A stretch of 64,000 nucleotides of DNA from Microbacterium sp. oral taxon 186 str. F0373 (GTDB lineage: Bacteria; Actinomycetota; Actinomycetes; Actinomycetales; Microbacteriaceae): the NCBI RefSeq assembly GCF_000411455.1, contig NZ_KE150458.1:124001-188000 (forward strand), read 5' to 3'. Positions within the stretch are counted from its first letter, which is position 1. Every line of letters starts with the position of its first letter. Under the pieces are notes generated by a model. That model worked only from the letters and a program-made list of their open reading frames with translations. It searched no databases and was not told the origin of the DNA. Of this stretch, positions 1 through 64,000 are shown one piece after another. A program made the position numbers and the translations under genes.

Positions 1-512
1 AGGGGGCGGCCCTTGTCGAGCACGTCGGCAAGGTCACGGTAGCGGAACGTGCCCGCTTCCCCCGTGAGCAGTTGCGCGGTCGAGATCACCTTCGCGGGGT
101 CGATGTAGTTCGCGACGCCCTTCATGAACGCGGCGCTGACGCTGACGTCCGGGTAGAGTTCGCCTGCCGCCTCGACGACGATGGGCACGTCCTTGTCCTG
201 CAGCTGTGCCATCAGCGCGAGCGAGTCGGTGGAGATCACCGTGCGCTCACCGCGGCGGATCGCCGCGAGAAATGCGGCCGCCAGCGCCGCGAACGACTTG
301 CCCGACCCGGTCGGAGCCTGCCCAGCCGTGTGCCCGCGCCCTTCCATAGCCGCGACGATCGCACGGTGCAGGGCGTCCTGGCCCTCACGAGGCTTGGCGT
401 CGAGTAGGCCCGTGGTGATACGCACGGCGCGCGTCAGGAGCGCGGAGCTGTCTCCGATCGGGACGGTAGCGAGGTCGAGATCTGCGAGGGTCCCGGAGGA
501 GGCGAGGGTCAT
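1..512 (-). CDS. DinG/XPD-like DNA helicase, N-terminal part
   Basis: Partial gene running off the left edge; about 170 residues are visible. A Walker A motif (PTGSGKS, residues 67-73) follows a Q-motif-like stretch rich in Gln and Arg. Further on comes KGVANYIDP, resembling the KG-x-x-NY segment of the DinG/Rad3 (DEAD_2) superfamily 2 helicases. Such enzymes unwind DNA or remove R-loops 5'-3'. ATG 512 is chosen because it lies exactly 6 nt after the CCGTGCATGTG element. The Fe-S cysteines and C-terminal motifs are out of view, so DinG versus another superfamily 2 helicase cannot be settled. Confidence 0.75.
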   Translation of the reverse strand, partial: MTLASSGTLADLDLATVPIGDSSALLTRAVRITTGLLDAKPREGQDALHRAIVAAMEGRGHTAGQAPTGSGKSFAALAAAFLAAIRRGERTVISTDSLALMAQLQDKDVPIVVEAAGELYPDVSVSAAFMKGVANYIDPAKVISTAQLLTGEAGTFRYRDLADVLDKGRP

Positions 513-518
513 GGCTCT

Positions 519-529
519 CACATGCACGG
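519..529 (-). promoter_or_regulatory. M1 element (CCGTGCATGTG)
   Basis: Reads CCGTGCATGTG on the minus strand, 6 nt before ATG 512 of the helicase gene. No Shine-Dalgarno sequence separates them. Candidate -10 element of a leaderless promoter. Confidence 0.6.
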
Positions 530-537
530 CGCCGGAG

Positions 538-1146
538 CTACGAGGCGGATCGCTCCATCGCGGCGGTGCAGGCACGCTCGTCCGCCCTCGCGTGGAGGCC
601 TTCGAGCGTGCCGGAGTTATCGATGACCTCGTCGAAGTGGGCGGGCTCGAGGCTCCGCTCGGTCGAATGGGTTCCCGGGGCCGCCTCCATTGAAGGGCGG
701 CTCACCCACAGAGCGGTCCCGCCGAGCTCGCGAACCATTGCGAGCTCGTTCGGGATTCGGATGCCGGTGATGACGACAAGCTGCCCGGCTGCGAGGCGTG
801 CTGCGACACGCTCGCGCATCACGTTCACCCACGTGTCCTCGCCGAAGAACTCGCGGCCGCCTTCGCTGCCGTCCCGCTGCATGTACGCACGGAAGTCGCG
901 GATCGACTTCGCGTCCACGAAGCCGAGGCGGTCCACCAGCCGGGATGCGAGCCGAAAGCCTGGCCAGATTCGGAGGCGGATACCTTCGCGGATACGGACC
1001 TTGATCCACGGGTCGACGGCGAGCATGTGCTCGAGGATCGGATCGCTCATGCCGAGTTTCACGAAGCCGTGGCGGGCGACGAGCCTGTCCGCGTAGGCGT
1101 CCTTCCCGGAGCGGAGCCGACCGCCGAGGGCGATGAGTACGCTCAC
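538..1146 (-). CDS. Deoxynucleoside monophosphate kinase-like P-loop protein
   Basis: 202 residues. GTG 1146 overlaps the stop of the preceding gene (GTGA). The N-terminus has a P-loop (GGRLRSGKD, residues 8-16). The C-terminus has STERSL followed by an IDNSGTLEGL-type segment, seen in phage-type dNMP kinases and dephospho-CoA-kinase-like folds, where the end of the chain closes over the nucleotide. Such enzymes phosphorylate dNMPs to feed replication. It is the fourth gene of a minus-strand chain running from 2964 (nucleotidase, exonuclease, methyltransferase, kinase), which suggests nucleotide-pool control with the neighbouring nucleotidase. Substrate is inferred. Confidence 0.65.
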   Translation of the reverse strand: MSVLIALGGRLRSGKDAYADRLVARHGFVKLGMSDPILEHMLAVDPWIKVRIREGIRLRIWPGFRLASRLVDRLGFVDAKSIRDFRAYMQRDGSEGGREFFGEDTWVNVMRERVAARLAAGQLVVITGIRIPNELAMVRELGGTALWVSRPSMEAAPGTHSTERSLEPAHFDEVIDNSGTLEGLHARADERACTAAMERSAS

Positions 1147-1682
1147 GCGGCGGCGCCTTCCAGAACGAGGCTGGCAGAATGCACGTTGTGCAGCGGCACG
1201 AAGGTGCCGTCCAGACCTGAATCCCGCAGTGCTACAGCTGCCCAGTGCCCATACGCAACGAGGCACGACGGTGCGCCACTGTTGGATGCGGCACGGGTTC
1301 CGTCGGCACGATGGAAGTGCAGCCGCCCGTGGAGAAAAAGGACGCCGGTTGCCTTCTGCCAGACCTCGCGCACGAATCCGGCGGTCTCTGTGCGCGCAAA
1401 GACCAGCGCGACTCCACCGGCCGGGTGGTCGGCGAGCTTGGCCAGCCATGCCGACGTCTGGGCACCGTAGGGCGGGTTCAGCCAGACTCGGTCGCGTGCC
1501 CAATCAGCAGCGAGACCATCAACGGGAAGCTCGATGTGGCGCATCGCTGTTGGCCAGGGGCGGGGTGAGGGGGCCGCGCAGGGGTCTAGGTCGAACACGC
1601 CGATCGCGTCGATAAGTTCGGGCGGGGTGAGCCACGTGGTCGTGTCGGCCGCGGGGGACTGATGTGAACCCATGCCGGTCAC
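1143..1682 (-). CDS. Phage-type DNA N6-adenine methyltransferase (Dam family)
   Basis: 179 residues, the usual size of the phage Dam-type family. WLTPPELI near the N-terminus is typical, followed by FDLDPCA and the catalytic motif NPPY (residues 69-72, in VWLNPPYG). It would methylate adenine N6 in DNA using S-adenosylmethionine, for instance to protect the element from host restriction. GTG 1682 overlaps the exonuclease stop by 4 nt; ATG 1673 is an alternative start. No cognate endonuclease is nearby, so it is probably a solitary methylase. Confidence 0.8.
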   Translation of the reverse strand: MTGMGSHQSPAADTTTWLTPPELIDAIGVFDLDPCAAPSPRPWPTAMRHIELPVDGLAADWARDRVWLNPPYGAQTSAWLAKLADHPAGGVALVFARTETAGFVREVWQKATGVLFLHGRLHFHRADGTRAASNSGAPSCLVAYGHWAAVALRDSGLDGTFVPLHNVHSASLVLEGAAA

Positions 1683-2383
1683 GCAGCGGCCCCGACCTGT
1701 ACTGGCCAGCCGGGATCGACGTTCACGGTGGGGTCGTATCGGCGCAAGTATGCCTGCAAAGATGCGGATTGTTCAGCCCTCCAGCCGACCTGGGCAGCGT
1801 GGAGCTCCATGAGTGACAGGCCGCCGAGATCCGGGTGGGCGAGGAGCTTCTGGACGATCTTGCCGGCAGCGACGGCATCGGCCTTGGCGTTGTGCGCATC
1901 GTCGAGTTCGATGCCGTAGTGCGCAGCGACGGCGGTGAGCTGCCGGCTGCCGCGGCGATACTTGTCCACATGGCGGTCGAGCACGATCGAGTCGAGAACA
2001 GGGTGGCGGAGGGCGCCCGTCTCCGGCCAAGTGCTCGCACTGGAGTCGGCGATGCGACGGTCCTCCTCCGCGAGCACCGTGAGGTCGTACGCGAGGTTGT
2101 GCCCGGCGATAGGCAGCCGCTGGTACGACTCGAACAGGTGGCGCACGCGGGAGAGCGCCACGGCGAGCGGCACGCTGCCCTCCGCCGAGGCCTGCGCGGT
2201 GGTGATGCCGTGGACGGCGGTGGCTTCCGGGGGGATTACGAACCCGTCCGGGCGCACGAGCAGATCGACTTCACGCGAGATCGTGCCGTCCGCGCGCAGG
2301 ATGCCCGCGTACAGGGTGACGATCCGCGCGCTGAAAGCGTCGGGGCCAGTGGTCTCGAGATCGAAGATGATCATTTCGGTCAT
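1679..2383 (-). CDS. DEDDh 3'-5' exonuclease (DnaQ-like)
   Basis: 234 residues. The N-terminal exonuclease fold has all DEDDh residues in order: D8 and E10 (FDLETTG), D100 (HNLAYDL), H164 and D169 (HNAKADA). Homologues remove nucleotides 3'-5' in proofreading or repair. About 60 C-terminal residues beyond the fold (WRAEQ, LRRYDP) resemble the tail common in actinobacterial and phage exonucleases of this group. ATG 2383 overlaps the stop of the upstream nucleotidase gene (ATGA), so the two are probably translated together. Confidence 0.85.
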   Translation of the reverse strand: MTEMIIFDLETTGPDAFSARIVTLYAGILRADGTISREVDLLVRPDGFVIPPEATAVHGITTAQASAEGSVPLAVALSRVRHLFESYQRLPIAGHNLAYDLTVLAEEDRRIADSSASTWPETGALRHPVLDSIVLDRHVDKYRRGSRQLTAVAAHYGIELDDAHNAKADAVAAGKIVQKLLAHPDLGGLSLMELHAAQVGWRAEQSASLQAYLRRYDPTVNVDPGWPVQVGAAA

Positions 2384-2964
2384 GGGAGCTCCCTGATGAG
2401 TTCGAGGACGTCAGCGGCGTTCGTCCACTGACGCAGTCGCGGTCCGGGGATATGGAGGTTGTAGGGGTACTCGCCGTACAGCAGTTGCCGCCACCGGGGC
2501 GTGTAGTAGCCGGTGATGTTCGGCTTATCGTCGATGAGGATGTCGGCGATGAGGGTCGTCTTGTCTTCAACCAGCGCGGTCCGTGATGCGGCCGTCTGCC
2601 CGTGCACGCGCCGCATCCAGGCGAGCTTGTCGCCGGCGGAAGTACGCGAGGTGCGGTAGGGGGTGCTCGCGAACGTGATGTGGTGCCCAAGGCCGGTGAG
2701 CTCACGCAGGACACGGCGGGCGCCGGCGATGGGTGGGAGATCTCCGAAGAAGCCGTCGGCGGTGAAGACAGCTTCGATGATCTTGCCCTGGTGTGGTGTG
2801 AGGCCGGCGCGCATGTCCCAGTTGGCAAACCCACCATCGCGGAACCGTGGCATGCCCGCTGCTTCCTCGCCGCGGGCGTCCAGCTGTAGGTCGAAGGACT
2901 CGGTGAGCGCGGCGATCGTGCAGTCGATGTCGACTGAGATATGGAGTGGGCCGTTGATTCTCAT
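2380..2964 (-). CDS. 5'(3')-deoxyribonucleotidase-like HAD phosphatase
   Basis: 194 residues. It begins with the HAD loop VDIDCT (D12 nucleophile, D14), then FFGDLPPIAGA, a STP segment and a C-terminal ILIDDKP motif. This is the order in the NT5C-type deoxyribonucleotidases that remove phosphate from dNMPs. The family usually has G after D-x-D, where this protein has C. ATG 2964 is chosen, 7 nt after an M1 element; an upstream ATG inside the element (2976) is in frame but less likely. It heads the chain nucleotidase-exonuclease-methylase-kinase. Confidence 0.75.
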   Translation of the reverse strand: MRINGPLHISVDIDCTIAALTESFDLQLDARGEEAAGMPRFRDGGFANWDMRAGLTPHQGKIIEAVFTADGFFGDLPPIAGARRVLRELTGLGHHITFASTPYRTSRTSAGDKLAWMRRVHGQTAASRTALVEDKTTLIADILIDDKPNITGYYTPRWRQLLYGEYPYNLHIPGPRLRQWTNAADVLELIRELP

Positions 2965-2971
2965 CAGCCAC

Positions 2972-2982
2972 CACATGCACGG
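2972..2982 (-). promoter_or_regulatory. M1 element (CCGTGCATGTG)
   Basis: Minus-strand CCGTGCATGTG ending 7 nt before ATG 2964 of the nucleotidase gene. Candidate leaderless promoter for the four-gene chain that follows. Confidence 0.6.
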
Positions 2983-2985
2983 CGC

Positions 2986-3489
2986 TCAGCCGTCGTCGCG
3001 GAGAAGCCCGCGCTTGCGAGCCTGCTCGATGGTCTCGGCGGCTGTGCTTCGGGGATGGAGAGTGAGTGTGTAGCCGCGGTCGTCCTCGATCGCTTGGGGC
3101 GTTCCGGTAGCGTCGACGCGGGCGCGCACGGCTCCGACGTGGTCGATGGTGGGGACCATTCGACTGATCGAGGTGGGGGAGCTGTACCCCATAGCGTCCA
3201 TGAGACCGCGGACGGGCATCCCCTCCCCGCGCGCTTCCCCCGCCTTCACCCAGCGGAGGAAGTCAGTAGCTTCGGCTGCGCGCTGTGCCACGTAGAGCCG
3301 CGCGACGGCATGGTGGATCCCGTGCTCTGTGGCGAGGTCCTCAGCGAGGACGTCGATGGTCTGCTCAATCGCGAGCAGCACGCCTTCGGACAGCGCGGCG
3401 CCGACCCTCGCGACAGCCTCGGCGTCGGCGGTGAACCGGAGCATCGCCGCAGCGTCGTAGTTGTGGCTGAACCCGCCCCTACGTGCCAT
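2986..3489 (-). CDS. Hypothetical protein with winged-helix-like segment
   Basis: 167 residues, family not recognised. Residues about 90-125 (MPVRGLMDAMGYSSPTSISR) look like a helix-turn-helix recognition segment. The C-terminus is basic (ARKRGLLRD). ATG 3489 shares one base with the stop of a 12-codon leader ORF (TGATG), so initiation probably depends on ribosomes finishing that leader. A DNA-binding role is inference from the HTH-like segment alone. Confidence 0.65.
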   Translation of the reverse strand: MARRGGFSHNYDAAAMLRFTADAEAVARVGAALSEGVLLAIEQTIDVLAEDLATEHGIHHAVARLYVAQRAAEATDFLRWVKAGEARGEGMPVRGLMDAMGYSSPTSISRMVPTIDHVGAVRARVDATGTPQAIEDDRGYTLTLHPRSTAAETIEQARKRGLLRDDG

Positions 3490-3527
3490 CAGGCGGCCCG
3501 CCGGGTTGTGTGATGCGTCAGTTCCAT
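3489..3527 (-). CDS. 12-aa leader peptide MELTHHTTRRAA
   Basis: A 12-codon ORF with GGAAGG 7 nt upstream (3535-3540). Its TGA overlaps the ATG of the 167-aa gene by one base. It lies between an M1 element (3563-3573) and the main gene. Two comparable leaders occur at 9828-9854 and 12132-12173. Likely role: translational coupling rather than a functional peptide. Confidence 0.4.
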   Translation of the reverse strand: MELTHHTTRRAA

Positions 3528-3562
3528 GCCATGTCCTTCCGAGTGTGGCTCTCTCTGGACAT

Positions 3563-3573
3563 CACATGCACGG
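3563..3573 (-). promoter_or_regulatory. M1 element (CCGTGCATGTG)
   Basis: Minus-strand copy upstream of the 12-aa leader and the 167-aa gene. The predicted start of transcription 6-7 nt downstream leaves about a 30-nt leader with a Shine-Dalgarno sequence at 3535-3540. The palindrome GACACATGTGTGTC (3580-3593) sits 6 nt further upstream. Confidence 0.55.
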
Positions 3574-3579
3574 CGATCA

Positions 3580-3593
3580 GACACATGTGTGTC
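3580..3593. promoter_or_regulatory. Palindrome GACACATGTGTGTC, possible operator
   Basis: Arms GACACA/TGTGTC with 2-nt spacer, followed by CTATTG. Related sites at 32932-32945 and 56014-56029, and a weak one near 17361, share the arms and the AT-rich flank. It lies where the -35 region of the adjacent M1 promoter would be. Confidence 0.35.
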
Positions 3594-3881
3594 CTATTGC
3601 GATCGGTTCATCGGACCGACGTCGAACGCCGCGTCCAGGGACGCCTCCTGCGTGCGGCATAAGACGCAGCCAAACAGCTCGCCCGACAGAGCTCGGCGTG
3701 CGACGAGAGCGCGGAGCTCGTCCATGTGCGTTGCGCACAACAGAAGCGTCAACTCACAACCAGACCGGCATACCGCAACATGCTCGGCGGCGTGGTCGCT
3801 ACCGGGGAACTCACACGCCGCGGCAGCATCGATGGATGCGGCCAACTCGGCCGTGACCTCAGGTGCAAGGTTCGTCGGCAT
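3594..3881 (-). CDS. Small Cys-rich (zinc-binding) hypothetical protein
   Basis: 95 residues. Cys and His residues occur in pairs: CEFPGSDHAAEH, a C-x3-C, LLCATHMDEL and a late C-x2-C (FGCVLC). This pattern suggests a small zinc fold, as in many uncharacterised actinobacterial plasmid and phage proteins. ATG 3881 is chosen because AGAGGA lies 6 nt upstream of it. The M1 element at 3909-3919 is farther away, leaving an untranslated leader of about 20 nt. Confidence 0.6.
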   Translation of the reverse strand: MPTNLAPEVTAELAASIDAAAACEFPGSDHAAEHVAVCRSGCELTLLLCATHMDELRALVARRALSGELFGCVLCRTQEASLDAAFDVGPMNRSQ

Positions 3882-3908
3882 CGCTGATCCTCTCGTGCGT
3901 CTGAACAC

Positions 3909-3919
3909 CACATGCACGG
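3909..3919 (-). promoter_or_regulatory. M1 element (CCGTGCATGTG)
   Basis: Copy not directly at a start codon: ATG 3881 is 27 nt downstream and has its own Shine-Dalgarno sequence. This supports a transcriptional rather than translational role for the element. Confidence 0.55.
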
Positions 3920-4161
3920 CGATGAACGCATGTGAATAGGCATCCCTTCGCCCCGGTGCGCCCCTCTTTCTTGGCACGCCGACTCGCCCAGCGACTCAGC
4001 GATCCGGCGAAGATCGTCGACGAGCGGCCGAACACCGCCAGTAGAGATGCGCCCCACCTCGAATCGGACGGCGAGAAGCGGATCGACATCGAGCTGACCA
4101 GGATTTCCTCCGGCCCGCGAGAGACGGCACCGAGCTTTGGAGCGTGGTCCGAGGTCTCGGG
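3920..4161 (-). other. Gap with a possible decayed coding extension
   Basis: No confident gene. On the minus strand the frame of the preceding gene stays open after its TAG (4162-4164), with G/C-rich third positions, down to 3859. A start at ATG 4089 would give 76 residues, but its GGAGG is about 15 nt too far upstream. The frame also runs through the M1 element at 3909 into the next gene. It may be a former C-terminal extension cut off by a stop mutation. Confidence 0.25.
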
Positions 4162-4749
4162 CTACACCCGGTTCAGCTGCTCTGACGCTTCCCGGAACCC
4201 CTCTGCAGTCGCTCTGAGCGGCTCGCCGGTCCAGGGGACCGTGTCGGTGAAGTACGACTGGTGCAGGTGAGCGTCCGCCGCGGCGCGCTTGGCCATCGTC
4301 GCCGCACGCTCTGCCGAGCAGACGACGGGCGCGGAGTCGTAGCGGTGCCAGGTCGAGCCCTCGCGGTCCAGGTGCGCCGTCATCAGAAACGCGCCTGGCT
4401 CTGCGGAGACGAACTGCTCCGTCTCCGTGACTATGCGCATCTCGGTCTCACTGGCGTGAGCGGGGTAGACGTATTGGACGGTGGTGAGGTATCGACCGTC
4501 GACGAGGCGGTGCTCTTCGGCGAACGTCCACACAGACCCTGCCTGGTCGTCGCTGAGCACCATGGAATGCAGGGTCGGCTCGTCCGGCATCACGCTGCGA
4601 TGCGTGATCGGCTCGTCAGAGTACGGCGCCACCGTCGCACGGCAGCCGTCGACGAGCGGAACGTCGGGGGCGCTGTTCGATTTCGTGGCGAACTGGCCGC
4701 TGACAGCACGCGGGTGCACAGCCTCGAACGTGGAATCGGTGATGGTCAT
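4162..4749 (-). CDS. Tagged hypothetical protein (HPR...NSAP N-terminus)
   Basis: 195 residues. The N-terminus carries the window's recurring module: E-A-V-HPR at residues 9-14, GQF and then K-x-NSAP. The remainder shares no recognisable family; it is acidic, has a beta-rich look and has no membrane segment. ATG 4749 is preceded by a triple GGAGAC repeat that supplies a Shine-Dalgarno sequence. The stop of the upstream DUF7007-like tagged gene is 23 nt away, so two tagged genes are adjacent and probably cotranscribed. Confidence 0.7.
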   Translation of the reverse strand: MTITDSTFEAVHPRAVSGQFATKSNSAPDVPLVDGCRATVAPYSDEPITHRSVMPDEPTLHSMVLSDDQAGSVWTFAEEHRLVDGRYLTTVQYVYPAHASETEMRIVTETEQFVSAEPGAFLMTAHLDREGSTWHRYDSAPVVCSAERAATMAKRAAADAHLHQSYFTDTVPWTGEPLRATAEGFREASEQLNRV

Positions 4750-4772
4750 CGTCTCCGTCTCCGTCTCCGGGG

Positions 4773-6218
4773 TCAGGCGGGCAGGGTGGCCGCGCACTCT
4801 CGGGCTAGCAGGTCAGCCTTCAGCTGTTCGGGCGTCGGTTCTGCTGCTTTCCGAGCGGCCTCGTGGCGGGCGTAGGCCTCCTGGCTGATCTGTCGCAAGC
4901 GTGTAGCCTCGGCGGCGAGCTTCGCAGCACGAGCCTTCGCCTTCTCGTCGCGCCACACCTCGTAGTTGCCGCCCTGGGTCTCGGCTTCGAGCTTCGACAG
5001 CGCTACGGAGTACGCCTGTTGGGCAGCGTGCCACTCGGAACGCGTATCCGGGAGGGAACGCGACAGGTAGTCCCAGGTCGCCTTGGAGATGGGGATGCTG
5101 CCGGAGGGGATCGACACGCTGTACTGCAGGCGCGTGCGGTCTGTCCACGCGGAGAGCCCCTCCACGCCGTCCTCTTCGACGAGCTCGCGGAGAGTCCGCG
5201 TGCGCCCGTCCTGGAGCTTCCAGCGCTTCCCGAGATCGCCCCACACGCGCTCATTGGCGGCCCGGGTCATGACGGGGTCCGCCATGAACTCGTGGAGGCC
5301 TGGCAACGCCACCTTGTGCAGTGTCGGAGCCAGCTCCGGGGCAGCCTTCGGCGCCGGTGGCAGCTGCGCGTGGCGCGTCAGGTCGACCGCGAATCGTCCA
5401 TCGCGTCCCCGATCGCCGTCACGGCGTGACTCGTACTCGGCCTTCGGAATGAGGTACTCGCCCTCGGCGCCGTCGGACTTACGGCGTGCGGTCACGCGCA
5501 CGAGATCGGGGTCAGACTCGGCCTTGCGTGCGGAGGTGACGACGAAGTCCGTCTCGTGAGCCTTCGCCCAGATCAGGATGTCCTTCTGTCTCGACTCGCC
5601 TGGCTCGAGCTCTCGCCCGTTCGCCACCTCCCACTTGTCGGGGAACCGGTCCTTGATCGACTGATCGGAGTCTGCCTGCAACGACTCGGGCGTCCATCGA
5701 TCGCGCTTGTGGGGGAGCGCGGCGAACTCTGCGGGGAAGTATCGGAGCGGGATGTTGATCTCGCAGTCTTCTTCGTACCAGCCGGAGGAGTTGCGCAGGG
5801 GAAGGGGGATCATCTTGTTGCGCCCGGGAGACAGCTTCACACCGCCGTGACCGCTGGTCCCGACGGTGTTGATACCGGGGGCGACCTCGGTGACGGAGTC
5901 CGCTGCACCCCAGGGGGTCCGCGACCCGATCTGGACGCTGTTCTGCCCCCAACGTGCGATCTCGGCGCGATGGGCGGCGGCGTCTGCCGCGAGCTCGCCG
6001 AAGTCAGCAGCGACCGGGCATAGCGCCCCGCTCACGTCGTCGCAGGCCTCGCACTGGAGGTCATCGCCCAACTCTCCGCCGTGCCGCGGGCAGGTGGAAC
6101 GCGCTTCGGCGTCCGCGACGGTCAGGGATCCGCTGGGCGCGCTGTTTGTCTTCTCCCGGAACTGGCCGGCGTTTGTGGCCTGGCCGCGCGGGTGGAGGGT
6201 CTCGTCGAAGGAGGTCAT
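4773..6218 (-). CDS. Tagged protein with DUF7007-like domain
   Basis: 481 residues. Residues 4-28 form the tag (FDETLHPR, GQF, K-x-NSAP). A Cys cluster follows (C-x-RHGG, C-x2-C, C). Then comes a region with WG...PGINTVGTSGHGG and GWYEEDCE, which resembles DUF7007 as found in actinobacterial plasmids and phages. The C-terminal 120 residues are rich in Ala, Glu and Lys and probably form a long helix or coiled coil. Start ATG 6218 is exactly 6 nt after an M3 element; ATG 6227 lies inside the element. Function unknown. Confidence 0.7.
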   Translation of the reverse strand: MTSFDETLHPRGQATNAGQFREKTNSAPSGSLTVADAEARSTCPRHGGELGDDLQCEACDDVSGALCPVAADFGELAADAAAHRAEIARWGQNSVQIGSRTPWGAADSVTEVAPGINTVGTSGHGGVKLSPGRNKMIPLPLRNSSGWYEEDCEINIPLRYFPAEFAALPHKRDRWTPESLQADSDQSIKDRFPDKWEVANGRELEPGESRQKDILIWAKAHETDFVVTSARKAESDPDLVRVTARRKSDGAEGEYLIPKAEYESRRDGDRGRDGRFAVDLTRHAQLPPAPKAAPELAPTLHKVALPGLHEFMADPVMTRAANERVWGDLGKRWKLQDGRTRTLRELVEEDGVEGLSAWTDRTRLQYSVSIPSGSIPISKATWDYLSRSLPDTRSEWHAAQQAYSVALSKLEAETQGGNYEVWRDEKAKARAAKLAAEATRLRQISQEAYARHEAARKAAEPTPEQLKADLLARECAATLPA

Positions 6219-6224
6219 GTCCAC

Positions 6225-6235
6225 CATGAGTGCGG
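6225..6235 (-). promoter_or_regulatory. M3 element (CCGCACTCATG)
   Basis: CCGCACTCATG plus GTGGAC, then ATG 6218. It starts 2 nt after the stop of the RNase H gene. The same design precedes tagged genes at 38683 and 61977. Confidence 0.5.
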
Positions 6236-6237
6236 CC

Positions 6238-7212
6238 TCATGCAGCGTGTGCCTGCTCGAGCATGTGGTCCTGGTATGCCTGTCGCGCCTCGCGGGTCGC
6301 CTCGTGCCAGTTCGTTGTCTGGAGGGTCTCCCTCGCGCCGTCGACGATCTGCTGGCAAAGGACCTTGATCTGGTGCTCGTCCAGGTCGGATCGGACGGCA
6401 CGGTGGCGCTGGAGGGCGAGGCGGTCAGCCACATCGTTGAGGACGTGTCCCTGATGGCTTCGCACCCAAATGAGTTCGAGACGCCCTGTGCGAATGAGCG
6501 CTCTGGCGTTTGCGAGCTCCTCCTCATGGATCTTGTGATGGACGTAGGCGCCGTTCATGACAGCGTCGATCGCGTTGAGGCTGTCGACGAACAACACGGC
6601 GCGGAAGTACGCGCCCTGCGTCCGGAACATCCTCACGAACGAGGCGATAGCCATCACCTCGGAAGCGAGGATGTTGGTGTGTGACCGCGCCACGTGCCAA
6701 TCGCCCTCAGATGTGACCCACGAGTAGGCCCCATTCCCGTAGGTCGGGTGGACTGATCCGTCGCTCGCGGCATACATGACACGTTTGACGTACTCGGCGT
6801 GCTCGTAGCGAGCGATGTCCTCCCGGAGGCGTGCGCGGACAGCGTGAGCCCAGTCAGCGGAGGAGTTCAGTTCGATCAGATCGGCGGGAGCGAATCGGGT
6901 GTCATGAAGTCTCTCGGTGATCGCGTCCCGCAGCGCGATGGCGAAGCATCGGAGCGACACAGGACCTTCGGGTGCCCGTTCCGATACCCAGTCGGTGACA
7001 GCGCGGGTGAGGCCGCCGAGGACATCTTCTCCGCGTGTACGCGCCTGCAGGAACCGCTTCTGCTCACCCGAAGACAGATCTCGGATGCACCAGGCGACGG
7101 CGCTATCGCCGATAACACTGACGACGTCGAAAGAGCGCATCATGCGGACGTGCGCGGGGCGCGTCAGCAGCGCCGGTGTGGGCGCCGGCGCTTGGGACTC
7201 GATACTCGTCAT
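6238..7212 (-). CDS. RNase H-domain protein
   Basis: 324 residues. The C-terminal half (about 146-270) has the RNase HI acidic set in order: D151 (ASDGS), E185 (LASEVMAI), D210 (FVDSLNA) and D260 or D263 (NDVADRLA), with HQGH before the last. RNase H cuts RNA in RNA-DNA hybrids. The N-terminal 145 residues are not recognised and may be a separate domain. The gene sits between the tagged gene and a 407-aa gene, close to helicase and exonuclease genes, which fits primer or R-loop processing. Confidence 0.8.
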   Translation of the reverse strand: MTSIESQAPAPTPALLTRPAHVRMMRSFDVVSVIGDSAVAWCIRDLSSGEQKRFLQARTRGEDVLGGLTRAVTDWVSERAPEGPVSLRCFAIALRDAITERLHDTRFAPADLIELNSSADWAHAVRARLREDIARYEHAEYVKRVMYAASDGSVHPTYGNGAYSWVTSEGDWHVARSHTNILASEVMAIASFVRMFRTQGAYFRAVLFVDSLNAIDAVMNGAYVHHKIHEEELANARALIRTGRLELIWVRSHQGHVLNDVADRLALQRHRAVRSDLDEHQIKVLCQQIVDGARETLQTTNWHEATREARQAYQDHMLEQAHAA

Positions 7213-7217
7213 ATCCA

Positions 7218-7228
7218 CACACGAGCGG
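7218..7228 (-). promoter_or_regulatory. M-like element (CCGCTCGTGTG)
   Basis: Fits the CCG-N5-GTG outline and ends 5 nt before ATG 7212 of the RNase H gene. Only one copy, so weaker than M1-M3. Confidence 0.3.
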
Positions 7229-7244
7229 CACACACCCGAAGGTG

Positions 7245-8468
7245 TCAGGCCGCCTCCCTTCCTGCGGGAACTTGGCGGGTAGTGGTGAGGCGGTAGGCCC
7301 GCATCATCCACTCGGCGACATCCGCCACGGTGCGAACCTGGAGGCCGAGCGGGCGACCCGGGAACTGCAGAGCTGCCGTTGCAGCGTCCGCCCAGTCGGC
7401 CGCTGCTTCAACGCGTTCCTCTTCGGAGGAGATGTCGGTGATGGCCTCGCCGTCGCAGTTCGAATCGAAGAACTCGGCAACCCACGCCTTTTCGAGACGC
7501 ATCACCAGGCTCGGCCAGCCGCGGTAGATGATGAGATTCTTGAGGAGGCGGCGTACAGCGACACGCTTTGCATCGCTGGGGCGTGCGGGGAACGCGGCCG
7601 CCTCCTTCACGATCAGGGTGGCAGCTTCCGCATGAGCCTCAAGGAGAGCATTTGCCTGGTCTGCGGTGTAGTCCATCCAGAGGTCCAGAAGGCGGTCATC
7701 GACTGCGAGCTGGGACCACTGTGGCTCTCCGGCGGCAAGGTCACGGTGCGCGATGAGCGACGCGCGGATCACCCGATCCGCGCCTTCGTTCCGAAGGAAC
7801 GCAGACAGCCACCGCTTGTGGGACTTGTCGGACACTGCGGCGGGCGGTAGGGCGTTGAGGGTGCGTACGGCGCGCGCGCGTTCGATGTCCTTCTCGACTG
7901 CGCTCAGGCCTCGCTCGTCCCACGTCTCCACGATCTCGGTGAGGCCGGCGACCAAACTCCGACGCTCACGAGCGATGAAGAGTTCCTCGGCAGATCGGAA
8001 TCGATCACCCCAGTCGAGGGTCGGGATGGGCCCCATGGGCACGAACTCGTCGAGAGCGTGAAGGTCCGCGCCAACCTCCCTGCCACGTGCCCGGCGCACC
8101 TCGGTGATTCCGGCGCGGACGCAGGCGGTGGCGAGCTTATCGCTCCAGGCGAAGGGCGACCGGTCCTGAGCAATTTCGTGGAGGTCGAGAGGGCTGTTGC
8201 TCAGCCCAAGGACATGCCGTTCCAGCGATCGGGTGATGTAGTCCGCGATGCGTTCGCGGTCGATGGTGGGGAATCGTGCGCCCCGCTCGAAGCGCGTGAT
8301 CGCCAGATCCACGACGTTCGCGGCCGGATCAAGCAGATGCCCGAGGATGACCATGCGGGACGTCGGCTCTTTGCCCGGGTCGACGATGGCCGCCGCGGCG
8401 GACTGCTTGATATGGTCCGCGAGTCGTGCCCGAGTCTGCGTGCGGTCGCTGGCGAGAAGGTCTGTCAT
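7245..8468 (-). CDS. Hypothetical protein, 407 aa
   Basis: No recognised family. Largely helical, rich in Arg, Glu and Ala, with no signal peptide or membrane segment. ATG 8468 is exactly 6 nt after an M1 element, giving a clear start. It ends 33 nt before the RNase H start. The basic helical segments could bind nucleic acid, but that is inference only. Confidence 0.7.
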   Translation of the reverse strand: MTDLLASDRTQTRARLADHIKQSAAAAIVDPGKEPTSRMVILGHLLDPAANVVDLAITRFERGARFPTIDRERIADYITRSLERHVLGLSNSPLDLHEIAQDRSPFAWSDKLATACVRAGITEVRRARGREVGADLHALDEFVPMGPIPTLDWGDRFRSAEELFIARERRSLVAGLTEIVETWDERGLSAVEKDIERARAVRTLNALPPAAVSDKSHKRWLSAFLRNEGADRVIRASLIAHRDLAAGEPQWSQLAVDDRLLDLWMDYTADQANALLEAHAEAATLIVKEAAAFPARPSDAKRVAVRRLLKNLIIYRGWPSLVMRLEKAWVAEFFDSNCDGEAITDISSEEERVEAAADWADAATAALQFPGRPLGLQVRTVADVAEWMMRAYRLTTTRQVPAGREAA

Positions 8469-8474
8469 GCGCCA

Positions 8475-8485
8475 CACATGCACGG
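8475..8485 (-). promoter_or_regulatory. M1 element (CCGTGCATGTG)
   Basis: Minus-strand CCGTGCATGTG, then TGGCGC and ATG 8468. Confidence 0.6.
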
Positions 8486-8501
8486 CGCCGACAGGCTTCG
8501 A

Positions 8502-8861
8502 TCAGGGGGTGGTGTTGAGGCCGATCCCTGCGAGGTCCGCGTCGGACAGGGATGATGCGAGGGAGAACAATCGCGCGCCCGCGCTCACACCGTCGAACAC
8601 GTACACGACAGTGCTGTCGCCACCGCGCATCAGACACAGCCGGTCACCGGCAGCGAGCTTCACGGAGAACGCGTTCGATAGTGCTGCACCGTTTCGCACG
8701 TCGACGATCCGATCACACGGCGCAGCCGTGTCCTCTTCGGATTGCGCCGTGGATGCTGCGGTGGCGGGCGGGGCGGCGCTCAAAAACCAGAGGAACCAGA
8801 CGGCCAGGAGCACGGCGCTGGCGCCAAGTGCGATGACCGCAAAAAGTCGCGCGGCCTTCAC
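8502..8861 (-). CDS. Single-pass membrane or exported small protein
   Basis: 119 residues. A hydrophobic segment (residues 6-30, LFAVIALG then WFLWFLSAA) is followed by an Ala/Thr/Glu linker and a small C-terminal domain with two Cys. It is likely membrane-anchored with the domain outside the cytoplasm. The GTG start at 8861 overlaps the stop of the preceding 160-aa gene (GTGA), which places it last in a three-gene chain starting at 9831. Confidence 0.65.
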   Translation of the reverse strand: MKAARLFAVIALGASAVLLAVWFLWFLSAAPPATAASTAQSEEDTAAPCDRIVDVRNGAALSNAFSVKLAAGDRLCLMRGGDSTVVYVFDGVSAGARLFSLASSLSDADLAGIGLNTTP

Positions 8862-9340
8862 GTCTCGTCGACGGTGTCGCGGGTGTACAGCTCCGCGAAC
8901 CCTGCCGCGACGAGACTGTCCAGGAACGTAGTTTCATTGAGCGGATCCAGAAAGACGATCTGCCCGCCGATTGGCCGGGGACGCTCGGTATAGGGTGCGT
9001 AGGCGGTGGCGAGGAGGAAGAGCGGGATATCGCTCTCCCAAGCTTCGATCTCGACGCTCTGCGTGCTTCGATCGTGATAGATCGCCGTGAGCGCTTCCTC
9101 GCTGAGGGTAGAGATCGCGCTCGGGCCCGCTTCCGTGAGCGCGGCCATGACGACCGCCTGCGCGCGGTGGGCGATGTCCGCAAGGTGTTCCTCACGCAGC
9201 GTGAGTGCCGCAGCTGCGCCATCCTCACCCTCGGGCAGTGTGCCGTGTCCCGGGATGATCTCGTCGACGATCGCAGTTCGGCTTTCCGCCTCGATCTGTG
9301 TTCCATCGGGAATCGTCAGTAGCGCGAACTGAGCTGTCAT
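8858..9340 (-). CDS. Hypothetical protein, 160 aa
   Basis: Acidic soluble protein without a recognised family. It begins MTAQFALLTIPDG and has no membrane segment. ATG 9340 overlaps the stop of the upstream gene (ATGA), and its own stop overlaps the next gene. It is therefore cotranslated with the membrane protein at 8502 and the 164-aa protein at 9337. Confidence 0.65.
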   Translation of the reverse strand: MTAQFALLTIPDGTQIEAESRTAIVDEIIPGHGTLPEGEDGAAAALTLREEHLADIAHRAQAVVMAALTEAGPSAISTLSEEALTAIYHDRSTQSVEIEAWESDIPLFLLATAYAPYTERPRPIGGQIVFLDPLNETTFLDSLVAAGFAELYTRDTVDET

Positions 9341-9831
9341 GTCTGTGTGCCTTCCAGGGTGATCATGGCGGTGAAGGCCGGCACCGGCAGCCGGCTGAAG
9401 TAATCGACGACGGAGTCCTCGCCGGGTAGGGCTCCTAGGTGGGCGAGAACCCACCTGGTCCATTCGTCGGACTTTGTCCTCCGGCCTCGCCGGAGGATGT
9501 CCTTCGAGACCACCGATGGCTCGGCAGAGTAGAGCTGCTCACGAGGTGAGTCGATCAGTATCGCGTCGGTGGTGCGGATCGCTGAGCGGAGTGGGCTTGT
9601 AGGCAGGACCACGCTTGACCAGAGCGCGATGCGTGTCCGGGCCCAGATCTCTGGATACGCAATCCGGTGACGGAAAGGCACCGCGACTGCGAACCCGTCG
9701 AACTCCTCTTCCAGACGCAGCCGCAACTGCGCCTGCGAGTCTGCATCCACCCAGTGTCGGACGGCGTCGAGCGAGACGGGGTCTGCCAGCTGGGGGAAGA
9801 TGTGGGGGAGGGCGGCGATCGCGAATCTCAT
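9337..9831 (-). CDS. Hypothetical protein, 164 aa
   Basis: No recognised family; mixed composition with a basic central patch (RRGRRTKSDEW). ATG 9831 overlaps the TGA of an 8-aa leader ORF (ATGA). A GTG at 9870 inside the M1 element is in the same frame but would add an odd N-terminus and is not preferred. First main gene of the 9831-8502 chain. Confidence 0.6.
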   Translation of the reverse strand: MRFAIAALPHIFPQLADPVSLDAVRHWVDADSQAQLRLRLEEEFDGFAVAVPFRHRIAYPEIWARTRIALWSSVVLPTSPLRSAIRTTDAILIDSPREQLYSAEPSVVSKDILRRGRRTKSDEWTRWVLAHLGALPGEDSVVDYFSRLPVPAFTAMITLEGTQT

Positions 9832-9854
9832 CGCCGTGTCCAACTGGTTCTCAT
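9828..9854 (-). CDS. 8-aa leader peptide MRTSWTRR
   Basis: A tiny ORF whose ATG lies 7 nt after an M1 element and whose TGA overlaps the ATG of the 164-aa gene. Same arrangement as the leaders at 3489 and 12132. Confidence 0.4.
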   Translation of the reverse strand: MRTSWTRR

Positions 9855-9861
9855 ACCAACC

Positions 9862-9872
9862 CACATGCACGG
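9862..9872 (-). promoter_or_regulatory. M1 element (CCGTGCATGTG)
   Basis: Minus-strand copy, 7 nt before ATG 9854 of the 8-aa leader that leads into the 164-aa gene. Confidence 0.55.
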
Positions 9873-9875
9873 CGG

Positions 9876-10373
9876 TCAGGCGGCGATGCCGCCACTGACC
9901 TGTTCGGGTTTGACGGTCCGCATGAATCCGACGAGGAAGACCCCGACCGCGGCGCCTTGCCCGGCGATGTTCGCGGCTTTCTCCGCGAGGCGAAGGCGGC
10001 GACCGATCGACGACTGGGTGATGGTCTCGTAAGCGTCGACGAACACGACGATGCGGTCTGGTCGGGTCGACTTCGGCATGTCCGCCCAGGACTGCGCGCC
10101 GATGCGCTTGCGTCGATGGCTGAGCTCGACGGTCAGCTGATCGATGACCCGATTGGCGGCATGAGCCGTGGTCGCCAGTGCCGCGCCCTGCTCGACGAGC
10201 CCGTCAAAGGATCCGGTGCTGGCGCCGTCGATCACCCGGACGTCATCGCCGCGGACCAGGTACGACTCGGCGGCCCGGGTGAGAGCCTTCGCGGCGTCGT
10301 CGGCGTCGGGTGTGGCGATGATCGCGTAACCGTAGGCGGCGAGGGTCTTGTTGAGGTCCTGAATGGTGGCCAT
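9876..10373 (-). CDS. Possible degenerate FtsK-like ATPase fragment
   Basis: 165 residues. The C-terminal half (DRIVVFVDAYETI, then an Ala/Gly-rich helix with GAAVGVFLVGF) resembles the Walker B strand and following segment of FtsK/TcpA translocases. There is no Walker A, so it cannot be an active ATPase by itself. ATG 10373 has CAGGAG 8 nt upstream. It directly follows the FtsK-like gene at 10403 on the same strand and may act as a partner subunit or be a reduced duplicate. Family call is tentative. Confidence 0.55.
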   Translation of the reverse strand: MATIQDLNKTLAAYGYAIIATPDADDAAKALTRAAESYLVRGDDVRVIDGASTGSFDGLVEQGAALATTAHAANRVIDQLTVELSHRRKRIGAQSWADMPKSTRPDRIVVFVDAYETITQSSIGRRLRLAEKAANIAGQGAAVGVFLVGFMRTVKPEQVSGGIAA

Positions 10374-10402
10374 CTTGGTCTCCTGATCGCGGTGAATCCG
10401 TG

Positions 10403-12142
10403 CTAGTTCTTGGCAGCGAGAGCGTGTCGTGCCGCGTTTGCGCGGGCATAGCCCTCGAGGGGCTTTCCGGTCTCGGGGTCCAGCTCCCACGTCTCGTACG
10501 TGCGGGAGCCCTTTCCGAACTGTGGCGACTCCGCTTCCTTCTTCGCCTCCCGGATGGTGACCATGTCAGGGAATCGCTGCATCACGGCGGCTGCCTCCGG
10601 TCGCGTCTGATCCAGCGCGGTACTGGGAAGGGGTCGGATGCCGCGGCTGCGGAGTTGGGAGATCAAGTCCGACTCGGAGGCGAAGAACGACTTGAACACC
10701 GACGGTGTCTGCCCAGCGAGCTCGGCGACACCCGCGCCGAGCGAAGCGTCAGAATCGATCTTGATGTGATCGGGCACCTGGGGAACGCGGGTGACATCGG
10801 TGAGGATGAGCTTCCGGTTCCCATCGGTGGCCCGTGCACCGAGTAGCAACTTGTGCGGCAGGTTCGTGCGCAGGGCGGTGGAAATGCCGGTGTTCACCGA
10901 AGCGACCTGCGTGGACAGCACGAGGTGATAGCCGACAAATCGCTGCTCGGCGGCGATCTTCTCGATGAACGTCTTGATCAGTTCGCGGGCGTAGTTCTTC
11001 GACTCCGCTTCCATCCGGAGGGGATCGTCCGATTCAAGTCGCTTCGGGACAGCGTCCATCGTGAACAGGCCCGTCACCTCGTCGACGACGATGACCACTT
11101 CCTTCATCGATCGACGCATGTCAGCGGGAAGGTCGGCGAGCTTCTTTGCGCCGTACTGCTTGAACAGCTCCGCGCGCCGCTCACCTTCCCGGTACAGCTG
11201 CTCGAGTGTGGTGGCGCCCTCCTCGAGGGTCTCGCAACCCCAGCCGCCACGTCGGACGAAGGGTCGCCAGTTCTCGAAGTCGACCGCCTTCTGCGGGACA
11301 TCGATGATCACGAGTTCGGCGCCGGCCGCCAGGCACCCTGCGATGATGACGTTCAGGGTGACTGACTTGCCGGCACCAGTGATACCCCCCAGCTGCAGGT
11401 GAGGGGCGGCGGCCCAGTCCAGCCACAGCATTCCGTTGGGCTCGTCCCCGCGCTCGGCGAGGGTCTGCCCGACCGGGATGGGTGGCAGGACTGCGCCGCC
11501 AGCGCTCGGCAGCTGCGACATTGGGTAGGGAATCGTCTGCGCGAAGGTGGCAGGCTTTGACGGCACGATCTGTCCAGTGAGCTTGTTCGCATCGCCACGG
11601 AAGTACCAACCGACCTTGCCGATCGCGACCTGCACGATCTCGTCGAGCTTCTCATCGTGCTTGCTGGGGACGTAGTTGCCGGGCAAGCTCAGGAGGAAAC
11701 CACCGCCGGGCCTCAGCGAGATCCCCACATCCCATGGCTTCACACCGAGAACTGTCGCTACGGCGCCGCGCGCACGGAGCTCCTCAGCGGTGAGTTTCGA
11801 CATCGTCGCTTCAGAGATGAACGGTTCGAACCGTGTCATGAAGTATCCGGCATGCTGCGGGTCGGACTCCAGCTGCGCGGCGATCTGCTCACCGTCAGCG
11901 GGCTTGATGCCACGCATCAGTTCAACCCTGTAGGAGTCGGTCTTACCTGCGGACTTCGTCACCGTGGTCAGTGCTGATCGACGCGAAACCGTCAGCAAGC
12001 CCTCGGTCGGGTCGAACGACTGGATCACCCAACCGGTGCCGTGCCCACTGTCCGCGATAGCTTTCATCGCGGCCTCGACGTGACCGGGATTGTTGTGGTC
12101 GAACTTCCTCCCGACGGGCAGGTTCATCCGCTCAATGGCCAT
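10403..12142 (-). CDS. FtsK/SpoIIIE-type DNA translocase ATPase
   Basis: 579 residues. Walker A GGITGAGKS lies near residue 254, Walker B VVIVVDE near residue 350, and an STQVASVNT sensor-like segment follows. No transmembrane segment is evident at the N-terminus. Related ATPases pump DNA or act as coupling proteins in actinobacterial conjugation. ATG 12142 overlaps the end of a 13-aa leader ORF. The upstream VirB4-like gene ends in a terminator, so this gene has its own M2 promoter candidate (12180-12190). Confidence 0.85.
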   Translation of the reverse strand: MAIERMNLPVGRKFDHNNPGHVEAAMKAIADSGHGTGWVIQSFDPTEGLLTVSRRSALTTVTKSAGKTDSYRVELMRGIKPADGEQIAAQLESDPQHAGYFMTRFEPFISEATMSKLTAEELRARGAVATVLGVKPWDVGISLRPGGGFLLSLPGNYVPSKHDEKLDEIVQVAIGKVGWYFRGDANKLTGQIVPSKPATFAQTIPYPMSQLPSAGGAVLPPIPVGQTLAERGDEPNGMLWLDWAAAPHLQLGGITGAGKSVTLNVIIAGCLAAGAELVIIDVPQKAVDFENWRPFVRRGGWGCETLEEGATTLEQLYREGERRAELFKQYGAKKLADLPADMRRSMKEVVIVVDEVTGLFTMDAVPKRLESDDPLRMEAESKNYARELIKTFIEKIAAEQRFVGYHLVLSTQVASVNTGISTALRTNLPHKLLLGARATDGNRKLILTDVTRVPQVPDHIKIDSDASLGAGVAELAGQTPSVFKSFFASESDLISQLRSRGIRPLPSTALDQTRPEAAAVMQRFPDMVTIREAKKEAESPQFGKGSRTYETWELDPETGKPLEGYARANAARHALAAKN

Positions 12143-12173
12143 CGCGGCACGCTCCGAAGGGTCGTCGGGTCAT
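12132..12173 (-). CDS. 13-aa leader peptide MTRRPFGACRDGH
   Basis: Starts 6 nt after an M2 element and ends 11 nt inside the FtsK-like gene, so ribosomes finishing it would be placed at that gene's start. Third example of a short coupled leader. Confidence 0.4.
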   Translation of the reverse strand: MTRRPFGACRDGH

Positions 12174-12179
12174 GCCCTC

Positions 12180-12190
12180 CACCCCTGCGG
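12180..12190 (-). promoter_or_regulatory. M2 element (CCGCAGGGGTG)
   Basis: CCGCAGGGGTG followed by 6 nt and the ATG of the leader ORF. It comes just after a hairpin terminator, as expected for a new transcription start. Confidence 0.5.
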
Positions 12191-12221
12191 CACGTGTCCC
12201 ACGCGGTGGAGGTGAATTGGG

Positions 12222-12258
12222 GGCTCCGGGGCGGGGCGACCCTCCCCACCCCGGAGCC
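12222..12258 (-). terminator. Hairpin terminator after the VirB4-like gene
   Basis: Perfect 10-bp stem GGCTCCGGGG/CCCCGGAGCC with a 17-nt loop, beginning right at the TAA of the VirB4-like gene. There is no T-run, which is common in high-GC actinobacteria. Confidence 0.6.
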
Positions 12259-14790
12259 TTAAACAGCCTGGAGGACGGAGACCGTCTCCTCGCGGGCTGC
12301 TCGTGCCGCGATCGCTTGCTCGCGCTCTGCGCGGCGACGGCGGACATCATCGGGGTTCGTGGACGAATTGCGAAGGAACTCCTCCGCGAGAGTGACCTCC
12401 ACCGGCGCGACACGGTTCTTCATGTCCACGTAATAGAACACGGCGCCGCGCGCGACACCGGGCCCGTCCGGATTGGGGAGATGCTGCAGACTGTCCCAGT
12501 TCAGGCCCGAGCCGCCAGAGAGGAACCGGGGTGTGCTGATTCGCCTACGCATCTCAGCGTTGTCGGACTGTCCTGCCATCTCGAGCACGGCGTCGACCTC
12601 GTCCTTGTCCTTGATGTGCCCGATCAGAACGCGAGAGAGGTACCCCTTGAGGCCGATCTTCCGCTGAAGCGACGGCTTCTGTGTGTACAGGATCGGGAGA
12701 ACGTCCCACGAACGGGCCAGGCGGCCCACCTGGTCAAGGTCACCAGCGGCCCCCATCTCCATCACCCACGACTCGTCGAAGTGAACGGCCGCGCCTCCTC
12801 GATGACGCAGAGCGTTCATGCCACCCCAGATGAGCATGCGGATGATGTTCATGGAGTTGCGAACGGTTGGGTCGGGGTGGGCTGAGATGTCACCCGCGTA
12901 GGAAGAGCTAGGCAGCTCGAATGCGGACTGGCCAACCTCCACGAGAGTGGTGCCTTCCGAAAGACGCAGCGCCTCAGTATCCGGGTTCATCCCGAACGTC
13001 GCACGGAACATCGGGTAGACCTGCGCGTACTGGAAGACCGGTGCGGCGTACTCAGCGGGGATGACTCCCGCCTCAACGGCCATCTTCAGAGCTTGGCCGG
13101 TTGCGCGCGCGCCGCTCTTGACGCCCCAGTCGATCCCGAACGCGATCTGAGTCATGTACGCGGCGACATGCGGCCCGAACGGGTTCACGGTCGAGATCAT
13201 CGACACCGACTTCGAGATACCCATCTGCGGGTCGTCGAAGATGCGGATCGGGTCGAGGATCCCGTCGCTGGAGAGGAAGTCATCGAGGGTTGCGACGTGC
13301 GCTCCGGCGGGCTCGAGGGCATCGCGGAGAGAGTCGCCGGACTTCGGGTTCACGATCAACTGCGGGTACCCCAGACGCTGGAACTGATCAGCAAGGAACT
13401 GCAGCAGCTGCGTCTTACCCGACCCGGAAGCGCCGAACACGGCCGTCAGCGGTGACGCGTCACCTTCGGAAGCTGCGCGCGGAGAGAAGTAGGCCGGCTG
13501 CCGGTCACGCTCGGTCAGGCCGATCAGCGCCCCCATCTCGTCACCGACCCGCGAGATCGACGGCAGCGCGGAGAAAGCGATCGTCGAGGCCGGCAGATCA
13601 TGCAGGTAGGCGTTCGCCCGAACCCCACTACACGCCATCGTCTCGTGCCATGCCGCAGCCTGACGGTTAACCATCGTCGACAGCGTGATTCCCGGAGGCT
13701 CCAGCTTCGTGATGTCGTCGATGACCGAGTCGAATCCGACAAGCACGGAAGTGTCCATCAGCGTCGCCGGCGCCGTGCCCTGCGCGTAAGCGGCCTCCAC
13801 CTGACCGAGCTCTTCCTCCCGCTCCTTCATCTCTGCACGGTCCATCTTGTTCTGGACCGCGAGCTCTTCGAGGTCAGCGCGGTACCTCCGCTGCTGGCCG
13901 CGGAGTTCGTTGCGCGTGACCTGCGAGGGCTCCACGAGCGCACGGATCGAGATCACGCGGGCGCCGGCGTCAAGCAGAGGCGTTGCCCACCGTGCGAGGT
14001 GGGTGGTCGCGTCTGTGTAGCGCAGGTCGAGGTTCGCGATCGTCGCGAAGCTGATCGCGTGTTCAGTGTCCTGGTGCGGCCAGTTCGAGCAGTCCGCCGG
14101 GTCGACAGCCATAGCGCGCCGCGCCGAGACGACGGTGGCGAAGTAGTGCATGTGCTCTTCATGTGGGATGACGGGGATGCCGGGCGCGTTGCCGCGGTTC
14201 CACCAGCTGTCCGCGAGATGCAATTCGTCGATCGTGGGAGTCCGAAACCCCGCACGGCTGAGGGCAGCGGAGACGTCGTCGGCGTCTTTGTCGAAGTCGC
14301 TCAAGGGTGCACCACCGTACTGCAGCGTCTCCGCGACAGATCCGATCGCGTCCTTCCACGATCCTGATCCCACCGAGTCCCGCAGCTTCACACCGAACAG
14401 CAGCACCCGTTTGAGAGTGGCACGGTCGCCGTAGTTGCGGTTCAAGAAGTCGCGGATGGGGGAGGCGGGCGGCGCCTCGTACAGCGTGGGGATGTTGATC
14501 AGAAGCGCATGCGTCTGCCGGTATGTGTGCTTTGCCGCACGCCGCGAACTTCCACGCCCTGCCATCTTCGCGAGCTCCTCATACGCTGCTGCGAGGGGCA
14601 TGCCGACGGAGATCATCTCCTGATTGCTGGACGCATCTGTCACCGAGGACATGGGCACCGCGCGCCACAACCACACGCTGTTGTCGATTCCTTGCCACCG
14701 GCCGTCACGCAACGGCTTCTTCGCGCGGGTCTCCCACTGCGGGGTGGTGGGAATGGTCAAGCCGGAGCTCACGGCGGGCTTCTTGGCCAT
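12259..14790 (-). CDS. VirB4-like conjugation ATPase
   Basis: 843 residues, a typical VirB4/TrbE/ConE size. Walker A (GASGSGKT) lies near residue 455 and Walker B (AVHFDESWVM) near 672. The N-terminal 400 residues are the non-catalytic VirB4-type region and include a charged coiled-coil stretch near 290-330. It would energise a type IV secretion channel at the inner face of the membrane. ATG 14790 shares a base with the stop of the TcpC-like gene; GTG 14793 is an alternative. The UTR carries a terminator. Confidence 0.85.
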   Translation of the reverse strand: MAKKPAVSSGLTIPTTPQWETRAKKPLRDGRWQGIDNSVWLWRAVPMSSVTDASSNQEMISVGMPLAAAYEELAKMAGRGSSRRAAKHTYRQTHALLINIPTLYEAPPASPIRDFLNRNYGDRATLKRVLLFGVKLRDSVGSGSWKDAIGSVAETLQYGGAPLSDFDKDADDVSAALSRAGFRTPTIDELHLADSWWNRGNAPGIPVIPHEEHMHYFATVVSARRAMAVDPADCSNWPHQDTEHAISFATIANLDLRYTDATTHLARWATPLLDAGARVISIRALVEPSQVTRNELRGQQRRYRADLEELAVQNKMDRAEMKEREEELGQVEAAYAQGTAPATLMDTSVLVGFDSVIDDITKLEPPGITLSTMVNRQAAAWHETMACSGVRANAYLHDLPASTIAFSALPSISRVGDEMGALIGLTERDRQPAYFSPRAASEGDASPLTAVFGASGSGKTQLLQFLADQFQRLGYPQLIVNPKSGDSLRDALEPAGAHVATLDDFLSSDGILDPIRIFDDPQMGISKSVSMISTVNPFGPHVAAYMTQIAFGIDWGVKSGARATGQALKMAVEAGVIPAEYAAPVFQYAQVYPMFRATFGMNPDTEALRLSEGTTLVEVGQSAFELPSSSYAGDISAHPDPTVRNSMNIIRMLIWGGMNALRHRGGAAVHFDESWVMEMGAAGDLDQVGRLARSWDVLPILYTQKPSLQRKIGLKGYLSRVLIGHIKDKDEVDAVLEMAGQSDNAEMRRRISTPRFLSGGSGLNWDSLQHLPNPDGPGVARGAVFYYVDMKNRVAPVEVTLAEEFLRNSSTNPDDVRRRRAEREQAIAARAAREETVSVLQAV

Positions 14791-15878
14791 CACTGATCCT
14801 CGCCTTTGATGTTGTCGGAGGCGCCCGCTTTCGTCGGGGTGGGTGTCGGAGTGGCGCCATCGTCGAGAGCGGAAGTCGGGTCGGTCAGAAGCGTGGCAAC
14901 CGCGTTCTGATAGGCAACGAGCGTCGGTCCGTCACCGGGTGCTCCCCATGCGACGACGACAGGGGTGGCAGTGTCGGCATGCTCGACGAGAAGGTCGTAG
15001 GTGACCGGAGTCGGTGCGGGCTCCGACTTGTTCTCGCCGACGACTGGCTTCCCGTTCTTCCACCAGAACGAGAGCGACACCCGTACAACGAGCGTGTCGG
15101 ACTCCACTCCCTTCCCGCCCTCGAGAGGCTTCGCGCCGGCAGCGACAATCTCCGCACCGATGAACTTCTCGACTCCGCGGAGCGGGATATAGGAACGATC
15201 CGTGTTTCGGTCCTGGACAATCTGGTGCAGCGCGTCGGCGTCGCCGCCGGTGAAGGCGACTGCCCATGCATTGACAGCTTGCCTCACCTGAGCGGATGCG
15301 GCCGTGGACTGCAGATTGAACCAGGTGTCGGAAGCGGAGACCTTCACGTCAGCGATCGGCTCAAGCGAAGGGTTTGCGGTGACCGAAGCGCCCAGAACGT
15401 TGTCTACGACGACCTGCACGTAGGCGTGGAACATAGCTGCGCCACGGGCAACAGTGAACGTGTGAGTCTCGAACCTGTAGTTTCGCTTCACGTCGGAGTC
15501 GCTGGTCGGTGCCGGCGGCTCCTCAGAGGTGAATCCGTCCCAGGAGATGATCGATCCGCCGGGCAGAGGGGCGGGGTCGGTTTTCAGCCATGCGGAGAGG
15601 GCGCGGAATGCTTCCGACTTGCCCTGTGATCCATTCACCGCGGTCGAGGATGCGCTGTTGTCCGTCTTGGCGGGGGCGTTTGCTTGGGCCATCATCCCCG
15701 CGCCCATGAAGAACATCGCCGGAACAGCGCCGAATGCGACGAGGGTCAGCGCGCGGCGCTTCCACTTCAGTCCGTTGAGCTCCTTCCTGCGGGCAGGAGC
15801 ATCGGGGTTGTCGGTGACGGTCTGGTCCTGCCAGACCGATTGTGCCTGCGCACCGTGGGTCTTCTTCTCGCGTGCCAT
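14790..15878 (-). CDS. TcpC-like conjugation membrane protein
   Basis: 362 residues. A cytoplasmic basic N-terminus (ARRKELNGLKWKRR) precedes one transmembrane helix (about 45-66). A long extracytoplasmic part follows with two NTF2-like halves, which matches TcpC, the VirB8-like bitopic protein of conjugative plasmids. The C-terminus is a Thr/Pro-rich tail (TPTPTPTK). ATG 15878 shares a base with the preceding stop. Between a zinc protein and VirB4, as in other type IV clusters. Confidence 0.75.
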   Translation of the reverse strand: MAREKKTHGAQAQSVWQDQTVTDNPDAPARRKELNGLKWKRRALTLVAFGAVPAMFFMGAGMMAQANAPAKTDNSASSTAVNGSQGKSEAFRALSAWLKTDPAPLPGGSIISWDGFTSEEPPAPTSDSDVKRNYRFETHTFTVARGAAMFHAYVQVVVDNVLGASVTANPSLEPIADVKVSASDTWFNLQSTAASAQVRQAVNAWAVAFTGGDADALHQIVQDRNTDRSYIPLRGVEKFIGAEIVAAGAKPLEGGKGVESDTLVVRVSLSFWWKNGKPVVGENKSEPAPTPVTYDLLVEHADTATPVVVAWGAPGDGPTLVAYQNAVATLLTDPTSALDDGATPTPTPTKAGASDNIKGEDQ

Positions 15879-16345
15879 CACTGGTCCCATACGCTCTGTC
15901 GCTGCCCGGCAAGCGCCGGCTGCGGATTGGTAGTTGCGGTGTTCAGCGCCTGCAACTGTCGGTGAGCGCGACGGGGGCTCACGGTGAGTTCGAGTGGCAC
16001 AGCGCCGAACTCCTGCTGAGGCGCGCGCGCTGCGGCACGTTCGTCGAGCATCCGGCGAGCCTTCATCGAGACAGGACCGTAGGAGTCGGTGACAAGCGCA
16101 GCGAGGACGTCGTCGGGTACCCCCTCCTCCTCTACCAGCGCCTTCCGAACCTGCAGAATCGGGCAGTGTACGAGGGTGCCAGCGCACTCTGCGCACCGAC
16201 GGGTGCCGTCGGCCCACGCGCGCTTCGGGATGACGTTCCTGCAGGCAACCCAGCACTTGGCACAATCGCCGGGCAGGTGATCTTTGTGCCCGTCGACGAC
16301 AACGAAGCGCCACGACGTGCACGCGCGTCGGCTGAACAGGGCCAT
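15878..16345 (-). CDS. Zinc-ribbon hypothetical protein of the transfer cluster
   Basis: 155 residues. Two Cys clusters, CAKCWVAC and CAECAGTLVHC, lie in the first 62 residues and suggest a zinc-binding domain. The C-terminus is Gln/Ala-rich and less structured. ATG 16345 is 2 nt after the stop of the 195-aa gene, and its stop overlaps the TcpC-like start. It is therefore part of the transfer operon 16935-12259. Role unknown. Confidence 0.65.
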   Translation of the reverse strand: MALFSRRACTSWRFVVVDGHKDHLPGDCAKCWVACRNVIPKRAWADGTRRCAECAGTLVHCPILQVRKALVEEEGVPDDVLAALVTDSYGPVSMKARRMLDERAAARAPQQEFGAVPLELTVSPRRAHRQLQALNTATTNPQPALAGQRQSVWDQ

Positions 16346-16347
16346 GG

Positions 16348-16935
16348 TCAGTTGCCCTTGCGTGCCAGGTCCTTGACTGCATCCAGGCGGGCTGCGTGCT
16401 CGTCAGTGAACTTGCCGGCTGCGCGAGCGATCGCGACGGATGCGTCGCCGTCCTTGGAAGGACGGGGGCCATCGAGCAGGCCGAGCGCGGTCAGGATCGA
16501 CCAGATCGACTTCGACTGCGCTTCGTAGGACATCGCCACCGCGACTGCGTCGAAGGGATCGGCAGCCGCGGCTTTCACGATCGCGTCCAGCTCCAGAGTC
16601 CCCGCGAGGGTGAGCCGCGGCGTGGAGATGATGTGCGCGACGAGATCGTCGACGTTGTCCTTCGCGCCGAGGACGGCTGCCAGGAGCGTGATGTCCTCGT
16701 GACGCGCCGAAGCGATCTCTGCATGCTTGCTCAGGATCGCCCGTACTGCGCGCGCGGAGACCTTCGTGCCTACGCGCGGGTTCCGGGTACGCCGGAGCTT
16801 GCCGCCCTCCGCGGCGGATTCCTCGTGCACCGAAGTGTCGTCGACCGCGCTCGAGCGGGACTCGCTCTCGAGAAGGTTGTCGGGCTCGTTGAAGTCGGTC
16901 TTCGGAAGGGGAGCGTAGCCCTCGGTGATCGTCAT
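16348..16935 (-). CDS. Hypothetical first gene of the transfer operon
   Basis: 195 residues, acidic N-terminus (residues 10-45), then a helical, Ala-rich body; no recognised family and no membrane segment. GGAGG lies 8 nt before ATG 16935. The M2 element at 16971-16981 predicts a leader of about 30 nt. It heads an operon of zinc protein, TcpC-like protein and VirB4-like ATPase, so it probably serves DNA transfer. Confidence 0.65.
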   Translation of the reverse strand: MTITEGYAPLPKTDFNEPDNLLESESRSSAVDDTSVHEESAAEGGKLRRTRNPRVGTKVSARAVRAILSKHAEIASARHEDITLLAAVLGAKDNVDDLVAHIISTPRLTLAGTLELDAIVKAAAADPFDAVAVAMSYEAQSKSIWSILTALGLLDGPRPSKDGDASVAIARAAGKFTDEHAARLDAVKDLARKGN

Positions 16936-16970
16936 GAGTGTGCCTCCGGGTCGTGGATGCGTTCACGGCC

Positions 16971-16981
16971 CACCCCTGCGG
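16971..16981 (-). promoter_or_regulatory. M2 element (CCGCAGGGGTG)
   Basis: Minus-strand CCGCAGGGGTG about 35 nt before ATG 16935, with a Shine-Dalgarno sequence in between. Candidate promoter of the transfer operon. Confidence 0.5.
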
Positions 16982-17059
16982 CAACACGATTCGAACTCCG
17001 CCGGAAAATGGCGTCAGCGACATCCCGCTCAGCTCCAGCCCACCACAGCCCACAGGTTG

Positions 17060-17385
17060 GGGTCGATGTCGGGCTGGAGGCTCACCTACTCTCGACTGGC
17101 ATCGCGGGGCTCCAGCCCGACAAGCCCGACAAGCCCGACATCTGCGAGGGATACACATATAGGGATGTACTTGCAGACCCCCATATCTATCTATCTCTCT
17201 ATCCCCATTAGGTAGAGAGATTGGATTATGTCGGGCTGGAGCGACTCGGACCCGTCCGATCCCAGCAATAACAGGGGTTCCCTCCAGCCCGACATTGGTC
17301 GGGCTTTGTCGGGCTGCAGCCCGACACTTTGTCGGGCTGGAGGCTTGTCGGTCACGAATGGGCCACGTTTGTGTCGAATGGGCTC
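17060..17385. repeat. Iteron-like cluster A (GTCGGGCTGGAG)
   Basis: Divergent intergenic region with five exact GTCGGGCTGGAG copies (17068, 17230, 17331 plus; 17110, 17282 minus), partial copies and an 18-bp perfect palindrome at 17308-17325. An A/T-rich pyrimidine stretch (17183-17220) divides it, followed by a weak TGTGTC site near 17370. The reverse complement of 56005-56325 has the same blocks in the same order. Candidate replication, partition or handcuffing locus. Short MSGW-starting ORFs inside it are explained by the repeats. Confidence 0.7.
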
Positions 17386-17461
17386 AACCCGCCATGAAGC
17401 CGTGACTTCGAGCCAGGTACGCCCGCTGGCAAGGTCAGGTCGGAGGCCGGCTCTCGTTGCG

Positions 17462-17472
17462 CCGTGCATGTG
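17462..17472 (+). promoter_or_regulatory. M1 element (CCGTGCATGTG)
   Basis: 6 nt (ATGGGT) before ATG 17479 of the Cas4/RecB-like nuclease gene; this fixes the second ATG as the likely start. Confidence 0.6.
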
Positions 17473-17478
17473 ATGGGT

Positions 17479-19515
17479 ATGCCGCCGAAGCGACCCGACT
17501 ACACGATCCCCAACGCCGCATGGTCAGGGCATCACCTGATCTTGGCGGACGAGGAGCTCGTCGACACCAAGATCAGGCGCCCCCTGCTGTCCCCGTCGAT
17601 CGCCGCTGGCTACAACAGCTGCCCCGCGTCCGTCGTTGTCAATCGACTGCAGCCATGGGACGACGATCCGTTCGCAGCGAACACGATGGGCACCGCCGCG
17701 CACTTCGTCATGGAGACGCTGATGAGCCTCCGCCCCGAAGAGCGGACGCTCGAACGTGCGCTGGACATCCTCAAGAAGTCGTCCGATGAGCAGTGGTCGA
17801 TCACGAAGCTCGAGAAGCAGAACAACGACCACTTGCTCGCGAACGCCGAGAACAGGACCCTCTGGCACTCGACGATCGAGAAGTGGATCCGGGCAGTCTT
17901 CCTCATCATCGACCCGCCAACCGTAGAGGTGGAGAGCACCGAGTTCCTTCTCGACAACATCAAGATCGGCAAGGGCGTTGGCGGATCGGAGGGCATCCCG
18001 CTGAAAGGGTACGTCGACCTCACCGAGTGGATTGTCCGCGACGGGCGGCGCGTTCGACTGATCGACGACTGGAAGTTCGGCAAAGCGAAGGTCAAGGTCA
18101 ACCCACGTTACGGCGACGATTACGGCGATCAGCAGCGGATCTACTACGCGGGTTACGCCGAGTCGACGGGTGAGATGCCTGCAGGCGCACGGCTCATCTT
18201 TCCCCGCGGCATCGTCGACATCGACGCTGACCCCTCGCAGATGAGTCAGAGGCAGCGTGAGTCACTGACCATCCGCAACATCGACGTGTCGCCGAACGAG
18301 ATGCGGAAGACGCTCCTCGGCTTCCGTGCCGGCTGGAACACGATGAACGAGTCTGCCGATCGGCGTTCATTCGAAGCGCGGCCCTCTGGGCTGTGCGGCT
18401 GGTGCCCGGCCGCGAACTCGTGCCCGGTCGCGAAGCTGCCCAACCAGAAGGCGCTGGATGCCGCGAAGGGGCAGCCGTCCGCATTGCAGCTGGGCATCCC
18501 GACACTGCGTCCCGGGGCCTCACTGCAGGAAGTACGCGATGCGCCCGGCGTCACTGTTCCGTTGTCTCGAGAGCCCGACTTCGACACGACCATCGAGCCG
18601 GCGGGCGACGACATGTTCCCCATCACGCTCCTGGAAGACGGAGAGACGGAGGAGTCGGTGCGCGCGGACGCTTCCCCGGCGCCAGCGGCGTCCGTTACCG
18701 GCCCTGAGCTGTCCGCAGACGAGCCGCCATTCGATCCGTTCGAGGACCCGCCATTCGATCCGTTCTACATCGAACCGCAGCCGGATCCCATCGAAGCAGT
18801 CATCCCCGACGAAATCGTGCCCGAACCGGTCGCCGAGACCGCTGAGATCTCGGCGGTCGTCAACGCCATGCTCACCACCACCGGAGCGTCGGTCAGCGCC
18901 GATGATCCCTTCGCGGCGGAGTGGTTCCGCGCCGTGCATGTGGGAGCGGAAGGCACATCCAATACCGAAGGAGACCAGACCACCATGAACGAGAATCACT
19001 CGGAGCACCGCCTCGACGTGAAGCCCGAAGCTGCGCCTTACGAGGCGGAGATCAACGGGATGCTCAACCTCAACTCCTACAGTGCCATCGCCGTCTCCGG
19101 CATCGTCGCACTGGCGTTCGAGCACATGCGTTCTCAGGACGTCCGCGTGAGCCCCGTCTCACTGAACAGGTTCTCTCAGGTGCTCGCCGGCATCGTCCTT
19201 CGCGTGCAGAAGCAGACGACCGGCTTCCAGAACTTCCAGTCCGGTGCGAACACCCGCCTTCGCGGGTTTCTGCGCATGGCGATCGAGGCGTTCCCGGCTC
19301 CGTTCCGCGTCCGCGCCGCGGATGGAACCGCCCTCATCCCGGCAACCCTGCAGGACTGGCAGCAGTGGACCGGCCGCATCGAAAACCTCCTCAGCGTGTC
19401 GATCATCACCGCGGTCGACCTCTACGACTCGGCCGCAGAATCGCTGAACTCGTCGCCCGAGGCGTTCTTCGCCGCCGGCGGCGAGGGGGCGCCCACGGTC
19501 CTCGTCACCAACTGA
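17479..19515 (+). CDS. Cas4/RecB-like PD-(D/E)XK nuclease with long C-terminal extension
   Basis: 678 residues. Residues 40-320 contain the nuclease: H75 in GTAAH, D180 in GYVD, the D-x-K pair D197/K199 in LIDDWK and Q218/Q219. C48 together with C306, C309 and C315 form the four-Cys Fe-S signature of Cas4/AddB-type nucleases. No cas1, cas2 or CRISPR repeat is near, so a replication or recombination role is more likely. Residues 340-490 are acidic and Pro-rich, with a repeated PPFDPF. The last 176 residues look like a separate protein fused in frame; see the internal start at 18985. Confidence 0.8.
   Translation: MPPKRPDYTIPNAAWSGHHLILADEELVDTKIRRPLLSPSIAAGYNSCPASVVVNRLQPWDDDPFAANTMGTAAHFVMETLMSLRPEERTLERALDILKKSSDEQWSITKLEKQNNDHLLANAENRTLWHSTIEKWIRAVFLIIDPPTVEVESTEFLLDNIKIGKGVGGSEGIPLKGYVDLTEWIVRDGRRVRLIDDWKFGKAKVKVNPRYGDDYGDQQRIYYAGYAESTGEMPAGARLIFPRGIVDIDADPSQMSQRQRESLTIRNIDVSPNEMRKTLLGFRAGWNTMNESADRRSFEARPSGLCGWCPAANSCPVAKLPNQKALDAAKGQPSALQLGIPTLRPGASLQEVRDAPGVTVPLSREPDFDTTIEPAGDDMFPITLLEDGETEESVRADASPAPAASVTGPELSADEPPFDPFEDPPFDPFYIEPQPDPIEAVIPDEIVPEPVAETAEISAVVNAMLTTTGASVSADDPFAAEWFRAVHVGAEGTSNTEGDQTTMNENHSEHRLDVKPEAAPYEAEINGMLNLNSYSAIAVSGIVALAFEHMRSQDVRVSPVSLNRFSQVLAGIVLRVQKQTTGFQNFQSGANTRLRGFLRMAIEAFPAPFRVRAADGTALIPATLQDWQQWTGRIENLLSVSIITAVDLYDSAAESLNSSPEAFFAAGGEGAPTVLVTN
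18932..18942 (+). promoter_or_regulatory. M1 element inside a coding region
   Basis: CCGTGCATGTG within the nuclease reading frame, about 42 nt before internal ATG 18985, which has AAGGAG upstream. It would drive separate expression of the C-terminal part. Confidence 0.5.
18985..19515 (+). CDS. Internal in-frame gene, C-terminal 176-aa protein
   Basis: Same frame as the nuclease ORF. ATG 18985 has AAGGAG (18967-18972) 12 nt upstream, after a GAAGGAGA context, and follows an M1 element. The sequence (NGMLNLNSYSAIAVSGIVALAFEHM, written in parts) is helical and not recognised. It is followed 29 nt later by the 207-aa gene. Separate translation is inferred from the signals; a simple fusion is the alternative. 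Confidence 0.5.
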   Translation: MNENHSEHRLDVKPEAAPYEAEINGMLNLNSYSAIAVSGIVALAFEHMRSQDVRVSPVSLNRFSQVLAGIVLRVQKQTTGFQNFQSGANTRLRGFLRMAIEAFPAPFRVRAADGTALIPATLQDWQQWTGRIENLLSVSIITAVDLYDSAAESLNSSPEAFFAAGGEGAPTVLVTN

Positions 19516-19544
19516 CCAACCACCGCCACCCCTAGGAGAATCAC

Positions 19545-20168
19545 ATGGCACTCGAACTGTCCACGGACCAGAAGCGGTCCATCATCGTCGCCGCAGTCAC
19601 CGCCGCAGGCCCCGGCGCTGACGACGGCCAGGTCGCCTCACAGGTCACCCGCATCGTCAACCTCTTCGAGGAGGGCAGCCCCGCGATGAACGCGTTCGCG
19701 CGAGCTGAGGAGCGCGCCGAGAAGACCAGCAAGGTGAAGGGCTTCACCGGCGAGGTGATCTATGTCGACACCGAGGCGTCCTCGAACCGCCCCGTCATCT
19801 TCCTCCGAACAGAAGTGTCCACCCAGGCACCCGAGGGTATCGAGGTTGTTCGTCTGGACCGCCTGGACTCGCGCGACGCCGAGCTCGTGAAGGCTCTCGC
19901 GAACCAGGCTCTCGCGCTCATCGGGCACAAGGTCGGCGTGACCATCGCGATCGAGCAGATGACCAACGGAAACAACGCGCGCATCCTTCGCGCCATCGAG
20001 GATCGCGGCCCAGGCGCTGCCGACATCGCCGGCCTGACCAACGGTGAGGGCTGGAAGCTGATCGACTGGCAGAACGGCGGCAAGGGAAACTTCGCCGCTA
20101 TGGCTCCCCGCCTGAGCCGCCTTCAGAAGTACCTCGCCGACGCGCAGCCCGCCCTCGCCGGAGCCTGA
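19545..20168 (+). CDS. Hypothetical protein, 207 aa, partner of the nuclease
   Basis: Helical N-terminus (1-60), then a beta-rich middle (GEVIYVDTEA, PVIFLRTEV, GVTIAIEQM) that could form an OB-like nucleic acid-binding fold, and a helical C-terminus. CTAGGAGA lies 7 nt before ATG 19545. It sits between the Cas4-like nuclease and a strong terminator, so these genes form one transcription unit. A single-strand DNA-binding role is only a guess from fold outline and context. Confidence 0.6.
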   Translation: MALELSTDQKRSIIVAAVTAAGPGADDGQVASQVTRIVNLFEEGSPAMNAFARAEERAEKTSKVKGFTGEVIYVDTEASSNRPVIFLRTEVSTQAPEGIEVVRLDRLDSRDAELVKALANQALALIGHKVGVTIAIEQMTNGNNARILRAIEDRGPGAADIAGLTNGEGWKLIDWQNGGKGNFAAMAPRLSRLQKYLADAQPALAGA

Positions 20169-20181
20169 CCGGCGCACGATC

Positions 20182-20220
20182 AACGCCCCGCCCACGTGAC
20201 CTGACCGTGGGCGGGGCGTT
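20182..20220 (+). terminator. Strong hairpin terminator
   Basis: Perfect 15-bp stem (AACGCCCCGCCCACG with its complement) and 9-nt loop, 14 nt after the 207-aa gene. No T-run. It ends the nuclease transcription unit. Confidence 0.75.
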
Positions 20221-20259
20221 GCACGTTCCATAGAATCTGGTGCGACGAGAGGAAGTGCG

Positions 20260-20700
20260 ATGGCGGGATCGTGGCAGGAATCCTGGAACGGGTACACCCT
20301 GATGTTCAAAGTGGACGCAGGGGAGGTGCGTAGAGTCGGCACGACCCCGATCAGGTTCGAGGCGACGGACAAGATCGGACAGCTGGCCGCAGATGGGTAC
20401 TTCCGGCATCGGCCCGAAGATCACGAGGACTCGAGCCTCGGGCAGTGGTTCGACGTTGTCGTGCTAGCGAGCTTGGATATCAAGGAAGGCCACAAGCGTA
20501 CGGGTCTCGGTACGGCCATTGTTCGATCACTCGCGAAGACCTTCCCCCACGCGCTGATTGTCGGGGAGAACGCCAATGAGGATGCCGTCGCTTGGCACAA
20601 GAACAGGCTCGAGAAGATCCTCCCCTCCCGCATGCTTGATGTGCTCGACCCCGAAGTGCGAGTGACCCCCGGGGTCGCTCTCGACCCCGAAGAGCTCTAG
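20260..20700 (+). CDS. GNAT-like acetyltransferase
   Basis: 146 residues. The central segment, VVVLASLDIKEG then KRTGLGTAIV, matches GNAT motif A, where the R/K-x-x-G-x-G loop binds acetyl-CoA. GAGAGGAAG precedes ATG 20260, and TAGAAT at 20231-20236 could be an ordinary -10 box, unlike most genes here. Its TAG overlaps the stop of the converging YdjM-like gene. Substrate unknown. Confidence 0.65.
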   Translation: MAGSWQESWNGYTLMFKVDAGEVRRVGTTPIRFEATDKIGQLAADGYFRHRPEDHEDSSLGQWFDVVVLASLDIKEGHKRTGLGTAIVRSLAKTFPHALIVGENANEDAVAWHKNRLEKILPSRMLDVLDPEVRVTPGVALDPEEL

Positions 20701-21470
20701 GCGAACAAGAGTCGCAGTGCCGCGACGGATTCGCCGCACACGCCCCACAGTGCGTAGCCGCTGAATGCCACGAACAGCAGCTGCTCGCGCCACGATCCAG
20801 TGTCACCCAGCACCGGCGCTGCGAAAGCGCCGTGGGGCAGCCAGATTCGACTGATCAGCGGGATACTTGCCCACCCCTTCGGGGGCTTCACCGGGATCGG
20901 CCACAGGAGCGGTACCCCGCCCGATGTGAGCATGTCACCGAGAATGTGGGTCAAGTAGCCGGCGCCGATCGCCCATGGCAGCCATGCTGTCTGCTCAGGC
21001 GACAGCACCCCTACGAGCAGACCAAAACCTATCCCCACCATCCACGCGAGCGGCCAGGATCGGACGATCCTCAGTACCTTCGAACCGAATGTCACGCACG
21101 CGCCCGCCGCTATCGCCGCGCCGACATGGATGGTGGTGTCCCAGCCAGTCGGTGACCAGGTGAGCCGTCCCAGATAGATCATTCCGATGATGACCATCGC
21201 TACGGCGAGCAACGAGTGCATACCCTTGCGGTGCCCTCCTGATAGCGCTCCGACGGTACCCGCAGCGATGCGCCCCGCGATGGGAACCGAGTGGGCGATG
21301 GTCGCATTGTGGTGGTCGGCGTCGGGAAGGAGCGCGGCACCGGCGGCCACCCCGACCCCGAGGAGCACGGTGCCAGGTGTGAGCTCGTAGATGCCGAGGG
21401 CAGGGATCGAGGTTGCGGTCAAGGCGAGCCAGGCGGCAGCGCCGCTAGCTGCGTGGCTGGTTCCCATCAT
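20697..21470 (-). CDS. YdjM/DUF457-type membrane metal-dependent hydrolase
   Basis: 257 residues with about six hydrophobic helices. Characteristic motifs are LLPDADHH near residue 48, HRKGMHS near 80 and THILGDMLTSGG near 173. These are the His/Asp pattern of the YdjM (membrane-bound metal-dependent hydrolase) family. ATG 21470 begins 2 nt after the stop of the 1348-aa ATPase gene, so it is last in that unit. Its biochemical function is not established for the family. Confidence 0.75.
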   Translation of the reverse strand: MMGTSHAASGAAAWLALTATSIPALGIYELTPGTVLLGVGVAAGAALLPDADHHNATIAHSVPIAGRIAAGTVGALSGGHRKGMHSLLAVAMVIIGMIYLGRLTWSPTGWDTTIHVGAAIAAGACVTFGSKVLRIVRSWPLAWMVGIGFGLLVGVLSPEQTAWLPWAIGAGYLTHILGDMLTSGGVPLLWPIPVKPPKGWASIPLISRIWLPHGAFAAPVLGDTGSWREQLLFVAFSGYALWGVCGESVAALRLLFA

Positions 21471-21472
21471 GG

Positions 21473-24400
21473 TCAGAACCTCTCTTCCTCCGAAAGCACG
21501 CGGCGGGGCGCGCCGAACAGGTCGTCGTCGATGACCGGTGGCGGAGGGACGTCGATGACGGGTGGTGCGATCCTCGTGGGGGGAACAGCGGCGGCGGAGT
21601 CCGCGGCGTTCCGGCCATGGGTAAGGCGTTCCGGCGTGGCTGCCGGCAGGGGGAGCACTCCGGCGGGAGACTCCCGCGTAGTGGACTCTGCCTCGGACGA
21701 CGGATAGACGGGTACGACCTCACTGATCCCGAACATCGCCGCTGCGTCCTCGAGGAGCACGTGCAGCGGTGTACCGTCCGCGGATAGCTCGAACGCTGCC
21801 GGACTGATCCACTCGGCCCGGTCCACAACCCCGATCTCAATCAAACGAGCGAGGATCGCGTCCACGAGTGGATAACCGGTGGCCTCGGCGCCCGGCGGGA
21901 GTGTGTCAACGTCTATCGCGTCATCCGGGCACGACTCGTCGTCGATACCGGGCCCTGCAAACACGACTTCTCGCGCCGCAGTGACGGCGGCAGCCGGCGA
22001 ATCCGAGGTGGGTGGAAGTGGGAGCGGACCGACGGGTTCCTCGAACAACCCGTCAAAGTCGATGTCGACGAGGCCGAGATCGATTTCACCGCCATCCCAC
22101 GGAACAGTGACGACCTCCTCGTCCTCTCCGTCATCGCCGGCCTCCTCGCCATCGATGCGGCGACCGAACACCGGCCCGTTGTCGACTGAACGGACCATCG
22201 TTGATAGATCGATCACGTCTTGGGGATCGATCGGCGAGCGGGCCGCGGCGATGTGCTGTACGAGCGAGTCGACATGGTCGGGAGCGTCGTACCAGGACTG
22301 GATCACCTGTGCGCTCGACGCGGAAGATTCGAACAGGCCGCGACCCTTCGGGACGTCGTCGCCGAGCTCGGGCGCCGCGACAGCGTCCTTCAGTGCGGAC
22401 ATCCGGGAGCCGAACGTCGACTTGCCGAGGAGGATCGAAGAGGTGTTGCCCTTCAGCGATGTGCCGCCAGGGATCTTCGAGAGGGTGTCGGTCTTGAGTT
22501 CCTGACCGGCGAGAACGAGCGTGACGCCGGCAGAGCGCGCTTCACGGACGAGGCGACCGGACTTGCCACCGATGTTGCGGCGGTTCGCGTTGGACAGTTC
22601 GTTCTCCGCATGAAGGCGCTGTTCCTCATCCGTCGCGTTCGCTGGCAGTTTGGCGAGCTGCTCCGTGAACATCAGTGAGGTGAACTCGTCGACGAAGACG
22701 AAGATGTGTGGCGGTCGAGCATCAACGGGGAGATCGGTGTACGAGGCGACGCCGTGTTTCGCGTTCAGATTCTTCCTGCGCACGACCTCTGCGTAGACGT
22801 GGTCCATCAACGCGGACGCCTCACCATCGGTGACAGCGACCGCCTTCGCCCAGGGGAAAGCGAACTTGAAGTCAGCGGCGCCCTTTGTTGGGTCAGCAAT
22901 GAAGACCTCACATCCACGGATGAGCGCTCCGGCGATGAGGTTCTGCAGCGTCGCGGACTTTCCCGAACCGGTGCCGCCAAGAAGGAGAATGTGCGGGTCG
23001 AGTTTCCAGTCATAGACGATCGGCTCGCCGGTCACGCCAGACGCGAACGGGATGCCTGCCGAAGACTCAACCTCGCCCCAGTCGAAGGGTGCGGGGAACG
23101 GCACAGGTTGCTCCGGGCAGGCGATCAGAGCGACCGTGTCGGGAGTGGGGCCAGCCTCGTCCTCGAGGTAGATGTTCCCGGTCGCCGGCATCAGCGTCCG
23201 CTTTGCGTTGCGGACCGCCGAACGGTCAAGCCCGGGCGGCATCCGGAAGATGAGCCGCTGGACCTTCTCATTCTTCGGTAGCGGCTCAGCCGAGACCATA
23301 GCGGGAACCTGCCCGCTGGTTGTGATCACCTTCGCATCGGTGAACGCCTGCTCCCAGTCGAGCGCTGTGCACATGTCCCGGTGTTCACGGCGAGCGAAGG
23401 TGACATCGGCCGGACGCGCGCCGGCGACAATCCGGCAGCCATCCTCGCTCGCTGTGACGCGCAGCCAGGTGACGCCACCCATGCCGTTGCGGATCTTCTC
23501 GACGTTCTGCTTCACGATCGCGAGCGTGACTGCGCCGTACAGCCGCAGCTTGATGTCCCAGATCGACCGTTCACTCGTGCGGGACGTGAGTGCGTTGGCA
23601 CCGACGACCTCCGGGCGGGGGAGTTTCGCTGCGTCGAATCCCGCCATGACGGAGGCCGCGAGGACCCAGACAGTCGCGTCACGATTGCGGCCCACCGCCG
23701 GCATCACCCGTGCCGGGTTGGTCGCGATCGGCTGCGGAGACCAGACGACACGGAACGCTCCGTGGTGCCGCTCGCCTCCGCGTTCACCGGTTCCGTCCCA
23801 ACGCTGCACGGATACGAACGGCGCATTGTTGAGCGTCGAGGAGAGAGACTTCTCCTTCACCTCTGTCATGTAGAGCTCTGAGGGGATGCCCTGCGGCATC
23901 ATGAACGGCTGGGAAAAGATGTCCTCGCCCGTAGCAAGCTTCCGTTCTCCGTAGACCGCGTGCTGAATGTACGGTTGCTGCTCACCCATCTTCAAGACGT
24001 TCGTCCACCGTGCTCGCCAAGCTGCCGTGCGATCCAACTGCTCAAGGTGCACGGCGATCCCGTCTTCGGTGAAGACTGACTCCCCGTCGGTGAGGGCGCC
24101 GAGGTAAATGCATGCGTCCGCGGCATCCGGAACTGCTTCGACACCGAACATCGCCCGGAACTGGCCCGCAGCGAATCCAAGGGTGGCTCCCGGATCGAAC
24201 GAGCACGACCAGCGAGTCCGCCACGCGGCAGGCTTACCGTCGTTGTCCACGGTGATCTTCTGGATCCCGAGCAGCATCGGCTGCGGCATGCTCGTCTGCG
24301 ACACGATCTGGTGCGATGCCGCGGACCGCAAGAGCAGCTCGAATGTCGTCTGGTCGATGGCCGGGTCTCGCGGGTCCACACTCGAGTCAGTCGGCCAAGC

Positions 24401-25519
24401 CACGATGGTCACCTTGACCGGGGACTTCGATCCCGGCACGGGCTGACCCTGGCTGTCGAGGTCTGGTTCATTGAGCGCCATGACCCAGTAGCCGCCGCCG
24501 ATGGCTGGGCTCATCTTCGGGAGAAGGTTGATCACCCCCTCTGCACCAAGGTGAGCGGGTGCTTCAAAGGTGTCAACCAGGACAGGAAGTTGCCCCTGCA
24601 CGGCGAGCTCGCGGTGCTCCGTCAGACGGGGTGCAGGGTCAACCTTCAAGGTCTGCCAGCGTGTGTCCCAGGTTTCCCGTGCGGCAACGGTCTTCCGCCA
24701 CCCGTCATGCGCGTTCGGCAGAGCGATCGCGCGAAGGACGAGGCTGGCAACGATGACGGCGAAGCCGGCGGCTGCGAGCTGCCACGGGACGATCAGCCAG
24801 GCGAGGTCGAACCCATTGATTACGACTGTCGCGATAGCGAACGCCGCGATCGCTGTGGCCGCTCCGGCGGTCGGGACGAGGAGCGGGCTCATGCCCTTCT
24901 CCGCAGCTGCGGACACCACGGCGCGCAAGTCGATCGCCGGGCGGGGATCCGACGGCGCCGCGAACTGACGGGCGGAAGCGTCCCACTGGCGCACCGTGAT
25001 GTACATCGCGATCGCGTTCGGCCACATCATCCAGGACGCGGATTCGGGAGCGGCACCGATGATCGCGAGCTGATCAGCAGGCAGAGTGACGACGAGGGCA
25101 GCAGATCCCAGCGCAACCCACGCGTTGAGCGTGGACGCTAGCAGAAGCCAACCTGCGAATGCCTTGGTCCTTGCGAGGAAGCCATCTCCCGCACTCTCGA
25201 GTGCTTGTGTGAGCTGACGCGCATCATTGGGGAGCCAGTCGGCCGAGGCGATGAGCTTCCAGCGGAGCGCCGCGAACCGCTGGTGCGCGCGCATCTTCTT
25301 GCCCTCGCCCGGGTTGCCGACGGTGGGGTAGCCAGCGCTGTCCTTCTTCCCGGTCAGCTGAGGGGGCGTCGACATCCACGCAGCAACGAGCAACAACGCC
25401 CACGCGACCAGTGCACCAGGCAGGCGAAGGAGCGTCGCGGCGACTCCGACGATGACCGCTCCCGCCACAATGAACGGTGCGATGTTCGGCGTCGGGGCCG
25501 CGTTACGGGGTGCGGCCAT
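21473..25519 (-). CDS. Large membrane FtsK/TcpA-like ATPase
   Basis: 1348 residues. Hydrophobic helices lie near residues 15-45, 120-150 and 215-260. A long non-catalytic middle follows, then an ATPase domain with Walker A GGTGSGKSAT (about 848) and Walker B FVFVDEFTSL (about 941). An acidic, Pro-rich C-terminal region ends the chain. The layout suits a membrane-bound DNA translocase or coupling protein of conjugation. It is much larger than classical TcpA. AGGAG lies 5 nt before ATG 25519; the M2 element at 25594 predicts a leader of about 70 nt. Confidence 0.8.
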   Translation of the reverse strand: MAAPRNAAPTPNIAPFIVAGAVIVGVAATLLRLPGALVAWALLLVAAWMSTPPQLTGKKDSAGYPTVGNPGEGKKMRAHQRFAALRWKLIASADWLPNDARQLTQALESAGDGFLARTKAFAGWLLLASTLNAWVALGSAALVVTLPADQLAIIGAAPESASWMMWPNAIAMYITVRQWDASARQFAAPSDPRPAIDLRAVVSAAAEKGMSPLLVPTAGAATAIAAFAIATVVINGFDLAWLIVPWQLAAAGFAVIVASLVLRAIALPNAHDGWRKTVAARETWDTRWQTLKVDPAPRLTEHRELAVQGQLPVLVDTFEAPAHLGAEGVINLLPKMSPAIGGGYWVMALNEPDLDSQGQPVPGSKSPVKVTIVAWPTDSSVDPRDPAIDQTTFELLLRSAASHQIVSQTSMPQPMLLGIQKITVDNDGKPAAWRTRWSCSFDPGATLGFAAGQFRAMFGVEAVPDAADACIYLGALTDGESVFTEDGIAVHLEQLDRTAAWRARWTNVLKMGEQQPYIQHAVYGERKLATGEDIFSQPFMMPQGIPSELYMTEVKEKSLSSTLNNAPFVSVQRWDGTGERGGERHHGAFRVVWSPQPIATNPARVMPAVGRNRDATVWVLAASVMAGFDAAKLPRPEVVGANALTSRTSERSIWDIKLRLYGAVTLAIVKQNVEKIRNGMGGVTWLRVTASEDGCRIVAGARPADVTFARREHRDMCTALDWEQAFTDAKVITTSGQVPAMVSAEPLPKNEKVQRLIFRMPPGLDRSAVRNAKRTLMPATGNIYLEDEAGPTPDTVALIACPEQPVPFPAPFDWGEVESSAGIPFASGVTGEPIVYDWKLDPHILLLGGTGSGKSATLQNLIAGALIRGCEVFIADPTKGAADFKFAFPWAKAVAVTDGEASALMDHVYAEVVRRKNLNAKHGVASYTDLPVDARPPHIFVFVDEFTSLMFTEQLAKLPANATDEEQRLHAENELSNANRRNIGGKSGRLVREARSAGVTLVLAGQELKTDTLSKIPGGTSLKGNTSSILLGKSTFGSRMSALKDAVAAPELGDDVPKGRGLFESSASSAQVIQSWYDAPDHVDSLVQHIAAARSPIDPQDVIDLSTMVRSVDNGPVFGRRIDGEEAGDDGEDEEVVTVPWDGGEIDLGLVDIDFDGLFEEPVGPLPLPPTSDSPAAAVTAAREVVFAGPGIDDESCPDDAIDVDTLPPGAEATGYPLVDAILARLIEIGVVDRAEWISPAAFELSADGTPLHVLLEDAAAMFGISEVVPVYPSSEAESTTRESPAGVLPLPAATPERLTHGRNAADSAAAVPPTRIAPPVIDVPPPPVIDDDLFGAPRRVLSEEERF

Positions 25520-25593
25520 ATCGTCGCTCCTGTCGTGCGGTGGACGAGCAGCGAGGGTGAGTGCGCCGCAGTCCGTTTGGGTCTGTTGCTCCC

Positions 25594-25604
25594 CACCCCT
25601 GCGG
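25594..25604 (-). promoter_or_regulatory. M2 element (CCGCAGGGGTG)
   Basis: Minus-strand copy 75 nt before ATG 25519 of the large ATPase gene, which carries its own Shine-Dalgarno sequence. Confidence 0.45.
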
Positions 25605-25649
25605 CGATGACGGCACCTCGCCGACTGCTTTCAACCGAGGTACAGCGGC

Positions 25650-26243
25650 TCAGGCGTAGATGATGCGGGATATTGCGGAAACCACCTGCGGGTCTCCGGG
25701 GCGCGAGCCAGTAAGACGCGCGATGCGCCGGAGCGTGGACTGATCGTCCCGGCCGATCACTGTGGCGGTCGAGCGCGGCCGATACAGCACCAGGTTGGGG
25801 GAGACGCCCCCTGGTCCTGGCCACACGACCAGTACGCTGCGACGAAAGTGGGCGGCAACGCCCATGTTCCGGAGCATGCGGCCGATGCCTTCGACGCCGG
25901 TCTGCAAAGTCTTCTTGTCGCAGTGCGCGGCGAGTTCCATACCTCGCCGAGTCACACCACCGAGAGTCCAATAGAAGCCGGCTCGCCAGACTTTCGAATC
26001 GAGCAGGGTCACGTCCCGGCCGGAGATGACGACGTGATCGATGTTGGCGGTGAATCCCGGAATCGGGATCCGCACGTCGTGGATGACGGTGGGGCCGCTC
26101 TCACGCCCTGCAAGTTGGGCGAGTACGCGGCCCGTGCGCGCCTCTCCGACGGCGCCGACCTTCCCGACATCACCGAATCTGGAGTCCGCGATCACCGATC
26201 GACCTGCTCGACCGATCACAGTGCCTTGCACGTGTGAGGCCAT
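25650..26243 (-). CDS. NERD-domain nuclease-related protein
   Basis: 197 residues. GEARTGRVL opens the domain, followed by VIHDVRIP, NIDHVVISG and LLDSKVW. That is the NERD (nuclease-related domain) order with acidic residue D in NIDH and the D-x-K pair in DSK. NERD proteins are thought to act on DNA. ATG 26243 shares one base with the stop of the 55-aa membrane protein gene (TGATG). Part of the transfer region. Confidence 0.75.
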   Translation of the reverse strand: MASHVQGTVIGRAGRSVIADSRFGDVGKVGAVGEARTGRVLAQLAGRESGPTVIHDVRIPIPGFTANIDHVVISGRDVTLLDSKVWRAGFYWTLGGVTRRGMELAAHCDKKTLQTGVEGIGRMLRNMGVAAHFRRSVLVVWPGPGGVSPNLVLYRPRSTATVIGRDDQSTLRRIARLTGSRPGDPQVVSAISRIIYA

Positions 26244-26410
26244 CAGCCGATCCACCCCGACACGAGCGAGTAGATCAGTCCGATCGCCGCGGCAGCGAGG
26301 ATCGACCCTGCCGTGATCGCACCGGCGCGTGTGGAGAAGAAGCCTGCGATGTCGTCGGCGTCACGGCTGACGCGATCGCGGTAGCGGCCGAGGGGTCCGT
26401 CGGAGTTCAT
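26243..26410 (-). CDS. Small membrane protein, 55 aa
   Basis: Short charged N-terminus and one hydrophobic helix (residues about 27-52, ITAGSILAAAAIGLIYSLV). ATG 26410 is exactly 6 nt after an M2 element, and its stop overlaps the NERD gene start. Could be a small component of the transfer channel. Confidence 0.6.
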   Translation of the reverse strand: MNSDGPLGRYRDRVSRDADDIAGFFSTRAGAITAGSILAAAAIGLIYSLVSGWIG

Positions 26411-26416
26411 GCCATC

Positions 26417-26427
26417 CACCCCTGCGG
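26417..26427 (-). promoter_or_regulatory. M2 element (CCGCAGGGGTG)
   Basis: CCGCAGGGGTG, GATGGC, then ATG 26410. Leaderless candidate. Confidence 0.5.
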
Positions 26428-26518
26428 CACGACCGCGATTCGAATCCGATTCGTGCGGGGGTCGGTATCTCCGCTCCTGCAGCACGAGCCGCGTCCGTAG
26501 TGGTTCCCGGTGTTGGGT

Positions 26519-27880
26519 TCAGAACACCAGTCGTTCAGGGACCTTCGTAGCAGCGGTCGCACCGTACCCGCGGTCGGCGTTGTCGCGAGGCGCACCGCTC
26601 GCAGGATCCAGAATCAGGTGCGGTGGTTCCTTGAACCCGAAACGTTGCAGCGTGATGTCGGATAGGTTCCGAGGTTGACGGCCGCGGCGCAGCTGGTGCG
26701 GGACAAGGCGGAGGCCAGCTGCGTAGTGCGCGACCGCGGTCGGCGCGTACATCCGCTGCGGTGGGCGAATCGCCGAACCGTCCAGTAGGGAGACGTCTTC
26801 CCGCCCGCCGGCGGGGCCGGTCGGGCGTTGCGCTGACAGGAAGAGAAACTCGTCCGAAACCTCATGTCGGGCCGGGAACCAGTCACGCCAGTCGACGACA
26901 AGCATCCGACCCGCGGTGCGGTTATGGATGCTCCCCGGTCGGAATCGAGTTGCACGCGAGATTCCCTTGCGCACCTCGGCGTCGAGCGATCGCCGCGAAC
27001 CTCGGCCAGCGTTTGTCCGGTCGGCGACGACGAACACGACGATGAAGCCGGCATCGTCGAGCGGCCGACGCTCCATCGCCTCAGCCCACAGGAATGCCTT
27101 CTGCTCGGCCGCCTTCGACCACGAGGCTGTCATCTCGACCACGATGCGCACCCCGTCGCCGCGGACGATTACTGCATCTCCGGCCTTCTGGCTGTTCGCA
27201 AGCGCCGGTGGGACATCGGCCCCGGTGGCCGTGTAAGCGATGTCGCGCATCAGTGACTGCCGCTCACCAAGCGCGGTCGCAACGGGGAGCAGCTCCGCCA
27301 CGCGAAGGATGAGCTCGGTCGTGAGAACGTTGTGCCGGTCATACTGACCGCCAGTGAGGAACTTCTCGCCGGCGGTCACGGACACCCATTCGCTGTACGT
27401 CATCCTTGGCTTCATCAGCTGGTCGAACGCGTGCGAAGCGGACGGGCGAAGCATGCGTGCGCGAACTGCGGCATCCCCGGATGCACCGGGCATCCACAGC
27501 GATCCGGTGTCGATCAGATCGAGCGCGAACATGTCCCCGAGCGCACGAGAGACATGCGAGTCGGAGAGGTGGCGGTCGGTGAGAGCGGCGAACTGCTCGG
27601 CGGTGACAGTGCGCCACGATGCGAGCACACCGAGGAGGTCAAGCTTCGCCTGCCACTGGTGGTCTATGCGCGCAAGAGCGGTATCTCGGTCCGTCGACAG
27701 ATGCTTTGGTCGCTTGCCAGCGAGGCCCGCATGCTCCATCCGTTCAAGGTGCTCACGCGACGCCCACTGTGCGACCGAGCCGTGCTGCCAGACGCCGTCC
27801 CAGTACGGGTCGAGTCGTGCAGCAGAGCGGTGCGGATGCCCCGGCATGTTCGTCGGGATCGAGCCGATCGGGTACGCCAC
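26519..27880 (-). CDS. Replication-relaxation-like protein
   Basis: 453 residues. An N-terminal winged-helix segment (about 75-115, LLGVLASWRTVTAEQFA) is followed by a nuclease-like core (VIVRGDGVRIVVEMTAS, then FIVVFVV). The order matches actinobacterial replication-relaxation (Replic_Relax) proteins, proposed to help plasmid replication or relaxation at the transfer origin. The GTG start at 27880 is 2 nt after the preceding stop; an in-frame ATG lies 11 codons on. No separate relaxase is seen in the window, so this is the best candidate for DNA processing. Confidence 0.65.
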   Translation of the reverse strand: MAYPIGSIPTNMPGHPHRSAARLDPYWDGVWQHGSVAQWASREHLERMEHAGLAGKRPKHLSTDRDTALARIDHQWQAKLDLLGVLASWRTVTAEQFAALTDRHLSDSHVSRALGDMFALDLIDTGSLWMPGASGDAAVRARMLRPSASHAFDQLMKPRMTYSEWVSVTAGEKFLTGGQYDRHNVLTTELILRVAELLPVATALGERQSLMRDIAYTATGADVPPALANSQKAGDAVIVRGDGVRIVVEMTASWSKAAEQKAFLWAEAMERRPLDDAGFIVVFVVADRTNAGRGSRRSLDAEVRKGISRATRFRPGSIHNRTAGRMLVVDWRDWFPARHEVSDEFLFLSAQRPTGPAGGREDVSLLDGSAIRPPQRMYAPTAVAHYAAGLRLVPHQLRRGRQPRNLSDITLQRFGFKEPPHLILDPASGAPRDNADRGYGATAATKVPERLVF

Positions 27881-27882
27881 GG

Positions 27883-28197
27883 TCAGGAGATGAAGAACCG
27901 TACGACGCCGCCCAGGCCCGCGAACAGGAGGATGACCCCGGTGATCTCGTCGAACTTGCGTCTGCCAGGGCTCTGATCGCGTACCGGAATCAGGGAAATC
28001 GCGCCGACCAGCAGCACGACGCAGTACTCAATGAGAGGAAGGACGGAGGTGACCTCTGGCGAAAAATCGATCCAGCGGAATAGCCGATTGGCCATCAGAA
28101 GGACGCCCACGACTGCCAGCGGCAACTCCACGACGAGTTTCTGCGTCGAGGTCACTCGAAGACCGGTAATCGTCTTGGTGCTGCTCGTGTCTGCCAT
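27883..28197 (-). CDS. Three-helix membrane protein, 104 aa
   Basis: Hydrophobic stretches at about 22-40, 54-72 and 85-103. It has no recognised family. AAGGAG lies 5 nt before ATG 28197, and an M1 element lies 33 nt upstream. The next gene (replication-relaxation-like) follows after 2 nt, so the pair is one operon. Possibly a channel or anchor subunit. Confidence 0.65.
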   Translation of the reverse strand: MADTSSTKTITGLRVTSTQKLVVELPLAVVGVLLMANRLFRWIDFSPEVTSVLPLIEYCVVLLVGAISLIPVRDQSPGRRKFDEITGVILLFAGLGGVVRFFIS

Positions 28198-28230
28198 CGC
28201 TACTCCTTGTGATTCGAGGCGTTCCTGATC

Positions 28231-28241
28231 CACATGCACGG
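28231..28241 (-). promoter_or_regulatory. M1 element (CCGTGCATGTG)
   Basis: 33 nt before ATG 28197, which has its own Shine-Dalgarno sequence; transcription from about 28224 would give a leader of about 27 nt. Confidence 0.55.
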
Positions 28242-28321
28242 CGCTCATTCCACCTGCGCTAGCTCGTCGGCGCTGAGCATTCCCGGCCAGTCGCATCGTC
28301 AGCCGACGAGTATCGTGCGCG

Positions 28322-30724
28322 TCACGTAGTCCACACGAGCTCGTCGCGCTGCTGCCGCCAGTTCGGCACCTGGATGGTGAAAGGGTCGTTGCGGCGGCCG
28401 CCGGCAGTGGCGCGGACGATCGCATGGAACTGCGGGAGGTTGACGATGTCGCCCGGCTCCCAGGTGTCACCTGACTGCACGAGGTCACGCACGAGTTCCG
28501 CGACCGTGTTCGCTTCTTCCTGGCGGAAGATGACCAGGCTGCCAAAGCCGAGGAACGTGCGGCGTACTTCTTGGGCGAGTGTCTCGGGGGTCTGCGTCGC
28601 GAACACGCATCGGACGCCCAGCGCGCGGTCGTCGTCGCGGAGCGCGCGGATGACGCGGTCGTTCGTGTTCGCGATGTGCTTGACCTCGTCGGCGAAGATC
28701 GAAACGGCACGATTCTGCTCGAACCATCCGACGCACGTGCGGCGGATGTCCTCACGGAGTGTGTAGAGCAGCAGCCCCGACATGTCCTCACGGAGCTTGT
28801 CGTCCGGGAGCATCCCGGACGGACCGATGCCGGTGTTCAAGACGACGGCGACATCGGCTTCTAGAAGCTGCGGCCACGTGTACCTGATTCCCCGCGACCA
28901 CCAGTGCTCGACGCCCATGAGTGCAGCGATCTTCGTGCGCGGCGCGTCGACGAGTTGACCTCGTTGCGCGGGAGTCTTGCCGTCTCCGTAGAGCGGCGCG
29001 AGCCGACCTGAAATGTAGGCGAAGCTCGCGGCAGCCGCATTGTGCGGGTCTGCGCCGGCGTTCTTGATCGCGGCAGCGAGTTCGACGCCGAGAGCGTCCC
29101 CGGAGTTCGTCAGCAGAATGTCTGCGTAGTAGAAGGGTGACGCGCCAAGGCGCACGGGCGCGAGCGTAACCGACTGAGCGATCTCGGGGGAGTGGGCGAG
29201 CGCGAGACCCGCCTCCAGAACGCGAGTGAGTGTGTCGAACGAGCGTGGACCGATGGATACCTCACCCCAGATGTAGACGAGCGCGGCGACGACCTTCCGC
29301 GCCCATGCGTCGACGCCTTCACCGGGCAGGACAGGGAACAGATCGATGCCGATTGGGCATGAGGGATCCAGGACGTGGATGATCGTCTTCTGCGGGTCCT
29401 GGTTGTAGTCCAGCCATCGTTCATACTGCGCGCTAGCGAGACCGTCGCCCTTGGTGTCGAACGCGACCATCGCGTGTCGAGCGGGCGCTCCGGGGACCCC
29501 GGAAGGGCGTACTCGCTCGCGTGACGCGGCGCCCCACAGATGCTCGAGTAGCGCGGTCTTACCGGATCCCGCCTGACCGAGAACCGCGAGGCCTGCATAC
29601 GCGGCCCCGGCATCCAGATGAACGAGCTGATCATCGTTGATGCCGATCGGCGGACCGATGCGATCTCGCATGCACGACGGCGCCGGACGTGCCGCAGTCG
29701 TGGCGCCACCGGACGCGCCGGAGTGCGGAGCGATGAGCGCGAGCGGGATGTGCGGTCCGACGAGAAACGACGTCGGAGCGAGCGGATAGTCACCGCCGAA
29801 TTCAGCCTGCGTGTACTGCTCGCCGTCCTTGTTCGTCCGCTGCTTCTCGGCGCGCGGTTTCCGCGCCGGCGCAGCGCGCTTCGGAGCTGCGGGAACGAAC
29901 CCCCATTTGAGCTCGCCGATGAGTGTGCGCAGTTCGCTCGGCAGGATGAGCTTCCACGTCCCGAGAGCACCCGCCGCGAACACCGCCGCTGCAGCCAACG
30001 GCAGCCAGAGCGGGAGCGCAATGTGTAGCAGCATCGTCAGGAACCCGATCGCGAGAGACAGCCCCGCGCCGGCAACCCAACGCAAGATCTCCCGAGCGAC
30101 GGTGATCTTCCGAGGGACGACGTTCAGGCCGAACCCGGGGATACCCGAAGCGACGCGCGACACGATGTCGGCGGCTCGGTCAGGGTCTCTCCCGCCGGCG
30201 TACAGAGACATGACGACCGCGCCCGGCAGACGAGAGTGATGAGTGCGCATCGCGTGGTGATCGAGCCACCTCGCGTACTTGCGGGACTCGCGGTACTGGG
30301 CGGGCTTCCGGATGCTCATCGCGACCCACTCACCCTCCATCAGGAGGTTCGCGACGATGCGCGAGAGGGTCGTGAAGTCTGCGCCAGCTTGCGTGTCCAT
30401 CATGGGTCGGGCGCCACGTGCGATGCCGATGTTCGCGAACCCGCCAGCGGCGACAAGATCGGGTACATCGTCAACTTCCGTGGAGCGAGAGTTCATCGCT
30501 TGTGCGAGCGCGAACGCGACCGACTCCTGGTTCTGCGCGTCCTCGGTGACGAACGAGTGCTCGAGCCTCCCAGCGGCTGTCTTCATCGTCACGAACGTCG
30601 CCCCCGTAGGGGCTCCGGCCAGCGCGGACGCCGCCTCGTTTGCAATGTCGGTCGGGGACGAGTGGATTGCTCCCGCCTTCGTCAACTGGAATGCACGAAC
30701 CCCGAACTTGGAGTGGCTGCTCAT
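28322..30724 (-). CDS. VirD4/TraD-like coupling ATPase
   Basis: 800 residues. Two close hydrophobic helices near 220-265 anchor it. Walker A GQAGSGKTALL is near residue 384 and Walker B VSIFADEVKHI near 675, followed by FATQTPETLA, typical of type IV coupling ATPases that feed DNA to the channel. ATG 30724 follows an M2 element by 7 nt. With the ATPases at 10403, 12259 and 21473, it makes four potential motor proteins in one element. Confidence 0.8.
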   Translation of the reverse strand: MSSHSKFGVRAFQLTKAGAIHSSPTDIANEAASALAGAPTGATFVTMKTAAGRLEHSFVTEDAQNQESVAFALAQAMNSRSTEVDDVPDLVAAGGFANIGIARGARPMMDTQAGADFTTLSRIVANLLMEGEWVAMSIRKPAQYRESRKYARWLDHHAMRTHHSRLPGAVVMSLYAGGRDPDRAADIVSRVASGIPGFGLNVVPRKITVAREILRWVAGAGLSLAIGFLTMLLHIALPLWLPLAAAAVFAAGALGTWKLILPSELRTLIGELKWGFVPAAPKRAAPARKPRAEKQRTNKDGEQYTQAEFGGDYPLAPTSFLVGPHIPLALIAPHSGASGGATTAARPAPSCMRDRIGPPIGINDDQLVHLDAGAAYAGLAVLGQAGSGKTALLEHLWGAASRERVRPSGVPGAPARHAMVAFDTKGDGLASAQYERWLDYNQDPQKTIIHVLDPSCPIGIDLFPVLPGEGVDAWARKVVAALVYIWGEVSIGPRSFDTLTRVLEAGLALAHSPEIAQSVTLAPVRLGASPFYYADILLTNSGDALGVELAAAIKNAGADPHNAAAASFAYISGRLAPLYGDGKTPAQRGQLVDAPRTKIAALMGVEHWWSRGIRYTWPQLLEADVAVVLNTGIGPSGMLPDDKLREDMSGLLLYTLREDIRRTCVGWFEQNRAVSIFADEVKHIANTNDRVIRALRDDDRALGVRCVFATQTPETLAQEVRRTFLGFGSLVIFRQEEANTVAELVRDLVQSGDTWEPGDIVNLPQFHAIVRATAGGRRNDPFTIQVPNWRQQRDELVWTT

Positions 30725-30731
30725 GCGGGAC

Positions 30732-30742
30732 CACCCCTGCGG
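30732..30742 (-). promoter_or_regulatory. M2 element (CCGCAGGGGTG)
   Basis: CCGCAGGGGTG, 7 nt, then ATG 30724 of the coupling ATPase. Leaderless candidate. Confidence 0.5.
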
Positions 30743-31064
30743 CAAACCGCGGCGTAGCGAGCCGGTCTTCGGGGCTTGTTACCCCGCCTGTACGACGCTC
30801 AGTCGCAGCTGAAGATAGCCGTTGCCGCGGTACTTGCCGTCAGCCGCGTAGCCAACAGGAAACTCGCCATCTTGCTTCTCCCAGCCGAGGGTAACGACGG
30901 AGAGACTGGCGCCCATGTCGATGGGCCAGTCGCCAGCGTTCGTGTACATAGACATGCTGCCGGCGATGGGGCGAAGTTGGATCGGGACGTCCGATAGCAC
31001 GGTCGCTCCATCCCACACCTCGGCCACGTTCGGGACTGCTGCACGGATAGGTGACAGGTTGTAG

Positions 31065-31952
31065 TCACGCCGCCAGTGCGACGGTCGTGTTCATGATGGT
31101 CTCGAACTCGATGGGCGTCAAACGGCCCAGGCGGGCCTGCCGTCGTCGGCGGTGGTAGGTGCGCTCGATCCAGGTCACCATCGCGATGCGCAGCTGCTCG
31201 CGGGTGGTCCAGGGGCGGCGGTCGAGGACGTTCTTCTGAAGCAGCGCGAAGAACGATTCCATGGCGGCGTTGTCGCCGCTCGACCCGACTCTTCCCATGC
31301 TCCCGACCATGCGGTGTCGGCTGAGGGCGCGGAGCATCTTCCGGCTGCGGAATTGAGATCCCCTGTCCGAATGCACGACGCAGCCGGCGACGTCGCCGCG
31401 CATCAGGGCGGCGTTCTCGAGCGCCTGGACGACCAGACGGGACTTCATCCTCGAGTCGATCGAGTACCCCACGATCCGGCCGGAGTAGACGTCCTTGATC
31501 GCGCAGAGGTAGAGCTTGCCCTCGGCGGTCTTGTGCTCGGTGATATCCGTCAACCAGAGCTGGTTCGGGGCGTCGGCGGTGAACACGTGCCGGGTTCGGC
31601 CGTGCTCGTCGATGACGGCGCAGCGGTCGTCGTGGACGGGCGGGCCGGGCCGGCGGGCCTTGCTCCGCTTGGGCTTGCCGAACGCGCTGAACCAGCCGTT
31701 GCTGGAGGCGATCCGCCACGCGGTCCGGTCCGCCATCGCCTCCCCGTTGTCGCGGGCCTCGTCGGCGAGGAGCCGATGGCCGAACTCGGGGTCGTCCTGG
31801 TGGGCGTCGAACAGCGCGTTCGCGCGATACGCCTCGACCACCTCACTTGGGGTGATGGGGTTCGTCAGCCACCGGTAGTAGGGCTGGCGGGAGAGCTTGA
31901 GCACCCGACACGTCACCGTCACAGGGATCCCTGCGTCGGCGAGCTCGCTCAC
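31065..31952 (-). CDS. IS3-family transposase OrfB (DDE)
   Basis: 295 residues. The DDE catalytic triad is visible: D in LWLTDITEH, D in VVHSDRGSQF and E in DNAAMESFFALL, in the rve integrase core. It has a GTG start overlapping the orfA stop. Ahead of the overlap is GGGAAAAGG, a plausible -1 slippage site, so the active enzyme is probably an OrfAB fusion made by frameshifting. Confidence 0.9.
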   Translation of the reverse strand: MSELADAGIPVTVTCRVLKLSRQPYYRWLTNPITPSEVVEAYRANALFDAHQDDPEFGHRLLADEARDNGEAMADRTAWRIASSNGWFSAFGKPKRSKARRPGPPVHDDRCAVIDEHGRTRHVFTADAPNQLWLTDITEHKTAEGKLYLCAIKDVYSGRIVGYSIDSRMKSRLVVQALENAALMRGDVAGCVVHSDRGSQFRSRKMLRALSRHRMVGSMGRVGSSGDNAAMESFFALLQKNVLDRRPWTTREQLRIAMVTWIERTYHRRRRQARLGRLTPIEFETIMNTTVALAA

Positions 31953-32257
31953 GAGCGGGTAGAGCCTTTTCCCGGCAGGTTCGCCTGCGACAGATACGCC
32001 GCCGCGCGGCGGAGGACCTCGTTCTCCTGCTCGAGCAGACGGTTCCGCTTCTTCAGCTCACGGATCTCCGCCGCCTCGGTCCGGGACTGGCCGGGCTTCG
32101 CACCTGCGTCGATGTCGGCGCGACGCATCCACTTCTGCAGCGTCATCGGGTGAACACCGAAGTCTTTCGCGATCTGCTCGATCGTCACTCCGGGCTCACG
32201 GTTACTCGCGACGCGCACGACGTCGTCACGGAACTCGGACGGGTAGGGCTTGGGCAC
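31949..32257 (-). CDS. IS3-family transposase OrfA (HTH)
   Basis: 102 residues. An HTH segment (VTIEQIAKDFGVHPMTLQKW, about 24-44) binds the inverted repeats. A leucine-zipper-like helix (ELKKRNRLLEQENEVL) mediates multimerisation. The GTG 32257 start follows GGAAGG. OrfB overlaps its stop in the -1 frame. Confidence 0.85.
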   Translation of the reverse strand: MPKPYPSEFRDDVVRVASNREPGVTIEQIAKDFGVHPMTLQKWMRRADIDAGAKPGQSRTEAAEIRELKKRNRLLEQENEVLRRAAAYLSQANLPGKGSTRS

Positions 32258-32931
32258 AGCAACATCCTTCCAGGCCCACCCCCGCGGGCAAGCCAGATCA
32301 GATGTCACCTATTCGTGCAGCAGTCCCTTCTTACCGCGAAGCGTGACAGCTACGCCGTTGTCCGTTCCGACGGGCGGAAAGTAGAACTCAGCCTGCAGAC
32401 CGTGAATGGTCGCCGCTGTGCCGTCGAGGTTGTCGGCCGCATCGTTGGCCATGTACACCATCAGCTCAAGCTCGTCGCCAGGCTTCGCTCTGATGTAATC
32501 CCTGAACTCGCCCTCGCCGGCGGTTCGGACGCGGACGAAGTTGCGTTCGTCGCCGACTGCGGGGTTGTCAGTGATCGAGTTCAGAACGGCATAACCTGCG
32601 GGGTGCTTGCCGGTGAAGGTGTCTCGTTTCGGCCCCCAGCCCGCGTGCCAGATCTCTCCAGCCGGTGCGGGCGATGGTACCGCCGCTCCGGTCGCCGACG
32701 CCGACGCCGCAGCGGTTGGCTCAGCAGAGTCAGCTTGTTGCGCGGGCGTCTTCCAGAAGAATGCCCACGCGGTGAAGAGAAGCGCGACAACGCCAACGAC
32801 CGTCCCCACCCAGACGAGCACGTGCGCCGTCCTCGCCCGCTGATCCGTCGTCCCCACGCGCTCATAATCCTGGAGTCCGGCCCACGGGCGCAAGTCGCAG
32901 GCGTGCCCCCTCGATATGGGCACATTTCGAT

Positions 32932-32945
32932 ACACACAAGTGTGT
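32932..32945. promoter_or_regulatory. Palindrome ACACACAAGTGTGT, possible operator
   Basis: Lies 75 bp upstream of the broken membrane-protein gene. On the minus strand TATAGA (a possible -10) abuts its edge. It shares TGTGTC and an A/T flank with the sites at 3580 and 56014. Confidence 0.35.
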
Positions 32946-33616
32946 CTATATGGAGGCGAGGAGCGCGATAATCGCCCACAGCGCCGCGCGCCCGCCCCCG
33001 CCCGGTTCCCCCAACCCCTGTTGCCGGCTCTTCCTTCGGCGTTCCGACACGTCCCGCGAGCGGGTCGTGTCGTTCCGTCTTCGGTGCGTGTCGGCGCCCT
33101 TGCCGCGGAAGCGGCTGCGGGTCGTCCTGCATGATGTCGGCACGGGGGCCGCCTTCATGCGATGGACGAGGGTTGCCCGCTCTCAGCCACTGCGTGGCTG
33201 TTCGTGGGCTGCGCGGTCTGCTGCCGTGGACGGCATCAGACCTGGCTTGGGGGACTCCTGGCCGGAGGGGCTGCCATCCACTATGTGTGCGGCTGTCGGG
33301 TGGTTCTGTCGTGGCGGTGCGGTCGAGGTGTTTCGTGTCGGCACGAGACGCTTCAATTCGTGTGCGGGAGTGGACCTGTGAGGGGGTGAACGGGCACGCG
33401 GTAGGCATACGGTTCGTGAGTGTTCAGAGTCACGCTTCGAGATGCTCCTTACTGTTACGGCGCGACACCAGTTGGTGTGTTCAGACGGGTCAACGGGAGC
33501 GCACAAAGGTCACCACCAGCACGTTGCGACGAGACGCCCTAACCATCCCGGGAACCGGACCAGCACCAGCAACGAAACGCAAACGACCAGCACCATCACG
33601 CCACTGCACGCACCCC
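32946..33616. other. Gene-free tract with opposite strand skews, possible origin
   Basis: No convincing gene. About 33100-33450 is G/T-rich on the plus strand. About 33490-33616, and its continuation beyond the IS21 copy (35749-35940), is A/C-rich with very few T. The switch occurs at the palindrome ACACCA-GT-TGGTGT near 33470. Reading outward, both strands are therefore A/C-rich. This could mark divergent untranslated transcripts or an origin. ORFs such as 33162-33389 have no Shine-Dalgarno sequence. Confidence 0.4.
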
Positions 33617-33683
33617 TGTCGACGACGCTCGAAAATGAGGCCAACACGACGCTCGAAAACGAGGCCACCTGGTTGTCGTTTGC

Positions 33684-35674
<1,991 letters not shown>

Positions 35675-35748
35675 CCACCCAATCTGTCTGGGTGGCCTCG
35701 TTTTCGCCCGTCGCTAATGCGTCAGATTCGAGCGTCGCCGACAACCCC

Positions 35749-36138
35749 ACGGGAAGTCAACCCCCGGAACACGCAGAAGACCCATAAACCTCACCAGACA
35801 CAGGCCCGCACCAGCCCCCGAAACAAGCCCGCCCCGGAACAGAAACCACGCACCTTCAAGCGAAAAGCAGCACAACGCCACACCACGGGCAGCACGTCGA
35901 ACCGCCACAACACGCAACGAACAGCCACACGCGAGAGCCCGTCAGGGCGCGAGCTCTTGAGTATGGCCCAGCGGAGGGGGTGGTTGCGCCTGTAGAGTGC
36001 AGACCGGGGATCAGGGTCGGTCCCCTGGGCTACCGCCGCGCGGCACCCTGGTCGGGTGCGGTCGCGGTGATGATGTCTCTCGGCTATCGCCGCGGCGCCC
36101 CGGATGACCGGCTCCGATAGACAGGGTGTGATGAAGAG
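35749..36138 (+). other. Gene-free A/C-rich tract and leader of the 227-aa gene
   Basis: 35749-35940 is nearly T-free on the plus strand and continues the tract left of the IS21 copy. About 36030-36110 holds two imperfect repeats, each near GGCTAYCGCCGCG, which can form hairpins. TAGAGT (35993) and a nearby TTGAGT (35954) are possible promoter pieces with poor spacing. No convincing gene. Confidence 0.4.
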
Positions 36139-36822
36139 ATGCCGTTGAACGTTCGCATGGGGATCGCGTCTTTTGACGCGATGCTTTCCGTCGTGCGCGT
36201 GAACCATCTCGATGTCGAGACGGTTATCGTCTCGTGGGATCGGAAGCACCGTTCGGCTGCGGTGATGGGTTTGCTCGACATCGACGGTCAGCTGGTGGAT
36301 GTACGTCCAGATGTGACCGGCCGGCTGACCTCGCTGTTGCAGGCGCCGATGCATCCCGACGTGCTCCGTCTTGCGTACCCGGACGCGGATCTTGTGCTGT
36401 CAGGTCAGGTGTCATTGTCGGTGTCGGTGCATGAGCCGACGTGGGCGCGCGTGCTCGACAATGTGGAGCTTCGTGTTCAGGCGGGACTTCGAGTCGCGTC
36501 GGAGGACATCGTTACTGCGGTGTGGGTGACGCTTGAGGCTGCGGGGCAGCCGAACGGGTCGGTGACGTTGGAGCGTCGGGTGATGTTTCCGGAGCTTCCC
36601 GACGACATTGTGTTCGAGCCGGCCTGGCTGTCAACTCGGCAGGAGGGTGCGGGGGAGCACGTCTCCTGGGGTGACGCGACACGGTCGTTCCCGACGCAGG
36701 AGATCACGCGCGCGCTGATGGTCTTGATGAATGAGCTTGCGGTCCGCCATGAGCGGGAGACGAACCTGACGGAGTCTTCGAACGGCAAGCTCGTGCTCAC
36801 GAAGGCTGTTGTCAGCCTGTAG
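36139..36822 (+). CDS. Hypothetical protein, 227 aa
   Basis: No recognised family. Beta-rich pattern (SLSVSVHEPTW, VWVTLEAAG) with acidic surface and a helical C-terminus; no membrane segment. A GAAGAG sequence lies just before ATG 36139. Its stop abuts that of the converging gene at 36823. It has its own leader with repeats, so may be separately regulated. Confidence 0.65.
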   Translation: MPLNVRMGIASFDAMLSVVRVNHLDVETVIVSWDRKHRSAAVMGLLDIDGQLVDVRPDVTGRLTSLLQAPMHPDVLRLAYPDADLVLSGQVSLSVSVHEPTWARVLDNVELRVQAGLRVASEDIVTAVWVTLEAAGQPNGSVTLERRVMFPELPDDIVFEPAWLSTRQEGAGEHVSWGDATRSFPTQEITRALMVLMNELAVRHERETNLTESSNGKLVLTKAVVSL

Positions 36823-37107
36823 TCAGAACTCGTACTCGGCTTCGTCGAGGAGCTGGTCAGCGGTGGTGGCTATCGCCCGCGCGATCGTTCGCGCGTTTTC
36901 TGCGGTGACTCCGATGCGAAGGTGGCCGGCGAACGTGATCGGTGTCAGCTCGTCGACGGTGCACCCCTCGACGGCGTCGAGGAGGTCGCCGCTGATGCGT
37001 AGGGCGTCGTACGGGCGATAGGCGACGACGTGGGTACCGATGGCGATGGCGACCCGGTCGTGAGCTTCGGTCTTCGCAACTTCGATGGTGGTCTCGTAAC
37101 CGTTCAT
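36823..37107 (-). CDS. Hypothetical protein, 94 aa
   Basis: Short alpha/beta protein (ETTIEVAKTE at the N-terminus; ENARTIARAIATTADQLLD near the C-terminus). ATG 37107 overlaps the stop of the 88-aa gene (ATGA). Last of three coupled minus-strand genes (37708-36823). It resembles the neighbouring 88-aa protein in layout, so the two may be paralogues. Confidence 0.6.
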   Translation of the reverse strand: MNGYETTIEVAKTEAHDRVAIAIGTHVVAYRPYDALRISGDLLDAVEGCTVDELTPITFAGHLRIGVTAENARTIARAIATTADQLLDEAEYEF

Positions 37108-37370
37108 GCGTTCGGTCCTGTCTCAGCAAGGATCATCTCGGCGAGGGTTATGGCTCCACGAGTGCTGATGGTGATCGTCCGCTCGCTGAGCTTCATGACC
37201 ACATCTGTGCGGCCGCTTCCTGCCGCTGCTTCGACGTCGTCGAGCAGTGCGCGCGCGAACGTGATGGCATCTGAGTAGGTCATCGCGTGGGTGTGCTTGT
37301 CGGTCACGGTGGTGAGTGAGACGGAGTGCTCGTTGATCTCGACGCGCAGCTGAGAGGGTGTCCCTGTCAC
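37104..37370 (-). CDS. Hypothetical protein, 88 aa
   Basis: Layout like the 94-aa neighbour: two beta segments (LRVEINEHSVSLTTV, and DVVMKLSERTITIST) each followed by a helix (ITFARALLDDVEAA). GTG 37370 overlaps the preceding stop (GTGA). A repeated fold of about 40 residues is possible. Function unknown. Confidence 0.6.
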   Translation of the reverse strand: MTGTPSQLRVEINEHSVSLTTVTDKHTHAMTYSDAITFARALLDDVEAAAGSGRTDVVMKLSERTITISTRGAITLAEMILAETGPNA

Positions 37371-37708
37371 TGGTGTGCTCCGATGATTTTGCGCAAGCGT
37401 GCCGCCGCGATGTTCGCCTGTTCGATGAGGATGGTGAGCGGTCGCACGTGCTGGACGAGGGCGCTGTCCTGCATCGGCAGGGGTGTGTTGCTGACGATCT
37501 GTTCGATGAGTGACTGTGCGTGCGCGGCGACGAAGATGCGGTTCTCGGTGAGAACGGTGATGGTGCGGTTCGCGTGCAGAATCTGGGGTGCCTGATCGGT
37601 GCTGATCGCGTCGGCGTGGGCAACTGCCTTGCGGAGACGGTCGATGCGGAGGTCGATGGTCTTCTCGTGGGGATCGAGCATGGTGATGTCGGGGGCGATG
37701 CTGTTCAT
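37367..37708 (-). CDS. Hypothetical protein, 113 aa
   Basis: Helical with a beta segment (RTITVLTENRIFVAAHA) similar to those in the next two genes, then a helical C-terminus (LTILIEQANIAAARLRK). First gene of the 37708-36823 trio. ATG 37708 is 9 nt after an M1 element that faces another M1 copy. Confidence 0.6.
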   Translation of the reverse strand: MNSIAPDITMLDPHEKTIDLRIDRLRKAVAHADAISTDQAPQILHANRTITVLTENRIFVAAHAQSLIEQIVSNTPLPMQDSALVQHVRPLTILIEQANIAAARLRKIIGAHQ

Positions 37709-37717
37709 GTTGGTCCG

Positions 37718-37728
37718 CACATGCACGG
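37718..37728 (-). promoter_or_regulatory. M1 element, left half of a divergent pair
   Basis: 9 nt before ATG 37708. With the copy at 37738-37748 it makes a 31-bp near-perfect inverted repeat. Confidence 0.55.
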
Positions 37729-37737
37729 CGCTCCATG

Positions 37738-37748
37738 CCGTGCATGTG
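37738..37748 (+). promoter_or_regulatory. M1 element, right half of a divergent pair
   Basis: 6 nt before ATG 37755 of the 36-aa membrane protein. Confidence 0.55.
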
Positions 37749-37754
37749 CAGGTG

Positions 37755-37865
37755 ATGGGTGAACGATTGATCGAACTCATCGTGAGTGTCCTGTTGATGC
37801 TCACGCTTGGCGCACTCTTCGCTGTTGCCGGCTTCATGTCCCTGTCGGCGGTGATGATGGCGTGA
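37755..37865 (+). CDS. 36-aa membrane protein
   Basis: Nearly all hydrophobic after a short charged start (LIELIVSVLLMLTLGALFAV). Single transmembrane helix. The start is fixed by the M1 element 6 nt upstream. Candidate small membrane regulator or toxin, but nothing else supports a role. Confidence 0.5.
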   Translation: MGERLIELIVSVLLMLTLGALFAVAGFMSLSAVMMA

Positions 37866-38106
37866 TCACCATCGCGCGGTCTGGGCCTCCGATGAACGAT
37901 GCCTGTGGTTGTCGATGCCGTTGAGTCGCAGTTCGAAGACACGACGAATTGAACCGGCGTATGTGGGCAAGCAAGTGTCCTATCTGTCAGCGGATGATGC
38001 GGGGTTGGAGATCGACACCGTGAACGCTCCAACGGTTCTGTCGGTGCAGTTGCAGGGTCGTGATGACGCTGCAACTGCGGTTGGGAATGCTGTGCATGTG
38101 GGAGCC
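37866..38106 (+). other. Short gap with a possible N-terminal extension
   Basis: Between the 36-aa gene and the 77-aa gene, one frame stays open from GTG 37909/ATG 37915 through the M1 element into the 77-aa gene. This would give about 141 residues (SYLSADDAGLEIDTVNAP). There is no Shine-Dalgarno sequence before it. A 20-aa ORF from about 37958 with CPIC also overlaps. None is convincing. Confidence 0.3.
38090..38100 (+). promoter_or_regulatory. M1 element (CTGTGCATGTG)
   Basis: One-base variant, 6 nt (GGAGCC) before ATG 38107. Confidence 0.55.
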
Positions 38107-38340
38107 ATGACCAATCCCACGCACGCAGGTGAAGAGCGCCGTCCGAACCCCGCGAGCGTTCAGCGGTGGCGTCGCGGAAGTGACGGAGTGATCGTCACGA
38201 CCCGCGCGCGGGGCGTGTCGGAGTCGTCGTTCACTTCGGTGCTGGTCACGCGTGAGGACACCGGTCGCTCTTACTGGGCGACGTGGCAGGGACTGATGAG
38301 GAAGTACGAGCCGCTCGACGCGGCAGGTGGGAGCGAGTAG
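38107..38340 (+). CDS. Hypothetical protein, 77 aa
   Basis: Small soluble protein (VTTRARGV then SYWATWQGLM). Not recognised. The start is set by the M1 element. Its TAG is followed directly by the ATG of the 80-aa gene. Confidence 0.55.
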   Translation: MTNPTHAGEERRPNPASVQRWRRGSDGVIVTTRARGVSESSFTSVLVTREDTGRSYWATWQGLMRKYEPLDAAGGSE

Positions 38341-38583
38341 ATGGCTGAACGGATGAGGGTCACTGGTGGCAAAGTCACCGTCGAGGCTGGTGCACCCGTG
38401 ACGAGTGTGGATTTCGCCGGCGGTGAATTGGTGCTGGAGATCGGGGTGACCCTGCGCAACTGCACGATCGACGCTCAGACGGTCGTGTCGACCGTGCCCG
38501 CCGGCGTCGTCGACGAAGAAGAACCGCCCGCTGACGCGTTCGCCGCGCCACCGGCGCCTCAGCCGACGGGCACGGAGCTGTGA
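38341..38583 (+). CDS. Hypothetical protein, 80 aa
   Basis: Beta-rich first half (MRVTGGKVTVEAGAP), then an acidic Pro/Ala tail. Starts 1 nt after the 77-aa stop, and its own stop overlaps a 39-aa gene. No family recognised. Confidence 0.5.
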   Translation: MAERMRVTGGKVTVEAGAPVTSVDFAGGELVLEIGVTLRNCTIDAQTVVSTVPAGVVDEEEPPADAFAAPPAPQPTGTEL

Positions 38584-38699
38584 GTTCGTCTGAGGAGCGC
38601 GAGCAGGGGGAATTCGTTGTCACGTTCGGGATCGTTGGGGTGACACGGTTCACGGCGCTGACATGCCGTTCTCATGGTGGTCATGATGCCCTTCGATGA
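38580..38699 (+). CDS. Hypothetical protein, 39 aa
   Basis: GTG 38580 overlaps the preceding stop (GTGA). Sequence includes EFVVTFGIVGV and a Cys/His tail (CRSHGGHD). It overlaps the start of the tagged pseudogene by 17 nt, so it is only moderately supported. Confidence 0.4.
   Translation: MSSSEEREQGEFVVTFGIVGVTRFTALTCRSHGGHDALR
38666..38676 (+). promoter_or_regulatory. M3 element (CCGTTCTCATG)
   Basis: CCGTTCTCATG, GTGGTC, then ATG 38683 of a tagged gene. Confidence 0.45.
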
Positions 38700-39082
38700 G
38701 TCTCTTCACCCTCGAGGTCAGGCTGCAAATCGGGGCTGGTTTGCTGCGCTTCAGCACGATCCTCCGGCGAACCATCTCACTCCCGTCCTGCCCGAAGCAG
38801 AGCGCTTGGCTGGGTTGGAGGCGGATGCGATCTACTACGACGACGTGACGTCTATCGCGGAAGCGATTGTTGGGCACGCGATCGTCGGTGCAGAACGTGT
38901 GCAGGGGGGGGCAGCGGGGAGGTCTCGATTCTCACGCTGGACGATGCCACTGAGCTGCATGTGTTCGCGAACGAGGGCTGCCCCGAGTGTCCGGCGGGGG
39001 AGTTCGGAATCGACGCGATCGCCGCCTTCCCGAACGTCATCGGAGCTGAACCCGGTTCTGTGGACACGGGTTGTGTGTTGAA

Positions 39083-39943
39083 TTATGCCGCGATGGCGGC
39101 GTGATGGGTGTTCTCGAACTCGAGTGGTGAGACGTCGCCGATGCCGGAGTGGCGGCGTTTCGGGTTGTACCAGGCCTCGATCCATTCGAAGATCGCCTGC
39201 CCCAGTTCGTCTCGGCTCTGCCAAGCCTGCTGGTCGAAGAGTTCGCGTTGCATCGTCGACCAGAACGACTCCATAAGGCCGTTGTCAACGCTGGACGCGA
39301 CCCGGCCCATCGATCCGAGCAGCCCTGCTTGACGGAGCCGGTGCCCGAACACCCACGAGGTGTATTGGGATCCGCGGTCCGAATGCACCACCGTGCCAGG
39401 CTCGGGTTTGCGTCGCCACCTCGCCATATCAAGCGCGTCGACGACGAGCTCCGCCCGGATGTGATCGGCGATCGCCCACCCGACCACGCGGCGGGAGAAC
39501 ACGTCCACGACGGCCGCGCAATAGACCTTCCCGGTCCTCGTCGGATGTTCCGTGATGTCCGTGACCCAGAGCTTGTCCGGGCGGTCCGCGACGAACTGGC
39601 GTTTCACGAGATCCTCGTGCGGGGCCGGCAGCGGGCGATTCTTCCCGCGTTTGCGGCGGTGGCTGATCCCCGCGATCCCGGCCCGGCGCATCAGCCGGGC
39701 CACCCGCTTCTTTCCGCATCGGATCTGCAACCCGAGCCGCAGCTCCGCGTGCACGCGCCTCGCGCCGTAGCTGGTTCGAGATTCTCGGTGAATGCGGATG
39801 ATCGTGACCGTCAGCTCCTCGTCGACGCGTGCTCGCTCCGAGGGAAGGCGACTCTTCCACGCATAGAACCCCGACCGCGAGACCCGCAGGACCCGGCAGG
39901 CAAGGGCCGCGTCGATCCCGGTGGCCACGAGGTGCTCGATCAC
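39083..39943 (-). CDS. IS3-family transposase OrfB (DDE)
   Basis: 286 residues with the DDE triad in KLWVTDITEH, VVHSDRGSQY and DNGLMESFWS. It has a HTH_21-type N-terminal region (RVSRSGFYAWKSR). The GTG 39943 start overlaps the orfA stop. CCCAAAAGGG just before the overlap is a plausible -1 slippage site for an OrfAB fusion. Confidence 0.9.
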   Translation of the reverse strand: MIEHLVATGIDAALACRVLRVSRSGFYAWKSRLPSERARVDEELTVTIIRIHRESRTSYGARRVHAELRLGLQIRCGKKRVARLMRRAGIAGISHRRKRGKNRPLPAPHEDLVKRQFVADRPDKLWVTDITEHPTRTGKVYCAAVVDVFSRRVVGWAIADHIRAELVVDALDMARWRRKPEPGTVVHSDRGSQYTSWVFGHRLRQAGLLGSMGRVASSVDNGLMESFWSTMQRELFDQQAWQSRDELGQAIFEWIEAWYNPKRRHSGIGDVSPLEFENTHHAAIAA

Positions 39944-40239
39944 CGGGAAGACCCTTTTGGGCCGACCACCTCCCGAGCGAAGTACGCCGACGCCTGCCGG
40001 AGGATCTCGATCTCCGCAGCCTGAACCCGGTTCTCGCGTCGCAGCCGCACCAGCTCGGCCCGTTCGTCCGAGGTCACGCCTTCCTGGACGCCCTCGTCGA
40101 CATCGGCGATCTTCATCCATCGGCGCAGACACGACTCGCTGATTCCCAGATCGGCCGCGAGCTGCGCAATCGGCTTTTCCTTGGACCGCGCGAGCGCGAC
40201 TGCCCTCCGACGAAACTCCACCGGGTGAGCTACAGGCAT
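39940..40239 (-). CDS. IS3-family transposase OrfA (HTH)
   Basis: 99 residues. HTH segment (IAQLAADLGISESCLRRW) and a helical zipper (RRENRVQAAEIEILR). Overlaps orfB in the -1 frame. Confidence 0.85.
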   Translation of the reverse strand: MPVAHPVEFRRRAVALARSKEKPIAQLAADLGISESCLRRWMKIADVDEGVQEGVTSDERAELVRLRRENRVQAAEIEILRQASAYFAREVVGPKGSSR

Positions 40240-40494
40240 GATGACTCCTTCACGAACGACTCTCGCCGCTCAGATCAGGTGTCCACAAGACCGGGTTCAG
40301 CTCCATCACCCGCGTAGAGGTGGTGGACGATCGCGCGGACCGCTTCGGCGACGACGCCATGGCGCGCCTGGAGCTCAATGTCTACGCGCAGGGCGCCTCA
40401 GCCACCGTGGTGGAAGCTTCCGGCAGTGAAGGCAATGGCTACTACGGTCGCGGGTTCACGATCGTGGTCGTACATCCAGGCCATTCTCGTCATC

Positions 40495-40677
40495 GTGGAG
40501 GGTGACATCTCGCCCGGTGCGGGCGTTGGCCCCGACCCGGTTGACCGCTATAGGGGTGTTCGGGCGCTGTTCAACGCGGACCTGCACGCCATCGATCCGA
40601 CATACGCGCCACGCGAGGACTGGATCATCCTCGACCCGTTGACGATCGAGCATCTGAGGCCGGTCGGACAACGCTGA
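40495..40677 (+). CDS. Hypothetical protein, 60 aa
   Basis: GTG 40495 overlaps the end of the preceding pseudogene fragment; there is no clear Shine-Dalgarno sequence. Sequence (VEGDISPG, then DPTYAPREDWIILDPL) has an acidic, compact look and good codon bias. It may instead be the C-terminus of a longer gene truncated by the IS. Confidence 0.45.
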   Translation: MEGDISPGAGVGPDPVDRYRGVRALFNADLHAIDPTYAPREDWIILDPLTIEHLRPVGQR

Positions 40678-40682
40678 CCCGA

Positions 40683-40693
40683 CCGTGCATGTG
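40683..40693 (+). promoter_or_regulatory. M1 element (CCGTGCATGTG)
   Basis: 6 nt (GAGGGC) before ATG 40700. Confidence 0.6.
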
Positions 40694-40699
40694 GAGGGC

Positions 40700-41020
40700 A
40701 TGGATGACAGCCCGAAGATCGACCGCTACACGCGAGTGAACGCCTCCGCCTTGATCGTCTTCGATGAGCGGGGCGGGAACGAGTTCAACGGGGTCGACGG
40801 CCGCACCCTCCACGCACTGGCCAACCGTGGCCTCGTGTGGTTCGAGCGTGTCGCCCCGTGGGCGAAGACGAAGCGCTACCGCGGCGGGCTGACACCGAAA
40901 GGGCGGCGGGTGCTCGAACTGCTTGAACCGCACAATCCGGTCCAAGGCGAGGCTGGCCCCGTTGAGTCGATCGGGATCGAGTCAAGTTCCGCAGGCCACA
41001 GGGAACAGGACCAGCAATGA
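40700..41020 (+). CDS. Small winged-helix-like protein
   Basis: 106 residues. Residues 27-78 (LHALANRGLVWFERV, then YRGGLTPKGRRVLELL) resemble a winged-helix domain with a recognition helix and wing. The acidic C-terminal tail is probably disordered. First of a coupled run (40700-42442). A DNA-binding role is inferred from the fold outline. Confidence 0.55.
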   Translation: MDDSPKIDRYTRVNASALIVFDERGGNEFNGVDGRTLHALANRGLVWFERVAPWAKTKRYRGGLTPKGRRVLELLEPHNPVQGEAGPVESIGIESSSAGHREQDQQ

Positions 41021-41613
41021 CGATCGAGCTTGCATCCCCGCCTCAGCCGGTGCCGGCGCGGGAGACGGAGCGTTCGATGCTGGATCGGCTGCGCGTCCGG
41101 TACGGGCGCACGTATAAGAACGGACCCTACGTGGGTCGGCAGTTCGCGATCGCGGAGCACGTCGCGACAAAGCCCGGTGCTTGGGGTGGCGATCGCATCG
41201 CAGACGCGATCGTGCTTGACACGTGGGGAGTCCCGCACGCCGAGTTGACCGAGCCCGAGCGCCTCGACACCCGTTGGGGCGAGCGGCAGTCCGTCCACGG
41301 CTTCGAGGTGAAGGTGTCGCGCTCAGACTGGCTCACGGAGCTGCGCGACCCGGAGAAGGCCGAAGCCTGGGCGCGGTACTGCCACTACTTCTGGCTTGTC
41401 GCCGCCGACCGGAGCATCGTCCGTGATGATCTGCCGGACGGATGGGGACTTCTCGTGCCGCATGGCACGTCGTTGCGCGCCGCCGTGAAGCCAACGCGGC
41501 GAACCGCTCTCGCGATGCCCCTGCCGATCGTCGTCTCGATCGCTCGCGCCGTGCAGAAGACCGAGGTCGACATGGCTCACCGATCGGCCGGACGGGGGGC
41601 CGACGATGGCTAA
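41017..41613 (+). CDS. MmcB-like PD-(D/E)XK nuclease-like protein
   Basis: 198 residues. Contains ADAIVLDTWG, then GFEVKVSRSDWLTEL and CHYFWLVAAD. The E-V-K (E-x-K) dyad with an upstream D suits the PD-(D/E)XK fold of MmcB-type DNA repair proteins and related phage proteins. ATG 41017 overlaps the preceding stop (ATGA). Likely soluble DNA-acting protein. Confidence 0.65.
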   Translation: MTIELASPPQPVPARETERSMLDRLRVRYGRTYKNGPYVGRQFAIAEHVATKPGAWGGDRIADAIVLDTWGVPHAELTEPERLDTRWGERQSVHGFEVKVSRSDWLTELRDPEKAEAWARYCHYFWLVAADRSIVRDDLPDGWGLLVPHGTSLRAAVKPTRRTALAMPLPIVVSIARAVQKTEVDMAHRSAGRGADDG

Positions 41614-41875
41614 GCCCAGCGATCGCCTCATTGCTCGCCTCATCGCGGAAGGTCACATCGAGCCGGGTGAATACCGCGTCGAGCGCACTTACGCCGGATT
41701 CTGGCAGCGCCGCGAGGGCGCTTTCTCATGGGATCTCGTGACCGCCGATGGACAGCATGCCAATGTCGGTTCGCAGTATTCCGTCAAGGAGTGCGCCAGC
41801 GCCGAGGCGTGGGAGTGGTTCGGTGAGGGCATCATCCCAGGACGTACAGCGGCGCAACCGGGAGGTTCGGAGTGA
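41606..41875 (+). CDS. Hypothetical protein, 89 aa
   Basis: Overlaps the MmcB-like gene by 8 nt. N-terminal helix (DRLIARLIAEGHIEPGEYRV), then a beta-rich part (WQRREGAFSWDLVTADG). No recognised family; cotranslated with the nuclease-like gene. Confidence 0.55.
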   Translation: MAKPSDRLIARLIAEGHIEPGEYRVERTYAGFWQRREGAFSWDLVTADGQHANVGSQYSVKECASAEAWEWFGEGIIPGRTAAQPGGSE

Positions 41876-42078
41876 ACGACCTGCCGCACATCCACGACTT
41901 CGTCTGCTTCTCGGCTAGCGTTGCCCGCTGGATCGCGAGGACCAGGAATCGGCCGAACCGATGGTCCGCACGCCGACGTGCGACTGCCCATGCCACACGA
42001 CACCCGGAATCATGCACGTCGCGGCGTGCTGCTCGACAAGGCTCACGGCCCACACCCCGCCGCAGGATCGAACGATGA
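41872..42078 (+). CDS. Hypothetical protein, 68 aa
   Basis: GTG 41872 overlaps the preceding stop. The first 35 residues (DLPHIHDFVCFSAS) look normal, but the rest overlaps the 50-aa Cys-rich gene in another frame and is Arg-rich. It could be shorter in reality or end by frameshift. Confidence 0.35.
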   Translation: MNDLPHIHDFVCFSASVARWIARTRNRPNRWSARRRATAHATRHPESCTSRRAARQGSRPTPRRRIER

Positions 42079-42113
42079 GCGAGACGCTGGGGGATGGTGT
42101 GAGCGAACGATGA
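41961..42113 (+). CDS. 50-aa Cys-rich protein (CDCPCH)
   Basis: Tiny gene with CDCPCHTTPGIMHVAACC near the N-terminus, a zinc-binding pattern common in small actinobacterial phage and plasmid proteins. Its stop overlaps the next ATG (ATGA). Very likely real despite its size. Confidence 0.6.
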   Translation: MVRTPTCDCPCHTTPGIMHVAACCSTRLTAHTPPQDRTMSETLGDGVSER

Positions 42114-42442
42114 CCACGATCCAGCCGCTCCCATGCCCGGCCACGTGGGACGAGTTCGAGGCAACCAAGTCGCAGCTCATCGACACGCTCGGGCGTCCGC
42201 TCGTAAGCGAGTGGTGTGCGGCGTGTCGGTGCTCACACTTCACGGTCGAGCCGCATCTGTCGCAGGTGCCCTGTCCTGACTGCGGATCCACCTCAACTCG
42301 GTGCGTGCGGGGGTCTGGCTTCGAAGCGGCAGAGTGGCATAAAGCCCGCCGTGACGTATTCGATCGCCTGCGCGACCAGCTGGAGGCGTCCGGTGTCCCG
42401 CAGGTAGCGAGATGGGGTGATCCTGTCGTCAATGACGACTGA
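42110..42442 (+). CDS. Zinc-ribbon protein, 110 aa
   Basis: Residues about 37-66 carry four or more Cys: WCAACRCSHF and PCPDCG. Classic zinc ribbon. The remainder is helical (WHKARRDVFDRLRDQL). ATG overlaps the stop of the 50-aa gene. May bind nucleic acid. Confidence 0.6.
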   Translation: MTTIQPLPCPATWDEFEATKSQLIDTLGRPLVSEWCAACRCSHFTVEPHLSQVPCPDCGSTSTRCVRGSGFEAAEWHKARRDVFDRLRDQLEASGVPQVARWGDPVVNDD

Positions 42443-42590
42443 ACGAGAGATGCTCTATCTGCTGACCGCGCTAGACCGCCGTGCCGCGAGGGACGCTCGC
42501 GGACAGGTGGGGGCGGGCGGAGCGCGTGCAGTACCCGGGTATCCCTTACGCCGACACCGTGCATGTGTTCCTCATGAGGACTACCGATGA
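42432..42590 (+). CDS. Hypothetical protein, 52 aa
   Basis: ATG 42432 overlaps the end of the zinc-ribbon gene by 11 nt. Helical N-terminus (REMLYLLTALDRRAARDA), then an Arg/Gly tail that overlaps the next gene by 17 nt. Weakly supported. Confidence 0.35.
   Translation: MTTEREMLYLLTALDRRAARDARGQVGAGGARAVPGYPLRRHRACVPHEDYR
42557..42567 (+). promoter_or_regulatory. M1 element (CCGTGCATGTG)
   Basis: 6 nt (TTCCTC) before ATG 42574. Confidence 0.6.
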
Positions 42591-42885
42591 ACCAAGGTGG
42601 GTTGCGTGTTCGGCCAAGGAGTTCGGGCCGTCGGGGGTCAAGCGTCACCTCGCGCGACGAGGCGCGCTGGACACACTGTGTGGGTTCTCGGCGACCTTCC
42701 CGGAAATCTGGCGTGCGAACACGGTGAAACCGAAGTGCCCGGCCTGTGAGCGAATCGAGAAGTCGCTGCCCACGTTCGCTTCGCGCACGCCCGGTCACGT
42801 CGACGGCATCCGCCTGCCGCACACAGCGGAGCGTGCCATCGTGGACGCGGTTGCCACGATGGCCGCCGGTAAGGTGCTGTCGTGA
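42574..42885 (+). CDS. Cys-containing hypothetical protein, 103 aa
   Basis: Has LDTLCGFSA and KPKCPACERI, with an Arg/His-rich segment before them, suggesting a zinc-binding site. Leaderless start 6 nt after M1. Stop overlaps the GTG of the 217-aa gene. Confidence 0.6.
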   Translation: MRTTDEPRWVACSAKEFGPSGVKRHLARRGALDTLCGFSATFPEIWRANTVKPKCPACERIEKSLPTFASRTPGHVDGIRLPHTAERAIVDAVATMAAGKVLS

Positions 42886-43535
42886 CTGCCGGACAAGCGA
42901 TCGTGACGTGGGACGTGCAGGATGAATCCGAACGGCTTGTGGGTGTCCCCGATGTAGCTCTCGCGTCGACGCTGAGTTCCGCGCTCGACCAGGTGTACGC
43001 GCTCCGCAGTGTGTTCGCGCACGCCGCGCTTGAGCTGAAGCGTGCCCTTTCGTACGCGGGGTTCGCCCGCTCCCGCCGCCAATCTGGGGAGTTGCAGGTG
43101 TCGCTCCTGGTTCGCGCCGCATCCGGCGATGTGGACCGTGTCATCACCGCTTGTGAGAAGCGTCGAGTCGAGCAGGCGCCGAAGATCGAAGGCATCTCTC
43201 TGCCTTCCCGTTTCGTGGTCCCCGTGCTCACGCCCACCGGAGAGGCGAACAACCCTGTCCTTCGTCTCGCAGTCTGCTACGCGTACCGTGAGGTGTTTCA
43301 GCTTCGCCAGCTCGCCACGTACGAGGCCGGGGTCGTGCGCAACCATGACACTCCGTCGGGTCCGAAGGCGGTTCGCGCGATCCTCCAGAACATCGACATG
43401 GATCTGCTGTGGGCGGCCCGTGATCCTTCAGCGACGCCGCGGAGCGCCTATGATCGCGCAGACTCGCTCCGCCGTGTCGGAGTGCCGGAGTACCTGACTC
43501 GTTCGAGCTACGAGAAGGAGCTTGGACTCAACTGA
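42882..43535 (+). CDS. Hypothetical protein, 217 aa
   Basis: Helical N-terminal half with a heptad-like stretch (LSSALDQVYALRSVFAHAAL) and a mixed second half. No membrane segment or known family. GTG 42882 overlaps the preceding stop. It ends the coupled run and is followed by a good terminator. Confidence 0.6.
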   Translation: MTAGQAIVTWDVQDESERLVGVPDVALASTLSSALDQVYALRSVFAHAALELKRALSYAGFARSRRQSGELQVSLLVRAASGDVDRVITACEKRRVEQAPKIEGISLPSRFVVPVLTPTGEANNPVLRLAVCYAYREVFQLRQLATYEAGVVRNHDTPSGPKAVRAILQNIDMDLLWAARDPSATPRSAYDRADSLRRVGVPEYLTRSSYEKELGLN

Positions 43536-43540
43536 TCTGA

Positions 43541-43568
43541 AGCATCGCGCTTGATGCTGGACGTTTTT
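43541..43568 (+). terminator. Rho-independent terminator between converging genes
   Basis: AGCATC (43541-43546) and GATGCT (43553-43558) with a 6-nt loop, then a T-run (43564-43568). It can serve the 217-aa gene on plus. Confidence 0.6.
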
Positions 43569-43589
43569 CGTTGCGGGTGTGGTGGCAGG

Positions 43590-44042
43590 TCAGTACAGCT
43601 GAAGACCGGGGTGATGGAAGCTGTCTGCCTGGCCGAGCGGACTGGACCAGTGCACATCGAACCGCGTGTCGCGCCTGTCGAGGACGGCCGCTGCGATTGT
43701 GCCGCTCAGCTGCGAATGGAGGCCTGCGCGTGCCGAGGCGCCGGCCTCGATGTTCCCAAGACGGAACGCCTGTGGCCCTCGCGGAAAGTCGATCACCAGT
43801 GTGACGTCTTGCGCGGCGGTGAGACCCGTGTTGGTCAACTCGAACGTCGGCGGATCCGCGGCCGACACATCATCTGCCCACTTCCCGTGCCAGCTGACCG
43901 CGCGAAACTCACGCTCTCGAGCATCGATGCGATCCTGCAACCGGAAGGCATCGCCCGCTCGCTGGTCCGCTCGCCACGCAGCCGCAAGCGAGCCGACCGC
44001 GACGAGCAACGCGACGAGTGCGATCCAGTCTGAGAGTGTCAT
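43590..44042 (-). CDS. Membrane-anchored hypothetical protein, 150 aa
   Basis: N-terminal transmembrane helix (residues 5-23, DWIALVALLVAVGSLAA), then a short helical coil (DRIDAREREFRAV) and a beta-rich domain. Single-pass protein with a soluble C-terminal domain. Minus strand, like the next gene at 44088. Function unknown. Confidence 0.6.
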   Translation of the reverse strand: MTLSDWIALVALLVAVGSLAAAWRADQRAGDAFRLQDRIDAREREFRAVSWHGKWADDVSAADPPTFELTNTGLTAAQDVTLVIDFPRGPQAFRLGNIEAGASARAGLHSQLSGTIAAAVLDRRDTRFDVHWSSPLGQADSFHHPGLQLY

Positions 44043-44087
44043 GGTCGCGAGCGTACCCTCGGACCGAAAGTGGCGACGATCATGAGG

Positions 44088-44765
44088 TCAGTCGGCGTGT
44101 GGGAGCCGTTTCGCCGGAGGGAGCGTCTCCTGCGCCCCATCTACTCCGGCTCGCTCGACCTTCAGGTTGATGTCGTAGGCGGCAACGACAGCCATCGAGT
44201 TTCCGAGTTGATCGACGACGTTCTCACGCCAGTAGTTAACCCGTCGGCGTGACCGCCTCAACTCCTCGGCGAGCTGCGGCGGCACTTCGGGATCATCCAT
44301 CAGCACATCGAGCGCTTCGGCGCCGGGCGCGTACAGTTCGGTGATTCGCTGTAACGCCATCGCGCGTTCTTCGTGCTCAAGAGTCAGCAGCTTCGTTTCG
44401 GCCCGGATCTTGCTGGCTTCAGCGTCGATCTTGCGGGCCTGGGCGGCGTCCAGTTCGATCGCTGCTTGCTCACGCTCCGCCGCCGCGCTGTTCTTGGCGG
44501 CCGCCGATAGCTTCTCCACAGCCTTGGCTACCGCCAGAATCGTTGTTGCGATGACCCCTGGGATGGCAATCACGACAAGGAAGTCACTGCCGTAACGGGT
44601 TCGTGTGACAGTGCACCTTGAGTCGTCTACACCGTTCGCACGAGCGGACACCCCTACGATGCCGCTCAAGGATCGAACCAGCTCGGCGTACTCGCCAATG
44701 GAGAGGTCATCGGGCAACTTGCGCGTGGCTGTGAGAAACGCTGTGGGTTGAGACACGTTCGACAT
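44088..44765 (-). CDS. Membrane protein with long coiled coil, 225 aa
   Basis: Hydrophobic segment at about 63-84 (FLVVIAIPGVIATTILAVA). A long Ala/Glu/Lys/Gln-rich coiled coil follows (about 90-140; IELDAAQARKIDAEASKIR). ATG 44765 is preceded by TTCGAAC repeats (44750-44780), a possible operator. It may sense the envelope or interact with the neighbouring gene at 43590; both are on the minus strand among plus-strand genes. Confidence 0.6.
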   Translation of the reverse strand: MSNVSQPTAFLTATRKLPDDLSIGEYAELVRSLSGIVGVSARANGVDDSRCTVTRTRYGSDFLVVIAIPGVIATTILAVAKAVEKLSAAAKNSAAAEREQAAIELDAAQARKIDAEASKIRAETKLLTLEHEERAMALQRITELYAPGAEALDVLMDDPEVPPQLAEELRRSRRRVNYWRENVVDQLGNSMAVVAAYDINLKVERAGVDGAQETLPPAKRLPHAD

Positions 44766-44868
44766 AGTTCGAACACTATCGATGAGCCGCTCGTAAGCCT
44801 TCCGCCGACGTGTCTGCGCGTGTGGGTGTCCGGCGGATCGGTTGCGGAAGCGTTGGGTCGCTCGGGAA

Positions 44869-44879
44869 CTGTGCATGTG
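44869..44879 (+). promoter_or_regulatory. M1 element (CTGTGCATGTG)
   Basis: 6 nt (CAGCTC) before ATG 44886. Confidence 0.55.
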
Positions 44880-44885
44880 CAGCTC

Positions 44886-45230
44886 ATGGCAGATTTCAGT
44901 GACCAGCAGCTGTTGGAGGTCTTCGAGAAGCACTATCTGGTGCCGACCGACGATGAGTTCTACGATCGAGCTTCCCTCACCCGTGGGCTGCGAGAGGTGG
45001 AACGTCTTCGCGCGTCGGATGAGCAGACCGTCGAACGACTGGCTGCTTACCTCTACTCGCTGGGTCCTTTCTGGTCGTTCGCGCGGGGTGAGAACGTGCC
45101 ATGGGATGATCCGGACCCTGTCTGGATCGCCAAGTGGAAGTGGCGCGAACAAGCTCGAGTCATCTTGGAGGTGGTCTTCAGTGCGGACCCTTCCGCACCG
45201 GTGGCTACTGGCGTCGAGGATGCGCGATGA
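44886..45230 (+). CDS. Hypothetical protein, 114 aa
   Basis: Acidic, helical (QQLLEVFEKHYLVPTDDEF), with an aromatic-rich middle (LYSLGPFWSFARGENVPW). No recognised family. First of a coupled chain to 45716. Confidence 0.6.
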   Translation: MADFSDQQLLEVFEKHYLVPTDDEFYDRASLTRGLREVERLRASDEQTVERLAAYLYSLGPFWSFARGENVPWDDPDPVWIAKWKWREQARVILEVVFSADPSAPVATGVEDAR

Positions 45231-45373
45231 ATCCCGACATCTGCTCGCCTGAGTACCAGCGAATGACCCTCGCCCGGAACACGTCCGCAGCTGTTGAGTC
45301 AGCGCGACGGCATCATCTGCACCAGGTGGCGATTGCGCGACGCCGGAAGGCGAAGCGGGGTGGGCGGCGGTGA
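45227..45373 (+). CDS. 48-aa basic-tailed protein
   Basis: ATGA overlap with the preceding gene. Ends in RRRKAKRGGRR, nearly the same as the end of the 58-aa protein at 48750. The shared tail may bind nucleic acid. Confidence 0.5.
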   Translation: MNPDICSPEYQRMTLARNTSAAVESARRHHLHQVAIARRRKAKRGGRR

Positions 45374-45501
45374 GCCAGTGCTTGCAAGTCTGGGAGCGAC
45401 TTCACCCTGGCGACCGGGTCGTCTGGGGTTATTGCAGGCAGCCGCTGGGCCACTCCGGGCCGTGCGGTCCTGAGCAGGATACTGGCCGGGACTCCGCCTG
45501 A
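45370..45501 (+). CDS. 43-aa Cys-containing protein
   Basis: GTG 45370 overlaps the preceding stop (GTGA). Short sequence with C-x, GYCRQPLGHSGPC and CGPEQ; possible zinc site. Stop overlaps the next ATG (TGATG). Confidence 0.45.
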   Translation: MSQCLQVWERLHPGDRVVWGYCRQPLGHSGPCGPEQDTGRDSA

Positions 45502-45716
45502 TGGGTATCGGTGTTCCCCGGCTGGCTATCTCTCGGGACGGAGTCGTATCGGCGGCGGCGGGCGGCCGAACCTACGGATCCGCGCGCCGAGACGGGTCAC
45601 GCTGGACCGCCAGCTGCGCGAGTTGCAGCACATCGTTCAGTGGTCCGACAATGCGTCACGTTGTGACCGCGCTCCGTGACCATCGCGAAATCGCAGACGC
45701 ATCGCACCCCGAGTGA
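45501..45716 (+). CDS. Hypothetical protein, 71 aa
   Basis: TGATG coupled to the 43-aa gene. Contains CASCSTSF (C-x2-C) and a helical end (LRDHREIADASH). An alternative frame over the same DNA also shows coding bias, so a frameshift is possible. Confidence 0.4.
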   Translation: MGIGVPRLAISRDGVVSAAAGGRTYGSARRDGSRWTASCASCSTSFSGPTMRHVVTALRDHREIADASHPE

Positions 45717-45732
45717 CTCCTAGCCGATCGGA

Positions 45733-45743
45733 CCGTGCATGTG
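45733..45743 (+). promoter_or_regulatory. M1 element (CCGTGCATGTG)
   Basis: 6 nt (AGCATC) before ATG 45750. Confidence 0.6.
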
Positions 45744-45749
45744 AGCATC

Positions 45750-46250
45750 ATGAACATCTGCACCGTCCACGAGGATGCCCATCACTGGGATGAAGAACAA
45801 GTCGAAGACGGCATCGTCCGTCAGCGGTGCGCGTGTGGCGAAACTCGTACCTTCCGTGAGGAGCCCGAAACCATCGCGGAAGAGGATGCCCGACTTCTCG
45901 CCGAGCAGTCCACGCACGAGCAGCTCGTCAGCGCACGTATCGCCGAGTTGGAGAACGAGGGAATCGGCGACGCTCTGCACGGCGCCTTGGACATCCTTTT
46001 GAACCCTGCAATGGTGCCGGCGGAGCGCCGCGCCGCGGAGATCGCGGCCCACGTTCTTCGCATCATCGCCGAGCGCGACGTCGCCCATCAGACACTGCAT
46101 GCCCCCGATCTGTCTCGGATCGACCGCGTCGAAGTCATCGATGGAACGGGCCGCGCGTTCGCGCGCCGGTACGAGATCGTGGGCGCGTCGCTTGCCGTGC
46201 AGGACGATGGCGGCACGCTGAAGGTGCTCGCCGGCGGGAGGGCGCACTGA
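45750..46250 (+). CDS. Hypothetical protein, 166 aa
   Basis: The N-terminus has VHEDAHHWDEEQ and a C-x-C (CACGE), a possible metal site. A long helix (TIAEEDARLLAEQSTHEQLV) and a beta-like end follow. No known family. Starts a coupled chain that runs to 47501. Confidence 0.6.
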   Translation: MNICTVHEDAHHWDEEQVEDGIVRQRCACGETRTFREEPETIAEEDARLLAEQSTHEQLVSARIAELENEGIGDALHGALDILLNPAMVPAERRAAEIAAHVLRIIAERDVAHQTLHAPDLSRIDRVEVIDGTGRAFARRYEIVGASLAVQDDGGTLKVLAGGRAH

Positions 46251-46561
46251 TGGCCGAGGAACCGCAGCTGGCGAACTGGACCAGGGAGCGAGTGTCGGCG
46301 ATGAATCGGCTCGCGTTCGCACGTGCGCAGAACCGTGACCTCCTGCAAGCGGAGTCTGATGCCCGCATCGACCTGGCCGCCGCGATCATGGCGATGGACG
46401 AGACGGCGGACCGGCCTGGTCGCCACAACCTCGTCGAGCAGCAGGCCGTCAACGACGCGCTCACCGCATACGGCAACGCCCTCGCGGATCTGATCAGAGG
46501 CGAGAAGAGCGAACCCGCGCCGGTGGTGGACGTCCCCAGGGCCGAGGGATCGATCGCATGA
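46250..46561 (+). CDS. Helical hypothetical protein, 103 aa
   Basis: Almost entirely helical with repeated Ala, Leu, Asp and Arg (LQAESDARIDLAAAIMAMDE). TGATG overlap with the preceding gene. Coiled-coil tendency; role unknown. Confidence 0.55.
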   Translation: MAEEPQLANWTRERVSAMNRLAFARAQNRDLLQAESDARIDLAAAIMAMDETADRPGRHNLVEQQAVNDALTAYGNALADLIRGEKSEPAPVVDVPRAEGSIA

Positions 46562-46607
46562 GCGTCGGGTACAGCTATCGGCTAAGGCCGCGCAGGACGC
46601 GGATATC

Positions 46608-46745
46608 GTGCTCGTGCTGCGAGAGGGAGCGCTCGAGATCGTGAAGCACCGGCACGGGGCGACCGCCACGATCCCCGTGCGCTGGGAACCTGAGTTCGTC
46701 GACCGGCAGCTGATGACCGTCCCCGAGGAGAGGACCGCAGGATGA
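46608..46745 (+). CDS. Hypothetical protein, 45 aa
   Basis: GTG 46608 (or 46614) begins a short ORF (LREGALEIVKHRHG, then VPEERTAG). CAGGA upstream is a weak Shine-Dalgarno. A competing 27-codon ORF from ATG 46558 overlaps the preceding stop but looks less protein-like. Stop overlaps the next ATG. Confidence 0.4.
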   Translation: MLVLREGALEIVKHRHGATATIPVRWEPEFVDRQLMTVPEERTAG

Positions 46746-46990
46746 GCACGAAGGACCCGTACAACCGCACCGTCCACGGCTGGGCGGCGGACGGCAGTGA
46801 GATCGCCCGCTACGACCGGACGGGGAAGTGGTACCTCGAACCGTTGCCTGCGAGCGGTCGGAAGCGTCGGCAGCTGAAGATCGCGGATGCGGCGCACATC
46901 GCGTTCCGCGGCAAGGTCGTGTTCGGCCGCCCGGGCGGGATGCAGTTCGACAAGCTCGTCCGCGACGAGCAGAGACGCGCCGAGTCGTGA
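46742..46990 (+). CDS. Hypothetical protein, 82 aa
   Basis: ATGA overlap. Basic-aromatic sequence (GKWYLEPLPASGRKRRQLKI) suggests a nucleic-acid-binding beta fold. Stop overlaps the next GTG. Confidence 0.5.
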   Translation: MSTKDPYNRTVHGWAADGSEIARYDRTGKWYLEPLPASGRKRRQLKIADAAHIAFRGKVVFGRPGGMQFDKLVRDEQRRAES

Positions 46991-47208
46991 AGCTGTCAAA
47001 GATCTCCGCCGGTCGCTACCTCCTTGGCCACTGGTACATCATCCGCACCGAGTGGAAGCGGGAGGGTCCGCGCGGCGGGAGCCGGTGGCTGTGGGAGCTG
47101 GGGGAGGCGGACGAGCACGGAGACGTCGTGCTCGATGGGCTCACGTCGTTCCCGACCCTCCGCGAGGCGGTCGCATGGATCCGCGCGGAGGATGGGAAGG
47201 ACAGCTGA
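46987..47208 (+). CDS. Hypothetical protein, 73 aa
   Basis: GTG overlaps the preceding stop (GTGA). Beta-helix layout (GHWYIIRTEWK, then SRWLWELGEAD, LREAVAWIRAE) resembles small surface-exposed phage proteins. No family assigned. Confidence 0.5.
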   Translation: MKLSKISAGRYLLGHWYIIRTEWKREGPRGGSRWLWELGEADEHGDVVLDGLTSFPTLREAVAWIRAEDGKDS

Positions 47209-47501
47209 TGACACTCTGCGTCTGTGATGGGCCACCGCACCCGTACGACCCGAGCTGGTGCGTCGGTGGTTTGAAGCCTGCGCGGGGTGAGCCGCGCGGG
47301 GAGTCGGGATCGGTCCCTCCGCTGGTCCGTCAGCAGTCTCGTTCGACGAGCACGTCGAGCGCCATCGAGGTGGTCGTGGTCGTCGACGGTGTCCGCTGCT
47401 CGCAGCAGATGGTCGGCGACGCGAACGACGGTCTGTTCGCTACGCAGGTCGGCCGCGCGGTGACGGCGGCCATCCTCGAGCACGGATCGCGGCGACGCTG
47501 A
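47208..47501 (+). CDS. Hypothetical protein, 97 aa, with N-terminal CVCDG
   Basis: Begins TLCVCDGPPHPYDPSWC, three Cys and a His in the first 20 residues, likely metal-binding. A Ser/Thr/Arg linker and a beta segment (AIEVVVVVDGV) follow. TGATG coupled. Last in the chain before an M1 element. Confidence 0.55.
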   Translation: MTLCVCDGPPHPYDPSWCVGGLKPARGEPRGESGSVPPLVRQQSRSTSTSSAIEVVVVVDGVRCSQQMVGDANDGLFATQVGRAVTAAILEHGSRRR

Positions 47502-47505
47502 CCTA

Positions 47506-47516
47506 CCGTGCATGTG
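47506..47516 (+). promoter_or_regulatory. M1 element (CCGTGCATGTG)
   Basis: 6 nt (GAGGGT) before ATG 47523. Confidence 0.6.
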
Positions 47517-47522
47517 GAGGGT

Positions 47523-47792
47523 ATGACCGACGACGAGCGCGAACCCCGCATCCGGTGGAAGGGCATCTCCTGCGAGGAGAGCGAAGAGCACCTGCAGCTG
47601 ATGGGGGAGGAGCGCTTCGTCTACTCGTCCCTGACGGACATCGGCGGGACGTACGGTGAGCCGCGGATCGAGACGATCTGGGCACGGAAGGACGCGCCCG
47701 ACGAGCCGATCCTGAAGAACGTCCGCCACCCCGACCCCGACGGCGGACCCGATGTCGCCCGCTGTGAGCACTGGTTCGCGGAGGTCGAGTGA
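47523..47792 (+). CDS. Acidic hypothetical protein, 89 aa
   Basis: Glu/Asp-rich (EESEEHLQLMGEERF) and ending CEHWFAEVE. Starts 6 nt after M1; stop coupled to the next gene. Confidence 0.5.
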   Translation: MTDDEREPRIRWKGISCEESEEHLQLMGEERFVYSSLTDIGGTYGEPRIETIWARKDAPDEPILKNVRHPDPDGGPDVARCEHWFAEVE

Positions 47793-47959
47793 TGGCGGTC
47801 CCTTGGGACTGGATGCCGCGCCCCGATGTCGGACGCTCGCGCGGGTGCGCCCACTTCGGTGTCATCGATCGCCGGAGCGGCCACCGGCGCGAGTGCCGGG
47901 CGCTCCCACGACGCGGCACCAAGCACTGCGTCACGCACACTCCGACCGATATCAGCTGA
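47792..47959 (+). CDS. 55-aa basic Cys/His protein
   Basis: TGATG coupled. Sequence (RGCAHFGVIDRRSGHRRECRA, in two pieces, and KHCVTH) has Cys/His pairs that could bind zinc. Arg-rich, so may bind nucleic acid. Confidence 0.5.
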   Translation: MAVPWDWMPRPDVGRSRGCAHFGVIDRRSGHRRECRALPRRGTKHCVTHTPTDIS

Positions 47960-48014
47960 CGCGCGCCTGGTCCGCGACAAGTCGCGTGCTCGCCGGCTGG
48001 TCGTTCTCGCTCCC

Positions 48015-48218
48015 GTGGGCGTCATCGGGCGGCTGCACAAGGAGAAGCGGTACGCGAACCGACGCCAGTGGTTCGCCGTCTGCACGGGCGATGCCACCGA
48101 GGCGTTCGAGCCCTGCTACTGGGAGAGCAGCATCGAATTCGGTCAGCGAGACGCCGCGACCGAACTCGTCGCGCACTTTCGCCGCACCCACGCTCGGACC
48201 GCGCCACCGTGCATGTGA
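48015..48218 (+). CDS. Hypothetical protein, 67 aa
   Basis: The frame is open from 47960, but no good start is visible; GTG 48015 is the best. Contains HKEKRYANRRQWF and a Cys pair (CTGDAT, PCYWES). Its stop TGA lies inside the next M1 element (48207-48217). Confidence 0.4.
   Translation: MGVIGRLHKEKRYANRRQWFAVCTGDATEAFEPCYWESSIEFGQRDAATELVAHFRRTHARTAPPCM
48207..48217 (+). promoter_or_regulatory. M1 element (CCGTGCATGTG)
   Basis: 6 nt (AGGGGC) before ATG 48224; it also holds the last codons of the preceding gene. Confidence 0.6.
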
Positions 48219-48223
48219 GGGGC

Positions 48224-48424
48224 ATGACCAGCACACCTGCCGCGGCGCCGAGCACCGACAAGACGACCGATGCCGAGGCGATCATCGAAGTCCTCAAGCA
48301 GCACATGTCCGGCCCCAACGGATGCACCTGCGGGGACGCTCCGGAGGTGTTCTGGGAGCGGGAGCTCCACGCCCACATCGCCGAGGTAATGCTCGCTGAC
48401 GGGTGGACGAGGGCCGCGCAGTGA
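48224..48424 (+). CDS. Hypothetical protein, 66 aa
   Basis: Helical, with a Cys pair (GCTCGDAPE) and an HAHIAEVM segment; possible metal site. Starts 6 nt after M1, GTGA to the next gene. Confidence 0.5.
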   Translation: MTSTPAAAPSTDKTTDAEAIIEVLKQHMSGPNGCTCGDAPEVFWERELHAHIAEVMLADGWTRAAQ

Positions 48425-48732
48425 CCGCCGAGGAGAACCGCTCGTACCGCGTCACCCGCACGCGCGTGGTCGTCGAAACCGTGACCGTGCACCGCATGCC
48501 ATCCCTCGAAGCGGCGATCCGCGCCGTCGACGAAGGCATCGACATGGGGACGATGCCCGTCAACGAGGCATCTACCACGAAGCCGTGGACAGCCGTCATG
48601 CTCTGCCCCCACTGCGGCCAGGAGACCCTGCGTGCATCCGACGGGTGGGCGGAGTGCACCAGCGGCTTCCTCTGCGGGTGGACCGAGTTCGACGACTCCC
48701 TCGAGCGCGCTCGCGCAGCCGGCCTCGTCTGA
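48421..48732 (+). CDS. Zinc-ribbon-containing protein, 103 aa
   Basis: GTG overlaps the preceding stop. The C-terminal half has LCPHCGQE and two later Cys (ECTSGFLCGW), a zinc ribbon. N-terminal half beta-like (RVTRTRVVVETVTV). Stop is followed directly by the next M1 element. Confidence 0.55.
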   Translation: MTAEENRSYRVTRTRVVVETVTVHRMPSLEAAIRAVDEGIDMGTMPVNEASTTKPWTAVMLCPHCGQETLRASDGWAECTSGFLCGWTEFDDSLERARAAGLV

Positions 48733-48743
48733 CCGTGCATGTG
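48733..48743 (+). promoter_or_regulatory. M1 element (CCGTGCATGTG)
   Basis: 6 nt (GGAGAC) before ATG 48750; begins right after the preceding stop. Confidence 0.6.
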
Positions 48744-48749
48744 GGAGAC

Positions 48750-48926
48750 ATGACCTCCGACGCCCAGTTCGACGCGACCATCGCCGCGTTCGCCCGCTAC
48801 AACGCGCGGCCACGGATCTCCGAAGAGGAGCAGAAGCGGCGGGAAGCCGAAGCGCACCGCAAGGACCCGAAGCACGTGAAGGCGCTCGCGAAGCGCCGGA
48901 AGGCAAAGCGAGGTGGCCCGCGATGA
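48750..48926 (+). CDS. 58-aa basic helical protein (KRRKAKRGG tail)
   Basis: Helical with charged repeats (EEEQKRREAEAHRKD) and a basic tail RRKAKRGGPR, shared with the 48-aa protein at 45227. Likely nucleic-acid-interacting. Starts 6 nt after M1; stop ATGA with the next gene. Confidence 0.5.
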   Translation: MTSDAQFDATIAAFARYNARPRISEEEQKRREAEAHRKDPKHVKALAKRRKAKRGGPR

Positions 48927-49270
48927 CTGAGCATGCCGCGGCGCGAGATGCCGCATGGGGAGAGTTCCGGGACGGCGCGGACTATCAGCCGACGGACCGC
49001 TACGACGCGCGAGCTCCGTTCAACGCCGGGTTCACTGCTGGCGTTGAGGTCGGGAAGCTCGACGGGCGGTGGGTGGCTGGCATCCTCGGCGACATCAGCG
49101 ATGACGCACTCGGAATGCTTCAGGACTCGAACGCGCGGCTGTCGGCGGCGGAGGAGGGGCTCGCCCGGATCGTGAACTACTGCGAGAACCAGGGCGACAA
49201 GTTCCATCACCACGCCGACCGCGTCCTCGAGATGGTCCGCCCGACCATCGGTGGCGACGCCCGTGGGTGA
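48923..49270 (+). CDS. Hypothetical protein, 115 aa
   Basis: Helical, acidic (AEEGLARIVNYCENQGDKF), with FNAGFTAGVEVGKLD in the middle. ATGA overlap. No family recognised. Confidence 0.5.
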   Translation: MTEHAAARDAAWGEFRDGADYQPTDRYDARAPFNAGFTAGVEVGKLDGRWVAGILGDISDDALGMLQDSNARLSAAEEGLARIVNYCENQGDKFHHHADRVLEMVRPTIGGDARG

Positions 49271-49538
49271 GCGTGCACAGCCGAACCGGCGCCGCTGCCT
49301 GCAGGTCGGGTGCAACCCGAAACTCATCGGGGACGCCGCCGCGGCAGCGCACCGCGCCGAGACCGGCCACCGGACCGCAGCCTGGCCGGTCCGCTCTGCT
49401 GAGGGCCGCCGCCGGGCGAAGGTGCGGAACCGGACCGGATACTACGACAAGTACAACGTCGGCGCGAAGGCCCACCGGTCCAGCCGTGGCTCCGGCGGCG
49501 ATGAGTACGCATTCGGCGAAGGGGATGGCCTCGGATGA
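49251..49538 (+). CDS. Basic Cys-containing protein, 95 aa
   Basis: Overlaps the preceding gene by 20 nt (GTG 49251; GTG 49263 would reduce this). Arg/Lys-rich with C-x4-C, H and H (CLQVGC then AHRAETGH). Likely a zinc finger-like nucleic acid binder. Confidence 0.5.
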   Translation: MATPVGERAQPNRRRCLQVGCNPKLIGDAAAAAHRAETGHRTAAWPVRSAEGRRRAKVRNRTGYYDKYNVGAKAHRSSRGSGGDEYAFGEGDGLG

Positions 49539-50362
49539 GCGACGACTTCACGATCATGGGCCATGAGACCCACGGGCAGTGCTTCTGCGGCCCTCGCGCG
49601 CACTGCAACGACGACGCATCCTGCCAGGGCGGGTGCGGCTGGACCCCGCCGGCGCGCAGGTGCGAGGCGCGCGACCCGCACGCGGCCGCGACGGCACACG
49701 GATCCCGCTGCGTCCTCGACGATGACGGACACGAAGACCACCGGGACACGTTCGGGGAGATGTTCACCACTCATGACGCGGAGCCCGTCGCGTGGAGGGA
49801 CCGGCACGGCGACATCTGGCGTCTCGGCGAGGACGGTCGAATGCACTCCCCGGAGACCGCACCGTTCAGCCGCGAGCACGTCGAGAAGAAGTGGGGACCC
49901 CTGGTCGCGGTCCGTCACGCACCGCCGCTGACCGAGGCGGAAGAGCGACGGATGCTGATCGAAGCGGCCGTATCCGCCATCGAGCCCTGCGTAACGAACC
50001 GGACGGCCGCCTGGAACACCTGGAACGAGATCGCCTCCAACCCGGCGTTCGTCCGCGCGATCCGCGCCGTGCACGCCGACGAGGCCGATGAGCACGCCGC
50101 AGCGATCGCCACCTCCCGCACCGCGGTGGCAGCATCCATCACCGAGCTGCTGTCGAAGCTGAACGACCCCGACCCGCAGGAACGGCCCGGACTGTTCGAC
50201 CTCGTGCAGATGCTCCAGCTCGCCCGCGACATGCTCGAGGAGCCCGACACCGACGCCCGCCTCTCCGGATGCCCCGGATGCGACGCCGGCGTCCCGCCCC
50301 ACACGGGCGAAGGCCCGCTGTGCGGTCCGCTCTGCCTGACTCTGCCCGGATCCGTCGGATGA
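49535..50362 (+). CDS. Cys-rich hypothetical protein, 275 aa
   Basis: N-terminus Cys/His-rich (FCGPRAHCNDD, CQGGCGW), a middle helical domain (EERRMLIEAAVSAIEP), and a C-terminus with CPGCDAG and C-x3-C (LCGPLC). Multiple metal sites, no recognised family. One of the longer genes in this block. ATGA overlap. Confidence 0.55.
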   Translation: MSDDFTIMGHETHGQCFCGPRAHCNDDASCQGGCGWTPPARRCEARDPHAAATAHGSRCVLDDDGHEDHRDTFGEMFTTHDAEPVAWRDRHGDIWRLGEDGRMHSPETAPFSREHVEKKWGPLVAVRHAPPLTEAEERRMLIEAAVSAIEPCVTNRTAAWNTWNEIASNPAFVRAIRAVHADEADEHAAAIATSRTAVAASITELLSKLNDPDPQERPGLFDLVQMLQLARDMLEEPDTDARLSGCPGCDAGVPPHTGEGPLCGPLCLTLPGSVG

Positions 50363-50631
50363 AGAACGTCCGTCCCACGATGTGCCGGGACTACTCCGGA
50401 CTCTTCAACTCGCCGAACACGATCCGCATCGACGGCAAGCCAATCGGGCTGTGGTGGAGGGAGCAAGTCTGGGGACCCGGCAACATCACCGACCACCTCT
50501 ACCGCGCACTCTGCGCGAGGTGCGATCTGGTCCTCGACGATTCTTTCCTCCTGTGCGAGCTCCGCGCCGCGTTCGCTGGGCACTGGCAGGCCGTGCACCG
50601 GGAGACTGACCGCGGCCCCGACGGCATCTGA
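50359..50631 (+). CDS. Hypothetical protein, 90 aa
   Basis: ATGA overlap. Contains RALCARCDLVLDDSFLLCEL with paired Cys and a WREQVWG motif. Possibly zinc-binding. Followed by M1. Confidence 0.5.
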   Translation: MKNVRPTMCRDYSGLFNSPNTIRIDGKPIGLWWREQVWGPGNITDHLYRALCARCDLVLDDSFLLCELRAAFAGHWQAVHRETDRGPDGI

Positions 50632-50638
50632 TGGACCA

Positions 50639-50649
50639 CTGTGCATGTG
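50639..50649 (+). promoter_or_regulatory. M1 element (CTGTGCATGTG)
   Basis: 6 nt (GGGACC) before ATG 50656. Confidence 0.55.
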
Positions 50650-50655
50650 GGGACC

Positions 50656-51129
50656 ATGATCAGCTTCTTTGACGCACCTCAGAGCTCGCCCATGGTTGTT
50701 GTGGCGCTCATCTTGGGCTCCGCTGCTGCCATCGCATTCATCGTGGCCACTGTGCGTTTCCCAGAGGGTGCTCGTCGCGGCGGCAAGGCCGTTGTGATCT
50801 TGGGTGGCCTTGTGCTCGTCCTCCTTTCCGCAGTCACCACGGCTTCCATAGGCCTGAGCGAGGAGAGACAGACCCGTGCGGAGAACTATCGGTCGCAGAT
50901 CGAGGACGTGTACGGGACACAGCTGACAGTCCAACAGGTGCGCGAGCTGGGGTTCCCGATGGATGAGCCGAGCAAACCGGCTAGCTATTCCACAATCTCC
51001 GTCATCGTCGGGGAGGGCGCGCACGCCACCTCGCAGGACATCCGCCTGATCTGGGACGGCGGCGCATTCCGTCTGCTTACGAGGTTGCCGTCGAACAACT
51101 GGGTCGACCTCGCGTCGGTGAAGTCATGA
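50656..51129 (+). CDS. Two-pass membrane protein, 157 aa
   Basis: Hydrophobic helices at about 14-31 (VVVALILGSAAAIAFIV) and 43-63 (AVVILGGLVLVLLSAV), then a soluble domain. Small integral membrane protein, unknown role. Starts 6 nt after M1; ATGA to the next gene. Confidence 0.55.
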   Translation: MISFFDAPQSSPMVVVALILGSAAAIAFIVATVRFPEGARRGGKAVVILGGLVLVLLSAVTTASIGLSEERQTRAENYRSQIEDVYGTQLTVQQVRELGFPMDEPSKPASYSTISVIVGEGAHATSQDIRLIWDGGAFRLLTRLPSNNWVDLASVKS

Positions 51130-51359
51130 TCAGTTTCACGCCGCTGCACTCTAACCGACGCGAGCGGGCGCTCAAGAGACGTCTCGACCGTGAGTTGCGT
51201 CGTGTCCGCGAGCTCGGACTCAGGCTCGAGATCGCCCGACGCAGTGAAGCCACGATCCGGGGGCAGATCGCTGACGACGCACGGGCCCGGGCTGAACGGG
51301 AGCGGCTCGCGGTGCGTGAAGCGTTCCTCCGATGCCGGGCGCTCGGCGGTGCCCAGTGA
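51126..51359 (+). CDS. Basic helical protein, 77 aa
   Basis: Arg-rich helical sequence (RELRRVRELGLRLEIARRSE); probable coiled coil. ATGA overlap with the membrane gene. Confidence 0.5.
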   Translation: MISFTPLHSNRRERALKRRLDRELRRVRELGLRLEIARRSEATIRGQIADDARARAERERLAVREAFLRCRALGGAQ

Positions 51360-51577
51360 GCACGCGCCGGACTCAGCCGCAATCGGCATACCCGCCGTAC
51401 GAGGTGCAACACCAGCAGAAGGAGCGGGCGCGCTGGATGATGCTCGCCAGACCGGACTGGACACTCACCGTCGAGGACGCGCAGTTCTCCCACGACTTCC
51501 TCGGAAGCCCGGTCCCGCTCAGCGGCGACCTCCGCCCGACCGACATCCATCCGCAGCCGAAGGAGCTGACAGCATGA
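51356..51577 (+). CDS. Hypothetical protein, 73 aa
   Basis: GTG overlaps the preceding stop. Gln/Pro-rich N-terminus, then WMMLARPDWTLTVEDAQF. No recognised family. Confidence 0.45.
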   Translation: MSTRRTQPQSAYPPYEVQHQQKERARWMMLARPDWTLTVEDAQFSHDFLGSPVPLSGDLRPTDIHPQPKELTA

Positions 51578-52122
51578 CCGCTTTCCCTCAGTACGCCAAG
51601 ACCACCAACCCCGACGTCATCGCTGCCGTCGCCCGTAACGTGGAAGGTGTCAGCGCCTTTCACGCGTCCGCGTGCGCGTTCGCCGAAGCCCACGGCGCAG
51701 AGAAGGGCGGCTACTACCCGAGCGCGTTCGCCGGCATGCACCGCATCCGCGCGATCGCGGCCGGAACGAAGCCCACGACAGGACGATGGAAGCGTGGGTA
51801 CGCCGGGTATGGGTGGCTCCCGTTCAAGAACGACCCGCTGCATGACGAGTTCGAAGCGATCCGGTTCGACGAGGAGTCACTGCCCGGTCTCCCGGACATG
51901 CTGCGTGGACCATACCTCCCGAACGGCCAGCACATGCTGTACACCCCGCAGCCATTCCTCTGGGGTGACGCCGTCTACGTGGGGTTCAGCGGTGCGCCCG
52001 TCGAGGACGGCACGAAGCAGCCCGATATCGCTGACGGGGGCTGGGTCGAGATCCTCGCCAGCGAGTACCACGCCGCCCGTGAAGCGTTCAACGCGGCGGC
52101 TGCGGAGAAGCAAGCCGCCTGA
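51574..52122 (+). CDS. Hypothetical protein, 182 aa
   Basis: ATGA overlap. Soluble, aromatic-rich (KRGYAGYGWLPFKNDP, PQPFLWGDAVYVGF). No family recognised. A larger member of the block. Confidence 0.55.
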   Translation: MTAFPQYAKTTNPDVIAAVARNVEGVSAFHASACAFAEAHGAEKGGYYPSAFAGMHRIRAIAAGTKPTTGRWKRGYAGYGWLPFKNDPLHDEFEAIRFDEESLPGLPDMLRGPYLPNGQHMLYTPQPFLWGDAVYVGFSGAPVEDGTKQPDIADGGWVEILASEYHAAREAFNAAAAEKQAA

Positions 52123-52418
52123 TGACCGCGCTCCCGACAGCGGCGACCGTAACCCTCGGCGCCCAGACCGTCACCATCCCCGTCGAGTACGGCACCGCCA
52201 TCCGCGAAGGCGGGGGAGAACTGTGGGATCACGAGCCGCTCTGGCGCGGATACCCCGGCGCGCCGTCGGGCGCCGCCGACCAGGCGTGGGCTCGCGCGCA
52301 AGAACACTTCGCTGAGGAGCAAGCGACCAAGGATCCGAGCGACCGCGAAGGGATCGAGCTCGTGCTGGTTTGGCGGCTCGCCGCCGACGTCACGGCTTCG
52401 TGGGCGCCCTTCAACTGA
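52122..52418 (+). CDS. Hypothetical protein, 98 aa
   Basis: ATG 52122 shares a base with the preceding stop. Beta-like start (TVTLGAQTVTIPVEYG), helical middle (AARAQEHF type). Followed by M1. Confidence 0.5.
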   Translation: MTALPTAATVTLGAQTVTIPVEYGTAIREGGGELWDHEPLWRGYPGAPSGAADQAWARAQEHFAEEQATKDPSDREGIELVLVWRLAADVTASWAPFN

Positions 52419-52420
52419 GA

Positions 52421-52431
52421 CCGTGCATGTG
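52421..52431 (+). promoter_or_regulatory. M1 element (CCGTGCATGTG)
   Basis: 6 nt (GACGGC) before ATG 52438. Confidence 0.6.
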
Positions 52432-52437
52432 GACGGC

Positions 52438-52890
52438 ATGACCAACGAGATTGCGATCATGCCTCTGGTCGCCCAGCACGGTCGGCAGACCAGCGAAGTC
52501 GACTGCGCCATTCAGATCGACGGTCGGTCCTACTCGCCGCATGCAGCGCTCGCGTTTTCTGACGCCATCCGAGGAGCCGTCCGGGACGAGGACGAGCGGC
52601 GCGTGAGCCTGGAAGTTCGCCTGCGACGCGGCCAGGCAACGGATGTCGCACTCGTCGACACGGCCGGTGCCGTGGACGAGTACCTCGCCGGTGCGCTCGC
52701 GAGAAAGACCGCAGGCTGGCGCACTGCCGCCCGCGGGGACTGGCTCCTCACCGGCTTCATGCCGCCCGTCGTCGTCACTGGCGTCGACAACGACGGCGTC
52801 ACCTACCGGACCGCCGACGGCGCCGCGGTAGGCCTCATCCCGTGGACGCTGTTCGACCGGTGTCGCGTCACAAGGCCTACCGATGCCTAG
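52438..52890 (+). CDS. Hypothetical protein, 150 aa
   Basis: Mixed alpha/beta (VDCAIQIDGRSYSPHAAL; VDEYLAGALARKTAG). Soluble, no known family. Overlaps the next gene by 8 nt. Confidence 0.5.
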   Translation: MTNEIAIMPLVAQHGRQTSEVDCAIQIDGRSYSPHAALAFSDAIRGAVRDEDERRVSLEVRLRRGQATDVALVDTAGAVDEYLAGALARKTAGWRTAARGDWLLTGFMPPVVVTGVDNDGVTYRTADGAAVGLIPWTLFDRCRVTRPTDA

Positions 52891-53101
52891 CCGGAAAATC
52901 GTCCGTGCTCGGAAGGGCGGACGGTGCAGCAGTGACTTCGCCCACGCCTCCACCATCCGTCCCGGCGATCGCGTGATGGTGATCACGTACTTCCCGTCCG
53001 ACGAGATGGTCCGTGGGTTCGGTATGCCGCCGTTCACCCGTGCTCGACGGTGCACCTGGTGCGTCGAGCGGGACGAATCGAAGGGAGTGGTCGATGTCTG
53101 A
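52883..53101 (+). CDS. Small Cys protein, paralogue of 54539
   Basis: 72 residues. Begins with RKIVRARKGGRCSSDF and has CTWCVE near the end. The 105-aa protein at 54539 has RKTVRARKAHVCSSC and CTGCVA in the same order. Probable tandem duplicates with a zinc site. Overlaps both neighbours. Confidence 0.55.
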   Translation: MPSRKIVRARKGGRCSSDFAHASTIRPGDRVMVITYFPSDEMVRGFGMPPFTRARRCTWCVERDESKGVVDV

Positions 53102-53657
53102 CGAGACGACGCAGGACGAGGGCATCACGGAGATGATGTGGGATGCGCTGCGCGTCCTCGCAACGAACCGGACCGCCCTGGTCCGCCGGCACGCCAACCT
53201 CGAAGCGGGCGAGGTCCCGGTGCGCACCGCGTCTGCGTTGGAGAAGCGTGGCCTGATCGAGCGCGTGCCGACGGGGGACAAGACCACTGCCGTCCGGCTC
53301 ACCGCGGAGGGCGCCGGCACGCTGGGGATCAGCATCGACGACGTCGAACGGCTGCCCACCCTGAACGCGCAGCAGATCGAGCACGTCAACCGCGCCCTGA
53401 GATACCTCGGCGAGGCGGTGCAGGCGCTCGACTGGGCAGACCTCCCGTCGCCTGGCGGCGGCTACGTGCGCGGCGTCTCCGAATGGCAGAGCGCGCTGAG
53501 GAGCGGCCAACGGCTCGTCAGCGAAGCGTCGGACAGCCTCATCGACGGGCTGGAGACCTTCAACCACTCGATGTTGTCGAGGCCGCCCGTGACTGCTTGC
53601 GACTTGCAACCGACCGGGACCGGCATGCCTGGTCAGCCAGTCATCGGCGAAGCATGA
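53094..53657 (+). CDS. Winged-helix-like protein, 187 aa
   Basis: N-terminal 85 residues (MMWDALRVLATNRTALV, TASALEKRGLIERV, KTTAVRLTAEGAG) have MarR-type winged-helix layout with a wing. The rest is helical. Possible DNA-binding regulator within the small-gene block. Overlaps the preceding gene by 8 nt. Confidence 0.55.
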   Translation: MSDETTQDEGITEMMWDALRVLATNRTALVRRHANLEAGEVPVRTASALEKRGLIERVPTGDKTTAVRLTAEGAGTLGISIDDVERLPTLNAQQIEHVNRALRYLGEAVQALDWADLPSPGGGYVRGVSEWQSALRSGQRLVSEASDSLIDGLETFNHSMLSRPPVTACDLQPTGTGMPGQPVIGEA

Positions 53658-53944
53658 ATACACGCCCGCCCAGCGATGCGCCGCTTTCCGAGGACGATCG
53701 GATCACTCGCATCGACAACGGCTTCCGGGTGCAGGTATCGGATGAGCACGTCGTGGAGGTGTGGCGGTACCTGTTCAACTGGCGCCTGGTTTCGACGCTT
53801 CCCACTCAGCGCGCAACCGCTGAGCGGGGGTACTGCTTCTTCGGCACCGGGCTCGAATCTCTGGCGCGTGCGATAGCTGCCGGTCTCGCTTGGAAAGATC
53901 CACTTCGCTCAGATCCGCCCGACTACGACAAGCGCGCTTTCTGA
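53654..53944 (+). CDS. Hypothetical protein, 96 aa
   Basis: ATGA overlap. Beta-helix layout (DNGFRVQVSDEHVVEVWRY). Soluble; no family. Stop precedes an M1 element. Confidence 0.5.
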   Translation: MNTRPPSDAPLSEDDRITRIDNGFRVQVSDEHVVEVWRYLFNWRLVSTLPTQRATAERGYCFFGTGLESLARAIAAGLAWKDPLRSDPPDYDKRAF

Positions 53945-53949
53945 CCGAA

Positions 53950-53960
53950 CCGTGCATGTG
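53950..53960 (+). promoter_or_regulatory. M1 element with leader and Shine-Dalgarno
   Basis: The next gene starts 27 nt downstream at ATG 53988 with AGAAAGG before it. Transcription starting 6 nt after the element would leave a leader of about 21 nt. Confidence 0.55.
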
Positions 53961-53987
53961 GTGAGCGCCCCCGACAGAAAGGCCGCC

Positions 53988-54536
53988 ATGACGATCCAGA
54001 TCCACACCCTGTGGGGAATTCGCAAAGGCTACGAGAACGACGTACCCGAGCTGATGGCGGCGTGGGACGAGTACGCGGTCGACGCGAACCCCAACGGCTT
54101 CGTCCTCGCCTGCCAGACGGAACGTGACGCGTGGGGGAGCGACCTTGTCGCGGAGCGCTTCATCATGATCGACCTCCCCCGCGATCAGATCCTGGGTGCC
54201 TTCCGGCCGCTCACCATCCCGGCGCGCACTCCGGAGATCAGCGCAGACCTCCTCACTCGAATCGTGCAGCGACTCACGGTCGGACGCGTGGGAATCACGC
54301 CGAGCCAGGTCGAAGACCTGGATGTGCTGGGCGAGGCCTACAACACGCTGAAGGCCGGCGCTGCACCCGAGCTCACGGCGTCCGATGACGAGGCGCAGCC
54401 CCGACATGAAGAAGTGCCGGCGCCTACGGAGGCCCCGACCCTGGGCGAGATGGCTGAGCAGATGCGCCGCTGGCGCGCCGCCGGCGTCACGCAGGAGTCG
54501 CTCGGCTACGTGGCCGGCCAGGTCTGGTGGGAGTGA
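53988..54536 (+). CDS. Hypothetical protein, 182 aa
   Basis: N-terminus resembles small alpha/beta proteins (IHTLWGIRKGYENDVPELM); a helical C-terminus follows an acidic linker (ASDDEAQPRHEEV). AGAAAGG lies 6 nt before ATG. GTG 53952 in the element is in frame but not preferred. No known family. Confidence 0.55.
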   Translation: MTIQIHTLWGIRKGYENDVPELMAAWDEYAVDANPNGFVLACQTERDAWGSDLVAERFIMIDLPRDQILGAFRPLTIPARTPEISADLLTRIVQRLTVGRVGITPSQVEDLDVLGEAYNTLKAGAAPELTASDDEAQPRHEEVPAPTEAPTLGEMAEQMRRWRAAGVTQESLGYVAGQVWWE

Positions 54537-54538
54537 CC

Positions 54539-54856
54539 ATGCCCGAACTGCTTTCCCGGAAGACCGTCCGTGCACGCAAGGCCCACGTGTGCAGCTCCTG
54601 CAACGCATGGGCCGTGCACCCCGGTGACGAGTACGAGCGGTCGACGTACGTCTTCGACGGTCGCGTGTACGACTGGGTCCAGTGCACCGGGTGCGTCGCG
54701 ATCACAAGCACCGTGTTCGACTGGCTCGACGGATACGGAGACGACGGCATCGGCGCCGACGACTACGCCGAATGGGCGCGCGAGCACGCGGATCACGCCG
54801 AGCACGGTGAAGCCGCACGCGCCTACATCGCCCGTCTCGCGCCCCGGGCGGCGTGA
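54539..54856 (+). CDS. Small zinc-site protein, paralogue of 52883
   Basis: 105 residues. RKTVRARKAHVCSSC then CTGCVA mirrors the 52883 protein. The C-terminal 40 residues are acidic helical. GTG 54533 overlaps the preceding stop; ATG 54539 is 2 codons on. Confidence 0.55.
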   Translation: MPELLSRKTVRARKAHVCSSCNAWAVHPGDEYERSTYVFDGRVYDWVQCTGCVAITSTVFDWLDGYGDDGIGADDYAEWAREHADHAEHGEAARAYIARLAPRAA

Positions 54857-55071
54857 TGGCGAACTCCACCACACCCGCCCACGCCACCTGCGACGAACGC
54901 TGGACGGAGACCGCTCAGGTCAACAGGCACCGAGTCGAGATCCCGCACGCGTGCGCGAAGCTCGCCGGCCATCACGCTTCCGCGCACGTCCGCACCCACC
55001 GCTGCGCCTGCGGTCAGGCCAAGCACGACGCCGCCACCTGGACACCCACGAAGGAACGAGTCACCGCATGA
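54856..55071 (+). CDS. His/Cys-rich protein, 71 aa
   Basis: Contains ATCDERW, PHACAKLAGHHASAH and RCACGQAKHD, a rich set of Cys and His that probably binds zinc. TGATG overlap with the preceding gene. Confidence 0.55.
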   Translation: MANSTTPAHATCDERWTETAQVNRHRVEIPHACAKLAGHHASAHVRTHRCACGQAKHDAATWTPTKERVTA

Positions 55072-55325
55072 TCTACGCCATCGCCGCACTCCTCAGCGTC
55101 GCGATCTCGCAGCTGCTCGGAAACGCTCTCGGCCTCGAGCACGGCTCCCCGGAGCGGATCGTCCTCATCGTCGTCACGGCCGCCGTGACGACCGGATCCG
55201 CACTGGCCATCGACCTGGCGCTGGACCGCCGCCGCCGACGGCAGCGCGATCTCGAGACAGCCGCAGCACGAGAAGCGCTGCGCGGACAAGCAGCCGACTA
55301 CGACGGGAACACCATCGCATCATGA
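55068..55325 (+). CDS. Two-pass membrane protein, 85 aa
   Basis: Helices at about 3-22 (YAIAALLSVAISQLLG) and 31-51 (IVLIVVTAAVTTGSALAI), then a basic cytoplasmic tail (RRRRRQRDLE). ATGA overlap. Unknown role. Confidence 0.55.
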   Translation: MIYAIAALLSVAISQLLGNALGLEHGSPERIVLIVVTAAVTTGSALAIDLALDRRRRRQRDLETAAAREALRGQAADYDGNTIAS

Positions 55326-55777
55326 CCATTATCGACAAGCTCGACCGCGCACACCGGATGTCCTGCAGTGACCCGGACGACCTGACTCGGACCACGCTCT
55401 ACTCGGAAGCGCGAGACGCACTCCGGGCCGCACAGCCGCGTGTGCTGTCCGTGGCCGAGACCCTCGCAGGCGACCCCGCACTCGATCAGATCGCCGCACG
55501 CGACGCTGTCGCTGCGCTGCTCGACGAGCTTCCCGACGGTGCCCTCGTGCAGGTTGTCGAGGTGAACGAGATCAAGGCTGACTGGACGATCCGCCAGCGG
55601 AGCTACTACGAGCGCTTCGGCCGTGGCTGGAGCTTGCTCGACCCCTCCGACCGCAACGACGGCGAGGACACCTTCGACTCCCGACAGGTCGCCGCAGCGT
55701 CGATCCACTATGGCGCGGCCCGGCGGGAGAACGGCTTCATCCGCGTGCTGTTCGTCCCGGCCGAAGACGACCAGTGA
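55322..55777 (+). CDS. Hypothetical protein, 151 aa
   Basis: Acidic helical N-terminus (DKLDRAHRMSCSDPDD) and beta-like C-terminus (NGFIRVLFVPAED). ATGA overlap. No family recognised. Confidence 0.55.
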   Translation: MTIIDKLDRAHRMSCSDPDDLTRTTLYSEARDALRAAQPRVLSVAETLAGDPALDQIAARDAVAALLDELPDGALVQVVEVNEIKADWTIRQRSYYERFGRGWSLLDPSDRNDGEDTFDSRQVAAASIHYGAARRENGFIRVLFVPAEDDQ

Positions 55778-55947
55778 GCAGATCCCGGCGGGAGAAGACC
55801 CCCGATCTCGTGTGCGGGTTCGAGTGGGGTGGCACACCGGAACTCGACGTCACCGACGACGGCTGGAAGTGCCCCCACTACTGCCGGCTGACGCTAGCTG
55901 AGCACGGTGACGAGCACGCATGCTGCGGTGATCGGGTCCCCGTCTGA
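55774..55947 (+). CDS. 57-aa Cys/His-rich protein
   Basis: GTGA overlap with the preceding gene. Contains CPHYC and EHACCGD, suggesting a zinc site. Last gene before the second iteron cluster. Confidence 0.5.
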   Translation: MSRSRREKTPDLVCGFEWGGTPELDVTDDGWKCPHYCRLTLAEHGDEHACCGDRVPV

Positions 55948-56004
55948 CGATACCCGGCTGTCCGCGTGGTGATCTTGGGGAAGATTTCGCCGATCTGATT
56001 TCCG

Positions 56005-56325
56005 GAATGTACCGGACACATCTGTGTCCAATAGGGATGATTTTCGCCTCCAGCCCGACATTCTGTTGGGCTGGAGCCCGACCAAGCCCGACACGTGTTG
56101 GGCTGGAGAGTTCCCTTGCGTCGACTGGGATCGGAGGGGATCGAGAGCCTCCAGCCCGACAAATATCTATATATCTACCTAACGTAGATAGAGAGATAGA
56201 TAGAGGGAGGGGTCCTTCTCTGTGTCTCCGTATAGGTCGCTCGGCAAACGCGGGCTTGTCGGGCTTGTCGGGCTGGAGGCCCGCGATCCCAGTCGGGAGT
56301 AGCGAACTCTCCAGCCCGACATCGA
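56005..56325. repeat. Iteron-like cluster B (inverted copy of 17060-17385)
   Basis: Five exact 12-mers or 1-base variants of GTCGGGCTGGAG (56048, 56149, 56309 minus; 56065, 56097 with GTT; 56267 plus), plus AAGCCCGAC runs. An A/T-rich stretch (56161-56210) divides it. The perfect palindrome GGACACATCTGTGTCC (56014-56029) lies at the left edge. It reads as the reverse complement of cluster A. Iteron-like locus. Confidence 0.7.
56014..56029. promoter_or_regulatory. Palindrome GGACACATCTGTGTCC, possible operator
   Basis: 7-bp arms, 2-nt spacer; flanked by AATAGG. Relative of the sites at 3580 and 32932. Confidence 0.4.
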
Positions 56326-56361
56326 CATCAGCGGTTGGGCCGTGTCGGGCTTGGCCGGCGA

Positions 56362-56372
56362 CCGTGCATGTG
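56362..56372 (+). promoter_or_regulatory. M1 element (CCGTGCATGTG)
   Basis: 6 nt (GCCCTC) before ATG 56379. Confidence 0.6.
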
Positions 56373-56378
56373 GCCCTC

Positions 56379-57407
56379 ATGCGATGCATCTCCGTCGACA
56401 CGACCGGCCTGGTCGTCGACACCTTCTTCAAGGCCCTCAGCATGGTCACTCCCGTCCTCAGCGTGATCCTCATCGGCGTCGGCCTCCTCTCGATGATCAT
56501 CGGAGCGACCCGGTGGATGCGAGATGGCTCGTACGGGGGAGGCACCCCGCTCCTCATCTCCGGTGCGCTGCAAGTCGCTGCGGGAGCGTTCCTGCCAACG
56601 ATCGTGAACAGCATCGCGAACGCCATCGCGGGCACCGACGACCCTCAGCCGGAACCTTCTGGGTCGTCGTCACCGAGCGCCCTGCCGACATCCACACCCT
56701 CGCCGACGAGCCCGCCTTCGCAGACGACCGGCGACCTGACGTGGCTCCTCACCGTCCTCGGCATCGTCGCGGCTCTGATCCTGGTGGTTGCGCTCATCGC
56801 TCTCAGCTCCCACGTCACCGGCCGCGCCCGTCGCAGCATCCGGGCATCCCGCACGCAAGCTGCCACGGAGCGCGCGACGCGCGACCGGCTCACCGCCGCA
56901 TGGCAGGGGTTCCATGATCGCCACGACGAGCTGCTCCGGAAGATCCTCCACTCGGAGACCAACTGGGACTCGCTGTTCTTCCACCCAGCTCTCACTGACC
57001 CGAATGTCCCGGAGACCTACCGGATGCTTCTGGCGATGCGGGCTGCGGGCGTCCTGCGTGACACGGCTGGCGAACTGCCCATCGCGCTCTCAGAAGACAC
57101 TGACCTCCTCGAGCTTCCCTACCCGAAGGCCGTCGTCGAGTTCAACCTCGCGTGGGATGCCGCAGAGCGGAATGCGCGCCGGCTCGGACAGAAGGGCATC
57201 CCTGTCGCGGAGCGGACGCTCATCAAGGAGATCCGCACCCTTCTCGACCTCGCGGAGAACAGCGCCGCATCTCAGACCGAGCGCAGCCTCTCCTACCGGC
57301 GCGCTCTCAAGCTGATCGAGTCGCTCGAATCGGTGCACGTCCCGCCGCGAGCCGTCGCTCAGCTGGAGGGGCGTCAGAAACTCGCCGTCGAAGGCCCGCG
57401 ATCGTGA
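56379..57407 (+). CDS. Membrane protein with Pro/Ser/Thr linker, 342 aa
   Basis: Hydrophobic helices near 28-45 (LSVILIGVGLLSMII), 57-80 and 120-145 (LLTVLGIVAALILVVALI), with a Pro/Ser/Thr linker between (SSPSALPTSTPSPTS). The soluble C-terminal half is helical. Could be an envelope-spanning protein of the element; no family recognised. Starts 6 nt after M1. Confidence 0.6.
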   Translation: MRCISVDTTGLVVDTFFKALSMVTPVLSVILIGVGLLSMIIGATRWMRDGSYGGGTPLLISGALQVAAGAFLPTIVNSIANAIAGTDDPQPEPSGSSSPSALPTSTPSPTSPPSQTTGDLTWLLTVLGIVAALILVVALIALSSHVTGRARRSIRASRTQAATERATRDRLTAAWQGFHDRHDELLRKILHSETNWDSLFFHPALTDPNVPETYRMLLAMRAAGVLRDTAGELPIALSEDTDLLELPYPKAVVEFNLAWDAAERNARRLGQKGIPVAERTLIKEIRTLLDLAENSAASQTERSLSYRRALKLIESLESVHVPPRAVAQLEGRQKLAVEGPRS

Positions 57408-57451
57408 TCGCTTTCGTGGATGAGGCGAAGGAGCCTCGCACGGTTCTGTGA
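57404..57451 (+). CDS. 15-aa ORF coupled to neighbours
   Basis: GTG 57404 overlaps the preceding stop (GTGA); TGA 57449-57451 overlaps the next ATG (TGATG). It encodes IAFVDEAKEPRTVL. Coupling chain is clear, peptide function is not. Confidence 0.3.
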   Translation: MIAFVDEAKEPRTVL

Positions 57452-57576
57452 TGCCTCGTCGCCCTGCGCGCGCGGAAGCTACGCGAAGCCAACCGGATTA
57501 CGGTGCCACCTTGGCGCCGCCCTCCCGTACATACCGTCGCGCCCCGGCGGCGCGTCACACGACGACCCGACCCTGA
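57451..57576 (+). CDS. 41-aa basic ORF
   Basis: Starts on the stop of the 15-aa ORF. Arg/Thr/Ala/Pro-rich (RRPARAEATRSQPDYG). A competing frame 57420-57647 overlaps it. Weakly supported; the remaining 57577-57623 shows nothing else. Confidence 0.3.
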   Translation: MPRRPARAEATRSQPDYGATLAPPSRTYRRAPAARHTTTRP

Positions 57577-57623
57577 GTGCGGCCCTGGCGGAGTTCCTTG
57601 AGGAAACCCCCATGAGTGCAACG

Positions 57624-57634
57624 CCGTGCATGTG
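57624..57634 (+). promoter_or_regulatory. M1 element upstream of abiE
   Basis: About 66 nt before ATG 57701; a leader starting near 57641 would include the inverted repeat and a strong Shine-Dalgarno sequence. Confidence 0.5.
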
Positions 57635-57647
57635 GAGCGCACGTTAG

Positions 57648-57688
57648 ACTTATCGAAAATCTACTGTGGTGGTATATTCACGATAAGT
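57648..57688 (+). promoter_or_regulatory. AbiE promoter and inverted-repeat operator
   Basis: ACTTATCG (57648-57655) and CGATAAGT (57681-57688) form an 8-bp inverted repeat. It encloses TTATCG, a 17-nt spacer and TATATT (57673-57678), a usable -35/-10 pair. In characterised AbiE systems the AbiEi antitoxin binds inverted repeats at its own promoter, so this is the likely autoregulation site. AAGGAGG (57690-57696) precedes ATG 57701. Confidence 0.65.
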
Positions 57689-57700
57689 GAAGGAGGGGCA

Positions 57701-58357
57701 ATGGTCGACGACACTCGTGTACTGCGGCAGTTCGAGGCTGCGCCCCTGCGTGCGCTGCGCCTTCGGGACGTGAAAGATGATGACAAGGCGAATACTTGGC
57801 GAACCATCGAGCGGCTCGTCGATCGGGGAGCGTTGCGGAAGCTGACGCACGGCGTATACGTCGCGCCACCCGGAGGTCGGGATGCGCATCGTTGGCGTCC
57901 CACACTCGAAGCGGCCGCCCTCGCCGTCGCCACCGCCCGCCACGGTGTGGACGACGTTGCTCTCACCGGCATCAGCGCAGCACGTCATTGGGCTGCCGTC
58001 CCGCGCGCGATCGGGGAAGCAACGGTGGCCGTCCCGGCCGCCGGCTATGCGCCGATCACTCTGGAAACCGGCGGCCGCGTCCGCTTCGTCCCCCGCGACA
58101 TGGAACGCCTGGACCTCATCCGCGAGGACACGGAACTCGGACGAGGACTTGTGACGACGCCGGAGCAAACACTGTTCGATCTCCTCATGCGAAAGCACGC
58201 CAACCTCGCTCGGGACGAGGTTGACGTAGCGACTCGCAACCTCGCTGCCCGTGCGAACCCCGCTGACTACCAGCACGTTCTCCGCGCTGCGAAGCGAGTC
58301 AATCAGCCGGCCAAGGCCATGCTCGAATGGTTGGGAAGGGACGCCCATGTGGGATGA
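57701..58357 (+). CDS. abiEi: AbiEi-type antitoxin and autorepressor
   Basis: 218 residues. An N-terminal winged-helix domain (RALRLRDVKDDD, TIERLVDRGALRKLTHGVY) is followed by an AbiEi C-terminal antitoxin domain (ALTGISAARHWAAVP, TTPEQTLFDLLMRKH). AbiEi blocks the AbiEii toxin and represses the operon. The stop overlaps the AbiEii start by 11 nt. The promoter has a fitting inverted repeat. Confidence 0.85.
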   Translation: MVDDTRVLRQFEAAPLRALRLRDVKDDDKANTWRTIERLVDRGALRKLTHGVYVAPPGGRDAHRWRPTLEAAALAVATARHGVDDVALTGISAARHWAAVPRAIGEATVAVPAAGYAPITLETGGRVRFVPRDMERLDLIREDTELGRGLVTTPEQTLFDLLMRKHANLARDEVDVATRNLAARANPADYQHVLRAAKRVNQPAKAMLEWLGRDAHVG

Positions 58358-59186
58358 GTCGAAGCACCCCAGAACCGGCGACGGACGATTCGACGTCGCG
58401 AAGAACCCGGCGCCGGAGAGTCCACTTGCAGGGGAGGGCCCGGTCAGCGTCGAGGATCAGATGCTCGACGTCGAGTTCCAGTTCGGTGTCGGCCCGGAGC
58501 AGGTGAAGCGCGATCATCTGATCTCTCACGCTCTGGCGGCGATCGCGAACTCGGGCACGGAGGACGTGGTCTTCTTCGGCGGCACGGCCTTGTCACGGAC
58601 CCTCCTGACCGACCTTCGGCTCTCCGAAGACATCGATCTCATCGCCCTCGGCGACCGCGGGGAAATCTCCGACAGAATTGAGCAGTCGTTGGATCGTGCA
58701 CTTCGTCGGCCCTTCGGGCGCGTGACGTTCACTCCACGCCTGCGAGACGCGCGGCATCCGGAGCCTTCGGTGATGACCGCCGGCGGCATCCGAGTGCAGA
58801 TTCAGCTGCTGTCAGCGGAAGGCTATCCTCCGTGGCCAACCGAGGTCGTCGACATCGAGCAGCGCTACGCGGACGCCCCACCGGCACGGATGCGAGTTCT
58901 CACGCCTGAGGGGTTCGTCGCCTCGAAGCTGTCAGCGTGGGTCGACCGGGAGGCTCCGCGCGATCTCTACGATCTGTGGGCTCTCACCCAGAGGGGGAAC
59001 ATCACCCCAGAGGCAGCTGCACTCTTTGGGAAGTACGGTCCTTTCACCAGCACGCGCGGCATTTCATTCGTGCGCGTTCCGACGGATGCTGAATGGGATG
59101 CAGCTCTCGATCATCAATGCATCGTCGGAGTGAGGCCGCGCGAGGCCGCAGAGATGGTCCAGGCGGCGCTCAACGACCTCGGGTAG
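58347..59186 (+). CDS. abiEii: AbiEii-type nucleotidyltransferase toxin with N-terminal tag
   Basis: 279 residues. GGTALS (78-83) and SEDIDL (93-98) form the nucleotidyltransferase motif with its D-x-D; DLYDLWAL (about 211) is the typical later motif. AbiEii proteins use NTPs to inactivate host targets during phage infection. Residues 3-25 (DESKHPR, then GRF and KNPAP) are the window's recurring N-terminal tag, which AbiEii homologues usually lack. ATG 58347 overlaps abiEi. Confidence 0.85.
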   Translation: MWDESKHPRTGDGRFDVAKNPAPESPLAGEGPVSVEDQMLDVEFQFGVGPEQVKRDHLISHALAAIANSGTEDVVFFGGTALSRTLLTDLRLSEDIDLIALGDRGEISDRIEQSLDRALRRPFGRVTFTPRLRDARHPEPSVMTAGGIRVQIQLLSAEGYPPWPTEVVDIEQRYADAPPARMRVLTPEGFVASKLSAWVDREAPRDLYDLWALTQRGNITPEAAALFGKYGPFTSTRGISFVRVPTDAEWDAALDHQCIVGVRPREAAEMVQAALNDLG

Positions 59187-59195
59187 CTGATACCG

Positions 59196-59206
59196 CCGTG
59201 CATGTG
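59196..59206 (+). promoter_or_regulatory. M1 element (CCGTGCATGTG)
   Basis: 6 nt (TGAAGC) before ATG 59213; immediately follows abiE. Confidence 0.6.
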
Positions 59207-59212
59207 TGAAGC

Positions 59213-60070
59213 ATGCACATGACGCCTCCTGATGGATGGTTCGCGTTCGGCACCCACGCCGGCAGCCCCGTGGCGCTCGAGTTCTCGGACGCGGTCGGCG
59301 ACGACGGCATGCCGCTCTGGGAGCGACCGGTGGCAGCGCCCAGCGATGCGAGCATCGAGCACCTTATCGATGGAGTGACGGGCGTCGTCGACCGCCACTC
59401 AGAAGACGGCTGTCATCTGATCACGAACACGGTCACGGGACCCCTCGCCGATCGGGTTCGCACCCGAGTTGGTGCCGCCCTTGACGAAGAGGTCACCCTC
59501 CGTGAAGAGCACCTGGAATGGGGCACCGACTGGACACGCGAGTTCGAGACCACCTTCACGGTGGCCGCGGGCGGCATCGAGGTCGACTTCTTCCCGGACT
59601 CGTCTCAGGCCGACGAGTGGATTCGGGGGACCCACCGGCCGGCCACTGTTCGCGACACGGTGTACGCCAGGTTCGATGCATGGCTCCGTGCCGGGGACGA
59701 CCCGGCCGGGCTGGCCGAAACCTGGTTCGAACCGCATGAGGCGTGCGACTGGTGGGAGTCGTGGATCGTCAAAGACGACTCCGTTCTCTTCCGGGAGGTG
59801 CGGCGCCGGTCTCCGCGACGCTTTGAGAAGCTCGTGCTCTACCGCATCCCCGAGAAGGTCGCACGGGACCATCGCGCCCGGATCAAGCTCGGCGGCGACT
59901 TCATCGCTTGGAGACTCGATGCGATCGCGCCTGCAAACGATGACGGCTTCCGAGCGATCGTGACCCGCAACTACTTCGCGCAGGGTGATTTCGACGAGTG
60001 GGCTGGCAAGGTCAGCCCCGCCGCTCTCCTTGCGATCACCGATCACTTCATGGTGGGGGAACCCCGATGA
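59213..60070 (+). CDS. Hypothetical protein, 285 aa
   Basis: Acidic, aromatic-rich, soluble (GWFAFGTHAGSPVAL; WGTDWTREFETTFTV; WESWIVKDDSVLF). The MHM start may include a second ATG. No family recognised. Starts 6 nt after M1; ends coupled to a tiny ORF. Confidence 0.6.
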   Translation: MHMTPPDGWFAFGTHAGSPVALEFSDAVGDDGMPLWERPVAAPSDASIEHLIDGVTGVVDRHSEDGCHLITNTVTGPLADRVRTRVGAALDEEVTLREEHLEWGTDWTREFETTFTVAAGGIEVDFFPDSSQADEWIRGTHRPATVRDTVYARFDAWLRAGDDPAGLAETWFEPHEACDWWESWIVKDDSVLFREVRRRSPRRFEKLVLYRIPEKVARDHRARIKLGGDFIAWRLDAIAPANDDGFRAIVTRNYFAQGDFDEWAGKVSPAALLAITDHFMVGEPR

Positions 60071-60150
60071 TGCGACTCTCCACTCCCGTGCCGGCAGGTC
60101 GAGTTCACTCGTATGACGGCTGTCACCGCTGCGGCCTTGAGCTTCGATGA
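60067..60150 (+). CDS. 27-aa Cys/His peptide
   Basis: ATGATG start overlapping the preceding stop. Contains YDGCHRCGLELR, a C-x2-C with His, suggestive of a zinc knuckle. Good codon bias for its size. Confidence 0.4.
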   Translation: MMRLSTPVPAGRVHSYDGCHRCGLELR

Positions 60151-60178
60151 GGGGCTCACAGCCGCAATGATGCTCGCG

Positions 60179-60189
60179 CCGTGCATGTG
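60179..60189 (+). promoter_or_regulatory. M1 element (CCGTGCATGTG)
   Basis: 6 nt (GGGGTC) before ATG 60196. Confidence 0.6.
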
Positions 60190-60195
60190 GGGGTC

Positions 60196-60387
60196 ATGAG
60201 CGCAACGCTGACCACCCCGGACCCAGCCATCCACTTCAAGAAGATCGTCGAAGGGGAGATCGAGGTGTGCGCCGGGTGCATCAACTCTCTCGGCTACAAC
60301 GTCGCGTGGGAGTTCGCCGAACCGGATCACATCGACCCGGTTGCCCTCGAGCGACACCTCCGAGACGCCGGGATCGCGCACCCGTGA
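60196..60387 (+). CDS. Hypothetical protein, 63 aa
   Basis: Has VCAGCINSLGYN (C-x2-C) and an acidic C-terminus. Starts 6 nt after M1. Coupled to the next gene (GTGA). Confidence 0.5.
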   Translation: MSATLTTPDPAIHFKKIVEGEIEVCAGCINSLGYNVAWEFAEPDHIDPVALERHLRDAGIAHP

Positions 60388-60746
60388 GCACGGCAGCTCC
60401 CCGGAGGATCTTCTCGAGCCACGTGCCTAAGCGTCTCAACCGCGATCCGAAGCCGTACGTGTCACCGCGGGGCGTTCGATACGCGGAAGGCGATCTGTAC
60501 TTCGGTGAAGGGGAGCTCGCCTACGACCCACGCCCAGAGTTCGAGCACGACCAGCACAACCCGGCGAACCCGATCCTCGCCGCCGTGCGCGCCGAAGTGA
60601 TTCGTGCGTACGGCGGACACCTGGCCGCTTGGTTCAGATCGAGCATCTGGCCAGACATCCCTTACCACTACCTCGCCCATCATCAGGACCACGTCGATCA
60701 TGCGCGCCCAGTGCTCGCCCGGCTCGCCGGAAGCGTCACTCCGTGA
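60384..60746 (+). CDS. Hypothetical protein, 120 aa, paralogue of 60743
   Basis: Contains DPKPYVSPRGVRYAEGD and QHNPANPILAAVRAE, matched by the next protein (DPQPYVDRNGRRSAWRD; QHNRPNPILDSVRR). Tandem duplication. GTGA overlap. Function unknown. Confidence 0.55.
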   Translation: MSTAAPRRIFSSHVPKRLNRDPKPYVSPRGVRYAEGDLYFGEGELAYDPRPEFEHDQHNPANPILAAVRAEVIRAYGGHLAAWFRSSIWPDIPYHYLAHHQDHVDHARPVLARLAGSVTP

Positions 60747-61168
60747 GGCAGTTCGCTTCGACCCGACCGCGCTACGACGACCCCCAGCCGTACGTGGACC
60801 GAAACGGCAGACGCAGCGCATGGCGGGATGTGCCCGCTAATGCTGCATGGCGGCACGCACCCCGGGCGGAGCTTAGCCATGTGCAGCACAACCGTCCGAA
60901 CCCGATCCTCGATTCTGTCCGCAGGTACGGCCATGCGCCGGCCGATGTCCTGTGGGCGATCGATCACGGAGCACGCAAGCCCTACGACAGACGCTCCAAA
61001 CGGCTACAAGCTGCCGCGCGGATCGGCAGCGCGGAACTCAAGCCCTGGGAAGGGCAATGGGTGATCCACCGGGCTCGCACCTCCGCAGGGCAGGAGCTTG
61101 AGGATTGCTTGGTTCACACGATCGCCGTGCTCACCCGACGCGAGCGAGTCTTCGCCGTCCTGCTCTGA
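60743..61168 (+). CDS. Hypothetical protein, 141 aa, paralogue of 60384
   Basis: Shares the DPQPYV and QHN-x-PNPIL core with its neighbour, then a longer basic C-terminus (SKRLQAAARIGSAELK) and a helical end (VHTIAVLTRRERVF). GTG 60743 overlaps the preceding stop. After it, 61169-61283 holds no clear gene. Confidence 0.55.
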   Translation: MRQFASTRPRYDDPQPYVDRNGRRSAWRDVPANAAWRHAPRAELSHVQHNRPNPILDSVRRYGHAPADVLWAIDHGARKPYDRRSKRLQAAARIGSAELKPWEGQWVIHRARTSAGQELEDCLVHTIAVLTRRERVFAVLL

Positions 61169-61283
61169 GGAACCCAGAGTGACGAGCCGCTCGCTCCCGA
61201 CCTCACCGATCCGTCTCGGCTTCGCGTCGCCGTCGTGAGCGCTAGGCGGCAAGCGTCCGGCGTTCTCCCGACTTGGTTGCCCG

Positions 61284-61294
61284 CCGTGCATGTG
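61284..61294 (+). promoter_or_regulatory. M1 element with short leader
   Basis: 20 nt before ATG 61315; AGAAGGG lies between, so the mRNA has a leader of about 14 nt. Confidence 0.55.
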
Positions 61295-61314
61295 GTGTTC
61301 AGAAGGGATCGATA

Positions 61315-61692
61315 ATGAGCGAGAAGAACAGCTATGTCGTCGTCAGCGTGAAGCTGCCGGTCGATATTTATCAGGTGCTGGACCGCAAGGCCAAGGCAAG
61401 TGACATCTCCGTCGGTGCGCTTCTGAGCGCGTTCATCGTCGCTTCGATCAAGGCCTCGCTCGGCGACGCGGCGAAGTTTGTCGTGCGCACCATCCACCCG
61501 AAGCGTGTGCGTCAGGAAGGCCGTCGCGCCTACGTGCGCGTGCGCGATGAGGATGTTCCCGAGATGCGCGCAATGGTCCAGGAGAAGGCATCTCCGGATC
61601 GGATCGCTGAGCGTTTCGGCATCTCCCGAGCCTCGGCGCTGAACTGGCGACGCAAGATCCTCGACGAGGATCAGCTCACAGACGCTGCGTGA
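61315..61692 (+). CDS. Ribbon-helix-helix plus HTH regulator
   Basis: 125 residues. The N-terminus (VVVSVKLPVDIYQVLDRKAK, then VGALLSAFIVASIKASL) has RHH layout. A C-terminal HTH (PDRIAERFGISRASALNWRR, about 98-117) follows. A double DNA-binding protein of this size could control the element, perhaps through M1-type sites or the palindromes. That link is speculation. AGAAGG before the ATG. Confidence 0.65.
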   Translation: MSEKNSYVVVSVKLPVDIYQVLDRKAKASDISVGALLSAFIVASIKASLGDAAKFVVRTIHPKRVRQEGRRAYVRVRDEDVPEMRAMVQEKASPDRIAERFGISRASALNWRRKILDEDQLTDAA

Positions 61693-61955
61693 TGGCTGCC
61701 GTCGAGCACATCACCATCGACGGTATCGCCGTCTCCTGGTACTGCACGTCTTGCCTCCGGGAGCTCGGCGCCGAGGATGCGACTGGTGTCGATGATCCTC
61801 TCGGGCAGCCGTGCGATGCGTGCCCGCATTGCGGTTCCGACGCGATCGCCTGGGAGCCCTGGTCCGGACAGGTCAAGGACGGCCGCTATCTCCCTGACGG
61901 CTCGGACGGGCTGCCGGCGGTCGAATGGCGAAACGCAGAACCGTGGGGCGACTGA
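61692..61955 (+). CDS. Zinc-ribbon protein, 87 aa
   Basis: WYCTSCLREL and QPCDACPHCGSD give a four-Cys zinc ribbon. ATG shares a base with the RHH-HTH stop, so they are coupled. GTG 61689 is an alternative. Confidence 0.6.
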   Translation: MAAVEHITIDGIAVSWYCTSCLRELGAEDATGVDDPLGQPCDACPHCGSDAIAWEPWSGQVKDGRYLPDGSDGLPAVEWRNAEPWGD

Positions 61956-61959
61956 ACTG

Positions 61960-61970
61960 CCGCACTCATG
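61960..61970 (+). promoter_or_regulatory. M3 element (CCGCACTCATG)
   Basis: CCGCACTCATG, GTGAGC, then ATG 61977 of a tagged gene. Confidence 0.5.
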
Positions 61971-61976
61971 GTGAGC

Positions 61977-62699
61977 ATGAGCATTTTCGATGAGGCCCTC
62001 CACCCCCGGCTAGCCACGGGCGAGTTCACGGCGAAGCGCAACAGCGCTCCGGACTGTCAGCTCATGGACGACATCATGGGCCCCGACGCTATCGTCGGGA
62101 ACTACGTCAACGCCGATCGACTTGTCGGTGCTGCAGGTGTCGTAGAGGTCGACGCGGGCGCGTTCACTGGCGGCGAGGTGAAGGACGCGCGGGCTCTCCA
62201 AGAGGGTGAGAGGCTTCTGTGGCGCTCAGTCACCGACGACGGTGAGCGATACTTCGCCGAGACGGTCACGCACGTGCAGGCTGGAATCAACGACAAGTAC
62301 CAGCGGGTCGTGATCGTGGAAACCGCCCGCCTGCCCGGAGGAAACAGACACCTTGAGTTCCGCAGCTCGCAGACCGTCGGTGTCCTCGCGGACAGGGAGG
62401 AGCCCGTCCCGTTTCCGCAGCTCCGCTTCGGGCACACGCCCGAGGAGCTCACCGTTGAGGTGGAGTCTTCCGACAGCCACGGCTCGACAATCGTGCTCCG
62501 CAAGAACGGCACCACCACTGCACTCGACCGGTTCCGAATTGCGAGCAGGCTTCGTCCGGGCGCGATCCCGCTGATCGAGAGCAGCCGCGACATCCAGGAG
62601 CTGGTCGCGAACCGCTTCATCCCGCTCGCAGGGTTGAGCCTTGACGAAACCCTCGCGCGGGAACCGGCCGGACACGGCGGCCGAGCCTGGAACGACTAG
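61977..62699 (+). CDS. Tagged hypothetical protein (HPR...NSAP N-terminus), 240 aa
   Basis: Residues 4-26 carry the tag (FDEALHPR, GEF, K-x-NSAP). The rest is beta-rich and acidic (LRFGHTPEELTVEVESS) with no family recognised. Start ATG 61977 is exactly 6 nt after M3; ATG in the element is disregarded. A terminator is downstream. Confidence 0.7.
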   Translation: MSIFDEALHPRLATGEFTAKRNSAPDCQLMDDIMGPDAIVGNYVNADRLVGAAGVVEVDAGAFTGGEVKDARALQEGERLLWRSVTDDGERYFAETVTHVQAGINDKYQRVVIVETARLPGGNRHLEFRSSQTVGVLADREEPVPFPQLRFGHTPEELTVEVESSDSHGSTIVLRKNGTTTALDRFRIASRLRPGAIPLIESSRDIQELVANRFIPLAGLSLDETLAREPAGHGGRAWND

Positions 62700-62814
62700 C
62701 CGCCCTCCCCCTCCACCGGTGCGCTCCCACCGACGGGCTGAGGCCCGCTTCTCGACCTGCGCTACAGGTTCATCCCTTTGGCGGATTCCACTCGGGTGTA
62801 CGGCCACTAGCTTG

Positions 62815-62842
62815 AGCGATGCGGGGGAGTCCCCGCATCGCT
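62815..62842 (+). terminator. Hairpin terminator
   Basis: Perfect 12-bp stem AGCGATGCGGGG/CCCCGCATCGCT, loop GAGT; no T-run. Ends the transcript of the tagged gene. 62700-62814 shows no gene. Confidence 0.65.
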
Positions 62843-62904
62843 TGCGAATGTGAGCCTCACGCAGATCCATCCTGGCGGCGTTCGCACCGGAGAAGGGACC
62901 GCTC

Positions 62905-63384
62905 GTGCGCATCAGCTTTGGAAAGAGGCTCACCCTCGGTGCACTCGCCGCCGCGCTATTCGTCGGAGCGAGCGCTCTGCCGGCGTCCGCGACGTCCGGG
63001 ACGGGGTTCGACAACACCAACCCCGCTGCCGGGCCTGACTACTGTGCCACCGGCTCCGTACCGATCAAGACCGTGAATCTGTACGCCAACGGGGTCGGAC
63101 CTCTCGTGGGGTACATGGAAGTGCGCTACTCCTCGAAATGCGGGACGAACTGGGTGCGCGTCTACAACATCAACACTCCGGATGCCAGGAGCCAGACCTA
63201 CATCCAACGGCCCGCGCAGGGCTCACTCCCGGCTTCCGTACCAATCACCAGCGACAACGTCTTCCCGGGCGGCTGGGCCTACGGGTACCAGCTGTACGCC
63301 GCCGGCTCGACGTGCATCAACGTCCAGGGGCGACTGTCCGCCAGTGCCTTCACCGCCGACTCAGGAGTGATCTATCTCTGCTGA
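62905..63384 (+). CDS. Secreted protein of DUF2690-like type
   Basis: 159 residues. N-terminal signal peptide (SFGKRLTLGALAAALFVGAS, ending in ASA near residue 28). The mature part has YCATGSVPIKTV, a GYMEVRYSSKCGTNWVRVY segment and Cys at the end (CINVQ, YLC), resembling actinobacterial secreted DUF2690 proteins. GTG start at 62905 with GAAGGGA 6 nt upstream. It has its own start region after the terminator. Confidence 0.7.
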   Translation: MRISFGKRLTLGALAAALFVGASALPASATSGTGFDNTNPAAGPDYCATGSVPIKTVNLYANGVGPLVGYMEVRYSSKCGTNWVRVYNINTPDARSQTYIQRPAQGSLPASVPITSDNVFPGGWAYGYQLYAAGSTCINVQGRLSASAFTADSGVIYLC

Positions 63385-63497
63385 GACGTGTTCCCCGGCG
63401 TGCCCGCACGGATCTGTCTCGGCACCGCACATCTCACCAGCATCCATGCGAGCGGAGACGCGGACCTGACTCGACGGGAACGCGATACGCGGACGGA

Positions 63498-63508
63498 CCG
63501 TGCATGTG
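63498..63508 (+). promoter_or_regulatory. M1 element (CCGTGCATGTG)
   Basis: 6 nt (TGAAGC) before ATG 63515. Confidence 0.6.
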
Positions 63509-63514
63509 TGAAGC

Positions 63515-63907
63515 ATGACGAACACGCGCCGTGACGAACTGGTGTCTTTCCTTGAGGAAGCGCACCTGCGAGTCTCCGACGGCTCCCGCCCCATCTCATC
63601 CGAGGACGCCCGCGGAGTCGCCGACGAGTTGCTCTTCGGTGACGGCTCTCCGGAGTGGGTCGCTCACATCGAGCCGCACGCCGAACAGGCGGTGGTAGTC
63701 CTCGCGTACCATGCCACCGCTGAGTGGGTTGATGACGCGGTGGATGATGGGCCTTGGGGAACCGGAGCGTGGGTGTGTCAGTGTGGTGAGGTGATCACAA
63801 ACGGTGACCTGTCTGTTCCCGAGGGGACGGTCGGCGAGGTGTCCCCGAAGAGCATCTGGCTCGCTCGTCACCAGGTCGGAGTACTCGGGATGCGAGGTGC
63901 GCTATGA
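63515..63907 (+). CDS. Hypothetical protein, 130 aa
   Basis: Acidic soluble protein (ELVSFLEEAHLRVSDG; AYHATAEWVDDAVDD) with a C-x-C (VCQCGEV). No family recognised. Starts 6 nt after M1; ATGA to the partial gene. Confidence 0.55.
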   Translation: MTNTRRDELVSFLEEAHLRVSDGSRPISSEDARGVADELLFGDGSPEWVAHIEPHAEQAVVVLAYHATAEWVDDAVDDGPWGTGAWVCQCGEVITNGDLSVPEGTVGEVSPKSIWLARHQVGVLGMRGAL

Positions 63908-64000
63908 CCGGCGCTACGCCAAGAAGGGTGCCCTGCGCGAGCTGCCCTTACCGTCAGACCGTGCCTTCTGGGATCTGGCACCCCGACGAGTACGACAAGC
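63904..64000 (+). CDS. Partial gene, DUF6283-like
   Basis: First 32 residues only: VPCASCPYRQTVPSG then IWHPDEYDK. This CxxCPYR/PSGIW start resembles DUF6283 proteins of actinobacteria. Runs off the right edge. ATGA overlap with the preceding gene. Confidence 0.6.
   Translation, partial: MTGATPRRVPCASCPYRQTVPSGIWHPDEYDK

Follow-up and report, generated by a model that had tools for sequence, protein, structure and literature searches.

The 64-kb window, i.e. the whole stretch of DNA analysed here, contains 28 copies of an 11-mer, 20 on the plus strand and 8 on the minus strand. They comprise 25 exact CCGTGCATGTG words and three CTG variants, CTGTGCATGTG (at 38090, 44869 and 50639), so that our recount agrees with the sequence-only reading from which this work started. 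A search of the window allowing one mismatch yielded 29 sites in total, with 2.2 expected and a maximum of 7 in 100 shuffles, the sole extra site being CCGTGGATGTG at 22909. The plasmid-like element concerned, of ~210 kb, is integrated at tRNA-Lys and harbours 64 copies over its whole length. There are 3 copies in the remaining ~2.96 Mb of the genome, and 60 of the 64 element copies are found outside any other called gene; thus, the motif is not equally common within genes or at random positions. A purine (R) at −18 in 63 of the 64 copies extends the 11-mer to RCYGTGCATGTG, which spans positions −18 to −7 and which we called class A.

The 11-mer had been described as ending in most cases exactly 6 nt before an ATG. 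This is indeed so for 18 of the 28 window copies and 42 of the 64 element copies (chance 1.2% per copy; binomial p = 2.6e-64). In the window, the ATG is at spacing 7 for two further copies (2982 and 9872, minus strand) and at spacing 9 for one (37728, minus strand), and seven have none near. The spacing of leaderless promoters, with a −10 element ~6–7 nt before the start codon, is found at 42 of the 64 element copies with 6 nt and at 5 with 7 nt, and one copy has a GTG at spacing 6. Of the 42 copies that have their ATG 6 nt away, 4 show an in-frame stop after the GTG of the motif. Over the whole element, position −1 is C or T in 56/64 copies and position +1 is A or G in 62/64; the 22 copies lacking an ATG at spacing 6 give 15 and 20, respectively. 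The 17 copies that have no ATG at spacing 5–7 all have a purine at +1, and seven of them are followed by a Shine-Dalgarno (SD) sequence and a downstream start, as compared with 4/47 copies with ATG and 9% of 2000 randomly chosen places. Because of these two properties of the ATG-less copies, the class A motif appears to be a promoter element rather than a translation signal.

The bases at −12 to −7 read CATGTG in 64/64 copies, letters that are fixed by the choice of the motif, and they do not resemble the TANNNT of the host sigma-A factor. We also looked at the element copies for a −35 box at a fixed distance, as in two-box sigma-70 promoters, and found none. Since the information content over the 64 copies is at most 0.15 bit at every position between −77 and −19, the earlier statement that no −35 element is shared is correct for the element.

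A second class of sites, CCGYACTCATG (class B), precedes genes whose products have an N-terminal tag in common in 11/11 cases, as opposed to 1/42 for class A. The features are collected in Table 1, including two class B sites, both inside the window, that the sequence-only reading had overlooked.

Table 1. Promoter-like sites of the window, class B genes and genes for sigma-like proteins. Leaderless and leadered assignments are predictions.
Coordinates	Strand	Feature	ATG	Remarks
519..529	-	class A core	512	leaderless
2972..2982	-	class A core	2964	spacing 7
3563..3573	-	class A core		lacks ATG at spacing 5–7; no SD by test used
3909..3919	-	class A core	3881	leader + SD
8475..8485	-	class A core	8468	leaderless
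9862..9872	-	class A core	9854	spacing 7
17462..17472	+	class A core	17479	leaderless
18932..18942	+	class A core	18985	leader + SD; within longer called ORF
28231..28241	-	class A core	28197	leader + SD
37718..37728	-	class A core	37708	spacing 9; divergent pair with 37738..37748
37738..37748	+	class A core	37755	36-codon frame only; overlaps opposite-strand called gene
38090..38100	+	class A core (CTG variant)	38107	leaderless
40683..40693	+	class A core	40700	leaderless
42557..42567	+	class A core	42574	leaderless
44869..44879	+	class A core (CTG variant)	44886	overlaps opposite-strand called gene
45733..45743	+	class A core	45750	leaderless
47506..47516	+	class A core	47523	leaderless
48207..48217	+	class A core	48224	leaderless
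48733..48743	+	class A core	48750	leaderless
50639..50649	+	class A core (CTG variant)	50656	leaderless
52421..52431	+	class A core	52438	leaderless
53950..53960	+	class A core	53988	leader + SD
56362..56372	+	class A core	56379	leaderless
57624..57634	+	class A core	57701	leader + SD
59196..59206	+	class A core	59213	leaderless; in-frame TGA between motif GTG and ATG
60179..60189	+	class A core	60196	leaderless
61284..61294	+	class A core	61315	leader + SD
63498..63508	+	class A core	63515	leaderless; in-frame TGA between GTG and ATG
6225..6235	-	class B core CCGCACTCATG	6218	leaderless; before tagged protein (HPRGQATNAGQF; DUF7007)
61960..61970	+	class B core CCGCACTCATG	61977	leaderless; before tagged protein (HPRLATGEF)
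4773..6218	-	class B gene		DUF7007-domain protein bearing the tag
61977..62699	+	class B gene		tagged protein, Pfam-negative at E ≤ 1
L020:6291-7148	-	gene 205		divergent sigma-like protein
L021:11996-13033	+	gene 228		divergent sigma-like protein

Comparison with giant Micrococcales plasmids, covering large portions of six of them and 3.7 kb of another, showed that 45 of the 261 called genes of the element have matches (E ≤ 1e-4) in at least four plasmids, and 29 of the 261 in at least six. These relatives, taken from PLSDB records, are pACHL01, pPA-B-2242, pYJN5-1, pCPAA3, D40 and two further Arthrobacter plasmids; they have core genes and the promoter slot in common with the element. The gene order ParA-207-206-205 is common to the element and the three plasmids annotated in detail, and D40 has a WhiB gene inserted. 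The plasmids are circular records of 375–608 kb, whereas the element is integrated, is of ~210 kb and has different promoter letters. It belongs, in integrated form, to a family of 375–608 kb Micrococcales plasmids and integrated elements, in which most lineages have their own version of the promoter letters.

In the relatives, the same slot is occupied by different words, namely CCGYACACAT, CCGCGCATAG and CCGCRCATGT. Five Arthrobacter-group plasmids harbour in addition a −35 box, CGGKGAG at −38 to −32, with G at −37 in 90–100% and A at −33 in 79–96% of each set. This box is alike at the 366 copies with ATG at spacing 5–7 and at the 315 copies without. Of these 315, 300 have a purine at +1; an SD sequence plus start is found at 140 of them, as opposed to 21 of the 366 copies with ATG. 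Among orthologous gene-plasmid pairs, a motif of the relative's own is present in 29/65 pairs in which the element gene has the element motif, and in 20/198 pairs in which it does not (Fisher p = 7e-9). Judging from these pairs, orthologous genes tend to retain their promoter despite changed letters.

A generic pattern was also searched for in 396 genomes of the order. The present genome has 41 matches (2 for the control) and genome G656 has 37 (3 for the control), with no other genome above 12, and both of these pattern-rich genomes code for a full-length gene 205 relative. In four of the six genomes of the order with such a relative (G653, G591, G421 and G688), the generic pattern is not in excess. 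Near the corresponding place, G653 has a different word, CGCATAGG; no such word was found in 72 kb of G421. The +1 purine is weak in G656 (23/36 copies with ATG, 4/8 without), and a leader with SD was found for 0/8 of its copies without ATG.

The gene 205 and gene 228 families are both present on all seven plasmids, and none of their members scanned reaches a curated sigma cut-off. The best PDB match of the gene 205 family profile is sigma-28 FliA (E = 2e-4). The Arthrobacter terrae member matches sigma70-ECF (E 0.0095 over residues 37–261) and the Curtobacterium member Sigma70_r3 (E 0.0038); for gene 205 of the element itself, Pfam gives nothing at E ≤ 5. Scores of the relatives are 15.6 of 42.9 bits for TIGR02937 and 17.7 and 20.1 of 25.3 bits for Sigma70_r3. 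Gene 205 relatives are annotated as 'HTH domain-containing' or hypothetical, and HTH models (HTH_11, 4e-5) score above the sigma models for the A. terrae member. An AlphaFold model of this homologue, which shares about a quarter of its residues with gene 205, was built on 4 sequences (pLDDT 76, pTM 0.41). All of the best 50 matches listed in each of two structure comparisons are RNA polymerase or sigma entries, as judged by title, and the sigma-2 part superimposes on SigI6 with 2.5 Å over 91 residues. The Foldseek matches are weak (TM 0.2–0.3, whole-chain rmsd >18 Å, best E 1.6e-3), and VIA Z values reach 10.8, which is not decisive for helical bundles. A sigma-2-like part and a C-terminal HTH part (region 4), in this order, are tentatively predicted for the gene 205 family.

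All three gene 228 family members scanned with NCBIfam match sigma-70 models, the best hit being Sig-70_gvs1 (TIGR02989; 6e-5) in one member, and four of the six Pfam-scanned members match Sigma70_r2 with E 3e-4 to 0.025, below the 24-bit cut-off. In the gene 228 protein of the element, Mycobacteriophage_Gp53 (5e-6, 26.6 of 27 bits) ranks above Sigma70_r2 (0.025). The word CCGTGCGTATG precedes the element's own gene 228 and is an exact member of neither promoter class. The sigma likeness of both families is weak but repeated.

The motif, its placement, its restriction to the element, its counterparts, the −35 boxes of five relatives and the link between class B and the tag are read directly from the DNA. 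We propose that they probably reflect a promoter system of two classes that is borne by the plasmid, is mostly leaderless and is read by predicted plasmid-encoded sigma factors. The earlier interpretation of the 11-mer (−17 to −7) as a leaderless promoter element is supported by the same-slot words and −35 boxes of the relatives, by the +1 purine and the SD-containing leaders where the ATG is absent, and by a retention of promoter position at orthologous genes that exceeds expectation. Of the three agents then put forward, a dedicated sigma factor is better supported than an activator or an adaptation of RNA polymerase, given the divergent sigma-like proteins of the element and its relatives. 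Thus, RCYGTGCATGTG would serve as the −10 region for a promoter class of the mobile element and not of the host. An element-encoded sigma-70-type factor, putatively the gene 205 or gene 228 protein, would melt this block when bound to RNA polymerase, and the motif sites would be transcription starts, with initiation on a purine ~6 nt downstream. In the majority of copies this purine would be the A of the ATG, and the mRNA would therefore be leaderless; at a minority, transcription would start at the same distance from the motif and produce a leader, often with an SD sequence. At least two classes appear to exist, class A being general and class B serving the tagged-protein genes. As there are two promoter classes and two divergent sigma-like proteins, two regulons are likely, each of these proteins possibly being assigned to one class.

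Much of the observed pattern would also be produced by a host sigma factor together with an activator, repressor or appropriation factor encoded by the element. The 11-mer would then be a protein-binding site at −10, and the gene 205 and 228 proteins would be such regulators and not sigma factors. The unreached sigma cut-offs, the Pfam-negative gene 205, the HTH annotations and HTH_11 score of its relatives and the absence of a −35 box in the element are in line with this. However, the fixed letters fill −18 to −7, where sigma must melt DNA, excluding TANNNT; the −35 box at canonical distance in five relatives has the look of a two-box sigma promoter; and sigma-28 and sigma chains come first for the gene 205 family in profile and fold comparison, respectively. 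We consider a host sigma factor with such a regulator rather unlikely. A private RNA polymerase, single-subunit (T7-like) or other, reading a one-block promoter is very improbable. T7-type promoters do have a one-block layout, as has the element with its single block at −18 to −7 and no −35, but the five relatives have a −35, and no candidate polymerase was found among 40 Pfam-scanned element proteins (of 261 called; one of the 40 partial). A search with PF00940 gave no match, its positive controls being likewise silent.

Equally improbable is a translation signal, i.e. a non-canonical ribosome-binding site or RNA element at a fixed distance from the start codon. The 6-nt spacing is compatible with that of an SD sequence, and just 4/47 ATG copies have an SD of their own by the test used; yet 22/64 copies lack an ATG at spacing 6, 7/17 of those without ATG at 5–7 have an SD and a later start, and the −35 box of the relatives is present with or without a following ATG. 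Least probable of all is that the motif is coding, with translation beginning at the GTG in CCGTGCATGTG and giving a conserved N-terminal MHVxxM. This GTG is in frame with the ATG, and the ORF caller chose it at many copies, but the relatives retain the position and not the codons, and the in-frame stops at four copies also argue against it.

The proposed sigma-dependent system can be compared with several known ones. Leaderless sigma-A promoters of actinobacteria have a −10 TANNNT. The element resembles them in its −10 region ~6 nt before the ATG, a start expected on the A or G of the start codon and the absence of SD; in contrast, its −10 letters are fixed and not TANNNT, are confined to one mobile element and vary among related elements. 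The predicted sigma-2-like and C-terminal HTH parts and the −35 of five relatives are reminiscent of ECF or sigma-28 type factors and their two-box promoters, whereas the scores below every sigma cut-off scanned, the 11–12 bp −10 block with CCG at −17 and the lack of −35 in the element are not. Phage systems such as T4 gp55 and SPO1 gp28 also consist of a mobile element with its own sigma factor (here predicted) and short private promoters; here, however, a plasmid family is concerned, which has a second class besides dozens of mostly leaderless class A promoters. Start-associated sequences of cluster K mycobacteriophages are likewise repeated words at a fixed distance from start codons, but they contain the ribosome-binding site; the element motif has none, and its leadered copies have a separate SD.

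A bolder proposal, which we regard as doubtful, is that the element has two private sigma factors and two leaderless regulons, class B being a delivery regulon whose N-terminal tag marks products for transfer with the DNA. These would include an ArdC-type anti-restriction protein and, in relatives, the sigma-like gene 228 protein. According to PMC8744291, co-transfer has been proposed for ArdC and shown for the related TraC1. If the delivery proposal is true, the gene 228 protein would reach the recipient and activate plasmid promoters at once.

Class B points to a tagged-protein regulon, and protein transfer with DNA becomes directly testable. For dozens of genes, the likely start codon is the ATG and not the motif-internal GTG. 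In the natural series formed by the relatives, both the sigma-like proteins and the promoter letters are altered, and sigma-DNA recognition is therefore open to comparative study. If the proposed system is real, several Micrococcales genera would have giant plasmids and integrated elements with a plasmid-wide transcription programme apart from that of the host.

The 28 class A copies (the 11-mer promoter core, positions -17 to -7) that the sequence-only reading had described in the window were confirmed, and the motif totals 64 copies across the surrounding element versus three in the rest of the genome. In the 64 aligned copies, R at -18 (63 copies) is followed by C, C/T (54/10), GTGCATGTG and a G-rich stretch; C or T stands at -1 in 56 copies and A or G at +1 in 62. 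The fixed distance to the start codon also held, with an ATG 6 nt after the motif end (spacing 6) in 42 copies (p = 2.6e-64), an ATG at spacing 7 in five and a GTG at spacing 6 in one. Sixty of the 64 class A copies lie outside any other called gene. No -35 element is shared, as had been noted: every position from -77 to -19 carries at most 0.15 bit in the alignment.

The host genome comprises 3.17 Mb in seven contigs, with the window at C2:124001-188000. Over the stretch from C2 ~116 kb to ~327 kb the G+C content drops from ~0.70 to 0.65, and class A is unevenly distributed across it. A 38-bp direct repeat is located within a tRNA-Lys(ctt) gene; this region is therefore an integrated element of ~210 kb. 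An integrase-like gene adjoins the tRNA gene, as judged by eye. The 261 genes of the element, called with our own ORF scorer rather than a standard caller, include those for DNA polymerase III alpha, an NAD-dependent ligase, an SNF2-type helicase, a UvrD-type helicase and FtsK-type ATPases; an AAA_10 match is weak. It has several insertion sequences, and some proteins occur as two identical copies (genes 41/42 and 136/135, 160/161 and 214/213, 119 and 167). Seven pilin-like proteins carry MANPFL near their start (genes 158, 159, 181, 182, 242, 251 and 255), and the same element harbours a type II secretion F-like gene. Within the window, neither the Rfam scan nor the tRNA scan gave a match.

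Coordinates and lists of features (L-numbers are fetched stretches with local coordinates; W01 and W07 are Curtobacterium plasmids, W02 to W06 Arthrobacter-group plasmids, G656 a genome of the same order)
Feature	Location	Detail
tRNA-Lys(ctt) gene	C2:116155-116230 (L014:16155-16230)	
38-bp direct repeat	C2:116192 and 326516	
tRNA array	L017:3600-8039	26 genes, one array
Insertion sequences	window 31065-32257, 33684-35461, 39083-40239	more in L016, L017, L018, L020
Divergent motif pairs	window 37718-37748; window-relative 71912-71953	opposite strands, ~9 and ~20 nt apart
Class B copies in window	6225-6235, 61960-61970	CCGYACTCATG before tagged-protein genes
Tagged element genes	2, 5, 6, 16, 17, 100, 107, 152, 153, 156, 157, 164-166, 169, 172, 199, 211, 218, 235	
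Inverted repeats (by eye)	L020:10645-10821	TGTTATGTGGCA...TGCCACATAACA, ATTCTTGTCAGA...TCTGACAAGAAT; upstream of ParA-205 operon
Slot word	W03, W06	CCGCACACATAG
Slot word	W02, W04, W05	CCGYACACAT
Slot word	W01, W07	CCGCGCATAG
Slot word	G656	CCGCACATCTA
Slot word	Leifsonia Leaf264	CCGCRCATGT
'NDM-19' prediction (PLSDB)	L036:39657-39758	Curtobacterium plasmid, 102 bp

Searches by tblastn with two element proteins, which gave eight records for gene 205 and five for gene 228, led to plasmids 375-608 kb in size from Curtobacterium, Arthrobacter, Pseudarthrobacter and Paenarthrobacter. Profile and blastp searches detected both protein families on each of the seven plasmids that were analysed further, of which W02 and W03 were read whole and the others in part (W01 450 of 608 kb, W07 400 of 567, W05 400 of 427, W06 400.0 of 400.6 and W04 400 of 440). 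Matches in at least four relatives were obtained for 45 of the 261 element genes and in at least six for 29, mostly at 25-50% identity. We think that the 'NDM-19' call on a Curtobacterium plasmid is spurious, given its length.

Among words enriched at a fixed distance before ATG, one occupies the same slot in each of the seven plasmids, in G656 and in a Leifsonia contig; the same word search of 110 kb of host chromosome gave no comparable word. Fixed-position EM collapsed to background for the two Curtobacterium plasmids, for which explicit words were used in its place. The slot words have in common CCG at -17 to -15, Y, R, C at -12, A at -11, Y at -10 and mostly T at -8, and the five Arthrobacter-group plasmids have in addition a -35 box, CGGKGAG, at -38 to -32. 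Plasmid pACHL01 of Pseudarthrobacter chlorophenolicus A6 is one of those that combine CCGYACACAT with a -35 box. In the G656 stretches L178-L188, TTCAACCA recurs ~44-51 nt before ATG, with GAACATG at the -10 slot. Orthologous gene-plasmid pairs have the relative's own motif in 29 of 65 cases where the element gene has one versus 20 of 198 where it has none (p = 7e-9); this table counts several pairs per gene and uses relaxed words and unequal search lengths, so that some matches are due to chance. Examples in which the promoter location is kept, in one or more plasmids each, are genes 13, 131, 149, 201, 216, 223 and 243.

A translation signal or a coding sequence could also produce a motif at a constant distance from ATG. 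Were the position dictated by the start codon, copies devoid of ATG would be expected to be featureless at that place. Yet the 17 class A copies without ATG at spacing 5-7 all have a purine at +1, and 12 have Y at -1. A Shine-Dalgarno sequence and start codon follow 19-100 nt from the motif start in seven of these 17 copies versus four of 47 copies with ATG and 9% of random places. Twenty-two class A copies have no ATG at spacing 6, and a looser scan linked 20 of them to a called gene. The relatives show the same pattern: without ATG, +1 is a purine in 300 of 315 Arthrobacter-group copies, in 18 of 18 in Leifsonia and in 42 of 45 and 32 of 33 in Curtobacterium. The CGGKGAG box is equally strong at the 315 Arthrobacter-group copies without ATG at spacing 5-7 and the 366 with it, and a Shine-Dalgarno sequence with a start codon follows 140 of the former versus 21 of the latter. 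G656 has no clear purine excess at +1 (4 of 8 non-ATG copies, 23 of 36 ATG copies). The GTG of the motif was considered as a start codon as well; four copies from the spacing-6 set of 42 have an in-frame stop between this GTG and the ATG, and GTG is therefore ruled out as the start there. From these sequence features, class A appears to be a promoter, neither a translation signal nor coding.

A word search of the element with class A masked revealed GCCGCACTCATG at the same distance before ATG. This second class (class B, core CCGYACTCATG) was thus obtained from positional enrichment, without use of the tag described below. Exact matches to GCCGCACTCATG number 10 in the element and three elsewhere in the genome; with at most one mismatch the element has 16, of which 11 precede genes for proteins with an N-terminal tag of the form HPRGQAxNAGQFxxKxNDAP. 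The first base of CCGYACTCATG lies 16-17 nt before ATG in 11 copies, and a tagged gene follows all 11, versus one of 42 class A copies (ATG at spacing 6-7, frame of at least 40 codons; p = 1.6e-10). The pattern used finds the tag in 20 of the 261 called proteins, which are otherwise different and include ArdC-type (PF08401), GmrSD N-domain and AbiEii proteins. No Pfam match covers the tag in the tagged proteins scanned, and the peptide has no match in phage records.

In the Arthrobacter-group plasmids the tag reads RQPxGIPxGGQFAxxxHxE. Tagged genes follow class B versus class A in 15/25 vs 1/60 copies in W03, 25/32 vs 1/70 in W06, 15/26 vs 2/76 in W02, 19/22 vs 6/82 in W05 and 8/11 vs 9/67 in W04, associations that are partly circular, as class B (CCGYACACA followed by non-T) was set there after inspection of tagged genes. 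Class B in these plasmids is without the class A -35 box. No clear separation of the classes was seen for G656 or for either Curtobacterium plasmid (p = 0.065, 0.029 and 0.023).

Searching the genome with the Sigma70_r2 and Sigma70_r4 families gave no match at E <= 0.001 within the element, which is why genes 205 and 228 were chosen by eye from the protein sequences and tested afterwards. The best PDB sequence match of the gene 205 family is the sigma factor FliA (sigma-28; E = 2e-4). Its A. terrae member matches sigma70-ECF (0.0095, residues 37-261) and its Curtobacterium member Sigma70_r3 (0.0038); the element's own gene 205 gave no Pfam match. An AlphaFold model of the A. terrae protein (4 sequences, pLDDT 76, pTM 0.41) comprises helices, a disordered linker (171-193) and a C-terminal HTH. 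Judged by title, the best 50 rows of each of two PDB comparisons all belong to sigma factors or RNA polymerase, with whole-chain rmsd >18 A and no E below 1e-3 in Foldseek. For the gene 228 family, three members match Sig-70_gvs1 (6e-5), FecI (3e-4) and SigW (9e-4), and four of six match Sigma70_r2 (3e-4 to 0.025); in a PDB profile search its sigma matches were non-significant (0.15 and weaker). By hmmsearch in a set of five, the gene 228 profile matched two host ECF region-2 stretches (E = 3e-4 and 1e-3) and that of gene 205 one host ECF stretch (0.02). Neither family reaches a curated sigma cut-off. We call both divergent sigma-like proteins.

Gene 228 is itself tagged. In the element it lies behind CCGTGCGTATG, which exactly matches neither class; its homologues lie behind class-B-like words in six plasmids, five recognized by pattern and W07 (CCGCATACAT) by eye. 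The order ParA-like, 207, 206, 205 recurs in the three plasmids with detailed annotation, one of which has a WhiB gene inserted. No motif copy adjoins the start of the ParA-205 operon in the element, as expected if the sigma factor is first made from another promoter. The two inverted repeats before this operon possibly serve autoregulation or as a terminator. CGCATAG occurs near the presumed operon start in W01, W03, W05, W06 and W07 (by eye) and is also enriched before ATGs in G653, another genome of the order; it is maybe a third promoter class.

Across 398 genomes of the family, the spaced motif with the exact letters of the element is present in 11, the other 10 having one copy each, and no second element with these letters was found there. 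A generic pattern, counted in 396 genomes of the order, gave 41 matches in the source genome (control 2), 37 in G656 (control 3) and 12 in the next highest. Thirteen genomes have any match to the gene 205 family, at full length in six, including the source genome and G656; the other four have no excess of the pattern. The link between gene 205 and the pattern thus holds for close relatives. Among the four without excess, G653 carries another word, CGCATAGG, ahead of ATGs; in G421, 72 kb of sequence yielded no such word. Positional enrichment was absent from an 80-kb stretch of an A. terrae contig; the generic pattern has 120 matches versus four controls in the A. terrae genome. Viral_contigs scans yielded no match for the gene 228 family and, for gene 205, the Curtobacterium sequence already found. 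The literature searches turned up no title or abstract beginning that dealt with this promoter class or with sigma factors from these plasmids.

Two -10 types, only one with the CGGKGAG -35 box, and two families of sigma-like proteins suggest two putative sigma factors with two regulons. That a mobile element may bring its own sigma factor is already known, and each ingredient has known counterparts. The earlier interpretation was right in outline: we regard it as fairly likely, a grade slightly lowered by the missing Pfam match of gene 205 and the unclear +1 purine in G656, that these motifs are promoters private to a family of giant plasmids and for the most part leaderless, a class that probably belongs to a two-sigma system.
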